Shown: piece after piece, positions 1-64,000 of the stretch
How positions within the stretch are numbered: the first letter of the stretch is position 1
How the letters are laid out: every line of letters starts with the position of its first letter
Source of the DNA: Comamonadaceae bacterium OTU4NAUVB1
Lineage (GTDB): Bacteria > Pseudomonadota > Gammaproteobacteria > Burkholderiales > Burkholderiaceae_C
Direction of reading: 5' to 3'
Assembly (NCBI GenBank): GCA_024372625.1
Contig: CP099605.1
Coordinates: 744,001 to 808,000, forward strand
Length of the DNA stretch: 64,000 nt
Program-made: the position numbers and the translations under genes
Notes under the pieces: generated by a model
What the model was told of the DNA's origin: nothing
The model's database searches: none
The model's input: only the letters and a program-made list of their open reading frames with translations

Positions 1-2271
1 GCCCTTGCCGGCGTAGTCGACGACGCTCACGATGTAGCTTTCGGTGCCGTGATTCTCGTTGTCTTCCGTGGCGATCGGATCGATCACGCGGCTTTCCTGG
101 AAAGTGCGCGCCACCGAAGCGGAATTGAAGCCGCTGTCGAAACGCACCCACTGCACCTTGCGATCACCGCGTGACGTGACGATCAGTTCCTTCTGTATCG
201 AGTTCGGGTAGATGGACTTGAGCACGGAGTTGGTGCCCGACGCGTGGTCCTTGACATAGCCGATGTTGGTCGGGTTGCGGCCCACGTCGACGGAGAACTT
301 CTCGGCGATGTCCGAGGGCGAACCGCCGCCGGCCTGGTTGAGGTAGCCCGTGCCGAGGTCGAAGACCCGCAGCTTGCCTTCCTGGGTGGCGATGAAGGCG
401 CGGTGCGGCGCCTCCAGGCTCACCTTGACGGCGGTGGGGCGGTTGGCCAGGTCGACGACCTTGATCACGCTGGGCTTCTGCGACGAAACGACATCGAAGG
501 TGTAGGGCCACTGGCTGGCGCCGTCGCCGCGGTTGGCGATCATGGCGTTGAAGCCCGACTGCGACTGCACGAAGTACTGCTGCTTGTAGTAGGCGAACAG
601 CGGGCGCAGGTCGACGAAGGCCGCGCGCTTCTCCGACTTGGAGATCACCACCGCCATGCCGGCACGGGCGTAGGTGTTGGACAGGTCGCCCGACGCATAA
701 CGGTTGCGCACGCTCTGGTTGTCCAGGTCGGTGTTCCAGAAGCTCTTGACCGATTCGTAGTCCCAGCGCGAGAGGCCGGTGGAGGCCGAGATCTCGGTGG
801 GCGCCTTGAGCGAGTCCGGCAGGTCGACGAAGCCGATGAGCTTGGCGTAGTTGTAGTTGCCCAGGCCCGGGGCGCCGGGGTACGTGCGCTTCCAGTTGCC
901 CCAGTTGGGTCCCCAGTTGCTTTCGTTGGTCGCGGTGCAGCTCTGGCAGCCGTCGCCCAGGGCGACCACCGCGATCTGGCCGCGCATGGCCGCGGTGTCC
1001 CACACCGTGACCAGGGCGAACTCGCCGCTGTTGGTGATGGTCAGGGCGGTGGGCACCTTGCCCGCGGGCAGCTTGGTGCTCACGAAGTTGTGGGAGGTGT
1101 TGCTGCCCACGCCGATGATGCGCCCGTCGGCGTACACCGCCAGGGAGTTGGTGCACCAGCCGCCACGGCCGTAGCACTTGGCCAGGGCGACGGGCTTTTC
1201 CATCGTGAACGACTTCCGGTAGGTGTCGATGTTCGCGTCGATCGCGCCGCCGTCGTTGGCCGCCCCGGCGTAGGTCGTCCAACTCGGCTCGGGCTCGACC
1301 GAATTGACGTTGTGTCCGACATTGAGCACTTGGACCGAGCCCACGGCCGCGGCATAGGACTTCCTGTAGAAGCTCGCGTCCGGGTTGGCGTCGGCGACGT
1401 AGGCGAAGTTCAGGATGTTGGAGCTGTAGTCGCCCCAGTAGTACTCCAGGGGACCGCCGACCTGCCAAGTGCCGCACCAGACGGTCCAGGCGCAGCCGCG
1501 GTTGCCCAGGCCGTTGGGGTTCTGGATGGAGACCATGTTCATCAACTGGCTCTGGCGCTTGCCGTACGTCGGCAGGCCGCCCTGGCTGGCCGTGCCGTAC
1601 TCGGCCGAGGAGGGGCCGTAGCGGTAGGCGATGGCCTCCTCGGTGCCCATCTTCTGGGCCATGGCCTGGTACTCGGCGTTGGAGACCGCGCCGTTGACGA
1701 CCACGTCGCCGGAGACGGCCGTGACCGTGCCGTTGCTGGCGACGGTCGTCGGGGTCGATGTCGGTTGGGAAACGGACGGGGACGCCGCTGCTTCGGCCGT
1801 CGACGTGGTGCCGTTGGAATAGCAGGACTTGAGCACGCCACGAAGCGGATCGCCGAAGAGACCGTCACCGCACTGGTACGTGCCGGCGGTCAGCGACTTC
1901 TGGGTGAAGGTTCCGTTCGCGCCGTAGCTGACGGTGGTGGTGGCGTTCAAGGTGAACGAAGCAGGCTGGGTGGCCAGCAGGGTGGACGCGCCACCACTCG
2001 ACGATGTGCTGGTGGCCGATGTGTAGCATGCTTTCAGGACGCCTTGGAAAGGATCGCCGAAAAAGCCGTCGGTGCAGGAATAGGTTCCCGCGCCAAGGCT
2101 TTTCTGGTTGAACTTGCCGTATGCGCCGTAGAGCACGGTCGTCGTCTCAGTCAGCCTGAAGGTTCCGTTCTGGCTGCTCAGCAGGGTGCTTTGTGCCTGA
2201 GCCGACAGCGACACCATGGCCAGGGTCAAAGCCGCAGCGCTCAGATTCACACACTTTAATACTTTCGACAC
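1..2271 (-). CDS. Secreted protein with duplicated N-terminal module and beta-propeller-like body (partial, C-terminus outside window)
   Basis: The reverse strand reads open for 757 codons from a GTG at 2271 to the window edge, so the C-terminus is missing. A GAGG ribosome site lies 8 bases before the GTG. Residues 1-26 form a signal peptide ending SAQA. Residues 29-83 and 97-151 are two copies of one module sharing TTTVxYGAxGxF, QKSLxAGTY, CxDG, FGDP, GVLKxCY, with two cysteines per copy (66/82 and 134/150), probably disulphide-bonded. A Ser/Thr/Ala-rich linker of about 30 residues follows. The rest contains repeated short strands such as VVDLANRPTAVKV and LRVFDLGTGYL, which suggest a propeller of the YncE/quinoprotein-like type; that is inference. 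I do not recognise a named family for the whole protein. Its role is unknown, and the export signal places it in the periplasm or outside the cell. Confidence 0.75.
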   Translation of the reverse strand, partial: MSKVLKCVNLSAAALTLAMVSLSAQAQSTLLSSQNGTFRLTETTTVLYGAYGKFNQKSLGAGTYSCTDGFFGDPFQGVLKACYTSATSTSSSGGASTLLATQPASFTLNATTTVSYGANGTFTQKSLTAGTYQCGDGLFGDPLRGVLKSCYSNGTTSTAEAAASPSVSQPTSTPTTVASNGTVTAVSGDVVVNGAVSNAEYQAMAQKMGTEEAIAYRYGPSSAEYGTASQGGLPTYGKRQSQLMNMVSIQNPNGLGNRGCAWTVWCGTWQVGGPLEYYWGDYSSNILNFAYVADANPDASFYRKSYAAAVGSVQVLNVGHNVNSVEPEPSWTTYAGAANDGGAIDANIDTYRKSFTMEKPVALAKCYGRGGWCTNSLAVYADGRIIGVGSNTSHNFVSTKLPAGKVPTALTITNSGEFALVTVWDTAAMRGQIAVVALGDGCQSCTATNESNWGPNWGNWKRTYPGAPGLGNYNYAKLIGFVDLPDSLKAPTEISASTGLSRWDYESVKSFWNTDLDNQSVRNRYASGDLSNTYARAGMAVVISKSEKRAAFVDLRPLFAYYKQQYFVQSQSGFNAMIANRGDGASQWPYTFDVVSSQKPSVIKVVDLANRPTAVKVSLEAPHRAFIATQEGKLRVFDLGTGYLNQAGGGSPSDIAEKFSVDVGRNPTNIGYVKDHASGTNSVLKSIYPNSIQKELIVTSRGDRKVQWVRFDSGFNSASVARTFQESRVIDPIATEDNENHGTESYIVSVVDYAGKG

Positions 2272-2726
2272 TTAAGCGTCCTCTTGTTAGACAGAAAAGG
2301 AGTTTTTACGCGGGCTTAGTCCTACGTTCAACTCGTATTTGTCCGACAAAGTAATAAACGCTTGGTCAAGTAACGAAGGGGCACACTGATTGCCCGCATT
2401 GCAAAGAGTTCCGCAAATATCGTGTCTTGGTGAAAATTGTTGCAATGCAACAACATGCCCACTGGAGAAGCTCATGTCAAAAAGTTCTTTGGGCCGCGAG
2501 CCGTTCGTCCGGACGTGGAAAGTCGCCGGTCGGAGGAAGTAGGTTTGGAAACACTTTCACTTCCTTGACGCAACGTCTGAACATCGTTCGTGCAGGACGT
2601 CCGGTGCGGCTCCGGCCACCGATTTCTGCTCCGCCGCCCAAGAGCGCGCCTCTGTCGGCGCGCCGCTATCCTCGAGGCCCCATGCCAGAAACCAGGACGG
2701 TTTTCGATTTTCGGAGTCAGGACGCG
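2272..2726. other. AT-richer intergenic region with a perfect inverted repeat
   Basis: This 455-bp gap separates the divergently transcribed secreted-protein gene and greB. Its left half is visibly richer in A+T than its neighbours. The perfect inverted repeat TTGTTGCA-A-TGCAACAA occupies 2437-2453 and could be an operator. A 22-codon open frame preceded by a GGAG (ATG at 2474, stop at 2542) lies just beside it; whether it is translated is unknown. I see no larger gene. Confidence 0.5.
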
Positions 2727-3302
2727 ATGAGCAAGGCATTCACCAAGGAGTCCGATTCGGACGAACAGGACGATGGTCTCGAGGCCGCCGCGGCGTCGTT
2801 GCCGGGCGGCGGCAAGAACTACATCACGCCCGAGGGCTTCGCGCGCCTGCGCGACGAGTTGGTCAACCTGATGGACGTGGAACGACCACAGGTGGTGGAG
2901 GCGGTGCACTGGGCGGCCAAGAATGGCGATCGTTCGGAAAACGGTGATTACCTGTATGGCAAGAAGCGGCTGCGGGAAATCGATCGGCGCATCCGTTTCC
3001 TGGGCAAGCGGCTCGAGATCGCCGAGATCACCGATCCCTCGGCGCACCACGGCAGCGATCAGGTCTTCTTCGGTGCCACCGTGCGCTACGCCGACGAACG
3101 GGGCGACGAGCAGAGCGTGACGATCCTGGGCATCGACGAAGCCGACAGCGCCCAGGCGCAGGTGAGCTGGATCTCGCCCATCGCCCGTTCATTGCTGCGA
3201 TCCCGGGTAGGCGACAGTGTGAGACTCGCGACGCCGGGCGGCGCGCGCGAGATCGAGATCCTGGAGGTCGGCTATCCGGCGCCCTCCGCGCTGGACGACT
3301 GA
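2727..3302 (+). CDS. greB: Transcription elongation factor GreB
   Basis: GreB enters the secondary channel of backtracked RNA polymerase and stimulates cleavage of the transcript 3' end. The 191-residue protein has the N-terminal coiled-coil hairpin (about residues 32-105, with ITPEGFARLRDEL and the acidic tip NGDRSENGDY) and a C-terminal FKBP-like domain with the Gre signature around SPIARSLLRSRVGDSV. The N-terminal 30 residues are an acidic extension, longer than in E. coli GreB. ATG 2727 was chosen because CAGGA lies 5 bases upstream; an in-frame ATG at 2682 would add 15 residues. The gene is convergent with spoT, with a 27-base gap. The choice of GreB over GreA rests on the KKRLREIDRRIRFL helix and the overall pattern. 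Confidence 0.92.
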   Translation: MSKAFTKESDSDEQDDGLEAAAASLPGGGKNYITPEGFARLRDELVNLMDVERPQVVEAVHWAAKNGDRSENGDYLYGKKRLREIDRRIRFLGKRLEIAEITDPSAHHGSDQVFFGATVRYADERGDEQSVTILGIDEADSAQAQVSWISPIARSLLRSRVGDSVRLATPGGAREIEILEVGYPAPSALDD

Positions 3303-3329
3303 ACCGTCAGCGACGCGATCGCTGGTGGC

Positions 3330-5585
3330 TCAGTTCGCCGGCACGACCCGCGTGGCCGTGAGGACCGACGTGGTGCGCCTGACCGCGCGCAGCACGGCCT
3401 CGAGATGGGCGTGGTCGCGCACCGCGAGTACGAAGCGCAGGTCGAGCAGTTCCTGGGGCGTCTCGTCGGCCATTTCCACGTGCGTGATGTCGGCTTCCGC
3501 TTCGGTGAGTGTCGAGGCCACGCGCGCCAGCATGCCCTTGTCGTTGCGCACCGTGACCAGGATGCGCGTCTCGAAGGTCCGGACGGGCTCGTCGCTCCAT
3601 TCCACCGCGAAGAAACGCTCGCTGTCCTTGTAGCGCAGCCGTTGGCCGACGCCGCAGCCCTCGGTGTGGACAACCAGGCCCTCGCCATGGCCGAGGTAGC
3701 CGACGATCGGATCGCCTGGAATGGGACGACAGCACAGGGCGAACCGGACCGACGAGTTCTCGCTGCCGTCGAGCGTCACCGCGCCCTGCGACACCGTCTC
3801 GTGGGCCGTGAAACGCTCGCGGCTGAGCATCAGGGCGTCCGGCTTTTCGCCGCGCTCGGCCAACAACGCCATGAGCCGCTTGGCCACGATGCTGGCCACC
3901 CGTTTGCCCAGGCCGATGTCGATCAGCAGTTCGGACCGGGTCCGGCTGCCGGTGAAGCGCAGCAGCTTGTCCCAGATGGGCTGATGGTCGGCGTCGTCCG
4001 CCGGCAATCGGCCCAGTCCCTCGGCGCGCAGGGCCTGCGCCAGCAGCTTCTCGCCCAGACCTTCGGACTCGGCATGCGCCAGGGTCTTGAGGTAGTGGCG
4101 GATCTTGGAACGCGCGCGGCCCGTGCGGACGAAACCCAGCCATGCCGGATTGGGCGTGGAGACGGGGGCGGTGATGACCTCGACCACGTCACCGTTCTTG
4201 AGTTCAGTGCGCAGGGGCACCTGGTCGCCATTGATCCGCGCCGCCGAGGTGTGATCGCCGATGTTGCTGTGGATGGCGTAGGCGAAGTCGACCACCGTGG
4301 CGCCTCGTGGCAGGGCCATGATCTGGCTCTTCGGCGTGAAGACGTAGACCGCGTCGGGAAAGAGGTCGACCTTGACATGGTCCCAGAACTCCGTGGCGTC
4401 GCGTGTCTCGTCCTGGATGTCGAGCAGCGACTGCAGCCACTTGGTGCCCAGGCGATCGTTGCCGGCGGTGCTCGGATCGGCCGCCTTGTAGAGCCAGTGT
4501 GCTGCCACGCCCGACTCCGCCACCACGTGCATGGCCTCGGTTCGCAGCTGAAATTCGACATTCACGCTCGCCGGACCCACCAGCGTGGTGTGCAGCGACT
4601 GGTAGCCATTGAGCTTGGCGATCGCGATGTGGTCCTTGAACTTGCCCGGCAGGGGCTTGTACATCTGGTGCAGGATGCCCAAGCCGGTGTAGCAGCTGAT
4701 CACGTTGGGCACGATCAGGCGGAAACCATAGATGTCGGTCACCTGGGCGAAGCTCAGGTGTTTGTCCTCCATCTTTCGGTAGATCGAATAGAGCGTCTTC
4801 TCGCGACCGGCGATGCGCACGTTGATCTGCGCCTGACCGAAGGCGAGTTCGACCTCGCGCTGGACCTTCTGGATCAGGTCGCGACGACGGCCACGGGCCT
4901 TGGCAACCGCCTTGGCGAGCACCGAATGGCGCCAAGGACGGAGGTGGCGGAACGACAGTTCCTGGAGTTCCCGGTAGGTTTGGTTGAGCCCCAGGCGGTA
5001 GGCGATGGGTGCGTAGATGTCCAGCGTCTCGCTGGAGATGCGGGTCCATTTCTGGCGCGGCGCATCGTCCAGGGTGCGCATGTTGTGGGTGCGATCGGCG
5101 AGCTTGATGAGGATGACGCGCACGTCGCGCGCCATGGCAAGCAGCATCTTGCGGAACGATTCGGCCTGGTTTTCCTCGCGCGTGTCGAACTGGAGTTTGT
5201 CGAGCTTGGTGAGGCCGTCCACGAGCTCGGCCACCGGGGCGCCGAAGCGCTCGATGAGTTCGGACTTCGTGACGCCGCAATCCTCGATCGCGTCGTGCAG
5301 CAGGGCGGCCATGAGCGCCTGGGCATCGAGCTTCCATTCGGCGCACTGGGCAGCGACGGCGATCGGGTGGGTGATGTAGGGCTCGCCGCTGTTGCGCAAC
5401 TGTCCCAGGTGCGCCTCGTCGGCGAAACGGTAGGCGCGACGCACCATGTCCGTGTCGGTCGCGCTCAGGTAGTCGAGCCGGGCCGTGAGCGCGGCGAAGC
5501 TGGCGGCGGCGGCGTTCAGGGCCGCCGGGCTCGGCCTGGCTGCGCCATCAGGCGCATCTGACAGGGATTTCACAACCGCACTCAT
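3330..5585 (-). CDS. spoT: Bifunctional (p)ppGpp synthetase/hydrolase (RelA/SpoT family)
   Basis: This 751-residue enzyme makes and degrades the alarmone (p)ppGpp. Domains in order are the HD hydrolase (GEPYITHPIAVA and LLHDAIED, both intact, so hydrolase activity is expected), the synthetase (DIYGFRLIVP, GKFKDHIAIAKLNGYQSLH), a TGS domain (VYVFTPKSQIMALPRGATVVDFAYAIH), a middle region with the paired-cysteine segment FALCCRPIPGDPIVGY, and a C-terminal ACT domain (ILVTVRNDKGMLARVASTL). The ATG at 5585 is used; a GTG at 5594 is also possible. Transcription follows yicC, gmk and rpoZ in the same direction, the usual Burkholderiales order. A rho-independent terminator lies between rpoZ and this gene, so expression is probably partly read-through and partly from its own promoter. 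Confidence 0.95.
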   Translation of the reverse strand: MSAVVKSLSDAPDGAARPSPAALNAAAASFAALTARLDYLSATDTDMVRRAYRFADEAHLGQLRNSGEPYITHPIAVAAQCAEWKLDAQALMAALLHDAIEDCGVTKSELIERFGAPVAELVDGLTKLDKLQFDTREENQAESFRKMLLAMARDVRVILIKLADRTHNMRTLDDAPRQKWTRISSETLDIYAPIAYRLGLNQTYRELQELSFRHLRPWRHSVLAKAVAKARGRRRDLIQKVQREVELAFGQAQINVRIAGREKTLYSIYRKMEDKHLSFAQVTDIYGFRLIVPNVISCYTGLGILHQMYKPLPGKFKDHIAIAKLNGYQSLHTTLVGPASVNVEFQLRTEAMHVVAESGVAAHWLYKAADPSTAGNDRLGTKWLQSLLDIQDETRDATEFWDHVKVDLFPDAVYVFTPKSQIMALPRGATVVDFAYAIHSNIGDHTSAARINGDQVPLRTELKNGDVVEVITAPVSTPNPAWLGFVRTGRARSKIRHYLKTLAHAESEGLGEKLLAQALRAEGLGRLPADDADHQPIWDKLLRFTGSRTRSELLIDIGLGKRVASIVAKRLMALLAERGEKPDALMLSRERFTAHETVSQGAVTLDGSENSSVRFALCCRPIPGDPIVGYLGHGEGLVVHTEGCGVGQRLRYKDSERFFAVEWSDEPVRTFETRILVTVRNDKGMLARVASTLTEAEADITHVEMADETPQELLDLRFVLAVRDHAHLEAVLRAVRRTTSVLTATRVVPAN

Positions 5586-5630
5586 GGCTTGCACTTTAGC
5601 GCGGGCTGCCCGATGCCGTGTCCGGACGTA

Positions 5631-5655
5631 AAAAAAGCACCGCGGTGCGGTGCTT
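5631..5655 (-). terminator. Rho-independent terminator after rpoZ
   Basis: On the reverse strand the stem AAGCACCGC pairs exactly with GCGGTGCTT around a 3-base loop and runs into a string of T. It lies 24 bases past the rpoZ stop and upstream of spoT, so it would end or attenuate the gmk-rpoZ transcript. Confidence 0.8.
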
Positions 5656-5679
5656 CTTCGTAGCGGGGATCCATCGGAT

Positions 5680-5883
5680 TCAGCCGGGAACCTTCTTGAG
5701 CATCTCGATGCCGATCTTGCCTTCGGCGATTTCGCGCAAGGCGGTGACCGCAGGCTTGTTCTTGCTCTCGATCTTGGGGGCGTGACCCTGGCTGAGCATC
5801 CGGGCGCGATAGGTCGCGGCCAGCACGAGCTGGAAGCGGTTGGGGATCTGCTCGAGGCAGTCTTCGACGGTGATGCGGGCCAT
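5680..5883 (-). CDS. rpoZ: DNA-directed RNA polymerase omega subunit
   Basis: The 67-residue protein has the omega pattern: [20 protein letters not shown] at the start, then AATYRARML and [16 protein letters not shown]. Omega assists assembly of RNA polymerase through the beta-prime subunit, and in proteobacteria it forms part of a ppGpp binding site, which fits its place directly upstream of spoT. It follows gmk by 39 bases on the same strand. The length is normal for beta-proteobacteria. Confidence 0.95.
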
Positions 5884-5922
5884 GGGGTCTTCTTTCGGAA
5901 AGGATCGTTGAGGGGGAGACGC

Positions 5923-6543
5923 TCAGGGAATGTTCAGTGCCGAGAAGGTGTCGGCGCGCGCTCGGCGCTGGGCGGAATACCGGAGGCGTTGCGCGTGGAC
6001 GATGGCTTTCAGGTCGAAAAGCGCGCGCTCGAATACCTCGTTGATTATAACGAAGTCGAATTCGCCGGCACGGGCCATCTCGTCGGCCGCATTGCCCAGG
6101 CGCAACTGGATGACCTCGGCGCTGTCCTCGCCGCGACGCTCGAGGCGTGAACGCAACTCCTCCCAGCTCGGCGGCAGGATGAAGATGAGGACGGCGTTGG
6201 AAAACGTCTTGCGAATCTGGATCGCGCCCTGGAAGTCGATCTCCAGGATGACGTCCGCGCCGAGGGCGACGCGCTCCTCGATCGCCTTCTTGGAAGTGCC
6301 GTAGCGCTGTCCGTGGACATGCGCCCATTCCAGGAACACGTCGGATTCGACCATCGCGTCGAATTCGGGCTGGGAGACGAAGAAGTATTCGCGGCCGTGC
6401 TTTTCCTGGCCGCGGGGCGCGCGCGTGGTGTGGGAGACGGACGGCTGCACCGCCGAGTCGAGTTCCATCAGGGCCTTGACCAGACTGGATTTGCCCGCGC
6501 CGCTGGGCGCGGCGACGACGAAAAGATTGCCGGGGTAGTCCAT
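5923..6543 (-). CDS. gmk: Guanylate kinase
   Basis: Guanylate kinase phosphorylates GMP to GDP with ATP in the cytosol. The 206-residue protein has the P-loop [10 protein letters not shown] near residues 12-20, the GMP-binding segment [21 protein letters not shown], and the Walker-B-like [10 protein letters not shown]. The start at 6543 gives [10 protein letters not shown], with the P-loop at the usual distance. It lies 8 bases after the yicC stop and is probably co-transcribed with it and with rpoZ. Confidence 0.96.
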
Positions 6544-6551
6544 GCGTGCCT

Positions 6552-7469
6552 TCACTCGATGTTCTGTACCTGCTCGCGCATCTGCTCGATCAACACCTTC
6601 ATGTCGACACCGATGTGCGTCAGTTCGAGGGCAGCCGACTTGGAACCCAGCGTGTTGGCCTCGCGATGCAGTTCCTGGATGAGGAAATCCAGGCGCTTGC
6701 CGGCTTCGCCGCCCTTGTGCAGCAGGCGCTCGATCTCGTCGAGGTGCGAAGCCAGCCTCGCCAGTTCCTCGGCGACGTCGATGCGGATCGCGAAAGCCGT
6801 GGCCTCGCTCAGGGCACGGTCCTGGGCGGCTTCGGGCAGCGCGTTGCCGGTCAGGCCCATGGCCTCTCCCCAGCGCTCCAGGAAACGGGTGCGCTGCTGT
6901 TCGACCAGCTTCGGGACGAGCGGAGCGGCCTGCGCGACGAGGCCGCGCAGCCTTTCGAGCTGGCCGCGCAGCAGGTCGGCCAAGCGGGCGCCTTCGCGTT
7001 CGCGTGCGGCCAGCAGGCTGTCCAGCGCGTCCCGCGTCACGTCGAGCAGATCGGGCCCCGCGTCGGCACGGACCGACGAGTCGCCGTTGGCGGCGAGGCG
7101 AAGCACGTCGGCCACGCTCAGCTCGCATGCCGCGGGCAGCCAGGCGCGCACGTTGTCCTGGATGCCGTTGAGGCGCTGCAGGAGGCGGATGGAAGGCTCG
7201 GCGACGCCGGACGGCGCGAGGCTCTCGAGCGACGCGCGCAACTCGACCTTGCCACGCTTGAGTCGCGACGAGAGCAACTCGCGCAGGGCGCCTTCGTGCT
7301 GGCGCAACTCCTCCGGAAGCTTGAAGGTCAGGTCCAGGAAGCGGCTGTTGACCGATCGGATCTCGACGCCCAGACGGCCGATGTTCGATGGCCGGGACTC
7401 GGTGTCTGGCTGGGTGGCAACGGGTCCGTTCTGGCCGTTGGCATAGCCGGTCATGCTGTAAACTGGCAT
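6552..7469 (-). CDS. yicC: YicC-family endoribonuclease
   Basis: The 305-residue protein begins with the family signature [12 protein letters not shown] and ends with the conserved segment containing [18 protein letters not shown] followed by [16 protein letters not shown]. YicC/YloC proteins are endoribonucleases that take part in RNA turnover. The ATG at 7469 has a GAGG-like site upstream. It is the first gene of the yicC-gmk-rpoZ-spoT block and is divergent from the Ser/Thr kinase gene, with an 82-base shared promoter region. Confidence 0.93.
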
Positions 7470-7551
7470 CTCGCCTCACTGTGATTTGTAGCCTGCGCCG
7501 GGGCGGCGGCACCACTGCCCTCGGATTGCCCTTCGGCGAAACTCCCGGATT

Positions 7552-8559
7552 ATGTCAAAGGTCAAACCCTCGCCCCTGCTGCCGGAGACGGCCATCGGCG
7601 ATTACCGCATCGTGCGCCGGTTGTCGGCGGGGGGATTCGGGGTCGTCTACCTGGCCGTTGACCGCGAGGGTCAGCAGGTGGCCATCAAGGAATACCTGCC
7701 GTCCTCGCTCGCCACCCGCGGCATCGGCGAGCTCGCGCCTCAGGTGCCGCCGGAGAAGCTGTCCCTCTACCGGCTCGGCCTCAAGAGCTTCTTCGAGGAA
7801 GGACGCTCGCTGGCGCAGATCTCCCATGCGTCGGTCGTGAGCGTGCTGAACTTCTTCCGGGAGAACGAGACCGTCTACATGGTCATGAACTACCTGGAGG
7901 GCGCGACCCTGCAGGACTTCATCGTCACCGCCCGCGACCTGCGCAGGCAGAAGGTGTTCCGAGAATCCACCATCCGCTCGCTGTTCGACGAGATCCTGCG
8001 CGGGTTGCGCATCGTCCACCAGCACAAGATGCTGCACCTCGACATCAAGCCTGCCAATGTCTTCGTGACCGACGACGACCGTGCCGTGATGATCGATTTC
8101 GGCGCCGCGCGCGAGGTGCTGTCCAAGGAAGGCAATTTCATCCGCCCGATGTACACCCCCGGCTTCGCCGCGCCGGAGATGTACCGCCGCGATTCGTCGA
8201 TGGGGCCGTGGACCGACATCTATGCGATCGGCGCGTGCATGTACGCCTGCATGCAGGGCTATCCACCCAACGACGCCCCCCAGCGCATCGAGAAGGACCG
8301 CCTCGGCCTGTCGCTCTCCCGGCTGCGCGGCATCTATTCGGACAACCTGATCGAGGTCGTGGAGTGGTGCATGTCGCTCGATCCGCTGTCGCGCCCCCAG
8401 TCGGTCTTCGCGCTGCAGAGGGAACTCAGCCGCGACGGCGAGCGCCGCTACAGCAAGCTCACCGTCGGCGAGAAGATGCGCCTGTCGATCGACAACATGC
8501 GCTCGCTCGACAAGAAGAGCCTGCCCAAGACGCCCGCACCGACGACGCAGCCACCATGA
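7552..8559 (+). CDS. Hanks-type serine/threonine protein kinase
   Basis: A soluble 335-residue eukaryote-like kinase. The glycine-rich loop is [12 protein letters not shown], the ATP-anchoring lysine is K46 in VAIKEYLP, the catalytic loop is HLDIKPANV (D164) and the metal-binding DFG is at D182. An APE-like motif occurs as FAAPEMY. There is no transmembrane segment or PASTA/extracellular domain; after residue 280 only a short basic and Pro/Thr-rich tail remains. The stop overlaps the start of a PP2C phosphatase by 4 bases, so the two form a kinase-phosphatase pair. The substrate is unknown. Such pairs next to rph are common in Comamonadaceae. Confidence 0.93.
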
Positions 8560-9470
8560 AGTTCTCCGTCTTCCAGGTCACCCGCCGCGGTGGACGCGTC
8601 AAGAACGAGGACCGCATGGGCTATTGCTACACGCGCGAATCGGGCCTGTTCCTGCTGGCCGACGGCATGGGCGGCCATCCCGAAGGCGAGGTGGCCGCAC
8701 AGATGGCGCTGCAGACCATCGCGGCGCTGTTCCAGCGCGAGGCCCGGCCGGTGCTCAAGGACGTGACCTCGTTCCTGGCCTCGGCCACCATGACGGCGCA
8801 TCAGCAGATCATGCGGTACGCGGGCAACCGGGGCATGCTCGACACCCCGCGCACCACGCTCGTGGCGGCGGTCATCCAGGGGGGTCACGCGACCTGGCTG
8901 CATTGCGGTGATTCGCGGCTCTACGTGGTGCGCGACGGCGTGATGCTCAAGCGCACGCGCGACCACTCGCATGCCGAGCGTCCCCGTCCGGGCAGCTCGG
9001 CCGAACACGTCAACCGCAATCTCCTGCTGACGTGCCTGGGCTCGCCCACGCCGCCGGTGTTCGACATCTCCGCGCCCATGCCGTTGCTCCACGGCGACCG
9101 CATCATGCTGTGCTCCGATGGCGTGTGGGGGGTGCTCGACGACGCGCTCATCGTGCACACGCTCTCATCGGGCAAGCCGGTCTCCGACGCCGCGCCGGAC
9201 CTGGCGGAGCTGGCACTGCGCCGCGGAGGCGTCCGCAGCGACAACGTCACGCTCGTGGCCGTCGAATGGGAGACGTCCGGTTCGCCCGGCGCCGCCGGCA
9301 CGGCGCGGGGCGTGTCGACCGACAGCATCAACGACGGGGTCTTCGCCTCCACCATCCAGGCCGGCATACCCGCCGATCACGAGCTCGACGACCTCGACGA
9401 GGACACCATCGAACGCTCGATCGCGGAGATCAACGAGGCGATCCGCCGCTCGGCGGCACGCAAGGCCTGA
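8556..9470 (+). CDS. PP2C-family serine/threonine phosphatase
   Basis: The 304-residue protein has the PP2C metal and phosphate motifs in order: [39 protein letters not shown] and [12 protein letters not shown]. These predict a Mn/Mg-dependent phosphatase. Beyond the catalytic domain there is an acidic C-terminal tail of about 65 residues ([15 protein letters not shown]) of unknown role. The start ATG overlaps the kinase stop, implying translational coupling. It probably reverses phosphorylation by the neighbouring kinase, possibly including the kinase itself. Confidence 0.92.
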
Positions 9471-9510
9471 GCCCCGTTCCGTTTCCCCCTTCCTCCCTTC
9501 TTCCTTCGAC

Positions 9511-10239
9511 ATGACCGATTTCATCCGCAGCGGCCAGCGTGCCGCCAATCAGTTGCGCCCCGTGCGCATCACCCGGGGCTTCACGATCCACGCCGAGGGT
9601 TCCGTGCTCATCGAGTTCGGCCAGACGCGCGTGCTGTGCACCGCTTCGGTCGAGGAGAAGGTGCCGCCGCACAAGAAGGGCAGCGGCGAGGGCTGGGTGA
9701 CCGCCGAGTACGGCATGCTGCCGCGCGCCACCCACACCCGGGGCAGCCGCGAGGCCGCCAAGGGCAAGCAGACCGGCCGCACGCAGGAGATCCAGCGCCT
9801 CATCGGCCGCTCCATGCGCGCCGTGTTCGACCTGGCGGCGCTGGGCGAACGCACCATCCACCTCGACTGCGACGTGCTTCAGGCCGACGGGGGCACCCGC
9901 ACGGCCGCCATCACGGGGGCGTTCGTGGCGGCGCAGGATGCCGTCGCGACGCTGCTGGCGGCCGGCCTGATCGCCGCGTCGCCCATCCGCCAGAGCGTGG
10001 CGGCGATCTCCGTGGGCATCGTCGCGGGTACGCCGCTGCTCGACCTGGAATACGTCGAGGATTCGGCCTGCGACACCGACATGAACGTCGTCATGACCGG
10101 CGCCGGCGATTTCATCGAGGTGCAGGGCACGGCCGAGGGCGCGGCGTTCACGCGCGCGGAGATGGGCGCGCTGCTCGACCTGGCCGCCAAGGGCATCGGC
10201 GAACTCGTCTCGCTGCAGCGCCAGGCGCTGGCGGCCTGA
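9511..10239 (+). CDS. rph: Ribonuclease PH
   Basis: RNase PH is a phosphate-dependent 3'-5' exoribonuclease that trims tRNA precursors. The 242-residue protein shows the RNase PH core: [51 protein letters not shown] and the catalytic-domain segment [20 protein letters not shown]. The C-terminus keeps [15 protein letters not shown]. Length is standard. It starts 40 bases after the phosphatase stop and is followed by rdgB. Confidence 0.97.
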
Positions 10240-10268
10240 GGCGCGGGCCCGTCCGATCGTCGTGTGCC

Positions 10269-10874
10269 ATGAAGCTCGTCCTCGCCTCCAACAACGCCGG
10301 CAAGCTCGCCGAACTGCAGCCGCTCCTGGCGCCGCTGGGATTCGAACTCGTGCGCCAGTCCGACCTGGGTGTGGGCGAGGCCGCCGAGCCGTTCCGCACC
10401 TTCGTCGAGAACGCGCTGGCCAAGGCGCGCCACGCGTCGGCCGCGACCGGACTGCCCGCCATCGCCGACGACGCGGGGCTGTGCGTCGATGCCTTCGGCG
10501 GCCTGCCCGGCGTCGACACCGCCTACTACGCCACCCGCTTCGGCTACGCCAAGGGCGATGCCAACAACGTGCGCGCGCTGCTCGAACAGATGGCCGGCGT
10601 CGACAACCGCCGCGCCGCGCTGGTCAGCACCCTGGTCGCGCTGCGGCGCGCCGACGACCCGGAGCCCCTGGTGGCCGTCGGCCGTGCGGCCGGCGAGATC
10701 ACGCGCGAGCCGGTGGGCGAGAACGGCTTTGGCTTCGATCCGGTGATGTTCCTGCCGCAGTTCGGCCGCACCTTCGCGCAGCTGTCGCCCGAGGTCAAGA
10801 ACGCCAACAGCCATCGCGGACAGGCGGCGCGCACCATGGTCGCGCTCATGCGGGGGGCCTGGCGCACGCGATGA
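10269..10874 (+). CDS. rdgB: Non-canonical purine NTP pyrophosphatase (RdgB/HAM1)
   Basis: The enzyme hydrolyses dITP, XTP and related deaminated purine nucleotides to monophosphates, keeping them out of DNA and RNA. The 201-residue protein has the N-terminal MKLVLASNNAGKLAEL, the metal-binding ADDAGLCVDAFGGLPGV, and the C-terminal base-recognition segment GFGFDPVMFLP with SHRGQA. The gene lies 29 bases after rph and is followed by hemW. Confidence 0.97.
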   Translation: MKLVLASNNAGKLAELQPLLAPLGFELVRQSDLGVGEAAEPFRTFVENALAKARHASAATGLPAIADDAGLCVDAFGGLPGVDTAYYATRFGYAKGDANNVRALLEQMAGVDNRRAALVSTLVALRRADDPEPLVAVGRAAGEITREPVGENGFGFDPVMFLPQFGRTFAQLSPEVKNANSHRGQAARTMVALMRGAWRTR

Positions 10875-10923
10875 ACCACCGCCGCGCCGCGCCATCGCAA
10901 CCGTCATCGTCCTCGCCATCCCC

Positions 10924-12195
10924 ATGAACATCCCGATCCAGCGCCTGGACGCGTCCGGCGACGACGTCGCCGGCGGCGCGGCGCGCGCCAACGACGTGCT
11001 GCACCACATGCGCCCCGGGCCGCTGCAACTCGCCGCGTTGCCGCCGCTGTCGCTCTACGTGCACCTGCCGTGGTGCCTGCGCAAGTGCCCCTACTGCGAT
11101 TTCAATTCGCACGAATGGCGTGGCGGCGGTGGCGACACGCCGTCGATCCCCGAGGCGCGCTACCTCGACGCGCTGGTGGCCGACCTCGACGCGGCGCTGC
11201 CGCTCGTCTGGGGCCGCACGGTGCACACGATCTTCATCGGTGGCGGCACGCCCAGCCTGTTCTCGCCGGCGGCCATCGATCGCCTGCTGGGCGACCTGCG
11301 CGCGCGCCTGAAGCTGGCGCCTGACTGCGAGATCACGCTGGAGGCCAACCCCGGCACCTTCGAGCGCGACCGCTTCCGCGCCTACCGCGCCGCCGGCGTC
11401 ACGCGGCTGTCGGTGGGCGTGCAGAGCTTCAACGACGACCACCTGAAGGCGCTGGGTCGCGTGCACGACCGCGCGCAGGCGATCGCCGCGGTGGAGGAGG
11501 CCGCGAGCGCCTTCGACACCTTCAACCTCGACCTGATGTACGCGCTGCCCGGCCAGACGCCGCAGCAGCTCGACGCCGACCTCGACCAGGCGCTCGCGCT
11601 CGCGCCGCCGCACCTGTCGGTCTACCACCTGACCATCGAGCCCAACACCTACTTCGCCAGGTTTCCGCCGGCCGTGCCCGAGGACGACACCGCCTACGAC
11701 ATGCTCGACCGCATCACGGCGCGCACCGGCGTGCAGGGTCTGTCGCGCTACGAGGTGTCGGCCTATGCGCGCGACGGCCACCGCTGCGCGCACAACCTGA
11801 ACTACTGGCAGTTCGGCGACTACCTGGGCATCGGCGCCGGCGCGCACAGCAAGCTCAGCTTCGCGCACCGCGTGCTGCGGCAGGTGCGCCGGCGCGATCC
11901 GGTGCGCTACATGGAGGGCGCTCTCGCGGGCGCGGCCGTCTCGCGCAGCGACGACATCGCGCTGGCCGACCTGCCGTTCGAGTTCATGCTGAACGCGCTG
12001 CGCCTGAAGGAAGGCTTCACGCTGGCGCAATTTGGCGAGCGCACCGGCCTGTCGATCGCCGCCATCCAGCGTCCCCTGGAGGAGGCCGAGCGCAAGGGAC
12101 TGCTCGCGCGCGACCTGTGGCACGCCTGGCCGACCGAGCGTGGATTCGACTTCCTCAACGACCTGCAGGCGCTGTTCCTGGCGGAGGCCGGCTGA
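10924..12195 (+). CDS. hemW: Heme chaperone HemW (radical SAM protein, coproporphyrinogen oxidase-like)
   Basis: The 423-residue protein belongs to the HemN-like radical SAM family. The cluster motif CxxxCxxC is at C51, C55 and C58 (CLRKCPYCDF), followed by the GGGTPS motif (FIGGGTPSLFSP). The cysteine that distinguishes true HemN (CxxxCxxCxC) is replaced by phenylalanine, as in HemW, which binds and delivers heme rather than oxidising coproporphyrinogen. The C-terminal HemN domain is present (RLKEGFTLAQFGERTG). The N-terminal 40 residues are a short lineage-specific extension. It is the last gene of the kinase-to-hemW run and is followed by a GC-rich hairpin. Confidence 0.93.
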   Translation: MNIPIQRLDASGDDVAGGAARANDVLHHMRPGPLQLAALPPLSLYVHLPWCLRKCPYCDFNSHEWRGGGGDTPSIPEARYLDALVADLDAALPLVWGRTVHTIFIGGGTPSLFSPAAIDRLLGDLRARLKLAPDCEITLEANPGTFERDRFRAYRAAGVTRLSVGVQSFNDDHLKALGRVHDRAQAIAAVEEAASAFDTFNLDLMYALPGQTPQQLDADLDQALALAPPHLSVYHLTIEPNTYFARFPPAVPEDDTAYDMLDRITARTGVQGLSRYEVSAYARDGHRCAHNLNYWQFGDYLGIGAGAHSKLSFAHRVLRQVRRRDPVRYMEGALAGAAVSRSDDIALADLPFEFMLNALRLKEGFTLAQFGERTGLSIAAIQRPLEEAERKGLLARDLWHAWPTERGFDFLNDLQALFLAEAG

Positions 12196-12202
12196 GCGCC
12201 GG

Positions 12203-12239
12203 ACCCGGCCGCGCCGCGCGTTCCGCGTGGCGGCCGGGT
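12203..12239 (+). terminator. GC-rich hairpin after hemW
   Basis: ACCCGGCCGC at 12203-12212 pairs with GCGGCCGGGT at 12230-12239. It lies 8 bases past the hemW stop. There is no T run, so it is a weak or factor-assisted terminator candidate. Confidence 0.5.
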
Positions 12240-12290
12240 TCGCGGTCCCGCTAGAATCGTCGGCTGTCTCCGCCACCCGGAGACGGTTCC

Positions 12291-12378
12291 GGAGAGTTGG
12301 GTGAGTGGTTTAAACCAGCAGTCTTGAAAACTGCCGACGGGCGACCGTCCGTGAGTTCGAATCTCACACTCTCCGCCA
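12291..12378 (+). tRNA. tRNA-Ser (anticodon TGA)
   Basis: The acceptor stem pairs GGAGAGT (12291-12297) with ACTCTCC (12368-12374), then discriminator G and encoded CCA. The anticodon arm GCAGT-CTTGAAA-ACTGC gives anticodon TGA. A long variable arm (CGACGGGCGACCGTCCG region) and the T arm GTGAGTTCGAATCTCAC fit a class II serine tRNA. A TAGAAT at 12252-12257 may be its -10 box. The 3' end is the integration target of the adjacent element, which leaves the tRNA intact. Confidence 0.95.
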
Positions 12379-12380
12379 TC
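12365..12380. repeat. attL core (16-bp direct repeat at the tRNA-Ser 3' end)
   Basis: CACACTCTCCGCCATC covers the last bases of the tRNA plus two beyond CCA. The identical 16 bases recur at 29309-29324. The integrase gene starts 130 bases to the right. Confidence 0.85.
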
Positions 12381-12394
12381 ACACCAAATGAAGA

Positions 12395-12415
12395 GGCCCT
12401 GCAAAGGGCCTTTTT
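12395..12415 (+). terminator. Rho-independent terminator after tRNA-Ser, inside the element
   Basis: GGCCCT-GCAA-AGGGCC followed by TTTTT. It lies between the att core and the integrase, so it would stop transcription entering the element from the tRNA promoter. Confidence 0.8.
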
Positions 12416-12510
12416 CATTGGGGCACTGCTTAGAAATGACTCCGGTTTAGTCCGATATCATCCAGCCAGATCGGTTTCGTTTTGGCAGCAAGGATGATGG
12501 AAATGCGGAC

Positions 12511-13737
12511 ATGCCCAAAAAAGCAGCAGAGCTAGGCGCGCTCCAGGTTAGTCGTCTGGTGAAGCCCGGTGCTCACGCAGTCGGTGGTGTCGCTGGCCTG
12601 CAGCTCAAGATCAATGAGGAGGGCGCCCGGTCCTGGGTGCTCCGTGCCATGGTGGCTGGCAAGCGCCGAGACATGGGCCTGGGCGGCTTTCCCGACGTGC
12701 CGCTGGCAGAGGCCCGGCAGCGAGCACGGGACGCACGGGCGAAGATCCACGCCGGCACCGATCCCATCCAGGCCCGCAGAGAGGCCCGCAGCGCCGTCGC
12801 GGCGGCCACCGCCAAGGCCAGGACCTTCGACCAGTGCGCTACCGCGTACATCAAGGCCAAGTCCGGCGAGTGGGCCAACGCCAAGCACCACACCCAGTGG
12901 GAGACCACGATCGAGACCTATGCGTCGCCCGTCATCGGCAGCCTCCTGGTGGCGGACGTCGACGTATCCAACGTGCTGAAGGTGCTCGAACCGATTTGGA
13001 CGACAAAAACGGAAACGGCATCCCGACTGCGTGGACGTATCGAGTCGATCCTCGACTGGGCGACGGCGCGCGGCTACCGCACCGGCGAGAACCCGGCGCG
13101 CTGGCGCGGCCACCTCGATCAACTGCTGGCCAGGCCAAAGAAGATCGCGAAGGTGAAGCATCACAAGGCCGTGCCCGTCGACGGCGTGGCCGCGTTCGTG
13201 GCAGACCTGCGCCAGGTGGACGGTTCTAGCGCTCGCGCGCTCGAGCTGGCTGTGCTAACCGCTGCACGCTCAGGCGAGGTCCGCGGCGCGCGATGGTCAG
13301 AAATCGACCTTGAGGCCCGGGTATGGACCGTGCCGGCCGAGCGGATGAAAGCGAAGAAGGAACACCGTGTTCCCCTGTCGACCCAGGCCCTCGCCATGCT
13401 GGAGCAGCTACCGCGCTTCGAGGCATCGGACCTGCTGTTCCCCGGCCGGAAGGGCCCGCTATCCGACATGTCGCTGACGGCTGTCATGCGGCGCTTGAAG
13501 TTGACCGCCGTGCCGCATGGGTTCCGATCGACCTTTCGCGACTGGGCCGCCGAACGCACGAACTACCCGCGCGACTTGGCCGAGATGGCGCTGGCCCACG
13601 CGATCGAGAACGCCGTAGAGGCGGCCTACCGGCGCGGCGACATGTTGGCCAAGCGCGCGGCCATGATGCAGGCCTGGGCCGACTTTCTCGACCAGACGCA
13701 CACGGGCGGGAACGTGCTGGAGTTCAAAACAGCTTAG
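12511..13737 (+). CDS. Tyrosine integrase (DUF4102/P4-type)
   Basis: The 408-residue recombinase has the N-terminal arm-binding DUF4102 domain (LQLKINEEGARSWVLR, MGLGGFPDVPLAEAR), a core-binding SAM-like domain (about 110-210) and the catalytic domain with R253 (AARSGEVRGARW), H336-x-x-R339 (HGFRSTFRDW), H363 and nucleophile Y373 (EAAYRRGD). All catalytic residues are present, so it should be active. It would recombine the tRNA-Ser 3' end with the element's site. The gene sits next to attL and ends 14 bases inside the convergent HTH gene. This integrase type is used by P4-like satellites, genomic islands and prophages. Confidence 0.96.
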   Translation: MPKKAAELGALQVSRLVKPGAHAVGGVAGLQLKINEEGARSWVLRAMVAGKRRDMGLGGFPDVPLAEARQRARDARAKIHAGTDPIQARREARSAVAAATAKARTFDQCATAYIKAKSGEWANAKHHTQWETTIETYASPVIGSLLVADVDVSNVLKVLEPIWTTKTETASRLRGRIESILDWATARGYRTGENPARWRGHLDQLLARPKKIAKVKHHKAVPVDGVAAFVADLRQVDGSSARALELAVLTAARSGEVRGARWSEIDLEARVWTVPAERMKAKKEHRVPLSTQALAMLEQLPRFEASDLLFPGRKGPLSDMSLTAVMRRLKLTAVPHGFRSTFRDWAAERTNYPRDLAEMALAHAIENAVEAAYRRGDMLAKRAAMMQAWADFLDQTHTGGNVLEFKTA

Positions 13738-14200
13738 GCGTTTCGGTTCTCTTGGCAGACAGCTCCTCAACACACCGCACCAGGTCTGCCACCCGCCAGC
13801 GCGTGAGCCCGCCAATCTTCACCGGCTGCGGTAGGTTCTTCTTGCTGACCTCGCGCCAGAAGGTTGAGATGCCCATCGACAGTAGCCGCGCTGCTTCCTT
13901 CGCAGGTACGAGCTTGAGGGCTGGCTCGGAATCGATGGGTGTCGGTGCCGGTGCTACCGCGGGCGCTTTCTGAGGACTTGGCGCGAGGGGTTTCGCGTGT
14001 GGCGATAGGCGACGCTGGCTCGCGTCGAACCTTGCCTTCTGCGCCAGAAAAATTAACAGGTCGGCTCGGACGAAAAGCCATGAACTCCCAATCTGCAGTC
14101 CTGGGATCTCACCTGCCTGGGCAAGCTCCTCGATCTGGCCAGACGTACAGCGGAGGAGGGCAGCGCACTGCGTCGAATCGATGATTTCGGATACTGGCAT
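13724..14200 (-). CDS. Double helix-turn-helix regulator (excisionase/AlpA-like)
   Basis: The 158-residue protein contains two separate winged-helix/MerR-like DNA-binding units. One is N-terminal (STQCAALLRCTSGQIEELAQ then SSWLFVRADLLIFL) and one C-terminal (VPAKEAARLLSMGISTFWRE then LTRWRVADLVRCVEEL). They are joined by a Pro/Ala-rich linker of about 40 residues. Each unit matches the excisionase/AlpA pattern: helix-turn-helix followed by a hairpin ending in W-R-A/V-D-L. The gene is on the opposite strand to the rest of the early region and convergent with the integrase, overlapping it by 14 bases. It may act as excisionase or as the repressor of the plus-strand genes; that is inference. Confidence 0.7.
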   Translation of the reverse strand: MPVSEIIDSTQCAALLRCTSGQIEELAQAGEIPGLQIGSSWLFVRADLLIFLAQKARFDASQRRLSPHAKPLAPSPQKAPAVAPAPTPIDSEPALKLVPAKEAARLLSMGISTFWREVSKKNLPQPVKIGGLTRWRVADLVRCVEELSAKRTETPKLF

Positions 14201-14275
14201 GAAGGGCGGTAAGTCCGCGATAAAACAACCACAAAAAAGGTTGCATTCCGCGGATTAAGCCACCACAATAAACTC

Positions 14276-14464
14276 ATGGCAGAGAAACCCGCTACCCCCG
14301 CAAAGAAGTCTCGTGGCAGGCCCGCCATTGATCCGGGCAATGAGACTCACACGGTTGCAATCCGAATGACTGGGGCACAGCGCGAGAAGCTGGCACAGCT
14401 CGGCGGAGCGCCTTGGGTTCGCGAAAAGATCGACAGAGCCAAGGTGACAACGCCGAAAGAATGA
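14276..14464 (+). CDS. Small basic phage protein, possible DNA-binding
   Basis: A 62-residue protein starting with a Lys/Pro-rich tail (EKPATPAKKSRGRPAIDPGN), then THTVAIRMTGAQREKLAQLG and APWVREKIDRAK. The strand followed by two helices looks like a ribbon-helix-helix fold, and similar small proteins occur in Burkholderiales prophages; I cannot name the family. It is the first plus-strand gene after the divergent HTH regulator and may be a regulator itself. Confidence 0.55.
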   Translation: MAEKPATPAKKSRGRPAIDPGNETHTVAIRMTGAQREKLAQLGGAPWVREKIDRAKVTTPKE

Positions 14465-14592
14465 TGCCTTGCTGTAGGGCGGCGGGACCGGTGGAACGGC
14501 CCTGAATCTGCAGCGAATCCAGGCGGCCGGAAGGGTGGTGGAACACCCGACCGACCTAACCACAACGTGCAACTCTTGAAGGACCGCACACC

Positions 14593-14937
14593 ATGGCTAC
14601 TCGCAAGTCTACCCAAGCCGCGCCCGCGGCGTCCGTGAACGACTTCCTAAAAGTCGCTTCTTCCGCTGATCCTGCAATCGAGAGCCTGCTCTCAGAGATC
14701 GCGGCCTTAGCTCATCGCACCGATCATCGTCTGCGGCTTTTGCCCTGCGGTGACGGTGAGATTGACGCGATCGAGGTCGACACGCTTCGCGATGTCGTGA
14801 TGCGCATGGGCTGGATGGCCGATGTCGCGCTGCAGCGCCTCGACAGCATCAACACCATGCGCAATGGCCATGCCGAGCAGTGGTTGTTGCCACCGTCCTG
14901 CATCACTGCTCTCCTGGGCGACGAGGTGGGAGCATGA
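14593..14937 (+). CDS. Hypothetical protein of the element early region
   Basis: A 114-residue protein of unknown function. It is mainly helical by composition (DFLKVASSADPAIESLLSEI; RDVVMRMGWMADVALQRLDS) with no signal peptide or membrane segment. Its stop overlaps the start of the next gene by 4 bases (ATGA), which supports real translation and coupling. Confidence 0.55.
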   Translation: MATRKSTQAAPAASVNDFLKVASSADPAIESLLSEIAALAHRTDHRLRLLPCGDGEIDAIEVDTLRDVVMRMGWMADVALQRLDSINTMRNGHAEQWLLPPSCITALLGDEVGA

Positions 14938-15317
14938 GCGCCGCTGTCCTGGCCCTGCCTACATCCGCTCCTGGGCCTGTGGCACAGCGGCAGCGCCGTG
15001 GGCCCCTACCGAAAGCTGTGCGCAGCCTCAGTGCATACCGGCTGGATCGGAAGAAAGGGCACGAGCAAGTGCATGCCGACAAAGTAGCGAAGGTGAAAGA
15101 AGTCTTCTTCCAGGCTCTCGAGCGTGTACTGCAGGGCGAAGTGACAGGGGTCGCCATCCTCGAGACGCGTGAAGGCGCCAACGAGGGCGACACTTTTTCT
15201 GCAGCTGGAGAGTTCGTTGACGATCCGGCCCACTTTCGACGCTGCGCTTACAAGGTCATAGACCTCAGCTTCGGTTGGCACATTGAAGAAAACAATCGAC
15301 TTCAGTCGACCGAATGA
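14934..15317 (+). CDS. Hypothetical protein of the element early region
   Basis: A 127-residue protein with a Pro- and basic-rich N-terminus (PTSAPGPVAQRQRRGPLPKA) and a predicted helical centre (VAKVKEVFFQALERVLQGEV), followed by an acidic, possibly alpha/beta C-terminus. The start at 14934 overlaps the preceding stop. No family is recognised. It is followed by a 239-base gap without a gene, then an AlpA-like regulator. Confidence 0.55.
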   Translation: MSAAVLALPTSAPGPVAQRQRRGPLPKAVRSLSAYRLDRKKGHEQVHADKVAKVKEVFFQALERVLQGEVTGVAILETREGANEGDTFSAAGEFVDDPAHFRRCAYKVIDLSFGWHIEENNRLQSTE

Positions 15318-15556
15318 ATTTTTCGATAAACGGGTACATGACTATTGCCTTCCTTTCAAACAATGCCTTTGGCTTTAAGCAAACCCGTTTCTGTCCATCC
15401 AAGCAGTTTTCAAAGCTGCAATAGCGAGGGCCTCAAGGCAGGGGAGTGCGATGAGGCCCTCTTGAGCACCTGAACCGAAGAACAAGCACCCCTCTTGGCG
15501 GAGGGTTCGAGTTTATCGGGTCGGGTGGTTTTTCGACTAGTAGCCACTGACCAACC

Positions 15557-15760
15557 ATGAACCAATCTCAGACTCCCGTTCAGCAGCCTGCCGATGAGCG
15601 GCTGCTGCGTCTCCCCGAGGTCTTGACCCGCATTCCAGTGTCGCCTTCGACATGGTGGGACGGCGTCAAGGCAGGTCGTTTTCCAGCGGGCGTGAAGCTT
15701 GGCCCGAAGCTGACCGTATGGCGCGCTTCCACGATCGACAGCCTGATCCGTTCTCTCTGA
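15557..15760 (+). CDS. AlpA-family transcriptional regulator
   Basis: A 67-residue protein with the AlpA pattern: LLRLPEVLTRIPVSPSTWWD followed by AGRFPAGVKLGPKLTVWRAS. The helix-turn-helix plus wing is intact. In P4-like and cryptic CP4 elements AlpA acts as an excision or late-gene regulator. It is placed 13 bases before a small unknown gene and the replication genes, so it may control them. Confidence 0.8.
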   Translation: MNQSQTPVQQPADERLLRLPEVLTRIPVSPSTWWDGVKAGRFPAGVKLGPKLTVWRASTIDSLIRSL

Positions 15761-15773
15761 AAGGGCGGACACC

Positions 15774-16010
15774 ATGGAAACGATTCACGGCGATACGCCG
15801 GGCGCGAGCACGCCTGCTGATCTGAAGCAGCTTGCCACCCTGCGCGCTCGCTTTGCCCTGCTGGGTCACGAGCTGCGCGTGGTGACCAAGAGCGACAGCA
15901 TGTTCTACGAGGTGCACCGCTGGGGACAAAGTCGCCACTGCAGCACCATCCACGACTTGGAAGGCTTCCTCGCGCAGCTCACAGGAGCGAAGCATGGCCT
16001 TCGTTCGTGA
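15774..16010 (+). CDS. Small hypothetical protein
   Basis: A 78-residue protein with a helix followed by strands: LKQLATLRARFALLGHELRV, then YEVHRWGQSRHCSTIHDLEG. It overlaps the primase-like gene by 17 bases and follows the AlpA-like gene by 13, so it appears to be part of the same transcription unit. No function can be assigned. Confidence 0.55.
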   Translation: METIHGDTPGASTPADLKQLATLRARFALLGHELRVVTKSDSMFYEVHRWGQSRHCSTIHDLEGFLAQLTGAKHGLRS

Positions 16011-16452
16011 CCGCCTGCCGGAGGCTATTCCCTACTTCGAGAGCGAAGGTCTGCGCCTCACAGGCCCTGGCAAGTGGAAGACCGCGAAATGCGATTTCCA
16101 CGGCGGCAGCGACTCGATGCGCATTAACACGGAGACGGGTGCATTCGTCTGCATGAGCGGCTGCGGCGCCAAAGGCGGCGACGTCGTGGCGTACCGCATG
16201 CTCATCGCCGGCGTCGACTTCGTGCAGGCCTGCAAGGACCTCGACGCCTGGCAGGAGAACGACCGGCCATCCCGCATGAAGCCGCTGCCGTTCTCGGCGC
16301 GGGAAGCACTGTCCGTGCTGCGCTTCGAAGCGCTGCTGGCTGCTGTCGCCGCTGGCAACATCGCGAAGGGCGTTGTCCTGACCGATGACGACCGACAGCG
16401 ACTCCTGCAGGCCGCCTCACGCATCGAATACATCGCGGAGGAAGTCGGATGA
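15994..16452 (+). CDS. CHC2 zinc-finger primase-like protein (zinc-binding part only)
   Basis: The 152-residue protein has a DnaG/P4-type zinc ribbon: C33-x2-H36 (CDFHGG), the strand SMRINTETGAFVC, then C53-x3-C57 (CMSGCGAKGGDVVAY). The CX3C spacing is one residue longer than usual. No TOPRIM or archaeal-type catalytic domain follows, only a helical tail, so it may prime together with another protein or only recognise DNA. CAGGAG lies 6 bases before the ATG. Its stop overlaps the start of the RepA-like helicase, which points to a joint replication role. Confidence 0.75.
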   Translation: MAFVRDRLPEAIPYFESEGLRLTGPGKWKTAKCDFHGGSDSMRINTETGAFVCMSGCGAKGGDVVAYRMLIAGVDFVQACKDLDAWQENDRPSRMKPLPFSAREALSVLRFEALLAAVAAGNIAKGVVLTDDDRQRLLQAASRIEYIAEEVG

Positions 16453-17537
16453 CGCCGCGCGCCAAGACGTACGAGGAGACAGCGGCGGTCTTCGATCACC
16501 CACTGCGATCCGCGCCTGGCCCTGCGCTTCCAATGCGGCGCCTGATCTACCAGCTGGCCCAGGATCTGCCGGACGAGCCGGAGTTCGAGGACGAACTGGT
16601 CGAGGGCCTGATCGGCCGCCAAGCCATGTCCGTGATCTACGGCGACAGCAACAGCGGGAAGACCTTCCTGGCGATCGACTTGGCCGCATCCGTGTGTCTG
16701 GGCACGCCGTGGATGGGCCGGAACGTCGAGCCGTCGCTGGTGGTGTACCTGGCCACCGAAGCGCCGCGCTCAGTGCGCGAGCGCTTGAAGGCCTACCACC
16801 GGCACCACGAATGCAAGGTGCCGATGCTGGCCATCGTCGCGTCACCAGTGAACCTGTTCGACACTGACGGCGACACCAAGGCGCTCATCGCGCTCGTGAA
16901 GGAACTGGAGACCGAACACGGCATGACCTGTGGCTTGGTCATCGGCGACACCCTTGCGCGCCTGAGCGCTGGCGCGAACGAGAACAGCGGGGAGGACATG
17001 GGCGTGGTCGTGAAGCACGTCGACCGCATCCGCGCGGAGACGGGCGCGCACTTCATGCTCATCCACCACTCGGGCAAGGACGCGGCGCGCGGCATGCGCG
17101 GCTGGAGCGGCCTGCGTGCGGCGACCGACACCGAGATCGAGGTGACCTCCGACGAGCTCGCTGGCACGCGCACCGCCGAGATCACGAAGCAGCGTGACAT
17201 GGGAGGGAAGGGCGATCGCATCGGCTTCCGCCTGGAGACCATCGACATGGGCCCGGGGAAATGGGGGAAGCAGCGCACGTCGTGCGTCGTCGAACCCACC
17301 ATTGCCGCCGACAAGCCGGCGCGCGGCAAGCGGCCCAGCGAGGTCGCGGGAGCCATTACCGAGTTCCTGACGGTGCGCGGCAGTGGATGCCTTCGTGGAG
17401 CTTTGGTGAAGCATTTCGACGGCAGGTACCCGAGCACGTCGGTCTATCGCGAGATCAACAAGATGCTCGACGCCGGCCTCTTGATCGAGTCCGTTGGCAT
17501 CGTCGCGCTACCAGGCCGCCCGGGGGTGAATCCTTGA
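16449..17537 (+). CDS. RepA-like AAA/RecA-fold replicative helicase
   Basis: A 362-residue ATPase. Walker A is GDSNSGKT (K71); Walker B is in GLVIGDTLARL; a sensor-like segment follows (HFMLIHHSGKDAARGMRGWS). This is the layout of RSF1010 RepA/DnaB-like hexameric helicases found in phages and plasmids. Residues from about 285 form a C-terminal winged-helix segment (SEVAGAITEFLTVRGSGCLR, then TSVYREINKMLDAGLL) that could bind the iterons immediately downstream. It is translationally coupled to the primase-like gene. The two together suggest that the element drives its own replication after excision. Confidence 0.85.
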   Translation: MTPRAKTYEETAAVFDHPLRSAPGPALPMRRLIYQLAQDLPDEPEFEDELVEGLIGRQAMSVIYGDSNSGKTFLAIDLAASVCLGTPWMGRNVEPSLVVYLATEAPRSVRERLKAYHRHHECKVPMLAIVASPVNLFDTDGDTKALIALVKELETEHGMTCGLVIGDTLARLSAGANENSGEDMGVVVKHVDRIRAETGAHFMLIHHSGKDAARGMRGWSGLRAATDTEIEVTSDELAGTRTAEITKQRDMGGKGDRIGFRLETIDMGPGKWGKQRTSCVVEPTIAADKPARGKRPSEVAGAITEFLTVRGSGCLRGALVKHFDGRYPSTSVYREINKMLDAGLLIESVGIVALPGRPGVNP

Positions 17538-17865
17538 TACACCTCTGTTACGAAAGTCTCCAACTGCTGAAAAAGTGGGCAGCAGAAAACTGCCCTCAGA
17601 TTAAGCAGGCGAGGGAGGCGCTTTTCTCCTCTTGTCTCCAACTACGTGCAGTGTGCAAAGCCAGCATCCATGCGGGTTTCCAGGGGAGTCTCCAACTTGT
17701 CTCCTATGTCTCCAATGAGCAATCGGAGACAAGGTTTCAGGTGTCTCCAACTGTCTCCTCTCCCTATAGGGGAGAGACAGAGGAGACAAACCCGGCCAGG
17801 AGACTGGCGCCTGCAAGCAGGACGCATCAGGGGGCGACGACCATGAACTGCGCCAGGAGAGAGCC
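17538..17865. repeat. Iteron-like repeat cluster, candidate replication origin
   Basis: GTCTCCAACT occurs four times in direct orientation (17556, 17634, 17688, 17743; spacings 78, 54 and 55). Shorter direct GTCTCC copies are at 17699, 17708 and 17753, and inverted GGAGAC copies at 17725 and 17782. GTCTCCTCT at 17753-17761 and AGAGGAGAC at 17779-17787 form a perfect inverted repeat around a further near-palindrome centred on TATA. Two more GGAGAC units lie at 17931 and 17938 inside the next gene. No convincing gene lies in this 328-bp stretch. The position directly after a RepA-like helicase suggests an origin; repression or packaging sites are alternatives. Confidence 0.65.
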
Positions 17866-18126
17866 ATGAGTAGCTTCGATGACGCGTTCGTGGTGATGGC
17901 TTACATGGCGTTCCTGAACGAACCCAGTGCGGAGACCGGAGACAACTTGGCCGCTGCGCTCGCAGACCAACACCCGGCGCTCCTATCGTTCGAAGAGCTA
18001 TCCCGCACCTTCCGCAGGCATGTCTCGGAGCTGCAGCACAGCCGCCTGCTTGATGCATCAGGACAGGCCGGCGTGAACCTGCTCAACGAACTGATCGCGG
18101 ATTGCAAGGGGAAGGGCATCTCATGA
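17866..18126 (+). CDS. Small hypothetical protein
   Basis: An 86-residue, helical, mildly acidic protein (DDAFVVMAYMAFLNEPSAET; EELSRTFRRHVSELQHSRLL). GAGAG precedes the ATG. Its stop overlaps the next start by 4 bases. No family is recognised. It is the first gene after the iteron cluster. Confidence 0.55.
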   Translation: MSSFDDAFVVMAYMAFLNEPSAETGDNLAAALADQHPALLSFEELSRTFRRHVSELQHSRLLDASGQAGVNLLNELIADCKGKGIS

Positions 18127-18533
18127 GCGCCCTGATTCAGCAAGCCAAGACAGTCCGAGCAACCGTGCTTTTCGTGCTGGTTGCGCCGGACGTGTACCGC
18201 CTGGGCCTAGACGGCAACACAGCGATCTATGCGCCGCGATCCAACGCGAGGAAGACAGCATCGATGCTCCATGCCTTGGCTGAATCACGAGGGCAGTGGG
18301 TGAATGCATCCGGCCTGCTTGAAGGTGCCGAGCGCACCCGTCCTGACAAATGCGTGCGACAAGCCTTGTTGCGTGGCGTCGACCAGATCGGCAACGTCTC
18401 AACGAAGCTGGCCGCCGCGCTGAGCACGATCGAAACCGAAATGCGCGGAGACGAGGTCTGGGTCCGTGTGCTCGACCGCGAGACCGGCTTTTTCATCGAA
18501 ACCGTGCCAATGCCGTTCCACCTCCATTCCTGA
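18123..18533 (+). CDS. Hypothetical protein of the element
   Basis: A 136-residue protein beginning MSALIQQAKTVRATVLFVLV, with a central helical segment (TASMLHALAESRGQWVNASG) that resembles a small winged-helix domain, and a C-terminal strand region (DEVWVRVLDRETGFFIETVP). The start overlaps the previous stop, so the two are coupled. Function unknown. Confidence 0.55.
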   Translation: MSALIQQAKTVRATVLFVLVAPDVYRLGLDGNTAIYAPRSNARKTASMLHALAESRGQWVNASGLLEGAERTRPDKCVRQALLRGVDQIGNVSTKLAAALSTIETEMRGDEVWVRVLDRETGFFIETVPMPFHLHS

Positions 18534-18571
18534 GCTAGGACGGGCGGGCACCCGCTGGGATCATCAAATGC

Positions 18572-19150
18572 ATGACCTCAGCCATTCCCTCTTCGCTCCG
18601 TCACGGCATCAACCGGTGCCGCTCTTTGCTTGCCACTAACCAAGCGGAGATAGAAGCCTGTGTGTCTGACATGACACGCAAGGATGTCGATCTGACGGAC
18701 GAGCTCGAGCGCCTGACGGCTGTCGGCAATGCTCTGCGCCAACGCCTCGGCACCTACGAGCATGCGGCGATGCTCGCCTCCGAGCAAAGCGCAGACGACC
18801 AAGCCGAGCAACGCTTGGCACGCGATGCTCATTTGGCTCGGCTTGCCTGTGAGGCAGCCGAGTACCGCAGCGTGCTCGCTGCTGCTGTCACGAGTCAACT
18901 CGAACAGCTCAAGGTTTCCATCGAGGCCTTTTATAAAGCCGACGAAGAGGCGCACGCCGCCTTTGTTCGAGCTGCCTCCCCCAACGTAGTCGACGGGCGC
19001 TGCCGCTCCCAAGTCTTCGAGGCCATCACGCGCGCCTTGGCTGAGACCGCTCACGTCCAGCCCGATCCGGAGGCGTGCAAGTGGAAAGCCGGACGTGTCC
19101 GTGCCTTCATGGCGGAAAAGCTGCGCGACCCCTCGCAATTCGATGTCTGA
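18572..19150 (+). CDS. Coiled-coil hypothetical protein
   Basis: A 192-residue protein dominated by long helices with heptad-like spacing (about residues 20-115; DELERLTAVGNALRQRLGTY, then SQLEQLKVSIEAFYKADEEA). No signal peptide, membrane segment or catalytic motif is visible. It sits between the early genes and the virion-type genes. It could be a scaffold-type or regulatory protein, but nothing in the sequence decides this. Confidence 0.55.
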   Translation: MTSAIPSSLRHGINRCRSLLATNQAEIEACVSDMTRKDVDLTDELERLTAVGNALRQRLGTYEHAAMLASEQSADDQAEQRLARDAHLARLACEAAEYRSVLAAAVTSQLEQLKVSIEAFYKADEEAHAAFVRAASPNVVDGRCRSQVFEAITRALAETAHVQPDPEACKWKAGRVRAFMAEKLRDPSQFDV

Positions 19151-19167
19151 ACCACCAGGAGCAAGCC

Positions 19168-19500
19168 ATGTGCGTTGAATCTTTGATCGCTCTGGGCCTC
19201 TCGGCCTCTACCGCATCCACCGTGGGCACCGTCGCCTCGATCGCCGGCACCGCTGCTGCTGGCGCTGCTGCAACCTCCGCCCTGGCGAAATCGCCGAAGG
19301 TCGACGCGCCCAAGCCGTTGACCCAGGCCGACAAGCCCGCGCAGGCTGCTCAGGCGGTGGACCGCAATGCACTCCTCAAGCGCAATGCCACGGCCGCCCA
19401 GGGCGCGCTCGCGGGCAATGGCAGCACGCTCTTGAGCGGAGCGAGCGGCATCAATCCGGCCTCCCTCAACCTTGGCAGCAACTCGCTGCTCGGGAGCTGA
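19168..19500 (+). CDS. Small Ala/Gly-rich virion-type protein (podovirus gp14-like)
   Basis: The 110-residue protein starts MCVESLIALGLSASTASTVG, followed by an Ala/Gly-rich helix that could sit in or against a membrane. It ends with STLLSGASGINPAS...NSLLGS. I recall the pattern S-T-I/L-L-T/S-G-x-x-G ending K/N-x-L-L-G from small virion or internal proteins of podoviruses; the assignment is from memory, not a search. It is the first of the phage-structural-type genes of the element and lies 1 base before the scaffold-like gene. Confidence 0.5.
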   Translation: MCVESLIALGLSASTASTVGTVASIAGTAAAGAAATSALAKSPKVDAPKPLTQADKPAQAAQAVDRNALLKRNATAAQGALAGNGSTLLSGASGINPASLNLGSNSLLGS

Positions 19501-19501
19501 C

Positions 19502-20167
19502 ATGAGCTTGAGTGACGTCGAAGTGTTCTACGGTTCCAAGCCTGCCGCTGCACCAGCTGAACCCGCTCCTGCACCAGTTCCTGCGCCCGTTGTGGTGGCC
19601 GAGCCTGCCGAGTCAGCGCCCGTCGATGAAGAGCAGGCCGAGGCTCAGGCCCCTGTCGTCGAGCAGCCGGCCGAGAAGGTCGAGCATGTGAGCGATAGCC
19701 CTCCTGCGCCCTGGGAGCGCACGCCAGAGGAAGTCTTGGCGTCCAGCTTCTACGACCCGCGCACGACGTACAAGACATCCCTCAACGCCATCGAGCAGGC
19801 CTACGTCAGCCGCGGCGCAACGCCCGAGCAGGCCCAGGAGGTCGTCGGGCAGTGGTGGCCGGCCCTGGGTCGCCTGAGCGCCGACGGTGGCGACATGAGC
19901 CAGGTTGCCGACGCTGTTGCCGCTGTCACGCGTGAGCTTCCGCCGCCGGAGCGCGTTCAGGAATGGGCTGGCCAGAGCATGCAGCTGCTGCGCTCGGAGT
20001 ACGGCGACGACGCCGGCCAGATCCTGAAGGACATGCGCACGATGGTCGCCGCTGACCCGAAGGCCAAGGCTTATCTGGACCTGACGGGCCTGGGCAACCA
20101 TCCGAGCATCGTTGCTGCCCTGGCCAAGAGCGCTCGAGCCTTCCGTCGCGCGGGAAAGTTCAAGTAG
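19502..20167 (+). CDS. Scaffold-like capsid assembly protein (putative)
   Basis: A 221-residue protein. Residues 10-60 are Pro/Ala/Glu-rich and probably disordered. The rest is helical (PEEVLASSFYDPRTTYKTSL; ATPEQAQEVVGQWWPALGRL), with TGLGNHPSIVAALAKSARAF near the basic C-terminus. The LGNHP-x-(I/V)-x-x-(L/F)-(A/F)-x-x motif near the C-terminus is typical of internal scaffolding proteins of T7-like and BPP-1-like podoviruses, as far as I recall. Such proteins shape the procapsid. Here it occurs without a capsid gene, so it may act on a helper phage's capsid. Confidence 0.5.
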   Translation: MSLSDVEVFYGSKPAAAPAEPAPAPVPAPVVVAEPAESAPVDEEQAEAQAPVVEQPAEKVEHVSDSPPAPWERTPEEVLASSFYDPRTTYKTSLNAIEQAYVSRGATPEQAQEVVGQWWPALGRLSADGGDMSQVADAVAAVTRELPPPERVQEWAGQSMQLLRSEYGDDAGQILKDMRTMVAADPKAKAYLDLTGLGNHPSIVAALAKSARAFRRAGKFK

Positions 20168-20171
20168 CGCG

Positions 20172-20582
20172 ATGCCTGCTTGGAAGCCAGGCCAGTCCGG
20201 CAACCCGTCAGGCCGAGCGAGCAAGGGCACGATCGAGGCCCGTGTCGCCCTGCGCCAGAACATTCTGGATCGCATGCCTGCCGTCGTAGAAAAACTGCTT
20301 GCCCTGGCTCAAGAGGGTGACGTGCAGGCCGCGCGCACGCTCATGGAGCGCGTGCTGCCATCGGTGAAGCCTGAGAGCCTGCCGGTCCTGCTGGACATGG
20401 CTGGCGCGACCACTGCGACCGAGCAATCCGCCCTGATCGTCAAGGCGATCGTGTGCGGACAGATCGCACCCGACGTTGGCTCTGACCTGCTTGCCGGCAT
20501 CGCCAACGCCGCACGAATCGCTGACTTCGATCAAGTCGCAGCGGACGTGCGTCAACTTCGTGAGGAGCTGAGCAAGAGATGA
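20172..20582 (+). CDS. DUF5681-type phage protein (small terminase-like)
   Basis: The 136-residue protein opens with the DUF5681 signature WKPGQSGNPSGRASKGTIEA, found on small proteins encoded beside phage terminases, and continues with a helical body (RMPAVVEKLLALAQEGDVQA; ARTLMERVLPSVKP). A role in DNA recognition for packaging is plausible but not demonstrated for the family. No large terminase gene follows. Its stop overlaps the next start by 4 bases. Confidence 0.6.
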   Translation: MPAWKPGQSGNPSGRASKGTIEARVALRQNILDRMPAVVEKLLALAQEGDVQAARTLMERVLPSVKPESLPVLLDMAGATTATEQSALIVKAIVCGQIAPDVGSDLLAGIANAARIADFDQVAADVRQLREELSKR

Positions 20583-20779
20583 ACCGATCCCCTGTCGACG
20601 ACGAGCGCCGCCGGTGGCATCAGAGCCCAGAGTGGTCCGGCACCGCGCCGAGACCACCCCAAAAGCCTCTGCAACCCAGCCAAGTGCGCATTGGTTTCGA
20701 GGAAGCCATGCGCGAGCGTGCCTTCCAGGCGAGCTACAGGAGTCGCCTGCTCTACGACCCGTTCAAAGGACGCACATGA
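20579..20779 (+). CDS. Small hypothetical protein
   Basis: A 66-residue, Arg- and Pro-rich, basic protein without recognisable domains (NRSPVDDERRRWHQSPEWSG; FEEAMRERAFQASYRSRLLY). It overlaps both neighbours by 4 bases (ATGA junctions), which is the main support for it. Confidence 0.5.
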   Translation: MNRSPVDDERRRWHQSPEWSGTAPRPPQKPLQPSQVRIGFEEAMRERAFQASYRSRLLYDPFKGRT

Positions 20780-21123
20780 CCGCACGCAGCCTGCTCGAAC
20801 AGCTCAAACGCGACCTCGTGCGCCGGAGTGGTGGTGCCGCGGGTGTCTTGGGAGTCAAAGGGCTTGCCGAGCGCATGAGGAAGAAATGGCTGCCCAAGTA
20901 CCACGCAGACGTTGACTACTACCGCAAGCATGGAGCGCTGCCTCCGCAACCAATGCCACCCACCCGGGAAGAGCTGGAGCAGCGCCTTGCCCAGTACGAA
21001 CCCGGCAGCCTTGCCCACAAGATGACCGAGCGGTCACTTTTCTACTTCGACCGCGTCTTCATTCCTGGCCCGCCTGGCGAGGGTGGCGAATGGGTCCTGC
21101 GCGAACCACAGACCGGAGACTGA
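20776..21123 (+). CDS. Hypothetical phage-type protein
   Basis: A 115-residue basic protein with a helical N-terminus (ARSLLEQLKRDLVRRSGGAA) and a Pro-rich centre (HGALPPQPMPPTREELEQRL), ending near VFIPGPPGEGGEWVLREPQT. No family recognised. It overlaps the preceding gene by 4 bases and precedes the GNAT gene by 1 base. Confidence 0.5.
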   Translation: MTARSLLEQLKRDLVRRSGGAAGVLGVKGLAERMRKKWLPKYHADVDYYRKHGALPPQPMPPTREELEQRLAQYEPGSLAHKMTERSLFYFDRVFIPGPPGEGGEWVLREPQTGD

Positions 21124-21124
21124 T

Positions 21125-21601
21125 ATGTCCACCACCATCCGCCTCGCCGTTGAGCAGGACGTCGACGACCTCGTTGCAATGGGCCGCGATATGCACGCCG
21201 AGAGCCCGCGATTCCGGACCATGGGTTTTTCAGAAACCAAGGTGCGCCGCCTGCTCACGATGCTGCAAGGTACCTCGCCCGGCCTGCGCGGCTGCATGTT
21301 CGTCGCCGAGCGCGACGGCACCCTGATCGGCATGGCTCTCGCAATCCTGGATCAGCACCTCTTTCACGATGAGCGATTCGTCACCGACTTGGTGGTGTTC
21401 ATCAAGCCCACGCACCGACCGAGCCGGGCCTTTCCCAGGCTCATCCAGGCGATTGAGTCATGGTCGATCGAGCAAGGCGCCGCCTCCGTGATCCTAGGCG
21501 TCAGCACCGGCGTGCACGTCGAGCAGACCCTCGAGATGTACGGCCGCATGGGCTATGCCAGTGCCGGCTGCACCCTGTCCAAGACGCTTGCAGGAGATTG
21601 A
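21125..21601 (+). CDS. GNAT-fold acetyltransferase-like phage protein
   Basis: The 158-residue protein has the GNAT layout: strand 1 (STTIRLAVEQDVDDLVAMGR), central strands (CMFVAERDGTLIGMALAILD), the acetyl-CoA-binding region (VTDLVVFIKPTHRPSRAFPR, where the usual Q/R-x-x-G-x-G/A loop is poorly kept), and the C-terminal strand-helix (YGRMGYASAGCTLSKTL). Podovirus genomes often carry such a protein next to internal virion genes. The degraded CoA loop suggests a structural or altered role. It lies 2 bases before the giant polyvalent gene. Confidence 0.7.
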   Translation: MSTTIRLAVEQDVDDLVAMGRDMHAESPRFRTMGFSETKVRRLLTMLQGTSPGLRGCMFVAERDGTLIGMALAILDQHLFHDERFVTDLVVFIKPTHRPSRAFPRLIQAIESWSIEQGAASVILGVSTGVHVEQTLEMYGRMGYASAGCTLSKTLAGD

Positions 21602-21603
21602 AC

Positions 21604-24600
21604 ATGGCCGACCAATTCGATGCGGATGCCGCAGTCCGAAGCTTCATGAATGGCGCTGCACCAAACCCCGAGGTTGCACTGCGCAGCAGCCTCTACGACG
21701 CAGTAACCAAGAACCCTGACCAGGCCGCCGAGTGGCGCCGCACCGCCGCGACGATCGGCGTGCCGGTGGACACCGCCCAGGCGCTGCCCGACTGGTCCAA
21801 GCAGCAGATAGCACTTCAGCAGATCAACCCGACAGCCCTGGCTCGAATGAATCCGGCTACTACGGGCTTCCTGACTGACCCGCAGAACGCCGCTGTTGCG
21901 CATGATGACGTCGGGGTCCTGTCGCAGTTAGAGGGCGGCATCGTCGGCGCGGCCAAGTACCTCACTGGCCTGGGCGATGCGAAGCGCAGCCTGCCGAAGG
22001 ACCTGCTGGCCGGCGCGATCTTCAAGGCGAACCAAGGCATGGCCGGCGTCCTGCAAGCCGCCGTCGAGATCCCGGCGAAGGCTCTCGATCCGCTGGTGGG
22101 CAGCCTGCTCCCGAGCAACCCGCTCACGCCCGTGGCCGAGTACCTGGCCTGGGCCGGCGCCACCTCCGCCGCGCGTGCCAAGGAACTCAGCCCGGCGACC
22201 GACAGCTTGGCCGAGAACGCGTTCTCGAGCGGCGTGCAGTCGATGGGCTTCAATCTGTCGATGCTGCCGCTGCTGATCGCGACGCGCGGTGCGGGCGCCG
22301 GACCAGTGCTCACCATGATGTCGGCGAACCAGGGCGGCCAGTCCTACCAAGAGGCGCGCACGCAGGGCCTGAGCCCGTTCCAGGCGCTGCCGTATGCCGC
22401 CTCCCAGGCCGCCATCGAGTACGCGACGGAGAAGCTGCCGCTGGGCGTGCTGCTGAAGGACCTGAAGGCTGGCACTGGCCTCATGAAGACGCTGGCGCAC
22501 AACGTCGCGACCGAGATCCCTGGCGAGCAGGTCGCGACCGTGCTGCAGGACCTCAACTCGTGGGCCGTCCTGCCCGAGAACCGCGCCAAGCCCTTCAGCG
22601 CTTACCTCGCGGAGCGGCCCAGCGCTGCCGCCTCGACGCTCATCGCCACTGTGGTGGGTTCAGGCGGTCAGGTCGGCGTGATGAAGGCGGTTCAGGCGGC
22701 CGCAGACCGCGTGTCCGGCGTCGATCGGCAAGCCCAGGAGGCCCAGCAGAGCGCCCAGCAGGTCGAGCAGATGGCCAAGGTGGCCAGCACCAGCAAATTG
22801 CGCGCACGTGACCCGGAGAGCTTCCGCCTGTTCGTCGACCAAGTGACCGAGGCCAATGCCCAGGCGCCGAAAGAGTTCTACATCGACGCCCAGACGCTCG
22901 CCAACACTCTGAACCAGTCAGGCATCGGCCAAGCGGAGATCGAGCGCCTGGCGCCCGGTGTGGCCGCTCAGATGAAGGCTGAGAACCAGCTGCCCGGGGC
23001 CGACATCCGCATCCCCATCGCTGAGCTGCTGGCTGCCGATCCGGCCATCACCGCATCGTTGATCGATCACTTGCGCGTGACGCCCGAGGACATGAGCCGG
23101 GCCGAGAGCCAGCAGTTCACCCTCAACCAGAGCCAGGAGCTGCAGAGCGCCGTCGAGGGCGAGATGGCGCGCGCCGTGACCGAGGCCGACATCGCTGGCC
23201 GCGACGCCAACGTGCGGCTCTACTTCGAGCAGCAGCTGGCCGCGACGAACCGTTTCACCGCCCAGGCCCGCCTTTCCTATGCGTCGATGTTTGAGGCCTA
23301 CTACCGCACCCAGGCCGAACGCTCCGGCATGACGCCCGAGGTCTTCCTGGACCGGTACCGCCTGGAGTTCACCAACGCTGCTGCGCCTGGTGGCCGCTCC
23401 GTCAGCCAAGGACAGCAGCGCGGCCCGCGCGCAACGCTCAGCTTCGGCGAGGACATCACTGCGGCGGCCAGCGTCATCGGCCTGGGGAAGAACGCGGATT
23501 TGAGCAGCGTCCTCCATGAGGGGGGACATTTCTTCCTGGAGGTGCAGAGCGACCTTGCAGGCCGCATCCAGGGCCGCATCAACGCCGGCGAGGACGTCAG
23601 CGCCAGCGAGCGCCAGATCGCTGTGGACATGGGCACGCTGCTCAAGTGGATGGGCGTGACCGGCACGCCGACGCTCGACGCGCTCACCGACTGGCAATCA
23701 ACGCCGCTCGAGCAGAAGCGCAGCCAGCACGAGAAGTTCGCGCGCGGTGTCGAGACCTACTTCATGGAGGGCCAGGCGCCCAGCGTCGAGCTGCAATCTG
23801 TCTTCGATCGCTTCCGCTCCTGGCTGGTGTCGATCTACAAGAAGCTGTCCAACCTGAAGGCCGATCTGTCGCCAGACGTGCGCGGTGTGCTCGATCGGAT
23901 GCTGGCGTCGGACGACGCAATCCGGGCCGCAGAGGACGCGCGCAACCTGGGACCGCTCTACACCAGCGCGGAACAGGCCGGCATGACACCTGCGGACTTC
24001 CAGGCCTACCAGGCGCTCGGCAAGCAGGCTACGGCCGACGCAGAGGCCGAGCTGTCGATCCGCATGATCCGTGACATGCGGCTGCTGTCGAAGGCCAAAG
24101 ACAAGGCCCTGCGCGCTGCCCAGAAGGAGGCAGACGCCCTGCGTGCCGAGATCGAGCAGCAGGTGCGCCGCGAGGTGCTCGCTGAGCCGATCTACCGCGC
24201 GCACCAGTTCCTCACCGGCAAGGCGCAGGACAGCATCCAGCCCGGAAAGATCGCGCCGGAGGACGTCGACACCACGCTGGGCAACGGCAAGCTGCGCACG
24301 GCCCTGGTGAAGGAGATCGCTCCGGAGGCCTTTGCCGAACTGCGCCGCATGCGCATGACCAGCGAGAAGGAGGGCATGCACCCCGACCTGGTGGCCGACA
24401 TGTTCGGTTTCAGTTCCGGTGACCAGCTGCTGCAGGGCCTCGCGATGGCGGGCCCGCCGGCCGACGCCATCCAGGCGCTCACCGATCAACGCATGCTGGA
24501 GACGCACGGCGACATCGCCAGCCCAGAGGCGCTCATGCGCGCGGCCGAGCGCGCCATCGCCAACGAGGCCCGCGCCCGCATGGTGGCGACCGAACTGCGC

Positions 24601-27213
24601 GCCGCGGCCAGGGCAGGCAACGGCCGTGAGGGCAGCGTCGACGTGATGAGCCGCGCCGCCCGCGACTTTGCCGAGCGTGTCATCGCCGGCCAGCGCATCA
24701 AGGACGTGCGGCCCAAGCAGTACATGGCCGCCGCCGGCCGCAGCGCCAAGCTGGCGATGCAGAGCCTGGGCAACACCGCCGAGCTCGCCATGCACAAGCG
24801 CAATGAGCTGGTGAACATCCACGCCGCGCGCGCCGCGTCGAATGCCCAGACCGAGATCGAGGCCGCACACAAGTACTTCCAGCGCGTGGTAAAGGCCGAC
24901 ATCCCGAGCGACTACATGGCCCAGATCGACGCGCTGCTCGAGCGCTTCGACATGAGCCCGAGGACGTCGAACAAAGCGATCGAGCGACGCAAGAGCCTGC
25001 GCAAGTGGGTCGACGAGCAGCGTGAGCTTGGCCGAGACCCGGACATCAGCGAGGAGCTGCTGGACGAGGCGCGCCGCGTGTCGGTCAAGGATCTGACGGT
25101 GGACGAGTTCCGTGGCCTGGTCGAGACCGTGAAGCAGATCGAGCACCTGGGCCGCACGAAGGAGCGCATGCTGACGGCCAAGGACGAGCGCGACTTCGCC
25201 GAGGTCAGCGCCGAGCTGATCGGCAGCGTGACCTTCAATGCCCAGGGCCGCAAGGCAGACACGCGCACGCCGAAGACCGAGCTGGGTCGCAAGCTGCAGG
25301 GCCTGCGCAACTTCGGTGCCTCGCACATCAAGGTGGCGACCCTGGCGCGCGTGTTCGACGGCGGCAAGGACGGCGGCGCCTGGTGGGAGCGCGTGATCCG
25401 TCCGGTCAATGAGGCCGGCAACATGGAGACGCGCATGAAGGCTGAGCTGACCGAAAAGCTCACCGGCATCATGGCGCCTCTGTTCGAGTCCGGCGCTTCG
25501 ATGACCGGCAATGACCAGTTCTTCCCGACCATCGGTCGCAGCCTGAACCGGCAGGAGCGCATGGCCATCGCCATGAACTGGGGGAACGCCTCGAACCGAC
25601 AGCGCCTGCTCGGTGGCGAGAACTGGACCGAGCAGCAGGTGCAGCCCGTGCTCGACAGCGTGACAGCCGAGGAGTGGCACGTGGTGCAGAACGTCTGGAG
25701 CCTGTTCGAGTCGCTGCGCCCGCTCATCGCCGCCAAGGAACTGCGCGTTTTCGGGAAGGAGCCCAACTGGATCGAGCCAACGCCGTTCGTGACGTCGACC
25801 GGTGTCACGATGAGCGGCGGCTACTTCCCAGTGACCTACGACAGCTCGGCCAGCATCAGAGCCGAGGAGCATGCCAACGCCGAGGAGGCGCGCCAGCAGA
25901 TGAAGGGCGCCTACAACGCCGCCACGACGCGCCGCAGCTTCACCAAGACCCGCGCCGAGGAGGTCTACAACCGGCCGCTCCTGCTGTCGTTCCAAGGCAT
26001 GTACGGCAGCCTGAACGCGGTGGTGCGCGACTTGGCCTATCACGAGGTGCTGATCGACCTGAACCGCCTGCTGCGCTCCGATGCGATTGACGGTGCGGTC
26101 CGCTCCACGTTCGGGCCGGCGGTCATCAAGCAGTTCAGCGACTGGCGCAACGACATCGCCGAGGGCGACGTGCCGGCGCAGCGGCAGATCGACAAGCTGG
26201 CAGGCGCTGTCCGGCGCAACGTCAGCTTCGTGGGCCTGGGCTACAACGTGGTGAGCGCGGCAACCCAGCTCACTGGTGTGGCCCAGTCCATTGCCCGGGT
26301 CGGCCCGCAGTGGTTCGGCATGGGCCTGAAGGCCTACTTGGGCGCGCCGATCGTCAAGACGCGCGAGGCCAGCGCCAAGTCCGAGTTCATGGCCAGCCGC
26401 ACGCGCACGCAGTTCCGCGAGCTGGCCGAGCTGAACAACAAGGTGAACGGCCAGAGCGCGATCCGGGAAGCCATCGTGGCGAACGGCTATGTGCTGATGT
26501 CGCGCGTGCAGCAGATGGTCGACGTGCCGACCTGGCACGGCGCCTACGAGAAGGCGATCGCTGACGGCAGGAACGAGGCGACAGCCGTGCAGCTGGCCGA
26601 CCAGTCGGTGATCGATGCCCAGGGCGGCGGCGGCATCAAGGACCTGAGCGCGATCGAGCGCGGCGGCCAGACACAGAAGCTCTTCACGTCGTTCTACTCG
26701 TTCATGAACACCGCGCTGAACATCCTGGTGGCGCGCGGCATGACGCACCGGTCAGCAGCGCATAGCGTGGTCGACTTCACCCTCATCGTGATGGTGCCCA
26801 GCATGATCACGTCGCTTCTGAAGGACGCTCTGATCCCAGGCGACGGCAGCGACGACGACAAGGCGGTCTGGCGCAAGCTGGTTGCCGCCGGCGCGGACAG
26901 CCTGTTCGGCCTAGTGGTGGGCGGTCGGGAGCTGTCGGAGGCCGCGAAGAAGCTGCTGGGCGTCTCCGACTTCGCCCGCGGCTACAGCGGCCCGGCTGGC
27001 CTGCGCATCGTCGGCGACCTCACCAACCTGAGCACGCAGGTGCAGCAGGGAGACGCTGACCTCGCACTGCTCAAGGCCACGATCAACGTCGCCGGTGACC
27101 TGGTGGGCCTGCCTGCTGCACAGATCAATCGCACCCTGACCGGTGGCGCTGCCCTGGCGCAGGGTGACACCCAGAACCCGGCTGCACTGGCCTTCGGTTA
27201 CCAGAAACCCTGA
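21604..27213 (+). CDS. Giant phage polyvalent protein with HEGGH metallopeptidase motif (probable ejected virion protein)
   Basis: The 1869-residue protein occupies a third of the element. Visible parts are an N-terminal helical region with Gly/Ala-rich, possibly membrane-inserting segments (SMLPLLIATRGAGAGPVLTM; STLIATVVGSGGQVGVMKAV), a zinc metallopeptidase motif H638-E-G-G-H642 (SSVLHEGGHFFLEVQ) with a possible third ligand in GVETYFMEG, a long coiled-coil stretch (about 790-1220, KDKALRAAQKEADALRAEIE), and a C-terminal helical region with another hydrophobic stretch (DFTLIVMVPSMITSLL). This is the design of large polyvalent proteins of podoviruses, packaged in the virion and injected with DNA; several carry enzymatic domains against host defences. 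Function here is inferred. Confidence 0.75.
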   Translation: MADQFDADAAVRSFMNGAAPNPEVALRSSLYDAVTKNPDQAAEWRRTAATIGVPVDTAQALPDWSKQQIALQQINPTALARMNPATTGFLTDPQNAAVAHDDVGVLSQLEGGIVGAAKYLTGLGDAKRSLPKDLLAGAIFKANQGMAGVLQAAVEIPAKALDPLVGSLLPSNPLTPVAEYLAWAGATSAARAKELSPATDSLAENAFSSGVQSMGFNLSMLPLLIATRGAGAGPVLTMMSANQGGQSYQEARTQGLSPFQALPYAASQAAIEYATEKLPLGVLLKDLKAGTGLMKTLAHNVATEIPGEQVATVLQDLNSWAVLPENRAKPFSAYLAERPSAAASTLIATVVGSGGQVGVMKAVQAAADRVSGVDRQAQEAQQSAQQVEQMAKVASTSKLRARDPESFRLFVDQVTEANAQAPKEFYIDAQTLANTLNQSGIGQAEIERLAPGVAAQMKAENQLPGADIRIPIAELLAADPAITASLIDHLRVTPEDMSRAESQQFTLNQSQELQSAVEGEMARAVTEADIAGRDANVRLYFEQQLAATNRFTAQARLSYASMFEAYYRTQAERSGMTPEVFLDRYRLEFTNAAAPGGRSVSQGQQRGPRATLSFGEDITAAASVIGLGKNADLSSVLHEGGHFFLEVQSDLAGRIQGRINAGEDVSASERQIAVDMGTLLKWMGVTGTPTLDALTDWQSTPLEQKRSQHEKFARGVETYFMEGQAPSVELQSVFDRFRSWLVSIYKKLSNLKADLSPDVRGVLDRMLASDDAIRAAEDARNLGPLYTSAEQAGMTPADFQAYQALGKQATADAEAELSIRMIRDMRLLSKAKDKALRAAQKEADALRAEIEQQVRREVLAEPIYRAHQFLTGKAQDSIQPGKIAPEDVDTTLGNGKLRTALVKEIAPEAFAELRRMRMTSEKEGMHPDLVADMFGFSSGDQLLQGLAMAGPPADAIQALTDQRMLETHGDIASPEALMRAAERAIANEARARMVATELRAAARAGNGREGSVDVMSRAARDFAERVIAGQRIKDVRPKQYMAAAGRSAKLAMQSLGNTAELAMHKRNELVNIHAARAASNAQTEIEAAHKYFQRVVKADIPSDYMAQIDALLERFDMSPRTSNKAIERRKSLRKWVDEQRELGRDPDISEELLDEARRVSVKDLTVDEFRGLVETVKQIEHLGRTKERMLTAKDERDFAEVSAELIGSVTFNAQGRKADTRTPKTELGRKLQGLRNFGASHIKVATLARVFDGGKDGGAWWERVIRPVNEAGNMETRMKAELTEKLTGIMAPLFESGASMTGNDQFFPTIGRSLNRQERMAIAMNWGNASNRQRLLGGENWTEQQVQPVLDSVTAEEWHVVQNVWSLFESLRPLIAAKELRVFGKEPNWIEPTPFVTSTGVTMSGGYFPVTYDSSASIRAEEHANAEEARQQMKGAYNAATTRRSFTKTRAEEVYNRPLLLSFQGMYGSLNAVVRDLAYHEVLIDLNRLLRSDAIDGAVRSTFGPAVIKQFSDWRNDIAEGDVPAQRQIDKLAGAVRRNVSFVGLGYNVVSAATQLTGVAQSIARVGPQWFGMGLKAYLGAPIVKTREASAKSEFMASRTRTQFRELAELNNKVNGQSAIREAIVANGYVLMSRVQQMVDVPTWHGAYEKAIADGRNEATAVQLADQSVIDAQGGGGIKDLSAIERGGQTQKLFTSFYSFMNTALNILVARGMTHRSAAHSVVDFTLIVMVPSMITSLLKDALIPGDGSDDDKAVWRKLVAAGADSLFGLVVGGRELSEAAKKLLGVSDFARGYSGPAGLRIVGDLTNLSTQVQQGDADLALLKATINVAGDLVGLPAAQINRTLTGGAALAQGDTQNPAALAFGYQKP

Positions 27214-27226
27214 CAGGAGAACCCGC

Positions 27227-27772
27227 ATGATCATCAACACCAACGAGCTTTTCAGCTCCGTCCAATCCCTGCCGGCGCTTGGCGATGCCGTGTCCCAGCC
27301 CGTCGAGAATTTGTCGATGGGCAACCTGCTCGATGCTGAGCGGCCCTTCCTGCACATCCGCACCGCCGGCGTGGCGCCGCGCTCGGAAGGCCTGTCGGTG
27401 CTGGAGGTGGGCCTGCTGCACTCCGATGACGGCCAGCGCTTCGCGTGGGCAATCTCGCCCATCCCTGACATGGAGATCCGGACGTCGACGCCTTGGGCCT
27501 TCACGCCGATGCGCCTGCCAGGTGGCCTCAAGCGCTTTTTGATGCTGCGCTACCGGGTGACCGGCGATCGCCTCATCGCGGGTGCCCTGACGGCGTTCCT
27601 TTCCGCCGATGCGGTGCCGCCTTCGCCAAAGGCACAGCCTGCACAACGCGAGCGGCGCCAGAACGTGACCGCCCAGCACGAGTACTACCCGTCAGGTTTC
27701 AGCTTCCCGCACTACTACAACCAGCCAGGGAAGTACGAGGAACAGGCGGCAGGAGGCTCGCAAAAGGCCTAG
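27227..27772 (+). CDS. Bbp16-like capsid cement protein
   Basis: The 181-residue protein begins MIINTNELFSSVQSLPALGD and continues with beta-rich segments (LSVLEVGLLHSDDGQRFAWA; GLKRFLMLRYRVTGDRLIAG; ALTAFLSADA). The start (M-I-x-x-x-x-LFS-x-x-Q) and strand pattern match, from memory, the Bbp16 family, the jelly-roll cement protein that decorates the capsid of Bordetella phage BPP-1. The C-terminal 45 residues are a Tyr/Gln/Pro-rich tail (HEYYPSGFSFPHYYNQPGKY) beyond the fold. GGAG precedes the ATG by 8 bases. In BPP-1-like phages this gene adjoins the major capsid gene; no capsid gene is present here. Confidence 0.6.
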   Translation: MIINTNELFSSVQSLPALGDAVSQPVENLSMGNLLDAERPFLHIRTAGVAPRSEGLSVLEVGLLHSDDGQRFAWAISPIPDMEIRTSTPWAFTPMRLPGGLKRFLMLRYRVTGDRLIAGALTAFLSADAVPPSPKAQPAQRERRQNVTAQHEYYPSGFSFPHYYNQPGKYEEQAAGGSQKA

Positions 27773-27795
27773 ACGGAAGAACTGGCTGCAAGCAT

Positions 27796-28002
27796 TCACG
27801 CAGGCTTGCGGATCACCAGATTGATGCCAGCTTTCTGCAGCGTCGACAGCTTCCAGCCGCGGGTGCGCAGACTGAAGTCAACGTCGGGCTTAGGCAGCTT
27901 GCCCTGCCTGATCCAGCGGCGCACGGTCTCGTCGCTGACGCCACCGAAGTAGGCACGGAGGTCGCGGCGCCAAATCATGATGTCGACCTCATCCGTCCTC
28001 AT
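27796..28002 (-). CDS. Small excisionase/AlpA-like DNA-binding protein
   Basis: A 68-residue protein with a MerR/excisionase-type helix-turn-helix: RRDLRAYFGGVSDETVRRWI then QGKLPKPDVDFSLRTRGWKL. It is on the opposite strand to the virion-type genes and divergent from the Abi gene. The AT-rich space between them holds two GGTTAAGCA repeats that could be its binding sites. It is likely to regulate the defence gene or excision. Confidence 0.65.
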   Translation of the reverse strand: MRTDEVDIMIWRRDLRAYFGGVSDETVRRWIRQGKLPKPDVDFSLRTRGWKLSTLQKAGINLVIRKPA

Positions 28003-28282
28003 GCCTTCAGTCCTTGTAGGTAGGGCACAGGTTAAGCACTTCGTTTGACGTCATGAGAGAACAGCTTACGAAGTAACCTTTTCGGTTAAGCAAAAAGGGT
28101 TTGTCAGCACGTAAAAATGCAAACTTTTCTGCTGCTTTAATACTAAAGGTTATTAACGTTTCGTTGACTTTGCCTACTTCCCGAAGCTAAGATCGACAGC
28201 AATATGCCCCCCACCTCTGGCCCCGGCGCAAGCGCGGTGTGTCATGTGGGGGGTTTCTCTTTGTGGGGCCCGTCGAGTCTTG
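28003..28282. promoter_or_regulatory. Divergent AT-rich regulatory region with Abi promoter and leader hairpin
   Basis: This stretch is clearly lower in GC than its surroundings. GGTTAAGCA occurs at 28030-28038 and 28084-28092 (54 bp apart). A sigma-70-like promoter, TTGACT (28164-28169) and TAAGAT (28188-28193) with an 18-base spacer, points to the Abi gene. Just after the expected start, CCCCCCAC (28207-28214) pairs with GTGGGGGG (28246-28253), followed by TTTCTCTTT, a terminator-like leader hairpin ahead of the coding start at 28283. Confidence 0.6.
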
Positions 28283-29224
28283 ATGGTAGTGCTGAAGCCT
28301 CATCTATCCCGTCCGAACCAAGTTGATCGCCTTGCCGAGCGTGGTCTAGAAATCAGAGACAGGGCTCAAGCCCTGGCTGCACTTCAAAGATTTGGTTACT
28401 ACAGGCTATCAGGATACTTTTATCCATTGAGGAAAACTAAGCCTCGTGGTGAGCAAGGACGCCTTGATGAGTTTGTGGATGGAGCAACCTTCGATCTCAT
28501 CGTTGCCTTGGCAGAGTTCGACAAGGCGCTCCGTGTTCATGTCATGCATGCGGTTGAAACGATTGAAGTTGCGTTTCGTGTGGCCATTGCATACAAACTG
28601 GGCCCGCTAGCACCAGATGCTCACTTGCAGTCTGCGTTTCTGGATGGTCGATTCGTCGAGAAACCTTCATACGACCGACCTTCGAAGCATGACGAGTGGA
28701 TCGTCCGCTATCAGAAGCTATGCACGCAGTCCAAGGAGGACTTCGTCAAGCATCACAAGGACAGGTATGGCGGCCAGATGCCTATCTGGGTGGCGATCGA
28801 GTTGTGGGACTTCGGCCTACTTTCTCGGTTTTACGAAGGGATGAAACCTCGAGATCAAGGCAGCATCGCTAGCGCTTTCGGCCCTGTCGACGGCAGGATG
28901 ATTGCCTCATGGCTTCGAAACATCTCCTTCGTGCGAAACGTGGTCGCCCATCACGGTCGGCTTTGGAACCGCACCAATCCCTCAACCTTAGTGCTGCCCA
29001 AGGGCGATCGAGTGCCCTATCTAAGCGGGCTGGGCGATGGTCCACGAGGCAAGCTCTACGAGACGCTTGCATGCATGCGCTTCCTTTTGCGAACCATCCA
29101 GCCACATTCGGAGTGGCATACCTACTTGAAGCGGCAGATCAATACGTTTCCAGCGTCTGACCTTGTTTCCTTGGAAGCTGCAGGCTTCCCGACCGACTGG
29201 CAAACAAGACCTCTATGGAACTAG
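28283..29224 (+). CDS. Abi_2 (AbiD/AbiF-like) abortive infection protein, HEPN type
   Basis: The 313-residue protein matches the Abi_2 family: an N-terminal HTH-like segment (RLAERGLEIRDRAQALAALQ), the signature RFGYYRLSGYFYPLR, the helical body ALRVHVMHAVETIEVAFRVA, and the RNase-type HEPN motif R-x4-H at R218-H223 (RNVVAHHGRLWNR). Such proteins cut or block RNA on phage infection and stop phage growth. Base composition is lower in GC than the neighbours, suggesting separate acquisition. The ATG at 28283 was chosen; an ATG at 28244 lies inside the leader hairpin. The gene is the last before the distal att site, the usual cargo position in satellites and prophages. Confidence 0.85.
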   Translation: MVVLKPHLSRPNQVDRLAERGLEIRDRAQALAALQRFGYYRLSGYFYPLRKTKPRGEQGRLDEFVDGATFDLIVALAEFDKALRVHVMHAVETIEVAFRVAIAYKLGPLAPDAHLQSAFLDGRFVEKPSYDRPSKHDEWIVRYQKLCTQSKEDFVKHHKDRYGGQMPIWVAIELWDFGLLSRFYEGMKPRDQGSIASAFGPVDGRMIASWLRNISFVRNVVAHHGRLWNRTNPSTLVLPKGDRVPYLSGLGDGPRGKLYETLACMRFLLRTIQPHSEWHTYLKRQINTFPASDLVSLEAAGFPTDWQTRPLWN

Positions 29225-29308
29225 GATCAGATTCGTTTTGATGGCCTGGTTGATGGAAAAAACCATGAAGAGACGATTTAACCCCTCTATTAGTTGCGCT
29301 TAGGCGGA

Positions 29309-29324
29309 CACACTCTCCGCCATC
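29309..29324. repeat. attR core (16-bp direct repeat of the tRNA-Ser 3' end)
   Basis: Identical to 12365-12380 and placed 84 bases after the Abi stop. It marks the right end of the element. Sequence from here to 29524 has no convincing gene and belongs to the host leader of the citrate transporter gene. Confidence 0.85.
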
Positions 29325-29524
29325 GACGCGTCGCGCTCGCGACCGCCATCCGTTTCCAGCACGCTCCAACCCTGTCGGCCACAAGCATGCCGGCGGTGCG
29401 CAACCACGCGTTGCAGGTAGAGCGAAAGATCGCATCGACGACCTTGGTCGTCCGCCGCTGCGTTTACGATGCCCGGCTGCCCGCCCAGGTCGGCGCCGCC
29501 AACCACCGACAGAAGAAGTACAAC

Positions 29525-30829
29525 ATGCTGACTGCACTCGCTTACGCCATGATCCTCGTGTTCATGGCGCTGATCATGACCAAGCGCCTGTCGGCCATGG
29601 TGGCGCTGATCATGGTGCCCATCGTCTTCGGCCTGATCGGCGGATTCGGCATGGGGCTGGGTCCGATGATGCTCGACGGCATCAAGAAGCTCGCGCCCAC
29701 GGGCGTGATGCTGATGTTCGCGATCCTGTACTTCGGCATCATGATCGATGCCGGGCTGTTCGATCCGGCGGTGCGCTGGATCCTGAAGCTGGTGGGCAAC
29801 GATCCGACCAAGATCGTCATGGGCACCTTCGTGCTGGCCACCTGCGTCTCGCTCGACGGCGACGGCTCCACCACCTACATGATCACCTGCGCGGCCATGC
29901 TGCCGCTCTACCGCCGGCTGGGCATCAGCCGGCTCGTGCTGACCTGCGTGGTCATGATGGCCGGCGGCAACATGAACATCCTGCCCTGGGGCGGGCCGAC
30001 CGCGCGCGCGGCCAGCGCCCTGGGCGTGGACGTGGGCCAGCTGTTCGTGCCGATGATCCTGCCCATGGTCATCACCGGCGCCTGGGGTCTGGCGGTGGCG
30101 TTCTGGCTGGGCCGGCGCGAGAAGCGCCGCCTGGGCACCATCGATTTCTCCAGGATGCACGACGCCCCGGGCGACGACGGGATCGCCGTGTCCTCCGTGG
30201 CGCGGCCCGGCCTGATCTGGGTCAACCTGGCCCTGACGGTCGGACTGATGGTGCTGCTGATCATGGGCGTCTTCCCGCTGCAGGTGCTGTTCATGGTGGC
30301 CGCGGCGATCGCATTGATGATCAACTACCCGCGCCTGGAGCAGCAGAAGGAGCGTCTCGAGGCGCACGCGGCCAACATCGTGCCGGTGGTGGCGCTGATC
30401 TTCGCGGCCGGCATCTTCGTGGGCATCCTGTCGGGCACCAAGATGGTCGACGCGATCGCGGCGAGCGTGATCTCCGGCCTGCCCAACTGGCTGGAGCCCT
30501 ACCTGGCGGTGGTGACGGCGGTCCTGAGCGTGCCGTTCACCTTCTTCATCTCGAACGACGCGTTCTATTTCGGCATCCTGCCGATCCTGGCCAAGGCCGG
30601 GGCGGTGCATGGCTTCACGGCCGCCGAGATCGGCCGCGCCTCGCTCATCGGCCAGCAGGTGCACCTGCTGAGTCCGCTGGTCGCCTCGACCTACCTGCTG
30701 GTGGGGCTGGCCAAGGTGGAGTTCGGCGACCACCAGCGTTTCACGCTGCTGTGGGCGATGTCCTCGGCCGTGGTCATGCTGGCCACCACGCTGCTGCTCG
30801 GCGTGATCCCGCTGGTGCGATTCGGCTGA
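29525..30829 (+). CDS. CitMHS-family citrate (metal-citrate) transporter
   Basis: The 434-residue integral membrane protein has about 12 hydrophobic segments and the CitMHS signatures DGDGSTTYMITCAAMLPLYR and LPWGGPTARAASALGV. The family imports citrate complexed with Mg2+ or Ca2+ in symport with protons. The ATG at 29525 precedes the first hydrophobic helix. An open frame continues upstream into the att region, but that part has no family match. It is followed after 13 bases by an orphan binding protein, probably in the same transcript. Confidence 0.88.
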   Translation: MLTALAYAMILVFMALIMTKRLSAMVALIMVPIVFGLIGGFGMGLGPMMLDGIKKLAPTGVMLMFAILYFGIMIDAGLFDPAVRWILKLVGNDPTKIVMGTFVLATCVSLDGDGSTTYMITCAAMLPLYRRLGISRLVLTCVVMMAGGNMNILPWGGPTARAASALGVDVGQLFVPMILPMVITGAWGLAVAFWLGRREKRRLGTIDFSRMHDAPGDDGIAVSSVARPGLIWVNLALTVGLMVLLIMGVFPLQVLFMVAAAIALMINYPRLEQQKERLEAHAANIVPVVALIFAAGIFVGILSGTKMVDAIAASVISGLPNWLEPYLAVVTAVLSVPFTFFISNDAFYFGILPILAKAGAVHGFTAAEIGRASLIGQQVHLLSPLVASTYLLVGLAKVEFGDHQRFTLLWAMSSAVVMLATTLLLGVIPLVRFG

Positions 30830-30842
30830 ACGGGAGGTGGAA

Positions 30843-32024
30843 ATGAACAAGCGCATGTCCGGGGACTCGATGGGCGGGACCACGCGCCGTGCCGCGGTCG
30901 GGGGCCTCGTCGCCCTGGGGGTGAGCCCGTTCGCGGCCGCGCAGCACAACGCGCAGCGCACCGACGAACTGCTCGACTTCGCGCCACGCGGCCGCCCGCC
31001 GGCGGGCTACGAACCGGCCTACGCCGCCATCGTGCGCGCGGCCGAGGACGAGGGGCGCCTGGTCATCTACTCGACCACCGACCTCGCCGTCGTCCAGCCG
31101 CTGATCGATGATTTCCGCTCGCTCTATCCGCGCATCGCGGTGGAGTACGAGGACCTCACCAGCACCGAACTGCACCACCGCTTCGTCGCCGAGACCCAGC
31201 TCGGGCGCGACAGCGCGGACGTGCTGTGGAGCTCGGCCATGGACCTGCAGGTCAGCCTGGTCGAACAGGATCACGCGCTGGCGTACGCGTCGCCCGAGGG
31301 TGCGAGCCTGCCGGACTGGGCGCGGTTGCGCGACCAGGCCTGGGCCACGACCTTCGAGCCGATCGTCATGGCCTACAACAAGAAACTGGTGCCGCGTCCG
31401 CCCCGCACGCATGCCGACCTGGCGGCGCTGCTGGAGCGCACGCCGGCGCTCAAGGGCAAGGTGATCACGTACGACGTGGAGAAATCCGGCCTCGGGTTTC
31501 TGCTGGCGGCGCAGGACGCGCGCGCGACCCCGGCCTTCTGGGACGTGGCGCGCGCCCTGGGCCGCGCCGACGTGCGTTTCGCCGCGACCACCTCGACGAT
31601 GCTGGGCCGGGTGGCCAGCGGCCGCGAAGCCATCGCCTACAACGTGCTCGGTGCCTACGCGCTGGCGCAGGCACGGCGCAATCCGGACATCGGCGTGGTG
31701 TTTCCCGAGGACTACACGCTGGTGCTCTCGCGGCTGCAGTTGATCGCCCGGCGCGCCGCGCGGCCGAACGCGGCGCGGCTGTGGCTCGACCATACGCTGT
31801 CGCAGCGCGGCCAGACCCTGATCGAGCGCCAGGGCATCTACGCCATGCGCGCCGACGTGAAGGGCGCGGCCACGGCGGCGCAGCTGTCACGTCAACTCGG
31901 CGCGACGCTGCGGCCGATCCAGCCGGATGCCGATCTGACGCACGACTTGCAGCCCGACGCCTACCGCGCGTTCATCCGGCGCTGGCGCGACGCCCTGGGA
32001 CAGCCGCTGCGCCGCGCGGCCTGA
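30843..32024 (+). CDS. Periplasmic substrate-binding protein (iron/metal-chelate type ABC SBP)
   Basis: The 393-residue protein has a signal sequence with a twin-arginine-like motif (TTRRAAVGGLVALGVSP, cleavage near AAAQ) and the type 2 binding-protein fold with LVIYSTTDLAVVQPLIDDFR, EPIVMAYNKKLVP and the Tyr-containing ligand segments IAYNVLGAYALAQ and VVFPEDYTLVLS. The family includes Fe3+ and other small-anion binders. No ABC permease or ATPase is nearby; instead it follows a citrate transporter, so it may deliver or sense a ligand for another system. GGAGG ends 5 bases before the ATG; a GTG at 30837 is also possible. Confidence 0.8.
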   Translation: MNKRMSGDSMGGTTRRAAVGGLVALGVSPFAAAQHNAQRTDELLDFAPRGRPPAGYEPAYAAIVRAAEDEGRLVIYSTTDLAVVQPLIDDFRSLYPRIAVEYEDLTSTELHHRFVAETQLGRDSADVLWSSAMDLQVSLVEQDHALAYASPEGASLPDWARLRDQAWATTFEPIVMAYNKKLVPRPPRTHADLAALLERTPALKGKVITYDVEKSGLGFLLAAQDARATPAFWDVARALGRADVRFAATTSTMLGRVASGREAIAYNVLGAYALAQARRNPDIGVVFPEDYTLVLSRLQLIARRAARPNAARLWLDHTLSQRGQTLIERQGIYAMRADVKGAATAAQLSRQLGATLRPIQPDADLTHDLQPDAYRAFIRRWRDALGQPLRRAA

Positions 32025-32140
32025 GCCGCCTGCGTTGCGGGCCAGCCGCCCGACGCCGCTTCTATGACCGGCATACAGCGTGCCTATTCGCCCGCATCAT
32101 GCTTCTGGGACAGAATTTCGCTTCCTTTCCCACCGCATGA

Positions 32141-34408
<2,268 letters not shown>

Positions 34409-34465
34409 GTCGCGCACCGGTGCCGGCGCCGGCTTCGGCGGGTCACGGGAGGAAGACGACCGTGG

Positions 34466-34491
34466 AAAAGCCCCTTTCGAGGGGCTTTTTT
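34466..34491 (+). terminator. Rho-independent terminator after katG
   Basis: AAAAGCCCCT-TTCG-AGGGGCTTTT with further T. The UUCG-type loop and the A run on the other side mean it can also end the convergent diguanylate cyclase transcript. Confidence 0.92.
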
Positions 34492-34526
34492 CATGGTGGT
34501 CCGCCGGGAGGCGGCGGTCGCGCCGC

Positions 34527-35999
34527 TCAGGCCAGGGCGACCGGATCGTGGAAGCGGAAACCGTTCTTGCCCTCCCGCTTGGCCGCGTACATGGCGGTGT
34601 CGGCGGCCTTGACGAGGCGGTCGATGTCGGCGCACGCCGGGCCGTGCAAGGCGATGCCGATGCTCGCCGAGACCCGGCAACCGTGGCCGTTGACCTGGAA
34701 GGGCAGCGCGCCGCAGCGCACGATGCGTCCGGCCAAGGCCTCGACGCTGGCGCGCGACTCGAATGCTTCGACGACGACCACGAACTCGTCGCCGCCCAGC
34801 CGGGCGGCCACGTCCGACGGACGCAACGCGTGTTTCAGACGCTGCGCGAAAGCGACGAGCAAGGCGTCTCCGGTCTCGTGGCCCAGCGAGTCGTTCACGG
34901 CCTTGAAGCCGTCGAGGTCGATGAACAGCACCGCCAGTGGCGTGCCGAGCTGTGCCCTGGCGACGACCTGGCGCAGCAGTTGCATCAGCAGGTTGCGGTT
35001 GGGCAGGCCGGTCAGGGCGTCGAAATGCGCCAGGCGACGGATCTGATCCTCGTGCGTCTTGCGCCGGGTGATGTCCATCACCAGGCCTTGCAGCACCGCC
35101 GGCCCACCCGCGGCGCGTGCGATCGGCCGTGCGAGCGCATGGATCCAGCGCACGCCGCCCGCCGGCAGGGAAACGCGGCATTCGGTGTCGAACTCCTGGC
35201 CCCGGACCAGCGCGTCCTGGATCAGGCGCAGGTAGCGTTCGCGGTCTTCCTCGTGCACCAGCGCCAGGAAACCCGCATCGCCGATCACGCGCTCGCCGGG
35301 ATCGAGCCCCAAGATCCGGCGGGTCTGTTCCGAACCGGTGGTTTCCTGGCGCGCCGGATCGAAGGTCCAGCTGCCGAATTGCGCGAGGCGCTGGGCCTCG
35401 GCCAGGGTGCGTTCGCTCTCGGCGACGGTGCGGAAGGCTTTCATGAGGCGTTCGCGCAGTTCGCTCACGTAACCGGCCATCAAGGCGAACCACGGCATGC
35501 TCACGCCGAAGACGAACAAGTTGATGAGCTCCAGCCGCAGATCCAGCGCGTGGGGACGGAATCGGTGCAGCAGGCCGACGACCAGCGCATAACCCGCGAC
35601 GACGCACAACGCGTGGACCATGAGCGTGCGGATGCGCAGGCCCAGGGCGCCGAACAGGCACACGATCACCAGCAGCACGAGAAACACGGCCCGGCCGCCT
35701 TCGGCGGCATAGGCCGCGCCAAGCACGGCCACCGATGCCGCCGCCATCTGCGCCAGGGTGAGGCGGGCATCGTTGCGGGGAGAGTCTCGCCCGGCGTGGA
35801 AAAGCCATGCGATGAAGGCCAGCAACAGCAGCGTCGTCACCAGGATGAGCCCGAACACCCGGCCGCGCAGCATGCCCAGTCCATACCAAGCCAGCATGAG
35901 CATCAGGGCCAGCAGGTTCGTGGCCGCCGCCAGGAGGTAGCTTCTTGCCCGGATCGCTTGGCGGGCATGGGTCGGACCGGAGAAAGAGGGCGTGCGCAT
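34527..35999 (-). CDS. Membrane-bound PAS-GGDEF diguanylate cyclase
   Basis: The 490-residue protein has about six N-terminal membrane helices (residues 15-175; NLLALMLMLAWYGLGMLRGR, FVFGVSMPWFALMAGYVSEL), a short coiled coil, a PAS_3 domain (about 200-310; FGSWTFDPARQETTGSEQTR with WIHALARPI) and a C-terminal GGDEF domain (LAHFDALTGLPNRNLLMQLL; active site RLGGDEFVVVV; YAAKREGKNGFRF). The intact GGDEF signature predicts c-di-GMP synthesis. The stimulus is unknown. ATG 35999 follows AAGGA closely; the frame is open upstream but without further domain sequence. Confidence 0.9.
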   Translation of the reverse strand: MRTPSFSGPTHARQAIRARSYLLAAATNLLALMLMLAWYGLGMLRGRVFGLILVTTLLLLAFIAWLFHAGRDSPRNDARLTLAQMAAASVAVLGAAYAAEGGRAVFLVLLVIVCLFGALGLRIRTLMVHALCVVAGYALVVGLLHRFRPHALDLRLELINLFVFGVSMPWFALMAGYVSELRERLMKAFRTVAESERTLAEAQRLAQFGSWTFDPARQETTGSEQTRRILGLDPGERVIGDAGFLALVHEEDRERYLRLIQDALVRGQEFDTECRVSLPAGGVRWIHALARPIARAAGGPAVLQGLVMDITRRKTHEDQIRRLAHFDALTGLPNRNLLMQLLRQVVARAQLGTPLAVLFIDLDGFKAVNDSLGHETGDALLVAFAQRLKHALRPSDVAARLGGDEFVVVVEAFESRASVEALAGRIVRCGALPFQVNGHGCRVSASIGIALHGPACADIDRLVKAADTAMYAAKREGKNGFRFHDPVALA

Positions 36000-36122
36000 G
36001 GTCCTTGACGGGAGAGTTTGCGCACACTTTATCGGCCCCGCGAGGCGCGGGACGGGTGGGTTTCCTGCACGGTCGAGCCGACCGGCGGAACGGAACAACG
36101 CCGGTTTTGCCGGCGCTCCCCG

Positions 36123-36665
36123 TCAGGCCAGACGGCCGAACTTGCTCAGTTCGAAGACCGAGTTGGGCGCGTTGGGCCGTGTCGGTTTGACGGGACGGCG
36201 TACCGGTTCTATCTTGCGCGCAGGTTCGCGGTCGAGCATCGGGACGCCCGACGCGATCTGGTCGTCCGCCAGCTTGCGCAAGGTGATGGAGTCCAGGAAC
36301 TCGACCACGTTGCGGTTGAGCGAATCCCACAGTTCCGGCGTGGTGCAGCGCTCGGCCTGCGTCGGGCCGGCCTTCTTGTCCGTGCCGGCGCGACGTGCCT
36401 CGGCGGGCGGGCCGTTCACCGCGAACAGGATGTCGGCGACCGTGATCTCCTCGCTCGCCCGGCCCAGGGTGTAGCCGCCGCCGGGCCCCCGCGTCGAGGC
36501 GACGAGGTCGTGGCGACGCAGGTCCGAGAACATCTGCTCGAGGTAGGAGATGGAGATGCTCTGGCGGCGGCTGATCACGCCCAGCGCGATCGGTCCGGCC
36601 TTGTGGTGGAGCGCGACGTCGATCATCGCGACGACGGCCAGACGGCCCTTGGTGGTGAGTCTCAT
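36123..36665 (-). CDS. Rrf2-family (IscR-like) transcriptional regulator with reduced cysteine motif
   Basis: The 180-residue protein has the IscR winged helix (MRLTTKGRLAVVAMIDVALH; SISYLEQMFSDLRRHDLVAS; GPGGGYTLGR). In IscR three cysteines hold a [2Fe-2S] cluster in the following loop. Here the loop contains only one cysteine (AERCTTPELWDSLNRN), although the IscR-like helix after it (FLDSITLRKLADDQ) is kept. It therefore probably cannot bind the usual cluster. A C-terminal Arg/Pro-rich tail of 40 residues is added. It neighbours a BI-1 family gene rather than isc genes, 55 bases apart on the same strand. Confidence 0.85.
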   Translation of the reverse strand: MRLTTKGRLAVVAMIDVALHHKAGPIALGVISRRQSISISYLEQMFSDLRRHDLVASTRGPGGGYTLGRASEEITVADILFAVNGPPAEARRAGTDKKAGPTQAERCTTPELWDSLNRNVVEFLDSITLRKLADDQIASGVPMLDREPARKIEPVRRPVKPTRPNAPNSVFELSKFGRLA

Positions 36666-36720
36666 GGTGTTGTTCTCCTGACCTGGACGGTGGTGGGTGT
36701 GCTTGCGTTGGGTCTCGTCG

Positions 36721-37413
36721 TCACTCGTCCCTGCCGCCGCCGATGCCCAGCAGCATCAGCACCGACTGGAAGACGTTGTAGAGGCTCAGGTAGACGCCGA
36801 GCGTGGCCGTGATGTAGTTGGTCTCGATGCCATCCTTCACGCGCTTCAGGTCATGCAGGATGAAGGCCGAGAAGATGCCGATGGCCAGCACCGACAGGGT
36901 GATCATCAGCGCGCTCGACTGGATGAAGAAGTTGGCGATGCCCGCCACCAGCAGCATGATCACGCCGATGAAGAGCCACTTGCCCATCGACGACAGGTCG
37001 CGCTTGATGATCGACGACAGGGACGCCATGCCGAAGAAGATCGCGCCGGTTCCCGCGAAGGCCGTCATCACCAGGCCGGCGCCGTTGGCCATGCCGAGCA
37101 CGGTGCCGACGAGGCGCGAGAGCATCAGGCCCATGAAGAACGTGAAGGCCAGCAGCACCGGCACGCCGGCGGCCGAATTCTTGGTCTTCTCGATGGCGAA
37201 CATGAAACCGAAGGCGCCGCCCAGGAAGACGATCATTCCGATGCCGGGCGACATCGCGCGCGCGATGCCGGTCTCGATGCCGACCCAGGCGCCCAGCACC
37301 GTCGGCAGCATCGACAGTGCGAGCAGCCAGTAGGTGTTGCGCAGGACCTGGTTGCGTTGCGTCGGAGTGGAAAGCGTCCCGGCGTTGCCGTAGACCTGGG
37401 TGTTGTCGTTCAT
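36721..37413 (-). CDS. Bax inhibitor-1 (BI-1/YccA/YbhL) family membrane protein
   Basis: The 230-residue protein has about seven membrane helices (LLALSMLPTVLGAWVGIETG; MIVFLGGAFGFMFAIEKTKN; WLFIGVIMLLVAGIANFFIQ) and the BI-1 C-terminal signature HDLKRVKDGIETNYITATLG with SLYNVFQSVLMLLGI. Bacterial members such as YccA modulate FtsH, and some act as pH-sensitive Ca2+ channels. The ATG at 37413 gives MNDNTQVYGNAGTLS. It lies immediately upstream of the IscR-like gene and is divergent from nhaR. Confidence 0.9.
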   Translation of the reverse strand: MNDNTQVYGNAGTLSTPTQRNQVLRNTYWLLALSMLPTVLGAWVGIETGIARAMSPGIGMIVFLGGAFGFMFAIEKTKNSAAGVPVLLAFTFFMGLMLSRLVGTVLGMANGAGLVMTAFAGTGAIFFGMASLSSIIKRDLSSMGKWLFIGVIMLLVAGIANFFIQSSALMITLSVLAIGIFSAFILHDLKRVKDGIETNYITATLGVYLSLYNVFQSVLMLLGIGGGRDE

Positions 37414-37572
37414 GGTGTGTTCCTGGTTGAACCTCTGGGACGAAGGAATCGGATTCCGAAAGGGTTGTTGACCCATTCAATGTAGGGGCGACGAGACTTC
37501 GATAAAAGTCGTATTTTCAGCATCGTTTATTCGCTTTCGATTGAATGACTCGACTTTTGTAGGAGAAGTTCG

Positions 37573-38469
37573 ATGAACTACAAGCACCTCTACTATTTTT
37601 GGGCCGCTGCCAAGGCCGGTGGCGTGGTGCGGGCCGGCGAGCAGCTGCACATCACGCCGCAGACGTTGTCGGCGCAGATCAAGCTGCTGGAGGAGGCGCT
37701 GGGCTGTCACCTGCTGCAGAAGAGCGGGCGTGGCGTCGAGCTCACTCCGGACGGACGGATCGCGCTGGGCTACGCCGACCAGATCTTCACGCTGGGCACC
37801 GAACTGGAGGCGGCGGTCGGCAACCGCGACACCGGCGCGCAGACGCTCACCTTCCGGGTCGGCATCGCCGATGCCGTGCCCAAGGCGATCGCCTACCGGC
37901 TCCTGGAGCCCGCACTCACCACGCGCGAGCAGGTCCGCCTGATCTGCCACGAGGGCAATTTCCGCGACCTGCTGGCGCAACTGTCGGTGCATCGCCTGGA
38001 CCTGGTGATCGCCAACGAGCCGATGGGACGTCAGACCAGCGTGAAGGCGTTCAACCACACGCTGGGTGTGACCGACATGAGCTTCTTCGCCGCGCCGGTG
38101 CTGAGCGCGGCGCTGGAAGACAAGCCGTTTCCCTACTGTCTGGACGGCGCGCCGATGCTCATCCAGGGCGCGTCGTCGGTGATGCGCCAGCGGCTGGACC
38201 TGTGGCTGGCCGAACACGGACTGCGCCCGCGCCTGATCGGCGAGTTCGACGACGCGGCCCTGCTCAAGGCCTTCGGCGCGGAGGGCCGTGGCGTGTTCAT
38301 GTCGCCGACCGTGCTGGAGGAGGAGACCTGCGCGCAATACGGGGTCGAGGTGCTGGGGCGCGCGGCGGAACTGGTCGAGGAGTTCTTCGGCGTGTCGGTC
38401 GAGCGGCGCGTGCGCCACCCGTGCGTGGTGGCGATCACGCAGTCGGCGCGCGCGCAGTTCAAGCGCTGA
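37573..38469 (+). CDS. nhaR: LysR-type regulator, NhaR-like
   Basis: The 298-residue protein starts with MNYKHLYYFWAAAKAGGVVR, the characteristic NhaR N-terminus, and has the winged helix with recognition helix QTLSAQIKLLEEALGCHLLQ. The effector domain follows. In E. coli NhaR controls Na+/H+ antiport and nearby genes; here no nhaA is adjacent. AGGAG sits 9 bases before the ATG. It is convergent with the urease cluster, 5 bases from the ureG stop. Confidence 0.85.
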   Translation: MNYKHLYYFWAAAKAGGVVRAGEQLHITPQTLSAQIKLLEEALGCHLLQKSGRGVELTPDGRIALGYADQIFTLGTELEAAVGNRDTGAQTLTFRVGIADAVPKAIAYRLLEPALTTREQVRLICHEGNFRDLLAQLSVHRLDLVIANEPMGRQTSVKAFNHTLGVTDMSFFAAPVLSAALEDKPFPYCLDGAPMLIQGASSVMRQRLDLWLAEHGLRPRLIGEFDDAALLKAFGAEGRGVFMSPTVLEEETCAQYGVEVLGRAAELVEEFFGVSVERRVRHPCVVAITQSARAQFKR

Positions 38470-38474
38470 CCGGC

Positions 38475-39125
38475 TCAGGCGTCGACCAGCAGGCCGCGTT
38501 TCTCGATGAACGAGACGACCTCGGCCAGGCCGGTGAGGGTCTTGAGGTTGGTCATGACATAGGGGCGCTGCTTGCGCATGCGCCGCGTGTCGGCTTCCAT
38601 CACGTCCAGGTTGGCCCCCACGTGGGGGGCGAGGTCGGTCTTGTTGATGACGAACAGGTCGCTCTTGGTGATGCCGGGGCCGCCCTTGCGCGGGATCTTC
38701 TCGCCGGCAGCGACGTCGATGACGTAGATCGTGAGGTCGCTCAGCTCGGGGCTGAAGGTGGCCGCGAGGTTGTCGCCGCCGCTCTCGATGAACACGATGT
38801 CGGCATCGGGAAACTCGCCGAGCATGCGGTCGATGGCCTCGAGGTTGATGGAGGCGTCCTCGCGGATGGCGGTGTGAGGGCAGCCGCCGGTCTCCACGCC
38901 CATGATGCGCTCGGCCGGCAGCGCGCCCGAGACGGTCAGAAGGCGCTGGTCCTCCTTGGTGTAGATGTCGTTGGTGATGGCGATCAGGTCGTAGCGCTCG
39001 CGCATCGCCTTGCACAGCATCTCCAGCAGGGTGGTCTTGCCGGAGCCGACCGGCCCGCCGATGCCCACGCGCAGGGGTGGCAGGTGCTTGGTGCGATGGG
39101 GGATGTGATGGAGGGCGGAGGCCAT
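38475..39125 (-). CDS. ureG: Urease accessory GTPase UreG
   Basis: The 216-residue SIMIBI GTPase has the P-loop [15 protein letters not shown], metal-site residues around [20 protein letters not shown] (the CPH motif), IFIESGG-type Walker B ([14 protein letters not shown]) and the NKTD base-specificity motif. It supplies GTP-driven nickel delivery to apo-urease together with UreD, UreF and UreE. It is the last gene of the cluster, 67 bases after ureF. Confidence 0.97.
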
Positions 39126-39192
39126 GGTCTCGTGCGTCGCTTCCTGGGAGTCGGTGGGGGAGGGGGGGCTGCGTTCGCGACGCCAGCGGTCG

Positions 39193-39966
39193 TCAACTGC
39201 GGAACAGCCGGGAATATTGTGTCTCGTGGCGCGCCGACAGCACCGCCAGCATCGGCGCGAAGGCCTGGCGCTCGGCGTCGGGAAGTTCGAGCGCGCGGTC
39301 GACCGCGCCGGGAATCTCCAGCGCCAGCCGGCCGAGGATGCGCTGGCCGGCGCTCTGGCCGAGCGGCACGGATTTGACGGCCGCGCCGGTCATGTTCTCC
39401 GCCCAGCCGAAGGCGAAGGCCAGGCAGCCGTCGCGCACGCCCGCCTGCGTGCGGCTGACGGCGAAGGCGAACGCCACGGGATAGGTGATGCGCGCGGCGA
39501 GATCGCCGAAGGCCTCCGCCACATCGTCGTGGCGCAGCTTCAGCCATTCGACGAAGGAGCGGCCCATCTGTTCGGTCTGCAGCAGGAATTCGGCCGACTC
39601 GCGTGTCTGCAGCACCCAGTCGTTGAGCCCGCGCACGCGCGCCGCGTCGCCCGTGCGCCAGGCGACGATGGCTTGGGCCAACACCGGCAGGTCGCCCCGC
39701 GCGAGGCCCAGGTGCAGCTGGTCGGCGATCCAGTCGGAGGCCCGAACCTCCGAAGCGAGTCCGGCCCACTCGACGCCGGCCTCCAGGCCTTCGGAGTACG
39801 AGAAGCCGCCGATGGGCAGCGCCGGGGAAGCGAGCCAGATCAGCTGGAGCAGGCCGGCGGCGGAAAGGGCGGCCGGCGGCGTGCCAGGGAGGGCGGTCTC
39901 GGCGCCGGCCCCAGCGCCGGCGACGCTGCGGGCGTCGCGAGGGCGTTCGATGCGCGGATCGATCAT
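39193..39966 (-). CDS. ureF: Urease accessory protein UreF
   Basis: The 257-residue all-helical protein has the UreF core ([44 protein letters not shown]). UreF bridges UreD on urease and UreG. The ATG at 39966 gives an N-terminal 35-residue Ala/Pro-rich extension; a later start is possible. It begins 4 bases after the ureE stop. Confidence 0.94.
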
Positions 39967-39970
39967 CGAC

Positions 39971-40627
39971 TCAATGCGAATGGCCGTGCTCGCACTTGTC
40001 GTGATCGTGACCATGGCCGTCATGGTCATGTCCGTGATCGTCGTGGCCGTGCGGGGTGCCGCCGTAGGCATCGGCATGCAGCACGGGACCGACCGGTGCC
40101 CGTCCGGTCGCGGGCGCGTGCGAGTGACCATGATCGTGACCACCGCGCGAATGGCCGTGCCCGCCCGCGCCATGCGCGCCATAGGCGCCGTTCTCCGGCT
40201 CGAAGGGTTCGTCGGCGGCGCGCACGATCAGGTGCATCGCGCGCAGCATGTCGGCGAGCACGTGGTCCGGCTCGATCTTCAGGTGCGTGGGCGTCAGCTC
40301 GATCGGCACATGACGGTTGCCCAGGTGGTAGGCCGCGCGCGTCAGGTCGAACGGCGTGCCGTGCTGCGCGCAGTGCGTGACGACCAGCACCGGCTGCGGC
40401 GCGGCGATCACCTTGACGAGCGAGCCGTCCTCCACCACCAGCACGTCGCCGCCGCGCACGGCGGTGCCGCGCGGCAGGAACACGCCGATGCGGCGGCCCT
40501 GCGAGTCGGTGGCGTCGAAGCGGCTCTTCTGGCGCACGTCCCAGTCGAGTTCGACCGTCGAGGCGCGCTTGAGCAGCACGGCGGCGAGACCGCCGCCCCG
40601 GGGCATGAGTTTGTTGGCGTTGAGCAT
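39971..40627 (-). CDS. ureE: Urease nickel metallochaperone UreE with His-rich tail
   Basis: The 218-residue protein has the UreE peptide-binding domain ([20 protein letters not shown]) and metal-binding domain ([13 protein letters not shown] with the conserved metal-binding His). From about residue 150 a His/Gly/Asp-rich tail contains more than 20 histidines ([20 protein letters not shown]). The tail would store or buffer nickel. It starts 9 bases after the ureC stop. Confidence 0.96.
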
Positions 40628-40636
40628 GTAAGGGGG

Positions 40637-42355
40637 TCAGAACAGGAAGTACCGCTGCGTCATCGGCAACGAGGTCGCGGGCTCGCAGGTGAGCAGATGG
40701 CCGTCGGCGCGCACGGCGTAGGTCTGGGCGTCGATCTCCATCCTCGGCGTGTAGGCGTTGTGGACCATGTGCTGCTTGCGCACGCCCCGGATGCCCGTCA
40801 CCGCGCTCAGCGTCTTGCGCAGGCCGTAGCGCTCGCCGATGCCGGCGGCCAGACCGGCCTGCGAGACGAAGGTGAGCGAGCTGCGGTGCAGCGAACCGCC
40901 GAAGGCACCGAACATCGCCCGGTAGTGCACCGGTTGCGGCGTCGGGATCGAGGCGTTGGGGTCACCCATGGCGGCCATCGCGATGGTGCCGCCCTTGATG
41001 ATCGTGAAGGGCTTGACGCCGAAGAAGGCCGGCTTCCAGACCACCAGGTCGGCCCACTTGCCGACCTCGATGCTGCCGACCTCGTGCGCGATGCCGTGCG
41101 CGATGGCCGGATTGATCGTGTACTTGGCGACATAGCGCCGGGCACGGAAGTTGTCGTGGCGCTCGGTGTCCCCGGGCAGCTTGCCGCGCTGGACCTTCAT
41201 CTTGTGCGCGGTCTGCCAGCAGCGCATGACGACTTCGCCGACGCGGCCCATGGCCTGCGAGTCGGAGCTGAACATGCTGATGGCGCCCAGGTCGTGCAGG
41301 ATGTCCTCGGCCGCGATGGTCTCCTTGCGGATGCGCGACTCGGCGAAGGCCAGGTCCTCGGCGATGCCGGCGTCCAGGTGGTGGCAGACCATGAGCATGT
41401 CGACGTGTTCGTCGAGCGTGTTCACGGTGTAGGGCATGGTCGGGTTGGTCGACGAGGGCAGGAAGTTGTCCTCGCCCACCACGCGCAGGATGTCCGGCGC
41501 ATGGCCGCCGCCCGCGCCCTCGGTGTGGAAGGCGCAGATGCCGCGCCCCTTCACGGCCGCGATGGTGTTCTCCACGAAGCCCGACTCGTTGAGCGTGTCG
41601 GAGTGGATCGCCACCTGCGTGTCGGTCGCGTCGGCCACGTCCAGGCAGTTGCTGATCGCCGCGGGCGTGGTGCCCCAGTCCTCGTGCAGCTTCAGGCCGA
41701 TGACGCCGGCGTCGATCTGCTCGTGCAGCGCCGCCGGCAGGCTGGCGTTGCCCTTGCCGAGGAAGCCCAGGTTCATCGGGAAGGCGTCGGCCGCCTGCAG
41801 CATGCGCTCGATGTGCCAGGGGCCGGGCGTCGAGGTGGTGGCGAAGGTGCCGGTCGCCGGGCCGGTGCCGCCGCCGAGCATGGTGGTGACGCCCGAGGCG
41901 AGCGCCTCCTCGATCTGCTGCGGGCAGATGAAGTGGATGTGGCTGTCGATGCCGCCGGCCGTGACGATGTGGCCCTCGCAGCTGATGACCTCGGTGCCCG
42001 GACCGATGACGATGTCCACGCCCGGCTGCACGTCGGGGTTGCCGGCCTTGCCGATGGCCACGATGCGCCCGCCCTTCAGGCCGATGTCGGCCTTGACGAT
42101 GCCCCAGTGGTCGAGGATCAGCGCGTTGGTCATGACCGTGTCGACGGCGCCTTCGGCGCGGGTGCGCTGCGACTGCGCCATGCCGTCGCGGATGGTCTTG
42201 CCGCCGCCGAACTTCACTTCCTCGCCGTAGCCGCCGGCGCGCAGCGTGTGGTCGGCCTCGACCTCGATCACCAGGTCGGTGTCCGCCAGCCGCACCCGGT
42301 CGCCCACGGTGGGGCCGAAGATTTCGGCGTAGGCACGCCGTCCGATCGTTGCCAT
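40637..42355 (-). CDS. ureC: Urease alpha subunit (catalytic)
   Basis: The 572-residue subunit hydrolyses urea to ammonia and carbamate. Active-site features are HIHFICPQQ (nickel histidines), the carbamylated Lys in [12 protein letters not shown], the flap [10 protein letters not shown] with the catalytic His, and the Asp ligand near [14 protein letters not shown] 42355 gives [20 protein letters not shown]. The stop of ureB is 2 bases upstream. Confidence 0.98.
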
Positions 42356-42357
42356 GT

Positions 42358-42663
42358 CTAGAGCCTTCCTTGAACGAGGCCGCGAAAGCCGTGGACGATG
42401 CGGTCGCCGGCGAAGTCGCACAGCTCGACCGTGCGCTGCTGGCCGGGCTCGAAGCGCACGGCCGTGCCGGAGGCGATGTTCAGACGCATGCCGCGCGCGG
42501 CGGCGCGGTCGAAGCCGAGCGCGCCGTTGGTCTCGGCGAAGTGGTAGTGGGAACCGACCTGGATGGGGCGGTCGGAGGTGTTCTGCACGACCATCGTCAG
42601 GGTCCGCCGGCCGGGGTTGAGGGGATGGTCGCCGTCGTCGGTGAGGAGTTCGCCGGGAATCAT
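42358..42663 (-). CDS. ureB: Urease beta subunit
   Basis: The 101-residue subunit begins [20 protein letters not shown] and contains [19 protein letters not shown], the UreB signature. The length is standard. It is flanked by ureJ and ureC on the same strand. Confidence 0.97.
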
Positions 42664-42684
42664 GTCGGTCCTTGGGGTTGCGCC

Positions 42685-43305
42685 TCAGGCGAGCTGGCCC
42701 AGCAGCACGACGCCGGCGAGCGCCACCACGGCGCCGATGGCGCGCGGGAGCCAGGCGTCGCGATGGCGCAGCGTCCAGCCGAGGCCGACGCCGGCGGCGT
42801 GCAGCAGCGCGGTGGCCATCACCATGCCGACGAGCGCCGGCACGGCGCCGCCGCCGCCGTTACCGTCACCGGCGAGCTCGATGCCGTGCGCCGCGCCGTG
42901 GAACGCCGCGAACAGCCCGACCAGCCCCGCCGCCACCGGTCCGGGCAGGCGCAGCCGCGTGGCCGCCAGCAGGCCGATCACCAGCAGGGAGGCCGCGATC
43001 ATGGGTTCGACCGCCGGGACGCGCAGTCCCGCCAGGCCGGCCAGGGCGCCGGCCAGCAGCATGGACGCGAAGCCCAGCGGCGCCCACAGCGCATCGCGCC
43101 CGCCGCGCGCCGCCGATGCGCTCCACAGACCGACCACCACCATCGCGGCGAGGTGGTCCAGGCCGGTGAACGGATGCGCCAGGCCCTGCGCGAAGCCGAC
43201 GTGCGCGTGCGCCGCCGCGTCGGCGCCGACGTGCGCGAGCGCCGCCAGCGGCGCGAAGGCCAGGACCGGCAGGACGATGGCGAAGGAGGAACGGATCCGG
43301 CGCAT
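42685..43305 (-). CDS. ureJ: HupE/UreJ-family nickel-permease-like membrane protein
   Basis: The 206-residue protein has an N-terminal signal-like helix ([20 protein letters not shown]) and the HupE/UreJ motif [20 protein letters not shown], followed by five or so further membrane helices. Members are secondary transporters thought to import nickel for urease or hydrogenase. The ATG at 43305 has GGAG 6 bases upstream; a GTG at 43317 is an alternative. Insertion of ureJ between ureA and ureB is typical of Burkholderiales urease clusters. Confidence 0.92.
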
Positions 43306-43396
43306 GGGGAACTCCACTCGAAGGGAAGGTGGTTGGAAGGAAACGGGCAGACGGAGCGGCGAAGAGGAGAAGAGGCGGACGGCGCCGGCTCCCCGC

Positions 43397-43699
<303 letters not shown>

Positions 43700-43836
43700 G
43701 GGATCGGCAGCGGGTGGCTGGGAAGGACAGCCATTATGGGCAGGCCCGCACCGATGCAACAGTCGTGCCGGCCACGCCGGAAGGTCGGGTCGCCGCGCCG
43801 CCGACCCCGCACGACGCCCGCCGGCGCCCGGCCCGC

Positions 43837-44169
43837 TCAGGCCTCGTAGGCGCCGCCGTCTCGGATGCGGTGGATCTCCTCGATCTCCACCACCCACACC
43901 AGACCGTCGCCGATCTGGCCGGTGCTGCAGGCCTCGACGATGGCCTTGCGGATCGTCGGCACCATGGCGTCGTCGGCCAGCAGGCAGACCATCACCTTGC
44001 CGGAGAAGTCGGTCAGCTCCTCGCGCACCGAACGCGCATGGATGGCGGCCGGGGCGGTGAAGCCCTCGGCCTTGAGCAGCGTCACGCCGGGGAAGTTGGG
44101 GATGGCGCGCAGCGCGACGCGCAGCCGCTCCACCCGGCTCGGGCGCACGATGGCTCGGATTTCTTTCAT
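43837..44169 (-). CDS. PII-like protein of a heavy-metal RND operon (PII-NG type)
   Basis: The 110-residue protein has the PII start ([20 protein letters not shown]) and C-terminal ferredoxin-like half ([20 protein letters not shown]). The T-loop tip lacks the YRGAEY motif with the uridylylated Tyr51 of GlnB/GlnK, so it is not a classical nitrogen regulator. PII-like genes of this type have been reported next to CusA/CzcA efflux pumps (PII-NG group). It is 15 bases downstream of the RND pump gene and probably the last gene of that operon. A regulatory role on the pump or a metal-sensing role is inferred. Confidence 0.85.
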
Positions 44170-44184
44170 GGTTTTCTCCTTGGA

Positions 44185-47100
44185 TCAGGCTTCGACGGGT
44201 TTTTCGTCGAACCAGCGGTAGAGGGTGGGCAGCACGACGAGCGTGAGCAGCGTCGACGAGATCAGTCCGCCGATCACCACGATGGCCAGCGGACGCTGGA
44301 CCTCCGAGCCCGGTCCGGTCGCGAACAGGAACGGCACCAGGCCCAGCAGCGCCACGGTGGCGGTCATCATCACCGGGCGGAAGCGTTGCACGCAGCCTTC
44401 GCGGACCGCCTCGGCCACGTCCAGCCCGTCCTCGCGCAGGCGCCGGATGGCGCTGACCAGCACCACGCCGTTGAGCACCGCGATGCCCCACAGCGCGATG
44501 AAGCCGACCGAGGCCGGCACGCTGAGGTACTCCCGCGTCACGAACAGCGCCACCAGCCCGCCGATCGAGGCGAAGGGCAGCACCAGGATGATCAGCCCGG
44601 CCAGGCGCACCGAGTTGAACAGCATGAACAGCAGGAAGAAGATGGCCGCGATGGTCAGCGGCACGATCACCGCCAGCGTGCTCATGGCGCGCTCCATGTT
44701 CTCGAACTGGCCGCCGTAGACGAAGGTGTAGCCCGGGGGCACGTTCACTTCCTTGGCGATGCGGCCCTGGACCTCCTGGACGAAGCCGGCCAGGTCGCGG
44801 CCCTCGACGTTGGCGCCCACCACGACGCGGCGCTTGCCGGCCTCGCGGCTGATCTGAGCCGGGCCGTCGAGCAGCCGGATCTTGGCCACCGTCGACAGCG
44901 TCACCTGCGCGCCGCCGGCGGCCGTCAGCAGCGTGTTGCCGATGGCCTCCGGCGTGGCGCGCTCGTCCTCGGGGAAGCGCACCGCCACCGAGAAGCGCCG
45001 CTCGCCCTCGTACAGGGTGGTGACTTCCTTGCCGCCGATGGCCGTCTCGATGACGTCCTGCACGTCCGACACGTTGATGCCGTAGCGCGCGATGACCGCG
45101 CGGTCGATCTCCACCATCAGCGCCTGCTGCCCCGACAGCCGCTCGATGCGGATGTCGCGGCTGCCCGCGACGTCCTTGAGCACGCGCGCCACGCCTTCGG
45201 AGATGTCCTTGAGCTGGGTCAGGTCGTCGCCGAAGACCTTGATCGCGACCTGCGAGCGCACGCCCGTGACCATCTCGTCGACCCGCTCGGAGATCGGCTG
45301 CGACAGCACGATCTGCACGCCCGGGATGCTGGACAGGCGCTGGCGGATCTCCTCGTCGATCTCGTCCTGCGAGCGGCCGCTGTCCGGCTCGAGCAGCACG
45401 ATCGGGTCGGACTCGTTGGGTCCGGCGGGGTCGGCCGGCGATTCGCCGCGACCCAGCTTGGAGACCACCGAGCGGACGCCCTTGACCTCGGCGATGCTCT
45501 TCATCGCGGCCATCTCCATGCGGATCGACTCGTCCAGCGAGATGCTCGGGACGCGGTTGATCTGCGGGGTGAGGGCGCCCTCGCGCATCGTCGGCATGAA
45601 GGACTTGCCCAGCAGCGGGAACAGCGACATCGACATCAGCAGCAGGCCCACCGCGACGGCCAGCGTCATGCGGTTGCGGCGCGTGGCGGTGTCCAGCAGG
45701 TTGAGGTAGTGGCGCTTCATGAAGGCGATGACGCGCGTGTCCTCGCCCGTGCCGCCCTTGAGGAAGAACGAGCACAGCACCGGCGACAGCAGCAGCGACA
45801 CCACCAGCGAGACGAACAGCGAGATGGCGATGGTCATGGCCAGCGGACCGAACATCTTGCCCTCCTGGCCCTCCAGCGTCATCAGCGGCAGGAACACCAG
45901 GATGATGATCAGGATGCCGAAGATGGTGGGCGTGGCCACCTCGGTGGTGGCCTGCAGGATGGTGCGGATGCGCGAACCCTTGCCCGGCTCGGCGTGGCCC
46001 AGGCGGTGGTAGACGTTCTCCACCACCACCACCGTGGCGTCCACCATCAGGCCGATGGCGATCGCCAGCCCCCCGAGCGACATCAGGTTGGCCGAGATGC
46101 CGTAGCGGTTCATGACGATGAAGGTCGTCAGCGGCGTGATGATCAGCGTGGCCACCACGATCAGGCTGGAGCGCACGTCGCCCAGGAAGATGAACAGCAC
46201 CACCACCACCAGCGCGATGCCCTCCAGCAGCACCTTGGCCACGGTCCACAGCGCGGCGTCGACCAGCTCGGTGCGGTCGTAGAAGGGCGTGATCTGCAGG
46301 CCGCCGGGCAACTGGCCCTGGGCGTTGATCTCCGCGACCCGTTCCTTCACGCGGCCGACCACCTCCTTGGCGTTGCCCCCGCGCATCATCAGCACGATGC
46401 CCGAGACCGCCTCGGTGTAGCCGCCCTTGATGATGGCGCCCTGGCGCACCTCGCTGCCGATCTGCACCTCGGCCACGTCGCGCACGAACACCGGCACGCC
46501 GGCCTGCTCCTTCAGCACGATGTTGCCGATGTCGTCGAGCGTGCGGATGATGCCCACGCCCTGGATCAGGTACTGCTCGGTGGCCAGGGGCAGCACGCCG
46601 CCGCTGGCGTTGGCGTTGTTCTGCGCGATGGACTGCACCACCTGCTGCACCGACAGCCCGTAGTGGCGCAGCCGACCCGGATCGACCAGCGCCTGGTACT
46701 GGCGCACGTAGCCGCCCTGCGAGTTGATCTCGGCCACGCCGGGGATCGAGCGCAGCATCGGGCGCACCACCCAGTCCTGCACCGTGCGGCGCTCGGCCAG
46801 CTCCTCGGGCGTGAGGGCGCGCTGGCCGTCGTCGGGGTGGTCGAGCGTGTACTGGTAGACCTCGCCCAGGCCGGTGGAGACCGGGCCCATCACCGGCACG
46901 ATGCCCGCGGGCATGCGCGGCGTGACCTCGATGAGCCGCTCGGTCACGAGCTGGCGCGCGAAATAGACGTCGGTCTCGTCGGTGAACACCAGCGTGATGA
47001 TCGACAGCCCGCTCTTGTTGAGCGAGCGCATCTCCACCAGTCCCGGCAATCCGGTCACGGCGATCTCCAGCGGCACGGTGACGAAGCGCTCGATCTCCTC

Positions 47101-47274
47101 GGGCGAGCGGCCCGGGGCCTCGGTGGCGACCTGGACCTGCACGTTGGTCACGTCCGGGAAGGCGTCGACCGACAGGTTGAGCGCGGCGCGCAGGCCGAAG
47201 CCGCACATCACCAGCGCGAGCACGATCACCACGAGCCGCTGGGTGAGGGTGGCCCGTATCAGGGAAGCGATCAT
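44185..47274 (-). CDS. CzcA/CusA-type heavy-metal RND efflux pump
   Basis: The 1029-residue inner-membrane proton antiporter exports divalent or monovalent metal ions through a tripartite complex. The first helix ([20 protein letters not shown]) is followed by the porter domain ([18 protein letters not shown], the HME-RND signature) and the second helix group with [20 protein letters not shown] carrying the proton-relay acidic residues. The two halves are repeated as usual ([20 protein letters not shown]). It lies 6 bases after the membrane-fusion gene. The metal cannot be read from the sequence with confidence. Confidence 0.93.
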
Positions 47275-47280
47275 CGGCGC

Positions 47281-48435
47281 TTACTCCAGTTCGGAGCGCT
47301 TGCGCTCGTTGTTCAGATGGAAAGCGCCGCCGGACACGAAGGGCGTGCCTTCGGCGATGCCCTTGAGGACCGGGCGCATGCCGTCGCTCGGCGTGCCCAG
47401 TTCCACCGGCACCAGCCGGTAGACGTTCTCGGCGGTGCGGGTGTAGATGTGGTCGCGGTCGTTGTCGCGCACCACGGCGGCCTCGGGCACGGCCAGCACG
47501 CGCTGGGTCTTGCCGGTGATGCGCATGGTCGCGAGCATCTGCGGCTTGAGCGCGCGGTGCGGGTTGTCGACCTGCGTGCGGATCGCCACGGTGCGGGTGT
47601 CGGCCGCCACGGTGTCGCCGACCTGGACGATCTTGCCGGCGATGAGGTCGTTGCCCAGCGCCGGCACCTCGATCTCGACCGACTGGCCGGCCTCGACGGT
47701 GCGCGCGGCCTGCTCGGGCAGGGCGCCCACGACCCAGACGTTGCGCAGGTCGGCCACCGTGAAGAGGGCGTCGCCGGGCTGGGCCACCTGGCCCTGGCTG
47801 AGCGTGCGCTCGAGCACCACGCCGCTCTGCGTGGCGACGATGGCGGCGGCCGAGGCGATCGTGCCCTGGCGCTGGAGCTTCTGCAGCGCGTCGCCGGAGA
47901 TGCCCATCAGGCGCAACTGGTCGGTCGCCGCGCGCAGTTCGGCCTGCGCGATGGCGAGTTCGGCCTCGCGGCGCTGGACTTCGGCCGAGCCGATGACGTC
48001 GGCCTGGATCAGTTGGCGCGCGCGCTCGACGGCACTCGCGGCCAGGCGCAGGTTGGAACTCGCGCGCATCACGGCGAGCTGGGCGGTGGTGAGTTCGGGA
48101 CTCGTGACGTGGGCCAGCACCTGGCCCTGGCGCACGGTGTCGCCGACCTCGACCAGCACGTCGATGATGCGGCCGCTGACCGACGCGCCGATGCGCGTGA
48201 CCAGCCGTTCGTTGGCCGCCACGCGGCCGGGCACGGTCTGGGTCGTCGCGATCTCGGCCATGGCCAGCGGGCGGACCTCGAAGTTGGGCGCCATCTCCGG
48301 CTTGACGGTGACCACCATCGGGTCGGCCGGCGGCGCCGGGGCCGCTTCGGGCTCGGCGGACTTGCCGCAGCCCTGCAGGAACAGGAGGGACGCCAGGAGG
48401 ACGGCGCCGGGGAAGAGTTTGCGTGAGTGGGGCAT
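47281..48435 (-). CDS. RND efflux membrane fusion protein (CzcB/CusB type)
   Basis: The 384-residue periplasmic adaptor starts with a lipoprotein signal ([20 protein letters not shown], lipobox LQGC). A barrel-sandwich hybrid domain ([20 protein letters not shown]), an alpha hairpin ([40 protein letters not shown]) and a beta-barrel region ([20 protein letters not shown]) follow. It links the pump to the outer-membrane channel and sits between them in the operon. Confidence 0.92.
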
Positions 48436-48446
48436 GGGGTCCGCCT

Positions 48447-49817
48447 TCAGGGCTGCAGGGGGGTGCCGGCGAAACGGCCGGCGAGGATGTCGAGGTCGAT
48501 GCGCGCGGCCTGCACCTGGAAGCGCGCGGCCAGCAGGTCGGAGCGCACGGTGCGCAGGACGCGCTGGGCGTCCAGCACGTCCAGGATGCCGCGTTCGCCA
48601 TAGCGGTAGGCGGCCTCGGCCACGCGCACGGCGGCCTCGGCGTCGCGCACCGCGCCGGTGCTCAGCGCCTGCACCTTCAGGGCGGCGATGTCCTGCAGCT
48701 GGGCGGCCTGCAGGATCTGCTGGCGCAGCTCGAGCTGCAGGCCCTCGTAGCGGCCGCGCGCGCGCACCAGCTCGGAGGACGCCTCGGCGATCGGGCCGGC
48801 GCGCTGGTCGAACAGCGGGATCTGCACGCCCACGCTGACGCGGCCGGTGCGCACCTCGGGATCGCGCCCCTGGTCGTAGCGCACTTCCAGGCCGGGCCAG
48901 CGGTTGGCCCGCGCGCCGGTGACCAGCGCCTGCGAGCGGTCGATCTCCGCGCGCAGGGCCAGCAGGTCGGGATTGCGCGACATCGCGTCCTCCACCAGCA
49001 GGTCGCGCGGCGGCAGCGGCGGTACGCCCGCCAGGGTCTCGTTGAGGGTCCAGCGCACGGGCAGGTGGCCGGCGGCGAGGCGGTTGAGGGTGAACAGCGA
49101 CTGCTCGACCATGAGCGCGGAGGTATCGCGCACCTGGCGCGCGTTGATGATCTCGGCCTCGGCCTTGATGAGCTCGTAGCGCGGCGCCTCGCCGCTGGAG
49201 ACGCGGGCGTTGACGCGCGTCTGCACCTGCTCGAGCAGCGCCAGCGAATCGGCCGCGGCCGCGGCCTCGGCCTGGCGCAGCAGGTATTCGTAGGCGCGCA
49301 GCCGGATCTCGCCGACCAGCGCGTTGCGCACCGCCGCGGCCGACGCCCCGGTGCCCTGCACGGCGAAGCGGGCCGCCTCGACGCGGGCGCGACGCAGCAC
49401 CGGGTTCTCGATCAGTTGCGAGATGCCCCACGTGCTGGTGTTGCCGTTGACCGACGTCGGCAGGCTGGCGCGCTGGCGCCCGGTGCCGTATTCGAGCCGC
49501 GGGTTGGGGATCGCGCCGGCGGAGACCACGGCGGCCGCGGCGGTCACGCGGGCCTGCTCGGCCGACAGCAGCGCCGGGTTGTGGGTCAGGATGGTCTGGA
49601 CCAGCTCGTCCAGGCCGAACACCGGCGCCAGCTGGCCGCCGACGCGGGTCGGCGCGACCTCGCCGGTCGCGAGGGACGGGGAGCGGGAGTCGCCCGTGGG
49701 CGCGGGCGCGCGCTGGCCGGCCGGCGTCTGCGCCAACGCGGGACACAGCGCGGCGCCGGTCGTGATGAGGGCGGCCGTCAGCGCACGACGCGCGGCCTTG
49801 TTCAGTGGAAGGTGCAT
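48447..49817 (-). CDS. RND efflux outer-membrane factor (CzcC/TolC type)
   Basis: The 456-residue protein has a signal peptide ([18 protein letters not shown]) and two long-helix OEP repeats ([60 protein letters not shown] ending LDAQRVLR). This matches outer-membrane channels of metal RND systems. It is the first of the three core efflux genes and has 11 bases to the adaptor gene. Confidence 0.92.
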
Positions 49818-49932
49818 GGTTGACGCTGCCTTCTGGGGGCAGTGATCGAGGAAGGGAACGGAAAGGGGTGCCGGCCACGGCCGGCGCGGAACGACGGGTG
49901 GAACGCCGGGCAGGCCCGGCGTCGCGCGCGGG

Positions 49933-50292
49933 TCAGGCGGGTCGGGGCGGGCGCAGCAGGCGCTCGTGCCGCTCGGGCACGGCGCCGGTGGCCATCAAGA
50001 TCGGACGCGCCGGTCGCGGCAGGGGCGCGAGGGCGAGTCTGGAGACCGTCGGGATCGTCTCGCCGTGATCGTCCAGCGAGAACGCGGCGTCGGTCAGCGC
50101 ACTGCACACCGGCGCGCTGGCGATGTCGTCCCAGAATTCCTCGGCGGCGTCGACCACGTCGTGCACCAGCACCGTCGCCTTGGCCGTCAGACGCTGCGGA
50201 TCGGTGAGGGACGTGCACGGCTTCGTGGCGACCAGACCCATCGACAGGGACGTCACCATCAGGAGCAGAAGAGCCACGAACACCGAGCGCAT
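49933..50292 (-). CDS. Small exported protein preceding the metal efflux genes (CzcI-like position)
   Basis: A 119-residue protein with an N-terminal signal (MRSVFVALLLLMVTSLSMGL) and a short polar domain containing two cysteines (KPCTSLTDPQ; APVCSALTDA). It ends in a Pro/Arg-rich segment (LPRPARPILMATGAVPERHE). It is 115 bases upstream of the outer-membrane factor on the same strand. The position and size resemble CzcI, a periplasmic regulatory protein of czc operons; sequence support for that family is weak. Confidence 0.55.
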   Translation of the reverse strand: MRSVFVALLLLMVTSLSMGLVATKPCTSLTDPQRLTAKATVLVHDVVDAAEEFWDDIASAPVCSALTDAAFSLDDHGETIPTVSRLALAPLPRPARPILMATGAVPERHERLLRPPRPA

Positions 50293-50492
50293 AGGCGAAA
50301 GATTGTGCACGAGCGAAAAGGGTAAACCCTTGAACCGCGTGAACACGTCCTTGTAGGAGGGCAGGAGATTCGCGCCGTGCCTCCGGCCGCGACAGGGCGC
50401 TGGCGTCGGCTGGCATGGATGGTGCAGCCGGCGCAGCCGTGCCGAACCATCGTCCTTCCCCGCCCCGCGAGACCCCGGACGTCACCGCTTCC

Positions 50493-53400
50493 ATGCCGAT
50501 CGGAACCTCGCACGAGGCACCCCAGCGCATCGTCAAGGTCCGGCGCGACTACAACAGTTGGGTGGCGAGCGAGACCCTGGAGGACTACGCGCTGCGCTAC
50601 ACCCCCCAGCGCTTCCGCCGGATGTCGGAGTGGCGCGTCGCCAGCACGGCCTTCGGCGGCGCGGCCTCGTTCCTGATCCTGGAGGCCGTCGGCGCCACGC
50701 TCCTCGTGCAGTACGGCTTCTCCAACGCGTTCTGGGCGATCCTGGCGACCGGACTGATCATCTTCCTGGCCGGACTGCCCATCAGCATCTGCGCCGCGCG
50801 CTACGGCGTGGACATGGACCTGCTCACGCGCGGCGCGGGCTTCGGCTACATCGGCTCGACGCTCACCTCGCTGATCTACGCCTCCTTCACCTTCATCTTC
50901 TTCGCCCTGGAGGCGGCGGTGATGGCCTACGCGCTGGAACTGGCGCTGGGCGTGCCGCCGGCGTGGGGCTACCTGGTGTGCGCGCTGGTGGTGATTCCGC
51001 TGGTGACGCACGGGGTCTCGGCCATCAGCCGGCTGCAGGTCTGGACGCAGCCGCTCTGGCTGGTGATGCTGGTGGTGCCCTTCGGCTACGTGCTGGCGCG
51101 CGATCCCGGTGCATTCGCCGGCATCACGCACTATGGTGGTGTAAAGGGCGCTTCATCCGGCTTCAATATGCACCTCTTCGGTGCTGCACTGACCGTGGGC
51201 ATCGCGCTCATCACGCAGATGGGCGAACAGGCCGACTACCTGCGCTTCATGCCCGCGCGCACGCCGGGCAACCGCGCGCGCTGGTGGGCCGGCGTGCTGG
51301 TGGGCGGACCGGGCTGGGTGGTGCTGGGCGTGCTGAAGATGCTGGGCGGCGCGGCGCTGGCCTACCTGGCCATCACGCACCGGGTGCCGCCCGAGCGCGC
51401 GGTCGATCCCAACCAGATGTACCTCGCGGCCTACGAGTACGTCTTCGACGACTACGGCTGGGCGGTGGCGGCGACGGCGCTGTTCGTGGTCGTCTCGCAA
51501 CTGAAGATCAACGTCACCAACGCGTACGCCGGCTCGCTGGCATGGAGCAATTTCTTCTCGCGCGTCACGCACAGCCATCCCGGCCGCGTGGTGTGGGTCG
51601 TCTTCAACGCGCTGATCGCCTTCATGCTGATGGAGATGAACGTGTTCGAGGCGCTGGGCGACGTGCTGGGCGTCTACGCCAACATCGCCATCGCCTGGAT
51701 GACGGCGGTGGTGGCCGACCTGGTGATCAACAAGCCGCTCGGGCTGTCGCCGCCGGGCATCGAGTTCAAGCGCGCGCACCTCTGGGACGTCAATCCGGTG
51801 GGCGTGGGCGCGATGGCCCTGGCCTCGGGGCTGTCCATCACCGCGCACCTGGGCGCCTTCGGCCCGCTGGCACAGGCGTTCTCGGCGCTCATCGCGCTGG
51901 GCGCGGCGCTGGTGGCGTCGCCGTTGATCGCCTGGGCCACGGGCGGGCGCTACTACCTCGCGCGCGGACCGGAACACGCGGCGCGAGCCGGCCGCGACGC
52001 CGGGTCCGCCGGCGCGGTCGCCCCAGCGGCACCGGCACCCGGCGCGATCGCCCGGCCGGTGCGCTGGGCCCGCGTGGCGCGCGATCCGGCGGCCGCGCGG
52101 GCGCTGGCGTCGGCGCGCCTGCAGGTGCAGCGCTGCGTGATCTGCGAGCGCGACTACGAGGCGCCCGACATGGCGCACTGCCCGGCCTACCAGGGCGCGA
52201 TCTGCTCGCTGTGCTGCACGCTCGACGCGCGCTGCGGCGACCTGTGCAAGCCGCAGGCGAGCCTGTCGCGCCAGTGGTCGGGGGCGCTGCGCTGGCTGCT
52301 GCCGCGCCGCGTGTGGCCCTACCTCGACACCGGCCTGGGTCACTTCCTGCTCATCACCGGGGTGGTGGTGCCGCTGCTCGCGGCGGTCTTCGGCGTGCTC
52401 TACCAGCAGGAACTGCGTGCCCTGGCGGACGGCGCGCTGGGCCCGATGCCCTCGGGCGAGGTCGCCGAGGCGGTGCTGCGCGCGCAGGTGGCGTCGCTGC
52501 GCTCGGGTTTCCTGAAGTCGTACATGGCGCTGCTGCTGATCGCCGGCATCGTGGCCTGGTGGCTGGTGCTGGCCCACCAGAGCCGCCGCGTGGCGCAGGA
52601 GGAGTCGAACCGCCAGACCCGCCTGCTGCAGCGCGAGATCGAGCGGCACCACGAGACCGACCTGGCCCTGCAGGCGGCCAAGCAGCGCGCCGACGAGGCC
52701 CGCGAGGTCGCCGAGCAGGCCAAGCACGCCGCCGACCAGGCGCGGCGCGCGGCCGACCACGCCAACCAGGCCAAGAGCCGCTACATCAGCGCCATCAGCC
52801 ACGAACTGCGCACGCCGCTCAACAGCATCCTGGGCTACGCGCAGCTCATGGGCGAGGACGCCGCCGTGCCGCCGCACCGCCGCCAGGCCGTCGCCGTGAT
52901 CCAGCGCGGCGGCGAGCACCTGCTCTCGCTCATCGAGGGCACGCTGGACATCGCCCACATCGAGGCCGGCAAGCTGACCCTGCAGGCGCGCCCGATGCGC
53001 TTCGCCGAGACGATGCGCGAGCTGGCCGACATGTTCGAGCTCGAAGCCTCGGAGAAGGGCCTGGCCTTCCGCTACGAGCCCGCCGGGGAGTTGCCCGAGG
53101 CGGTGCGGGCCGACGAGCGGCGCGTGCGCCAGATCCTGATCAACCTGCTGGGCAACGCGATCAAGTTCACGGCCACCGGCCGCGTCGCGCTGCGGCTGAG
53201 CTACGCGCGCGAATTCGCGGTGCTGGAGATCGAGGACACCGGACCGGGCATGTCGGCGCGCGAGATCGAGCGGATCTTCGAGCCCTTCGCGCGCGGCGAT
53301 GCCCCGGGCGGCGCGCTGGGTGGCGCCGGACCGCGCGCGCCGGGCGCCGGCCTGGGCCTCACCATCGCCAAGATGCTGACCGACCTGATGGGCGGCGAGA

Positions 53401-54151
53401 TGTCGGTGCGCAGCCAGCCGGGGGCGGGCTCGGTGTTCCGGGTGCGATTGTTCCTGCCGCGCATCCATGCGGACGCCCTGGCCGGCCCGGGCGCGCCCCC
53501 GCGTCCGCCCGCCGCCGCGCGCCGGCCACGGCGCGGCTATGCGGGCCCGCGCCGCCGCGTGCTGGTGGTGGACAACGAGGAGGCCGACCGCGAGCTGCTG
53601 GTGCGCGTGCTGGAGCCGCTGGGCTTCGAGCTGCGCACGGCCGCGAGCGGTCACGATGCGCTCGACCTGATCGCCGCCGGTTTCCGGCCCGACGCCATGT
53701 TCGTCGACCTCGCGATGCCCGGCATCGACGGCTGGGAGACGCTGCGGCGCGCGCGGCGCTTCGCGCCCGGGCTGGCGCCGGGCCATGCGGCCGTCGTCTC
53801 GGCCAACGCCTTCGACAAGCGGCTGGACAACGACGCGGGCATCGCGCCGGAGGATTTCTTCGTCAAGCCGGTGCGCCACAGCGAGCTGATCGACTGGCTC
53901 GGCCGCCGGCTCGCCCTGCGCTGGAGCGAGACGCCGGTGGACGGCGCCGGCGCCGGCCCGCCCGTGGCGGGCGCGCTCGTGCGGCCGGCCGCGGCGCATC
54001 TGGTCGCGTTGCGGGAAGCCGTCGGACTGGGTTACTTTCGGGGCGTCATGAACCAGCTCGACGCCATCGACCTCGCCCAGCCCGAATGCGCCGCATGGAC
54101 CGCCGCGCAGCGCGCGCTCGCGCGGCAGTTCCGCTTCGAGGCGATGGACGC

Positions 54152-54155
<4 letters not shown>
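50493..54155 (+). CDS. Transporter-sensor fusion: NCS1-like permease, Cys-rich module, histidine kinase and receiver
   Basis: The roughly 1220-residue protein begins with an NCS1-type nucleobase/allantoin permease region of about 12 membrane helices (about 40-500; ILATGLIIFLAGLPISICAA; ALTVGIALITQMGEQADYLR). A cysteine-rich, zinc-finger-like module follows (C548 to C585; CVICERDYE, CSLCCTLDARCGDLC), then two membrane helices, a coiled coil, HisKA (H770 in SHELRTPLNS), HATPase (ILINLLGNAIKF, DTGPGMS, GLGLTIAKML) and a receiver (phospho-acceptor D1072, FVDLAMPGIDG). The transporter part may sense substrate flux, as in the SLC5-kinase CbrA. ATG 50493 is used; 50415 is possible. The response regulator overlaps the stop by 4 bases. 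Confidence 0.88.
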
Positions 54156-55150
<995 letters not shown>

Positions 55151-55191
55151 GACCGGCGCCCGGCGATCGATCCGTCGGCCCGCAACGGAAA

Positions 55192-55211
55192 ACGCCCCGC
55201 GTGCGGGGCGT
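55192..55211 (-). terminator. Rho-independent terminator after dps
   Basis: ACGCCCCGC pairs with GCGGGGCGT around a 2-base centre, and on the reverse strand TTTT follows. It lies between the convergent dps and response-regulator genes. Confidence 0.75.
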
Positions 55212-55264
55212 GATCGAGGTGGCGTGGCCCAGGTCGCGAAGACCGGGGCGCACGCGCGAAAGGC

Positions 55265-55885
55265 TCAGGAAACGACGGGCGAGGCGGCGACCAGGTGCTC
55301 GGTCAGGAACCAGACCTGCAGCTCGTTGGTGCGCAGCACGTTGCTCACGAACACGTCGTTGCTGCCGGGATCGCCCACCTCGTCGACCTTGTCGGCGGCC
55401 TCGCGGGCCTGCTTGATGATCATCTCGTGCGCTTCGGCCAGGCGGCGGATCTGCACGGCGGCGGGTTCACGGCCGCGCGGCGGGCGGGGGATGCGGGTGG
55501 TCTCGGCGATGTCGGCGGCCATGGCCAGCGCGATGCCGCCCAGCAGCTGGATGCGCTCGGCGAGGATGTCCACCAGCAGGACCTGGCCTTCGAAGTGCTG
55601 GTCGTACATCAGGTGCAACTGGTTGAACGTCGGGCCGACGACCTGCCAGTGATGCTTCTTGTACATGTCGCGCAGCGTGATGGTGTCGGCCAGGCACTGG
55701 TTCAGGAGGGCGACGCTGGCCTTGCAGGCGTCCTCGGACAGGCCGTTGGGCAGTTTGACGATCTCGCCGTACTTCTGCGTCTCGTGGCTCGGCTGGTCCA
55801 GATCAGGCTTGACGGCGTCCGGATTACCTGCGGTGAGGCCGTCGTTCGTCTTCTTGGTGTCTTTGTTCGAACCTTGGGATGCCAT
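55265..55885 (-). CDS. dps: Dps-family DNA-binding ferritin-like protein
   Basis: The 206-residue protein has the Dps ferroxidase signature at the dimer interface (KKHHWQVVGPTFNQLHLMYD, then QHFEGQVLLVDILAERIQLL). It protects DNA and stores iron as a dodecamer. The N-terminus is extended by about 45 residues, Lys/Asp-rich (NKDTKKTNDGLTAGNPDAVK), which may contact DNA. The C-terminus keeps NVLRTNELQVWFLTEHL. Confidence 0.94.
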   Translation of the reverse strand: MASQGSNKDTKKTNDGLTAGNPDAVKPDLDQPSHETQKYGEIVKLPNGLSEDACKASVALLNQCLADTITLRDMYKKHHWQVVGPTFNQLHLMYDQHFEGQVLLVDILAERIQLLGGIALAMAADIAETTRIPRPPRGREPAAVQIRRLAEAHEMIIKQAREAADKVDEVGDPGSNDVFVSNVLRTNELQVWFLTEHLVAASPVVS

Positions 55886-56017
55886 GGGGAAAACTCCGTT
55901 GTTGAGGTGAATGACGGGTTTCTAGGCCGTCGCCCGCCGCCGTCGCGTAGTCCATTCGGCTGACCCCCCGCCCTCAGTTGCGACCCACCGGACTGTCGGT
56001 GTCTGTCCGACGGGCTG

Positions 56018-57790
56018 TCAGTCGGATTGCATGCCCTCGATGAGGAAGCGCACCTTTCGCACGCCCTGCCATTCGTCGGCGTCGAGCCGGAACGCCAGGG
56101 TCGCGCGCGAGGGCAGCGGCTCGGTGTGGCCGAACCAGATGCCGTCGACCGGACGGCCCCGGTGGCGCAGCTTGACCGCCAGGTGCTTCTCGCCCACCAG
56201 CCGCTGCGAGATCACCTCCACCTCGTCGCTGAAGGTCGGTGGCGCGAAGCCCTGGCCCCAGACCTCGCGGTGCAGGGTGTCGACCAGGTCCACGCGCATG
56301 TACTCGGGGGCGATCGGTCCGTCGGTGTCGAGGCGGCGCGTGAGCGTCGCGGCGTCGAGCCACTCGCGCGCGACCTGGGCCAGCGCGCGCTCGAACGTCT
56401 CGAACTGCTCGCGTGCGACGGTGCAGCCCGCGGCCATCGCATGCCCGCCGAAGCGCAGCAGCACGCCCGGATGGCGCTTGGCGACGAGGTCGAGCGCGTC
56501 GCGCAGGTGGAAGCCCGGGATCGACCGGCCCGAGCCCTTGATCTCGTGCGACTTGCCCGGCGCCGCGCTGGCGGCGAACACGAAGGTCGGCCGGTGGAAG
56601 CGTTCCTTGATGCGCGAGGCCACGATGCCGACCACGCCTTCGTGGAAGGTGGGATCGAACACGCTGATCGCCGCGGGCATGCCGGCATGGAGGTCGGGTC
56701 CAGCGCCGCCCGGGGAGACGACGGCATCGCCTTCGCCGTCCTGGCCGGGCGTGGCGAACAGCGACTCGGCCAGCAGCAGCGCCTGCTCGCGCATGCCGCC
56801 CTCGATGGTGCGCCGCTCGCGGTTGATGCCGTCGAGCAGCCGCGCAAGTTCGTCGGCGCGCGCCGGGTCGTCGGTCAGCAGGCATTCGATGCCCAGCGTC
56901 ATGTCGGCGAGCCGCCCGGCGGCGTTGATGCGCGGACCGAGCGCGAAGCCGAAGTCGAAGGTGGTGGCGGCGCTGGCCTGGCGTCCGGCCGCCCGGAACA
57001 GCGCCGAGAGCCCGACGGGCAGGGCGCCGGCACGGATGCGGCGCAGCCCCTGCGCGACCAGCCGACGGTTGTTGACGTCGAGCTTCACCACGTCGGCGAC
57101 CGTGCCCAGCGCCACCAGCGGCAGCAGCACGTCGAGCTTGGGCTGGCTGGCCGTGTCGAAGACACCGCGTGCGCGCAGTTCGGAGCGCAGCGCCAGCAGC
57201 ACGTAGAACATGACGCCGACGCCCGCGATGCTCTTGCTCGGGAAGTCGCACCCAGGCTGGTTCGGGTTGACCAGCACGTCGGCCTCGGGCAGCACTGCCG
57301 CGGGGAGGTGGTGATCGGTCACCAGGACCTGCAGGCCGCGCGCGCGGGCGGCGGCCACGCCCTCGACGCTGGCGATGCCGTTGTCGACCGTGACCAGCAC
57401 GTCGGCGCCACCGTCGGCCACGCGCTCGGAGATCGGCGGGGTCAGCCCGTAGCCGTCGATCACGCGGTCGGGCACGAGGTAGGTGACGTGCCGCGCGCCG
57501 AGCAGGCGCAGCCCGCGCACCGCGACGGCGCAGGCGGTGGCGCCGTCGCAGTCGTAGTCGGCCACCACGCACAGGCGCAGGTCGGCGGCGATGGCGTCGG
57601 CCAGCAGCACGGCGGCCGCGCCGGTGCCGCGCAGCGCGGCGGGCGGCAGCAGGCGCGCCAGGCCGTCGTCGAGCTCGTCCTTGCCCGAGACGCCGCGCGC
57701 CGCGTAGAGGCGCGCGAGCAGGGGGTGCACGCCGGCCTGTTCCAGCGCCCACACGCTGCGCGGGGGAGCGTCGCGCTCGACGATCTTCAC
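56018..57790 (-). CDS. recJ: Single-stranded-DNA-specific exonuclease RecJ
   Basis: The 590-residue DHH-family 5'-3' exonuclease takes part in mismatch repair and recombination. Metal motifs are VVADYDCDGATA (motif I), VTVDNGIAS, VTDHHLPAAVLPEADVLVNP (DHH) and the DHHA1 segment FRFGGHAMAAG-like LLRFGGHAMAAGC. The C-terminal OB fold is present (EVISQRLVGEKHLAVKLRHR). GTG 57790 was chosen: AGGA lies 8 bases upstream and the preceding gene ends 1 base before it. An ATG further upstream is possible but would lie inside that gene. Confidence 0.95.
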   Translation of the reverse strand: MKIVERDAPPRSVWALEQAGVHPLLARLYAARGVSGKDELDDGLARLLPPAALRGTGAAAVLLADAIAADLRLCVVADYDCDGATACAVAVRGLRLLGARHVTYLVPDRVIDGYGLTPPISERVADGGADVLVTVDNGIASVEGVAAARARGLQVLVTDHHLPAAVLPEADVLVNPNQPGCDFPSKSIAGVGVMFYVLLALRSELRARGVFDTASQPKLDVLLPLVALGTVADVVKLDVNNRRLVAQGLRRIRAGALPVGLSALFRAAGRQASAATTFDFGFALGPRINAAGRLADMTLGIECLLTDDPARADELARLLDGINRERRTIEGGMREQALLLAESLFATPGQDGEGDAVVSPGGAGPDLHAGMPAAISVFDPTFHEGVVGIVASRIKERFHRPTFVFAASAAPGKSHEIKGSGRSIPGFHLRDALDLVAKRHPGVLLRFGGHAMAAGCTVAREQFETFERALAQVAREWLDAATLTRRLDTDGPIAPEYMRVDLVDTLHREVWGQGFAPPTFSDEVEVISQRLVGEKHLAVKLRHRGRPVDGIWFGHTEPLPSRATLAFRLDADEWQGVRKVRFLIEGMQSD

Positions 57791-57791
57791 G

Positions 57792-58763
57792 TCACAGGTC
57801 CTGCAGCACGGCGGCGGCCTGCGGCCGGCGCAGCAGCCCGCGCAGGAAGCTGCCCGCGCCACGGCGCTGCGGCACGAAGCGCCGCGCGGCGCGATCGCCG
57901 CACAGCGTGAGCGCGACGGCCGCGCCGCGCGCCTCCTCCGCGCGCAGCGCGGCGATCGGCCCGGCGTCCAGCGCCTGCCAGCTCGCCGCCCAGCCGGCGG
58001 CGTCGTCGGCCAGCGCGCTGGCGCGCAGGGCGTCGAGCACCGTCGGCGCGGGCACTTCGGTCACCAGCGCCGACTTGGGCAGGGCGCCGGTGCCGCTGAG
58101 CCAGAACGCATTGACCGACCGCGCACCGCGCAATGCACGCGCGTCGTTCAGGGGCTGCGTGTAGAGCAGCATCTGCATCTCGTTCTGCAGCTTGCGCACC
58201 GGGCGCAGCGCGTCCGACAGCGGCGCCCACTCGGAGATCGGCCGGTTGGCGACGCGGTCGAGCGAGGCGGTGGGCAGGCTGCGGAAGAGTTCGCCGCGCG
58301 CCAGCCATCGGCCCGGCACGGCCGAGCCGCGCAGCGCGATGCCCTCGCTCTGGAACAGCGGCCGCGCCGCCTCCAGGAGCGCCAGCGATTCCGCCTCGTC
58401 GATGCCGATGTCCGACGGGTCCTCCAGCAGCACCTCGTCGATCGCCACCTCCCAGTGGCACAGCGTGAGCAGGCCCCAGGGCTCGGCGGCGTCGGCGCGC
58501 GTCAGGCCGCCGCGGTGCGCCTCGCTGGCGGCCCACGGGATGAGGCCGTCGTGGGCCGCGATGCCCATCGTGCGGGCCAGGGCGCGCTCGTGCGGTGGCG
58601 ACAGCGTGGTGGCGGCCTGCGCGTCGTCGTCGGCCAGGGACAGACGACCGAGCAGGGCGTCCAGGTTGGGCAGCCGCAGGCCGGCGAGCGCGGCGAGGCA
58701 CGCCGGCGAGGAGCGCCCGGCGAACGGAATCAGGAGGTGTCGGGAGGGGGAGGGTTCGGCCAT
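57792..58763 (-). CDS. Phosphoglycerate mutase-like protein (apgM/RPFE type)
   Basis: The 323-residue protein starts MAEPSPSRHLLIPFAGRSSP and contains WGLLTLCHWEVAIDEVLLED and LRKLQNEMQMLLY-like VRKLQNEMQMLLYTQPLNDA with NAFWLSGTGALP, a pattern typical of beta-proteobacterial proteins encoded beside recJ and labelled phosphoglycerate mutase-like. The metal-binding residues of true independent phosphoglycerate mutases are not evident, so the catalytic role is doubtful. It is probably co-transcribed with recJ and is divergent from lolC. Confidence 0.7.
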   Translation of the reverse strand: MAEPSPSRHLLIPFAGRSSPACLAALAGLRLPNLDALLGRLSLADDDAQAATTLSPPHERALARTMGIAAHDGLIPWAASEAHRGGLTRADAAEPWGLLTLCHWEVAIDEVLLEDPSDIGIDEAESLALLEAARPLFQSEGIALRGSAVPGRWLARGELFRSLPTASLDRVANRPISEWAPLSDALRPVRKLQNEMQMLLYTQPLNDARALRGARSVNAFWLSGTGALPKSALVTEVPAPTVLDALRASALADDAAGWAASWQALDAGPIAALRAEEARGAAVALTLCGDRAARRFVPQRRGAGSFLRGLLRRPQAAAVLQDL

Positions 58764-58821
58764 CCGGGCATTGTCGTTGCGCGGCCGGGGCCGATGGGCG
58801 CGGTGCCACAATTCGGCCCCT

Positions 58822-60070
58822 ATGCCCCTTCCCTACGAACTGCAGCTCGGCTGGCGCTACACGCGTGCGGGCCGGGCCACGCGGCGCAACGGCTTCATCT
58901 CCTTCATCTCGGGCGTCTCGATGCTCGGCATCGGCCTGGGCGTGGCCGCGCTCATCATCGTCCTGAGCGTCATGAACGGCTTCCAGAAGGAGGTGCGCGA
59001 CCGCATGCTGGGCGTGGTCTCGCACATCGAGATCTTCTCGCGCGACGGCCAGGCGCTGGGCGAGCTCGACCCCATCATGGCGGGTGCCCGCCGCAATCCG
59101 GAGGTGGTCGGCGTCGCGCCCTTCATCGCCACCCAGGCCCTGATCGCGCGCGGCGAGGACATGAAGGGCACGCTGGTGCGCGGCATCGACCCGGTGCTGG
59201 AGCCGCAGGTCACCGATTTCGCCACCACCGCGCAGCAGGGCGTGCTCGCCAGGCTGGTGCCGGGCGAGTTCGGCATCGTTCTGGGCGGCGAGCTGGCGCG
59301 CTCGCTGTTCGTGCGCACCGGCGACCAGGTCACGCTGGTTGCGCCGGGCGGGCAGGTCACGCCGGCGGGCGTGGTGCCGCGCCTGAAGCAGTTCACGGTG
59401 GTGGGCACCTTCGATTCGGGTCACTACGAGTACGACTCGGCCCTCGCCATGGTGCACGTGCAGGACGCCGCGCGCGTCTTCCGCCTCGACGGACCGAGCG
59501 GCATCCGCATCAAGCTCAAGGACCTCAACCGTGCCCGCGCGGTGGCCGACGAACTGGCCACGACGCTGCCGGGCGCCTTTCTCATCCGCGACTGGACGCG
59601 GCAGAACAAGACGTGGTTCGCGGCCGTGCAGGTCGAGAAACGCATGATGTTCATCATCCTGACGCTGATCGTCGCGGTGGCGGCCTTCAACCTGGTCTCG
59701 ACGCTGGTCATGACCGTGACCGACAAGCGCGCCGACATCGCCATCCTGCGCACGCTGGGCGCCAGTCCGCGCAGCATCATGGGCATCTTCGTCGTGCAGG
59801 GCGCGATGGTGGGCGTCATCGGCACCCTCGGCGGGCTGCTGCTGGGCCTGGGCATCGCCACCAACATCGACGTCATCGTGCCGGCACTGGAGCGCCTGTT
59901 CCAGGCCAATTTTCTGCCCAAGGACATCTACCTCATCAGCCGCATGCCGAGCGATCCGCAGCGCTCGGACATCATGCCCATCACCCTGATCTCGCTCGCG
60001 CTGGCCTTCGCCGCCACGCTCTATCCGAGCTGGCGCGCCAGCCGCGTCAACCCGGCGGAGGCGCTGCGCT

Positions 60071-60078
<8 letters not shown>
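58822..60078 (+). CDS. lolC: Lipoprotein-releasing ABC transporter permease LolC/LolE
   Basis: The 418-residue inner-membrane protein extracts outer-membrane lipoproteins for transfer to LolA. It has an N-terminal cytoplasmic segment ([20 protein letters not shown]), one membrane helix, a large periplasmic domain (about 50-270) and three C-terminal helices ([40 protein letters not shown]), ending [16 protein letters not shown]. Only one permease gene is present, as in organisms where a single LolF-like subunit replaces LolC and LolE. It overlaps lolD by 8 bases. Confidence 0.95.
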
Positions 60079-60805
<727 letters not shown>

Positions 60806-60900
60806 CCGCAACGGTGATGCGGCCGGTCGCCGCGTCGCCATGAGCCCCATACGGTTTCGCGCATCCGCTCCGGCACGCCTTGCGCTAGGCTCGTCGCACG

Positions 60901-62187
60901 ATGAAAAAAGCCTATCGCGCCTCCCTCCTGCGCTTCGACGGCGACGGCCGCGCCCTGTACGACACCGACGGCCTGCTGGTCGTCGCGCCCGACGCGCAGG
61001 GCCGCTGGCGCGTGGTCGACGCCGGCGACCATGCCAGCGTCGCGCCGCGTCACGCCGACGCCCATGTCACGCACTGGCCGGGTCGCATCCTGGCGCCCGG
61101 CTTCGTCGACATGCACATCCACTTCCCGCAGACCGACATCATCGGCGCGCCCTCGGAGGGGTTGCTGCCCTGGCTGGAGAACTACACCTTCCCGGCCGAG
61201 AGCCGCTTCGCCGACCCGGTGCACGCGGCCGAGGTGGCCGAGGTGTTCCTCGACGAGCTGCTGCGCAACGGCGTCACCACGGCGCTGACCTTCGCGACCT
61301 CGCACGTGGCCTCGGTCGATGCCTTCTTCGCCGCCGCGCAGCGCCGTGGCCTGCGCATGATCAGCGGCAAGGTGCTGCAGGACCGCCACTCGCCCGACGG
61401 CGTGCGCGACGAGACCGCGCAGAGCCTGGCCGACACCGAATCGCTGATCCGCCGCTGGCACGACGTCGACCGCCTGGGCTACGCCATCACGCCGCGGTTC
61501 GCGCCCACCAGCACCGAGGCGCAGCTCGAAGGCGCCGGCGAACTGGCGGCGAAGTACCCGGACACCTGGATCCACTCCCACGTCGCCGAGAACAAGGACG
61601 AGGTGAAGTGGGCGCGCGAGCTGTTCCCGCACGCGCGCTCCTACCTCGACGTCTACCGCGGCTTCGGCCTGATGCGCGAGCGCGCGGTGTACGCCCACTG
61701 CATCCACTTCGACGACGACGATCGCCGCCTGATGCGGGAGACGAAGACCGCCGCCGCCGTCAGCCCGACGAGCAACCTGTTCCTGGGCAGCGGCTTCTTC
61801 GACGTCGAGGGCGCCGACCGCGTCGGCATGCGCTACGGGCTGGCCAGCGACGTCGGGGGCGGCACCAGCTTCAGTCCGTTCACGACCATGATGGCGGCGT
61901 ACTACGTCGGCCGCGAAGGGCAGACCAAGCCCGGCGTGAGCATCGCCCCGTCGCAGCTGTGGTGGCGCCACACCGGCGGCGCGGCGCGGGCGCTGGGACT
62001 CGACGGCGTCATCGGCAACCTGCAGCCCGGCTGCGAGGCCGACTTCGTCGTCATCGACCCCGGAGCCACGCCGCTGCTCGCGCGCAAGACCGCGCTGGCG
62101 CAGAACCTGGAGGAGCTGCTGTTCTCCATGATCGTGCTGGGCGACGACCGACTGATCGAGCGCACCGTGATCTCGCAGGCCGGCTGA
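60901..62187 (+). CDS. guaD: Guanine deaminase
   Basis: The 428-residue amidohydrolase converts guanine to xanthine and ammonia. Zinc ligands are in GFVDMHIHFPQTD; the conserved ENYTFPAESRF, the IHSHVAEN histidine segment, VYAHCIHF and SDVGGGTSFS follow. The length is normal. It stands 95 bases after lolD. Confidence 0.95.
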   Translation: MKKAYRASLLRFDGDGRALYDTDGLLVVAPDAQGRWRVVDAGDHASVAPRHADAHVTHWPGRILAPGFVDMHIHFPQTDIIGAPSEGLLPWLENYTFPAESRFADPVHAAEVAEVFLDELLRNGVTTALTFATSHVASVDAFFAAAQRRGLRMISGKVLQDRHSPDGVRDETAQSLADTESLIRRWHDVDRLGYAITPRFAPTSTEAQLEGAGELAAKYPDTWIHSHVAENKDEVKWARELFPHARSYLDVYRGFGLMRERAVYAHCIHFDDDDRRLMRETKTAAAVSPTSNLFLGSGFFDVEGADRVGMRYGLASDVGGGTSFSPFTTMMAAYYVGREGQTKPGVSIAPSQLWWRHTGGAARALGLDGVIGNLQPGCEADFVVIDPGATPLLARKTALAQNLEELLFSMIVLGDDRLIERTVISQAG

Positions 62188-62357
62188 GTCCCGATCACGG
62201 GCCGGACGGCCGGGTGCTCATGTGACAATCCCCGCCCCAGCGAACGCGGTGGACTTCCTTCGTGAAACACCGCGGAACCGGCTTTGCCGGGCCGCTGGTG
62301 TTGCCCCTGGTGGGGGGTTGGCGAAGCGGCACGCAGTGCGCGCAGACTGGGGGCGAG

Positions 62358-62930
62358 ATGAGCATCAAGAGCGACAAGTGGATCCGGCGCATGGCCGAGC
62401 AGACCGGCATGATCGAGCCCTTCGAGCCCGGCCAGGTCCGTGAGCGGGACGGCGGCAAGATCATCAGCTACGGCACGTCGAGCTACGGCTACGACATCCG
62501 CTGCGCCCCGGAATTCAAGGTCTTCACGAACATCCACAGCACGGTGGTGGATCCCAAGAACTTCGACGAGAAGAGCTTCGTCGATTTCCACGGCGACAGC
62601 TGCATCATCCCGCCCAACAGCTTCGCGCTGGCGCGCACCGTCGAGTACTTCCGCATCCCGCGCAACGTGCTGACCATCTGCCTGGGCAAGAGCACCTACG
62701 CGCGCTGCGGCATCATCGTCAACGTGACCCCGTTCGAGCCCGAGTGGGAGGGCTACGTGACCCTGGAGTTCAGCAACACGACCCCGCTGCCGGCGAAGAT
62801 CTACGCCGGCGAGGGCTGCGCCCAGGTGCTGTTCTTCGAGAGCGACAAGGACGATGTCTGCGAGGTCAGCTACAAGGACCGTGGCGGCAAGTACCAGGGT
62901 CAGCGCGGCGTCACGCTGCCGCGCGCCTGA
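62358..62930 (+). CDS. dcd: dCTP deaminase
   Basis: The 190-residue trimeric enzyme converts dCTP to dUTP for thymidylate synthesis. Motifs are [17 protein letters not shown], the catalytic-site segment [40 protein letters not shown] and the C-terminal [15 protein letters not shown] 62358 follows GGGGGCGAG; an in-frame ATG at 62262 has no family sequence after it. Confidence 0.96.
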
Positions 62931-63066
62931 GCGCGGCGACGCGCGGGCGCGGCGCGCGCAGTCGCCCGTCTCCTACAAGCGTTGACGCCGGTGCAAGCCG
63001 CCGGCGCCCCCGTTCTGGCGCATCATCGTGCGCCGCGCTCCCGACGAGCGCGAAGGAGGAACGGAC

Positions 63067-63939
63067 ATGAAGTGGGAAGGCAACGAGCAGTCTGACAACG
63101 TCGAGGATCGCCGCGGCAGCGGGGGCGGCGGATTCCCGATCGGCGGGCGCAGCGTGGGCATCGGGACCGTGGCGGTGGCGCTCGTCGCCGGCTGGGTGTT
63201 CGGCATCAACCCGCTGACCGTCCTCGGGCTCTTGAGCGGCGGCGGCGAGCAGGCGCAGGTCCAGCAGCAGGGTCCGGCACAGAAACCGCCACCCGAGGAC
63301 CGCGAGGCGGCCTTCGTCTCGACCGTGCTGAAGAACACCGAAGTGGTGTGGAGCGACATCTTCCGGCAGAACGGCGGCAGCTACCAGGCGCCCCGGCTGG
63401 TGCTGTTCCGGGGCGTCACGCCCACGGCGTGCGGCACCGGCGAATCGGCGATGGGTCCGTTCTACTGTCCGGGCGACAAGAAGGTCTACATCGACCTGGG
63501 TTTCTACGACACCCTGAAGAACCAGCTCGGCGCGCCGGGCGAATTCGCGCAGGCCTACGTGATCGCGCACGAGGTCGGCCACCATGTGCAGGACGAGCTC
63601 GGCATCACCGCCAAGGTCGACGCCGCGCGTGGCCGCATGAGCCAGACCCAGAACAACGCGATGAGCGTGCGCGTCGAACTGCAGGCCGACTGCTTCGCCG
63701 GCGTGTGGGCGCACCATTCGCAGCAATCCAAGCAGTGGCTCGACCCGGGCGACATCGAGGCGGCCATGAACGCCGCGCGCAAGATCGGCGACGACGCCCT
63801 GCAGCGCTCGGCCGGCCGGGCCGTCGTGCCCGACAGCTTCACGCACGGCTCCAGCGCCCAGCGCCAGCGCTGGTTCGGCAACGGCTATCAGAGCGGCGAC
63901 ATCAAATCCTGCGACACGTTCTCCACGCAAAGTCTCTGA
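63067..63939 (+). CDS. YpfJ-family neutral zinc metallopeptidase
   Basis: The 290-residue protein has a short N-terminal cytoplasmic tail (MKWEGNEQSDNVEDRRGSGG), one membrane helix (IGTVAVALVAGWVFGINPLT) and a periplasmic zincin domain with H168-E169-x-x-H172 (VIAHEVGHHVQDEL) and VELQADCFAGVWAHH supplying the third ligand. Members are predicted membrane-anchored peptidases (Zn_peptidase, PF04228). AAGGAGG lies 7 bases before the ATG. The substrate is unknown. Confidence 0.93.
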   Translation: MKWEGNEQSDNVEDRRGSGGGGFPIGGRSVGIGTVAVALVAGWVFGINPLTVLGLLSGGGEQAQVQQQGPAQKPPPEDREAAFVSTVLKNTEVVWSDIFRQNGGSYQAPRLVLFRGVTPTACGTGESAMGPFYCPGDKKVYIDLGFYDTLKNQLGAPGEFAQAYVIAHEVGHHVQDELGITAKVDAARGRMSQTQNNAMSVRVELQADCFAGVWAHHSQQSKQWLDPGDIEAAMNAARKIGDDALQRSAGRAVVPDSFTHGSSAQRQRWFGNGYQSGDIKSCDTFSTQSL

Positions 63940-64000
63940 AACAGCGTTGCGATGAGGGTCGGCATCGACGGATGCCACAATAGAGGGCTTCATGACAAGC

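Follow-up and report, generated by a model that had tools for sequence, protein, structure and literature searches.

In this study, we describe an integrated element of ~17 kb in a Variovorax genome which, judged from its gene content, is with a probability of roughly three in four an integrative satellite of BPP-1/epsilon15-type podoviruses, one that would mimic the scaffold of its helper, redirect packaging and bring its own ejection protein. The element occupies positions 12365-29324 of the window, by which we mean the whole stretch of 64,000 nt that was analysed (Comamonadaceae bacterium OTU4NAUVB1, assembly GCA_024372625.1, contig CP099605.1, positions 744,001-808,000, plus strand). Its features are as follows.

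12291..12378, plus: tRNA-Ser(tga), integration target (ARAGORN)
12365..12380: attL copy of the 16-bp core, the last 14 nt of tRNA-Ser(tga) plus 2
12511..13737, plus: tyrosine integrase, 408 aa (Pfam Phage_integrase 3e-16 / Arm-DNA-bind_3)
13724..14200, minus: AlpA-like excisionase/regulator, two HTH_17 stretches (HTH_17/phrog_66)
14593..14937, plus: protein without Pfam family, 114 aa
14934..15317, plus: uncharacterised protein, 127 aa, 4-nt overlap with the preceding gene
15774..16010, plus: small protein, 78 aa, which also adjoins RepA in other Variovorax islands
15994..16452, plus: primase zinc-finger protein (CHC2; Pfam PF01807 3e-06)
16449..17537, plus: RepA-like AAA_25 helicase, 362 aa (Pfam PF13481 1e-37, phrog_2850/906)
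17556..17804, both orientations: iteron cluster GTCTCCAA(C), putative replication origin
17866..18126, plus: uncharacterised protein, 86 aa
18123..18533, plus: uncharacterised protein, 136 aa
18572..19150, plus: helical 'coil' protein, 192 aa, assigned by position only
19168..19500, plus: Bbp22-like virion protein, 110 aa (51% to the V. guangxiensis prophage)
19502..20167, plus: scaffold, Bbp18/epsilon15-type, C-terminally short
20172..20582, plus: DUF5681 protein, putative small terminase (Pfam 1e-10 and genomic context)
20579..20779, plus: small protein, 66 aa
20776..21123, plus: uncharacterised protein, 115 aa
21125..21601, plus: GNAT acetyltransferase of phage virion region (phrog_1249 3e-25)
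21604..27213, plus: giant Bbp10-type (gp16-like) ejection protein, 1869 aa, LPD22, HExxH motif
27227..27772, plus: cement protein, Bbp16-like, 181 aa, C-terminal extension
28244..29224, plus: AbiD/Abi_2 abortive-infection protein (Pfam Abi_2 5e-50, PADLOC AbiD 5e-66)
29309..29324: attR copy of the 16-bp core

The matched 16-bp ends at a tRNA that the first-pass annotation had pointed out proved to be an exact direct repeat, placed at the 3' end of tRNA-Ser(tga) and at 29309-29324, with just these two copies on the window's plus strand. Shuffling the downstream 24.5 kb 200 times (a dinucleotide walk of nominal length) never gave a 16-bp match, and gave 15 bp once. A clean empty site was not recovered, as the DNA to the right of the tRNA-Ser varies among the Variovorax genomes compared. 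Pfam and PHROG matches confirm the intact integrase (52% identical to that of element G002/L076), the AlpA-like regulator and the primase-like and RepA-like genes that had been read from the open reading frames, and the distal Abi gene is borne out by both Abi_2 and PADLOC AbiD. The proposed iteron cluster holds as well, with 10 copies of GGAGAC/GTCTCC starting within 17556-17799, out of 25 across the element. A related Variovorax island, whose RepA is 74% identical, has genes that by eye look BREX-like and no virion genes; in the island G178, no att repeat of at least 12 bp was found within the stretch searched.

In the virion operon (18572-27772), 99.6% of the sequence is coding and intergenic gaps do not exceed 17 bp; its content is of BPP-1 type, comprising Bbp22-like, scaffold, DUF5681, GNAT, Bbp10-type giant and cement genes. 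That DUF5681, GNAT and giant ejected-type proteins are present had been claimed from the letters alone, and profile matches agree, the giant reaching 1423 bits against LPD22/phrog_9880; the GNAT stands at 45% to that of the V. guangxiensis prophage. Against solved structures, the profile of the giant has Sec62 as its sole match (E 7e-06), and its sequence alone has none. The scaffold-like and cement-like proteins are weak matches when taken singly (phrog_458 at 0.001 for the scaffold; Bbp16 at 0.03, under the Pfam cut-off, for the cement), and iterated profiles tie both to BPP-1: one grown from the window scaffold takes in Bbp18 of BPP-1 at 7e-57, and one started from BPP-1 Bbp16 recovers the window cement at 2e-24. 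The reverse profile, started from BPP-1 Bbp18, did not recover the window scaffold, and the scaffold profile found nothing credible among solved structures. When the cements of two Mesorhizobium prophages and of three sister elements were combined with that of the window into a profile, leaving BPP-1 out, this matched two phage proteins of solved structure annotated as decoration and cementing protein, neither of which is matched by the window cement alone; the AlphaFold model of the cement, all-beta, is of poor quality at pLDDT 52, and its fold search was uninformative. Counterparts of the coil protein, of similar size and place, occur in six sister elements, and across elements these proteins have no significant sequence similarity except L089 with L093.

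So what sets the scaffold of these elements apart? The six satellite scaffolds with the motif G-x-G-N-x-P terminate 15-23 residues past it, as against 36-47 residues in 60 of the 61 other scaffolds that carry the motif. At the level of sequence, the window scaffold has kept the conserved domain, and the C-terminal ~20 residues of phage scaffolds are gone. For the DUF5681 protein, genomic context argues for a putative small terminase: its relatives in annotated phages lie immediately before TerL in one case and upstream of it with a single gene between in two others, and in viral contigs at least 35 of the 52 ORFs downstream of such relatives match a TerL family. A fold search with its AlphaFold model (pTM 0.40) matched no solved small terminase (TerS).

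The element had been said to lack major capsid, portal, large terminase and tail genes, and our Pfam, PHROG, profile and TerL searches likewise detected no MCP, portal, TerL or tail-tube gene in it. Of what characterises a PICI, it has att repeats at a defined integration site along with a tyrosine integrase, the AlpA-type regulator with a primase/replication module, and the absence of its own MCP, portal and TerL; it is this same absence that sets it outside the capsid-forming PICIs, which bring all three. For the packaging factor of a PICI, TerS or Rpp, the DUF5681 protein is the candidate.

Relatives were found with an alignment of giant proteins as query, a single giant protein having given no matches in the related-locus search. 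From bacterial genomes, 80 of 97 Bbp10-type loci were kept, and another 80 were kept from a viral contig collection. The first-pass annotation had proposed to look for related elements of like gene content that lack a capsid, and such elements do occur: besides the window, 12 of the 80 genome loci are capsid-less integrative elements, four of them with exact att ends, and together with the window these five measure 14.8-17.4 kb. Among the 80 giant loci from viral contigs there were no candidate satellites. Profile and TerL searches detected no MCP, portal, TerL or tail tube in the 12 relatives, and a BPP-1-type MCP profile had no match in the 13 satellite genomes, with 2 of 2 controls positive. 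This fits elements without a capsid, but the lack of a helper-type MCP in these genomes counts against the satellite reading, as does the lack of candidate satellites among the viral contigs. Pfam was run on 152 called proteins of the capsid-less relatives, and neither among these matches nor among those of the window was there a member of the P4 capsid-protein families Psu or Sid. A recognised TerS is present in 5 of the 13 elements, L040 among them, and DUF5681 in three, while in five of the 13 no TerS was recognised; scaffolds were recognised in six elements and cements in four. Just part of the elements therefore have the full remodelling set. Five capsid-less elements carry bbp11/bbp12-like ejection genes, and the label 'phage' was dropped for these loci since they are capsid-less.

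We consider it improbable that the element arose by deletion from a BPP-1-type prophage and is decaying after the loss of its MCP, portal, TerL and tail genes. V. guangxiensis (DSM 27352), of the same genus, has a prophage that looks complete, with MCP, portal and tail, and that contains the same virion genes; the full relative that would point to decay does exist, but the deletion scar in a collinear genome that was to accompany it was not encountered. By tblastn (E 1e-3, 52 kb), the Bbp22-like, GNAT, giant and cement genes only are common to both, the scaffold of the prophage being detected by profile and not by tblastn; the window integrase, primase, RepA and DUF5681 find no match in the prophage, and the cement, which follows the giant in the window, precedes the tail genes there. 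Because those four genes are unmatched and the cement is displaced, no single deletion yields the window element. Decay is further favoured by remnant-like loci with such giants (L042, L053, L104, L111), and by an 88-aa gene that a Mesorhizobium satellite has in common with a full prophage at 88% identity. In favour of a satellite, the Mesorhizobium element has a giant 85-90% identical to those of Mesorhizobium prophages, but a scaffold at 44% over 223 aa to that of a Hyphomicrobium satellite, whose match to the prophage scaffold spans just 24 aa. Plain prophage decay was nonetheless rejected, as the listed genes are open in a nearly fully coding operon, the gene order differs, the replication genes are unmatched, the AAA_25 RepA among giant-bearing loci is confined to capsid-less ones and was seen in none of the full phages compared (most loci with just 10 kb of flank, BPP-1 searched whole), and the scaffold difference is constant across satellites. 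It is also at odds with the many independent elements that follow a common plan and whose sizes, for those with known ends, fall in a narrow range. Given the capsid-less relatives and the lack of a single-deletion route, the satellite with its own cement, scaffold and ejection proteins that had been proposed is therefore real as gene content, with capsid remodelling as its proposed role.

It also seems unlikely that the island uses its phage-type proteins otherwise, e.g. against incoming BPP-1-type phages, with the scaffold as a dominant-negative poison, the giant as a polyvalent co-injected protein and AbiD as a second defence. Such a role would fit the AbiD at the element's end, the membership of LPD22 in the large-polyvalent-protein series, and the Variovorax island that has BREX-like-looking genes and no virion genes. 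Poisoning alone, however, hardly explains the small terminases of sister elements, the cement, or a full-length ejection protein that tracks the phages of its genus, as in Mesorhizobium. Furthermore, satellites inhibit their helpers too, so interference may be one facet of a satellite's life. An assembly artefact was rejected, the element lying within a 3.29-Mb contig and being bounded on either side by the tRNA repeat.

As a satellite of BPP-1/epsilon15-type podoviruses, the element would reside in tRNA-Ser by way of its tyrosine integrase and under AlpA-like control, for which the anatomy is in place. Upon growth of the helper it would excise and be replicated, with the iterons as origin, by the primase and RepA that it encodes, and the DUF5681 protein, if a small terminase, may direct the large terminase of the helper to the satellite genome. 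The short scaffold and the cement, possibly with the coil protein, could make the helper coat protein form a smaller shell that fits ~17 kb, which the gp16-like giant and the Bbp22-like protein would enter, to eject satellite DNA into the next cell. AbiD, judged by its family, may shield the host from other phages.

P4 has a tRNA integrase, an AlpA-type regulator and a primase, and in these the window element resembles P4-like satellites. Sid of P4, which redirects to a small capsid, is termed a scaffolding protein in PMC10690885, and helper homologues are few in P4 according to PMC11389934, whereas the window element has at least five. With SaPIs and proteobacterial PICIs such as EcCIMP1 it has in common an integrase, an AlpA-like regulator, a primase/helicase, a size of about 15-20 kb and the absence of capsid genes, and the TerS of PICIs is found here in several sister elements. 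The SaPI protein CpmB mimics and outcompetes the phage scaffold, according to PMC12409344; here, the candidate size-switcher is instead a shortened homologue of the helper-type scaffold, and there are a cement and a gp16-like ejection protein, which the accessible passages do not mention for EcCIMP1 (PMC11773190) or SaPIpT1028. Capsid-forming PICIs and the Mulch/Flayer satellites also bring structural genes, but these are MCP, portal and both terminases (PMC10690885), whereas the window element brings inner and outer accessory proteins and no MCP, portal or TerL. BPP-1/epsilon15-type podoviruses have homologues of its scaffold, cement Bbp16, Bbp22 and giant Bbp10, and differ in having a capsid, portal, TerL and tail module and other integrase and replication genes. 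Known capsid-less satellites redirect size and packaging, with ejection proteins undescribed for them in the portions of the literature cited here, and those that bring capsids carry a whole head; scaffold, cement and ejection proteins without a coat amount to another division of the virion. Three questions thereby become open to experiment: can a scaffold without its C-terminal tail determine the size of a shell with the BPP-1 fold, for what reason does a parasite require a gp16-like protein of its own, and how are the ejection proteins of podoviruses paired with DNA or capsid? Satellite surveys may overlook satellites of short-tailed phages, for which an orphan gp16-like gene by an integrase and primase, with no TerL, could serve as a search sign.

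Across the elements, we lean slightly towards a widespread, repeatedly assembled class of satellites of BPP-1/epsilon15-type podoviruses that would exchange the interior of the helper virion for their own proteins, carrying a TerS, a C-terminally cut scaffold mimic setting a small shell, sometimes a cement and always their own gp16-like protein, the helper giving only coat, portal, TerL and tail. Such a satellite would control both the packaged DNA and the protein that delivers it. The satellite giants are scattered across the tree and form no single clade, and therefore point to repeated recruitment. Elsewhere among the giant-bearing loci, L085 was classed as a phage and L042 as a remnant.

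The window element, which lies in a Variovorax genome of 4.66 Mb and runs 16.96 kb from outer end to outer end, is an intact-looking, satellite-like element, and its class has a dozen other members here. The matched 16-bp ends at a tRNA that the first-pass annotation had described are borne out: the repeat lies at 12365 and 29309, the only two copies on the plus strand of the 64 kb, and consists of the tRNA-Ser(tga) 3' end and two further bases. In eight Variovorax genomes chosen by hand, G109 among them, it is always the same gene that stands before this tRNA.

Genes of the window element, in order
Left part:
integrase
AlpA-like regulator (minus strand)
unknowns
CHC2 primase zinc finger
AAA_25 RepA
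iterons, GTCTCCAA (329 bp holding 10 of the element's 25 GGAGAC/GTCTCC words)
Right part, after the iterons:
two unknowns
coil protein (helical, 192 aa)
Bbp22-like
scaffold
DUF5681
two small proteins
GNAT
giant (1869 aa, Bbp10-type)
cement (Bbp16-like)
AbiD

The list holds all that had initially been read there, namely integrase, AlpA-like, primase-like and RepA-like genes, an iteron cluster and a distal Abi gene, as well as scaffold-like, cement-like, DUF5681, GNAT and giant ejection-type proteins, the latter set recognised by profiles and by comparison with the Bordetella podovirus BPP-1. The giant aligns with Bbp10 of BPP-1 at 48% over 98%, both halves taking part (42% and 51%), while the Bbp22-like protein and the scaffold align with BPP-1 at the conserved end (0.001 and 3e-4). 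A profile grown from Bbp16 picked up the cement (2e-24), and one grown from the window's scaffold drew in Bbp18 (7e-57); the profile grown from Bbp18 did not reach the window's scaffold. The homologues of Bbp22, Bbp18 and Bbp10 stand in BPP-1 order, with the cement shifted to behind the giant, and beyond these four the comparison with BPP-1 found no head or tail genes except GNAT.

Capsid-less relatives in other genomes had been set as a check on the satellite reading. Using a profile of six giants as the query, we found 97 giant relatives in one-per-species genomes and at least 563 in viral contigs, of which 80 were kept in each case. The genome loci comprise 12 integrative elements without a capsid, 48 that count as phages or prophages (labelled mainly from profile matches to head or tail genes, without individual reading), four remnants, one undecided locus and 15 with less than 6 kb of upstream sequence. 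The viral-contig loci comprise 61 phages and 19 that were too short, with no candidate satellite among the 80.

Capsid-less elements, with exact end repeat, tRNA and length where measured
L048, Paraburkholderia BL9I2N2; 47 bp, tRNA-Arg, 15.86 kb
L093, Mesorhizobium LSHC420B00; 51 bp, tRNA-Arg, 17.40 kb
L076, MAG MMS_B.mb.9 (same as G002); 17 bp, tRNA-Ser, 14.75 kb
L089, Hyphomicrobium CS1BSMeth3; 14 bp, tRNA-Ser, 17.18 kb
L059, Proteobacteria SKS3.bin56; no repeat of convincing length
L080, Burkholderiales SM_69_25; no repeat of convincing length
L050, MAG labelled Flavobacteriaceae; no repeat of convincing length
L090, Lysobacter daejeonensis; no repeat of convincing length
L060, Rhodocyclales; no repeat of convincing length
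L105, Thiobacillus denitrificans RG; no repeat of convincing length
L040, LinL3 MAG; no repeat of convincing length
L052, Burkholderiaceae PRO11

The first-pass annotation had also noted that major capsid protein (MCP), portal and large terminase (TerL) are missing, and profiles matched none of them in the window element's ORFs. In the 13 elements and an island of another Variovorax genome (G178), no ORF matched the profiles for BPP-1-type MCP, portal, Bbp13, 14, 19, 20 and TerL at E<=1. A query set made of Bbp25 and 52 ORFs located after DUF5681 genes, most of them TerL, gave no match at 1e-3 either; the same set recovered TerL in three of three control phages. Pfam at 1e-4 reported 22 families for each protein batch, none of them a capsid, portal or large-terminase family; the batches held 152 of the proteins called in the 12 sister elements, with giants and the shortest proteins left out. 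Moreover, the MCP profile, which found MCP in both of its controls, had no match in any of the 13 satellite genomes, several of which are MAGs and may be incomplete, or in three further Variovorax genomes (G178, G196 and G112).

Could these elements instead be decayed prophages? AAA_25 RepA is found in the window and in L040, L048, L059, L090, L093 and L105, and in no full phage of the giant set (flanks mostly 10 kb; BPP-1 whole). In the giant tree the satellites are scattered among phages, which points to repeated recruitment, and remnants such as L053 and L111 are unlike satellites: the giant stands by itself or beside a fragment of an integrase. On these grounds decay was rejected, and the satellite identity of the window element is well supported. 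The Mesorhizobium satellite L093 was compared with prophages of its genus and with another satellite. Its giant is 90% identical to that of the complete-looking Mesorhizobium prophage L092 (best segment, 1394 aa) and 85% to that of L100 (whole length), against 62% for the Hyphomicrobium satellite L089, whereas its scaffold matches that of L089 at 44% over 223 aa (E 8e-46) and the prophage scaffold over 24 aa only (E 0.007). The ejection gene thus follows the genus's phages, and the scaffold follows the satellite line. The small terminase (TerS) fits neither pattern (L093 53% to L089 and 51% to the prophage; L089 63% to the prophage). L093 and the prophage also share, at 88% identity, a gene of 88 aa near the end; in this prophage TerS lies two ORFs away from TerL. 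Furthermore, the giants of L059 and L076 are 68% identical, and their replication genes are different.

Capsid remodelling together with redirected packaging is our best inference for the window element. The five measured elements are 0.35-0.41 of the length of BPP-1 (42.49 kb), whose shell we take to be T=7; by arithmetic, going from T=7 to T=4 gives a volume ratio of about 0.43. SaPI and P4 offer parallels for such a change in shell size. The scaffold family carries a conserved G-x-G-N-x-P motif close to its C-terminal end, which is followed by 20 residues in the window, by 17, 19, 23 and 15 in other satellites, and by 16 in L093, whose scaffold has no HMM match and was measured with the same motif pattern; a possible scaffold in L052 lacks the motif. 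At other loci the motif is present in 61 of 71 scaffold ORFs and is followed by 36-47 residues in 60 of them (the remaining value, 179, comes from a false hit of the pattern), although some phage rows are near-duplicates and the counts are not independent. The ends of the ten without the exact motif look phage-like, except that of L160, which looks different. SaPI CpmB is described as a mimic that displaces the scaffold of the phage (PMC12409344), and by analogy the satellites' shortened homologue would be the obvious candidate for such a role. In several satellites the stretch from scaffold to giant also encodes small proteins, coiled-coil or unknown (L059:8673-9053, which has weak matches to coiled-coil models only, and L080:9611-9829).

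The packaging genes are of several kinds: Terminase_2 in L089, L093 and L105, Phage_Nu1 in L050, an Sf6-type TerS in one sister-element protein (Pfam), which the bbp26 profile assigns to L040, and, as a putative small terminase, DUF5681 in the window, L076 and L080 by iterated profile. Pfam's own DUF5681 model at 1e-4 matched the window and one sister-element protein, the L076 gene call being cut at its start. No recognised TerS was found in L048, L059, L090, L052 or L060. Vibrio phage 1.016.O has a DUF5681 relative directly before its TerL; in Salmonella phage SeSz-2 and Kosakonia Kc259 the relative stands one gene ahead of TerL. The 52 ORFs downstream of such relatives in viral contigs matched Terminase_6N (35) and Terminase_3 (18), the counts overlapping.

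By family and gene position, the giant is a predicted ejection protein. It also matches a gene of Pseudomonas phage UFJF_PfDIW6 that follows internal virion proteins and a structural lysozyme, and its HExxH is invariant. Three of 73 sister-element proteins matched Pfam T7_gp14 (internal virion protein), presumably the three bbp12-like proteins, which in L060 and L040 lie two genes before the giant. A review assigns gp16-like proteins of epsilon15 and P22 by such synteny, and counts gp16 among the components of the channel through which DNA enters the cell (PMC8954989). An element may need its own ejection protein to match a small shell, the scaffold or the packaged DNA. The Paraburkholderia satellite encodes a protein of 695 aa whose N-terminus is of Bbp9 type (L048:7580-9667), and may thus bring its own adsorption protein.

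The G178 island adjoins tRNA-Ser and carries integrase, primase (61%) and RepA (63%, the match carrying one TGA) related to the window's; no BPP-1-type capsid gene was seen in it. Where the giant would be lies a 909-aa protein. Its top PHROG match, via the SLT domain, is a lytic tail protein (1e-39), and most of the first two thirds of the protein is covered by a match to phrog_342, 'internal virion protein with endolysin domain' (1e-18). Judging from these matches, the same chassis may therefore carry the ejection protein of a different podovirus. Within the open-access literature in PMC, we found no paper that connects satellites with podoviruses and ejection proteins, with PICIs and internal virion proteins, or with Burkholderia and podoviruses; broader searches did return papers on satellites.

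Further islands and phages were observed along the way. The complete-looking BPP-1-type prophage of V. guangxiensis (G119:C40:268957-296866; L009-L011, L049), whose giant shares 67% identity with the window's across the first 110 residues, is a possible helper type. At the same tRNA-Ser, G109:C45:190200-200200 (L299) has DNA 71% identical to the window's integrase region, then a gene for an AlpA-like protein and one for a primase-like protein of 826 aa, which by its sequence makes it another small island occupying this site. A Variovorax island in tRNA-Arg (G196:C1:126900-148100; L022/L023) has AlpA, primase and a RepA 74% identical to the window's, followed by genes that look BREX-like by eye, with virion genes absent; it is the same chassis with putative defence cargo. 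RepA islands in G112:C1 (L026 13201-14373) and G164:C52 (L029 1978-3132), also Variovorax, hold a protein of about 390 aa. Giants of Bbp10 type were likewise found in Bartonella queenslandensis and in a contig of a Rickettsia endosymbiont (L066, L082), and L111, L104 and L053 are orphan giant genes without phage neighbours, one among ordinary chromosomal genes, which are possibly domesticated or relic ejection genes.
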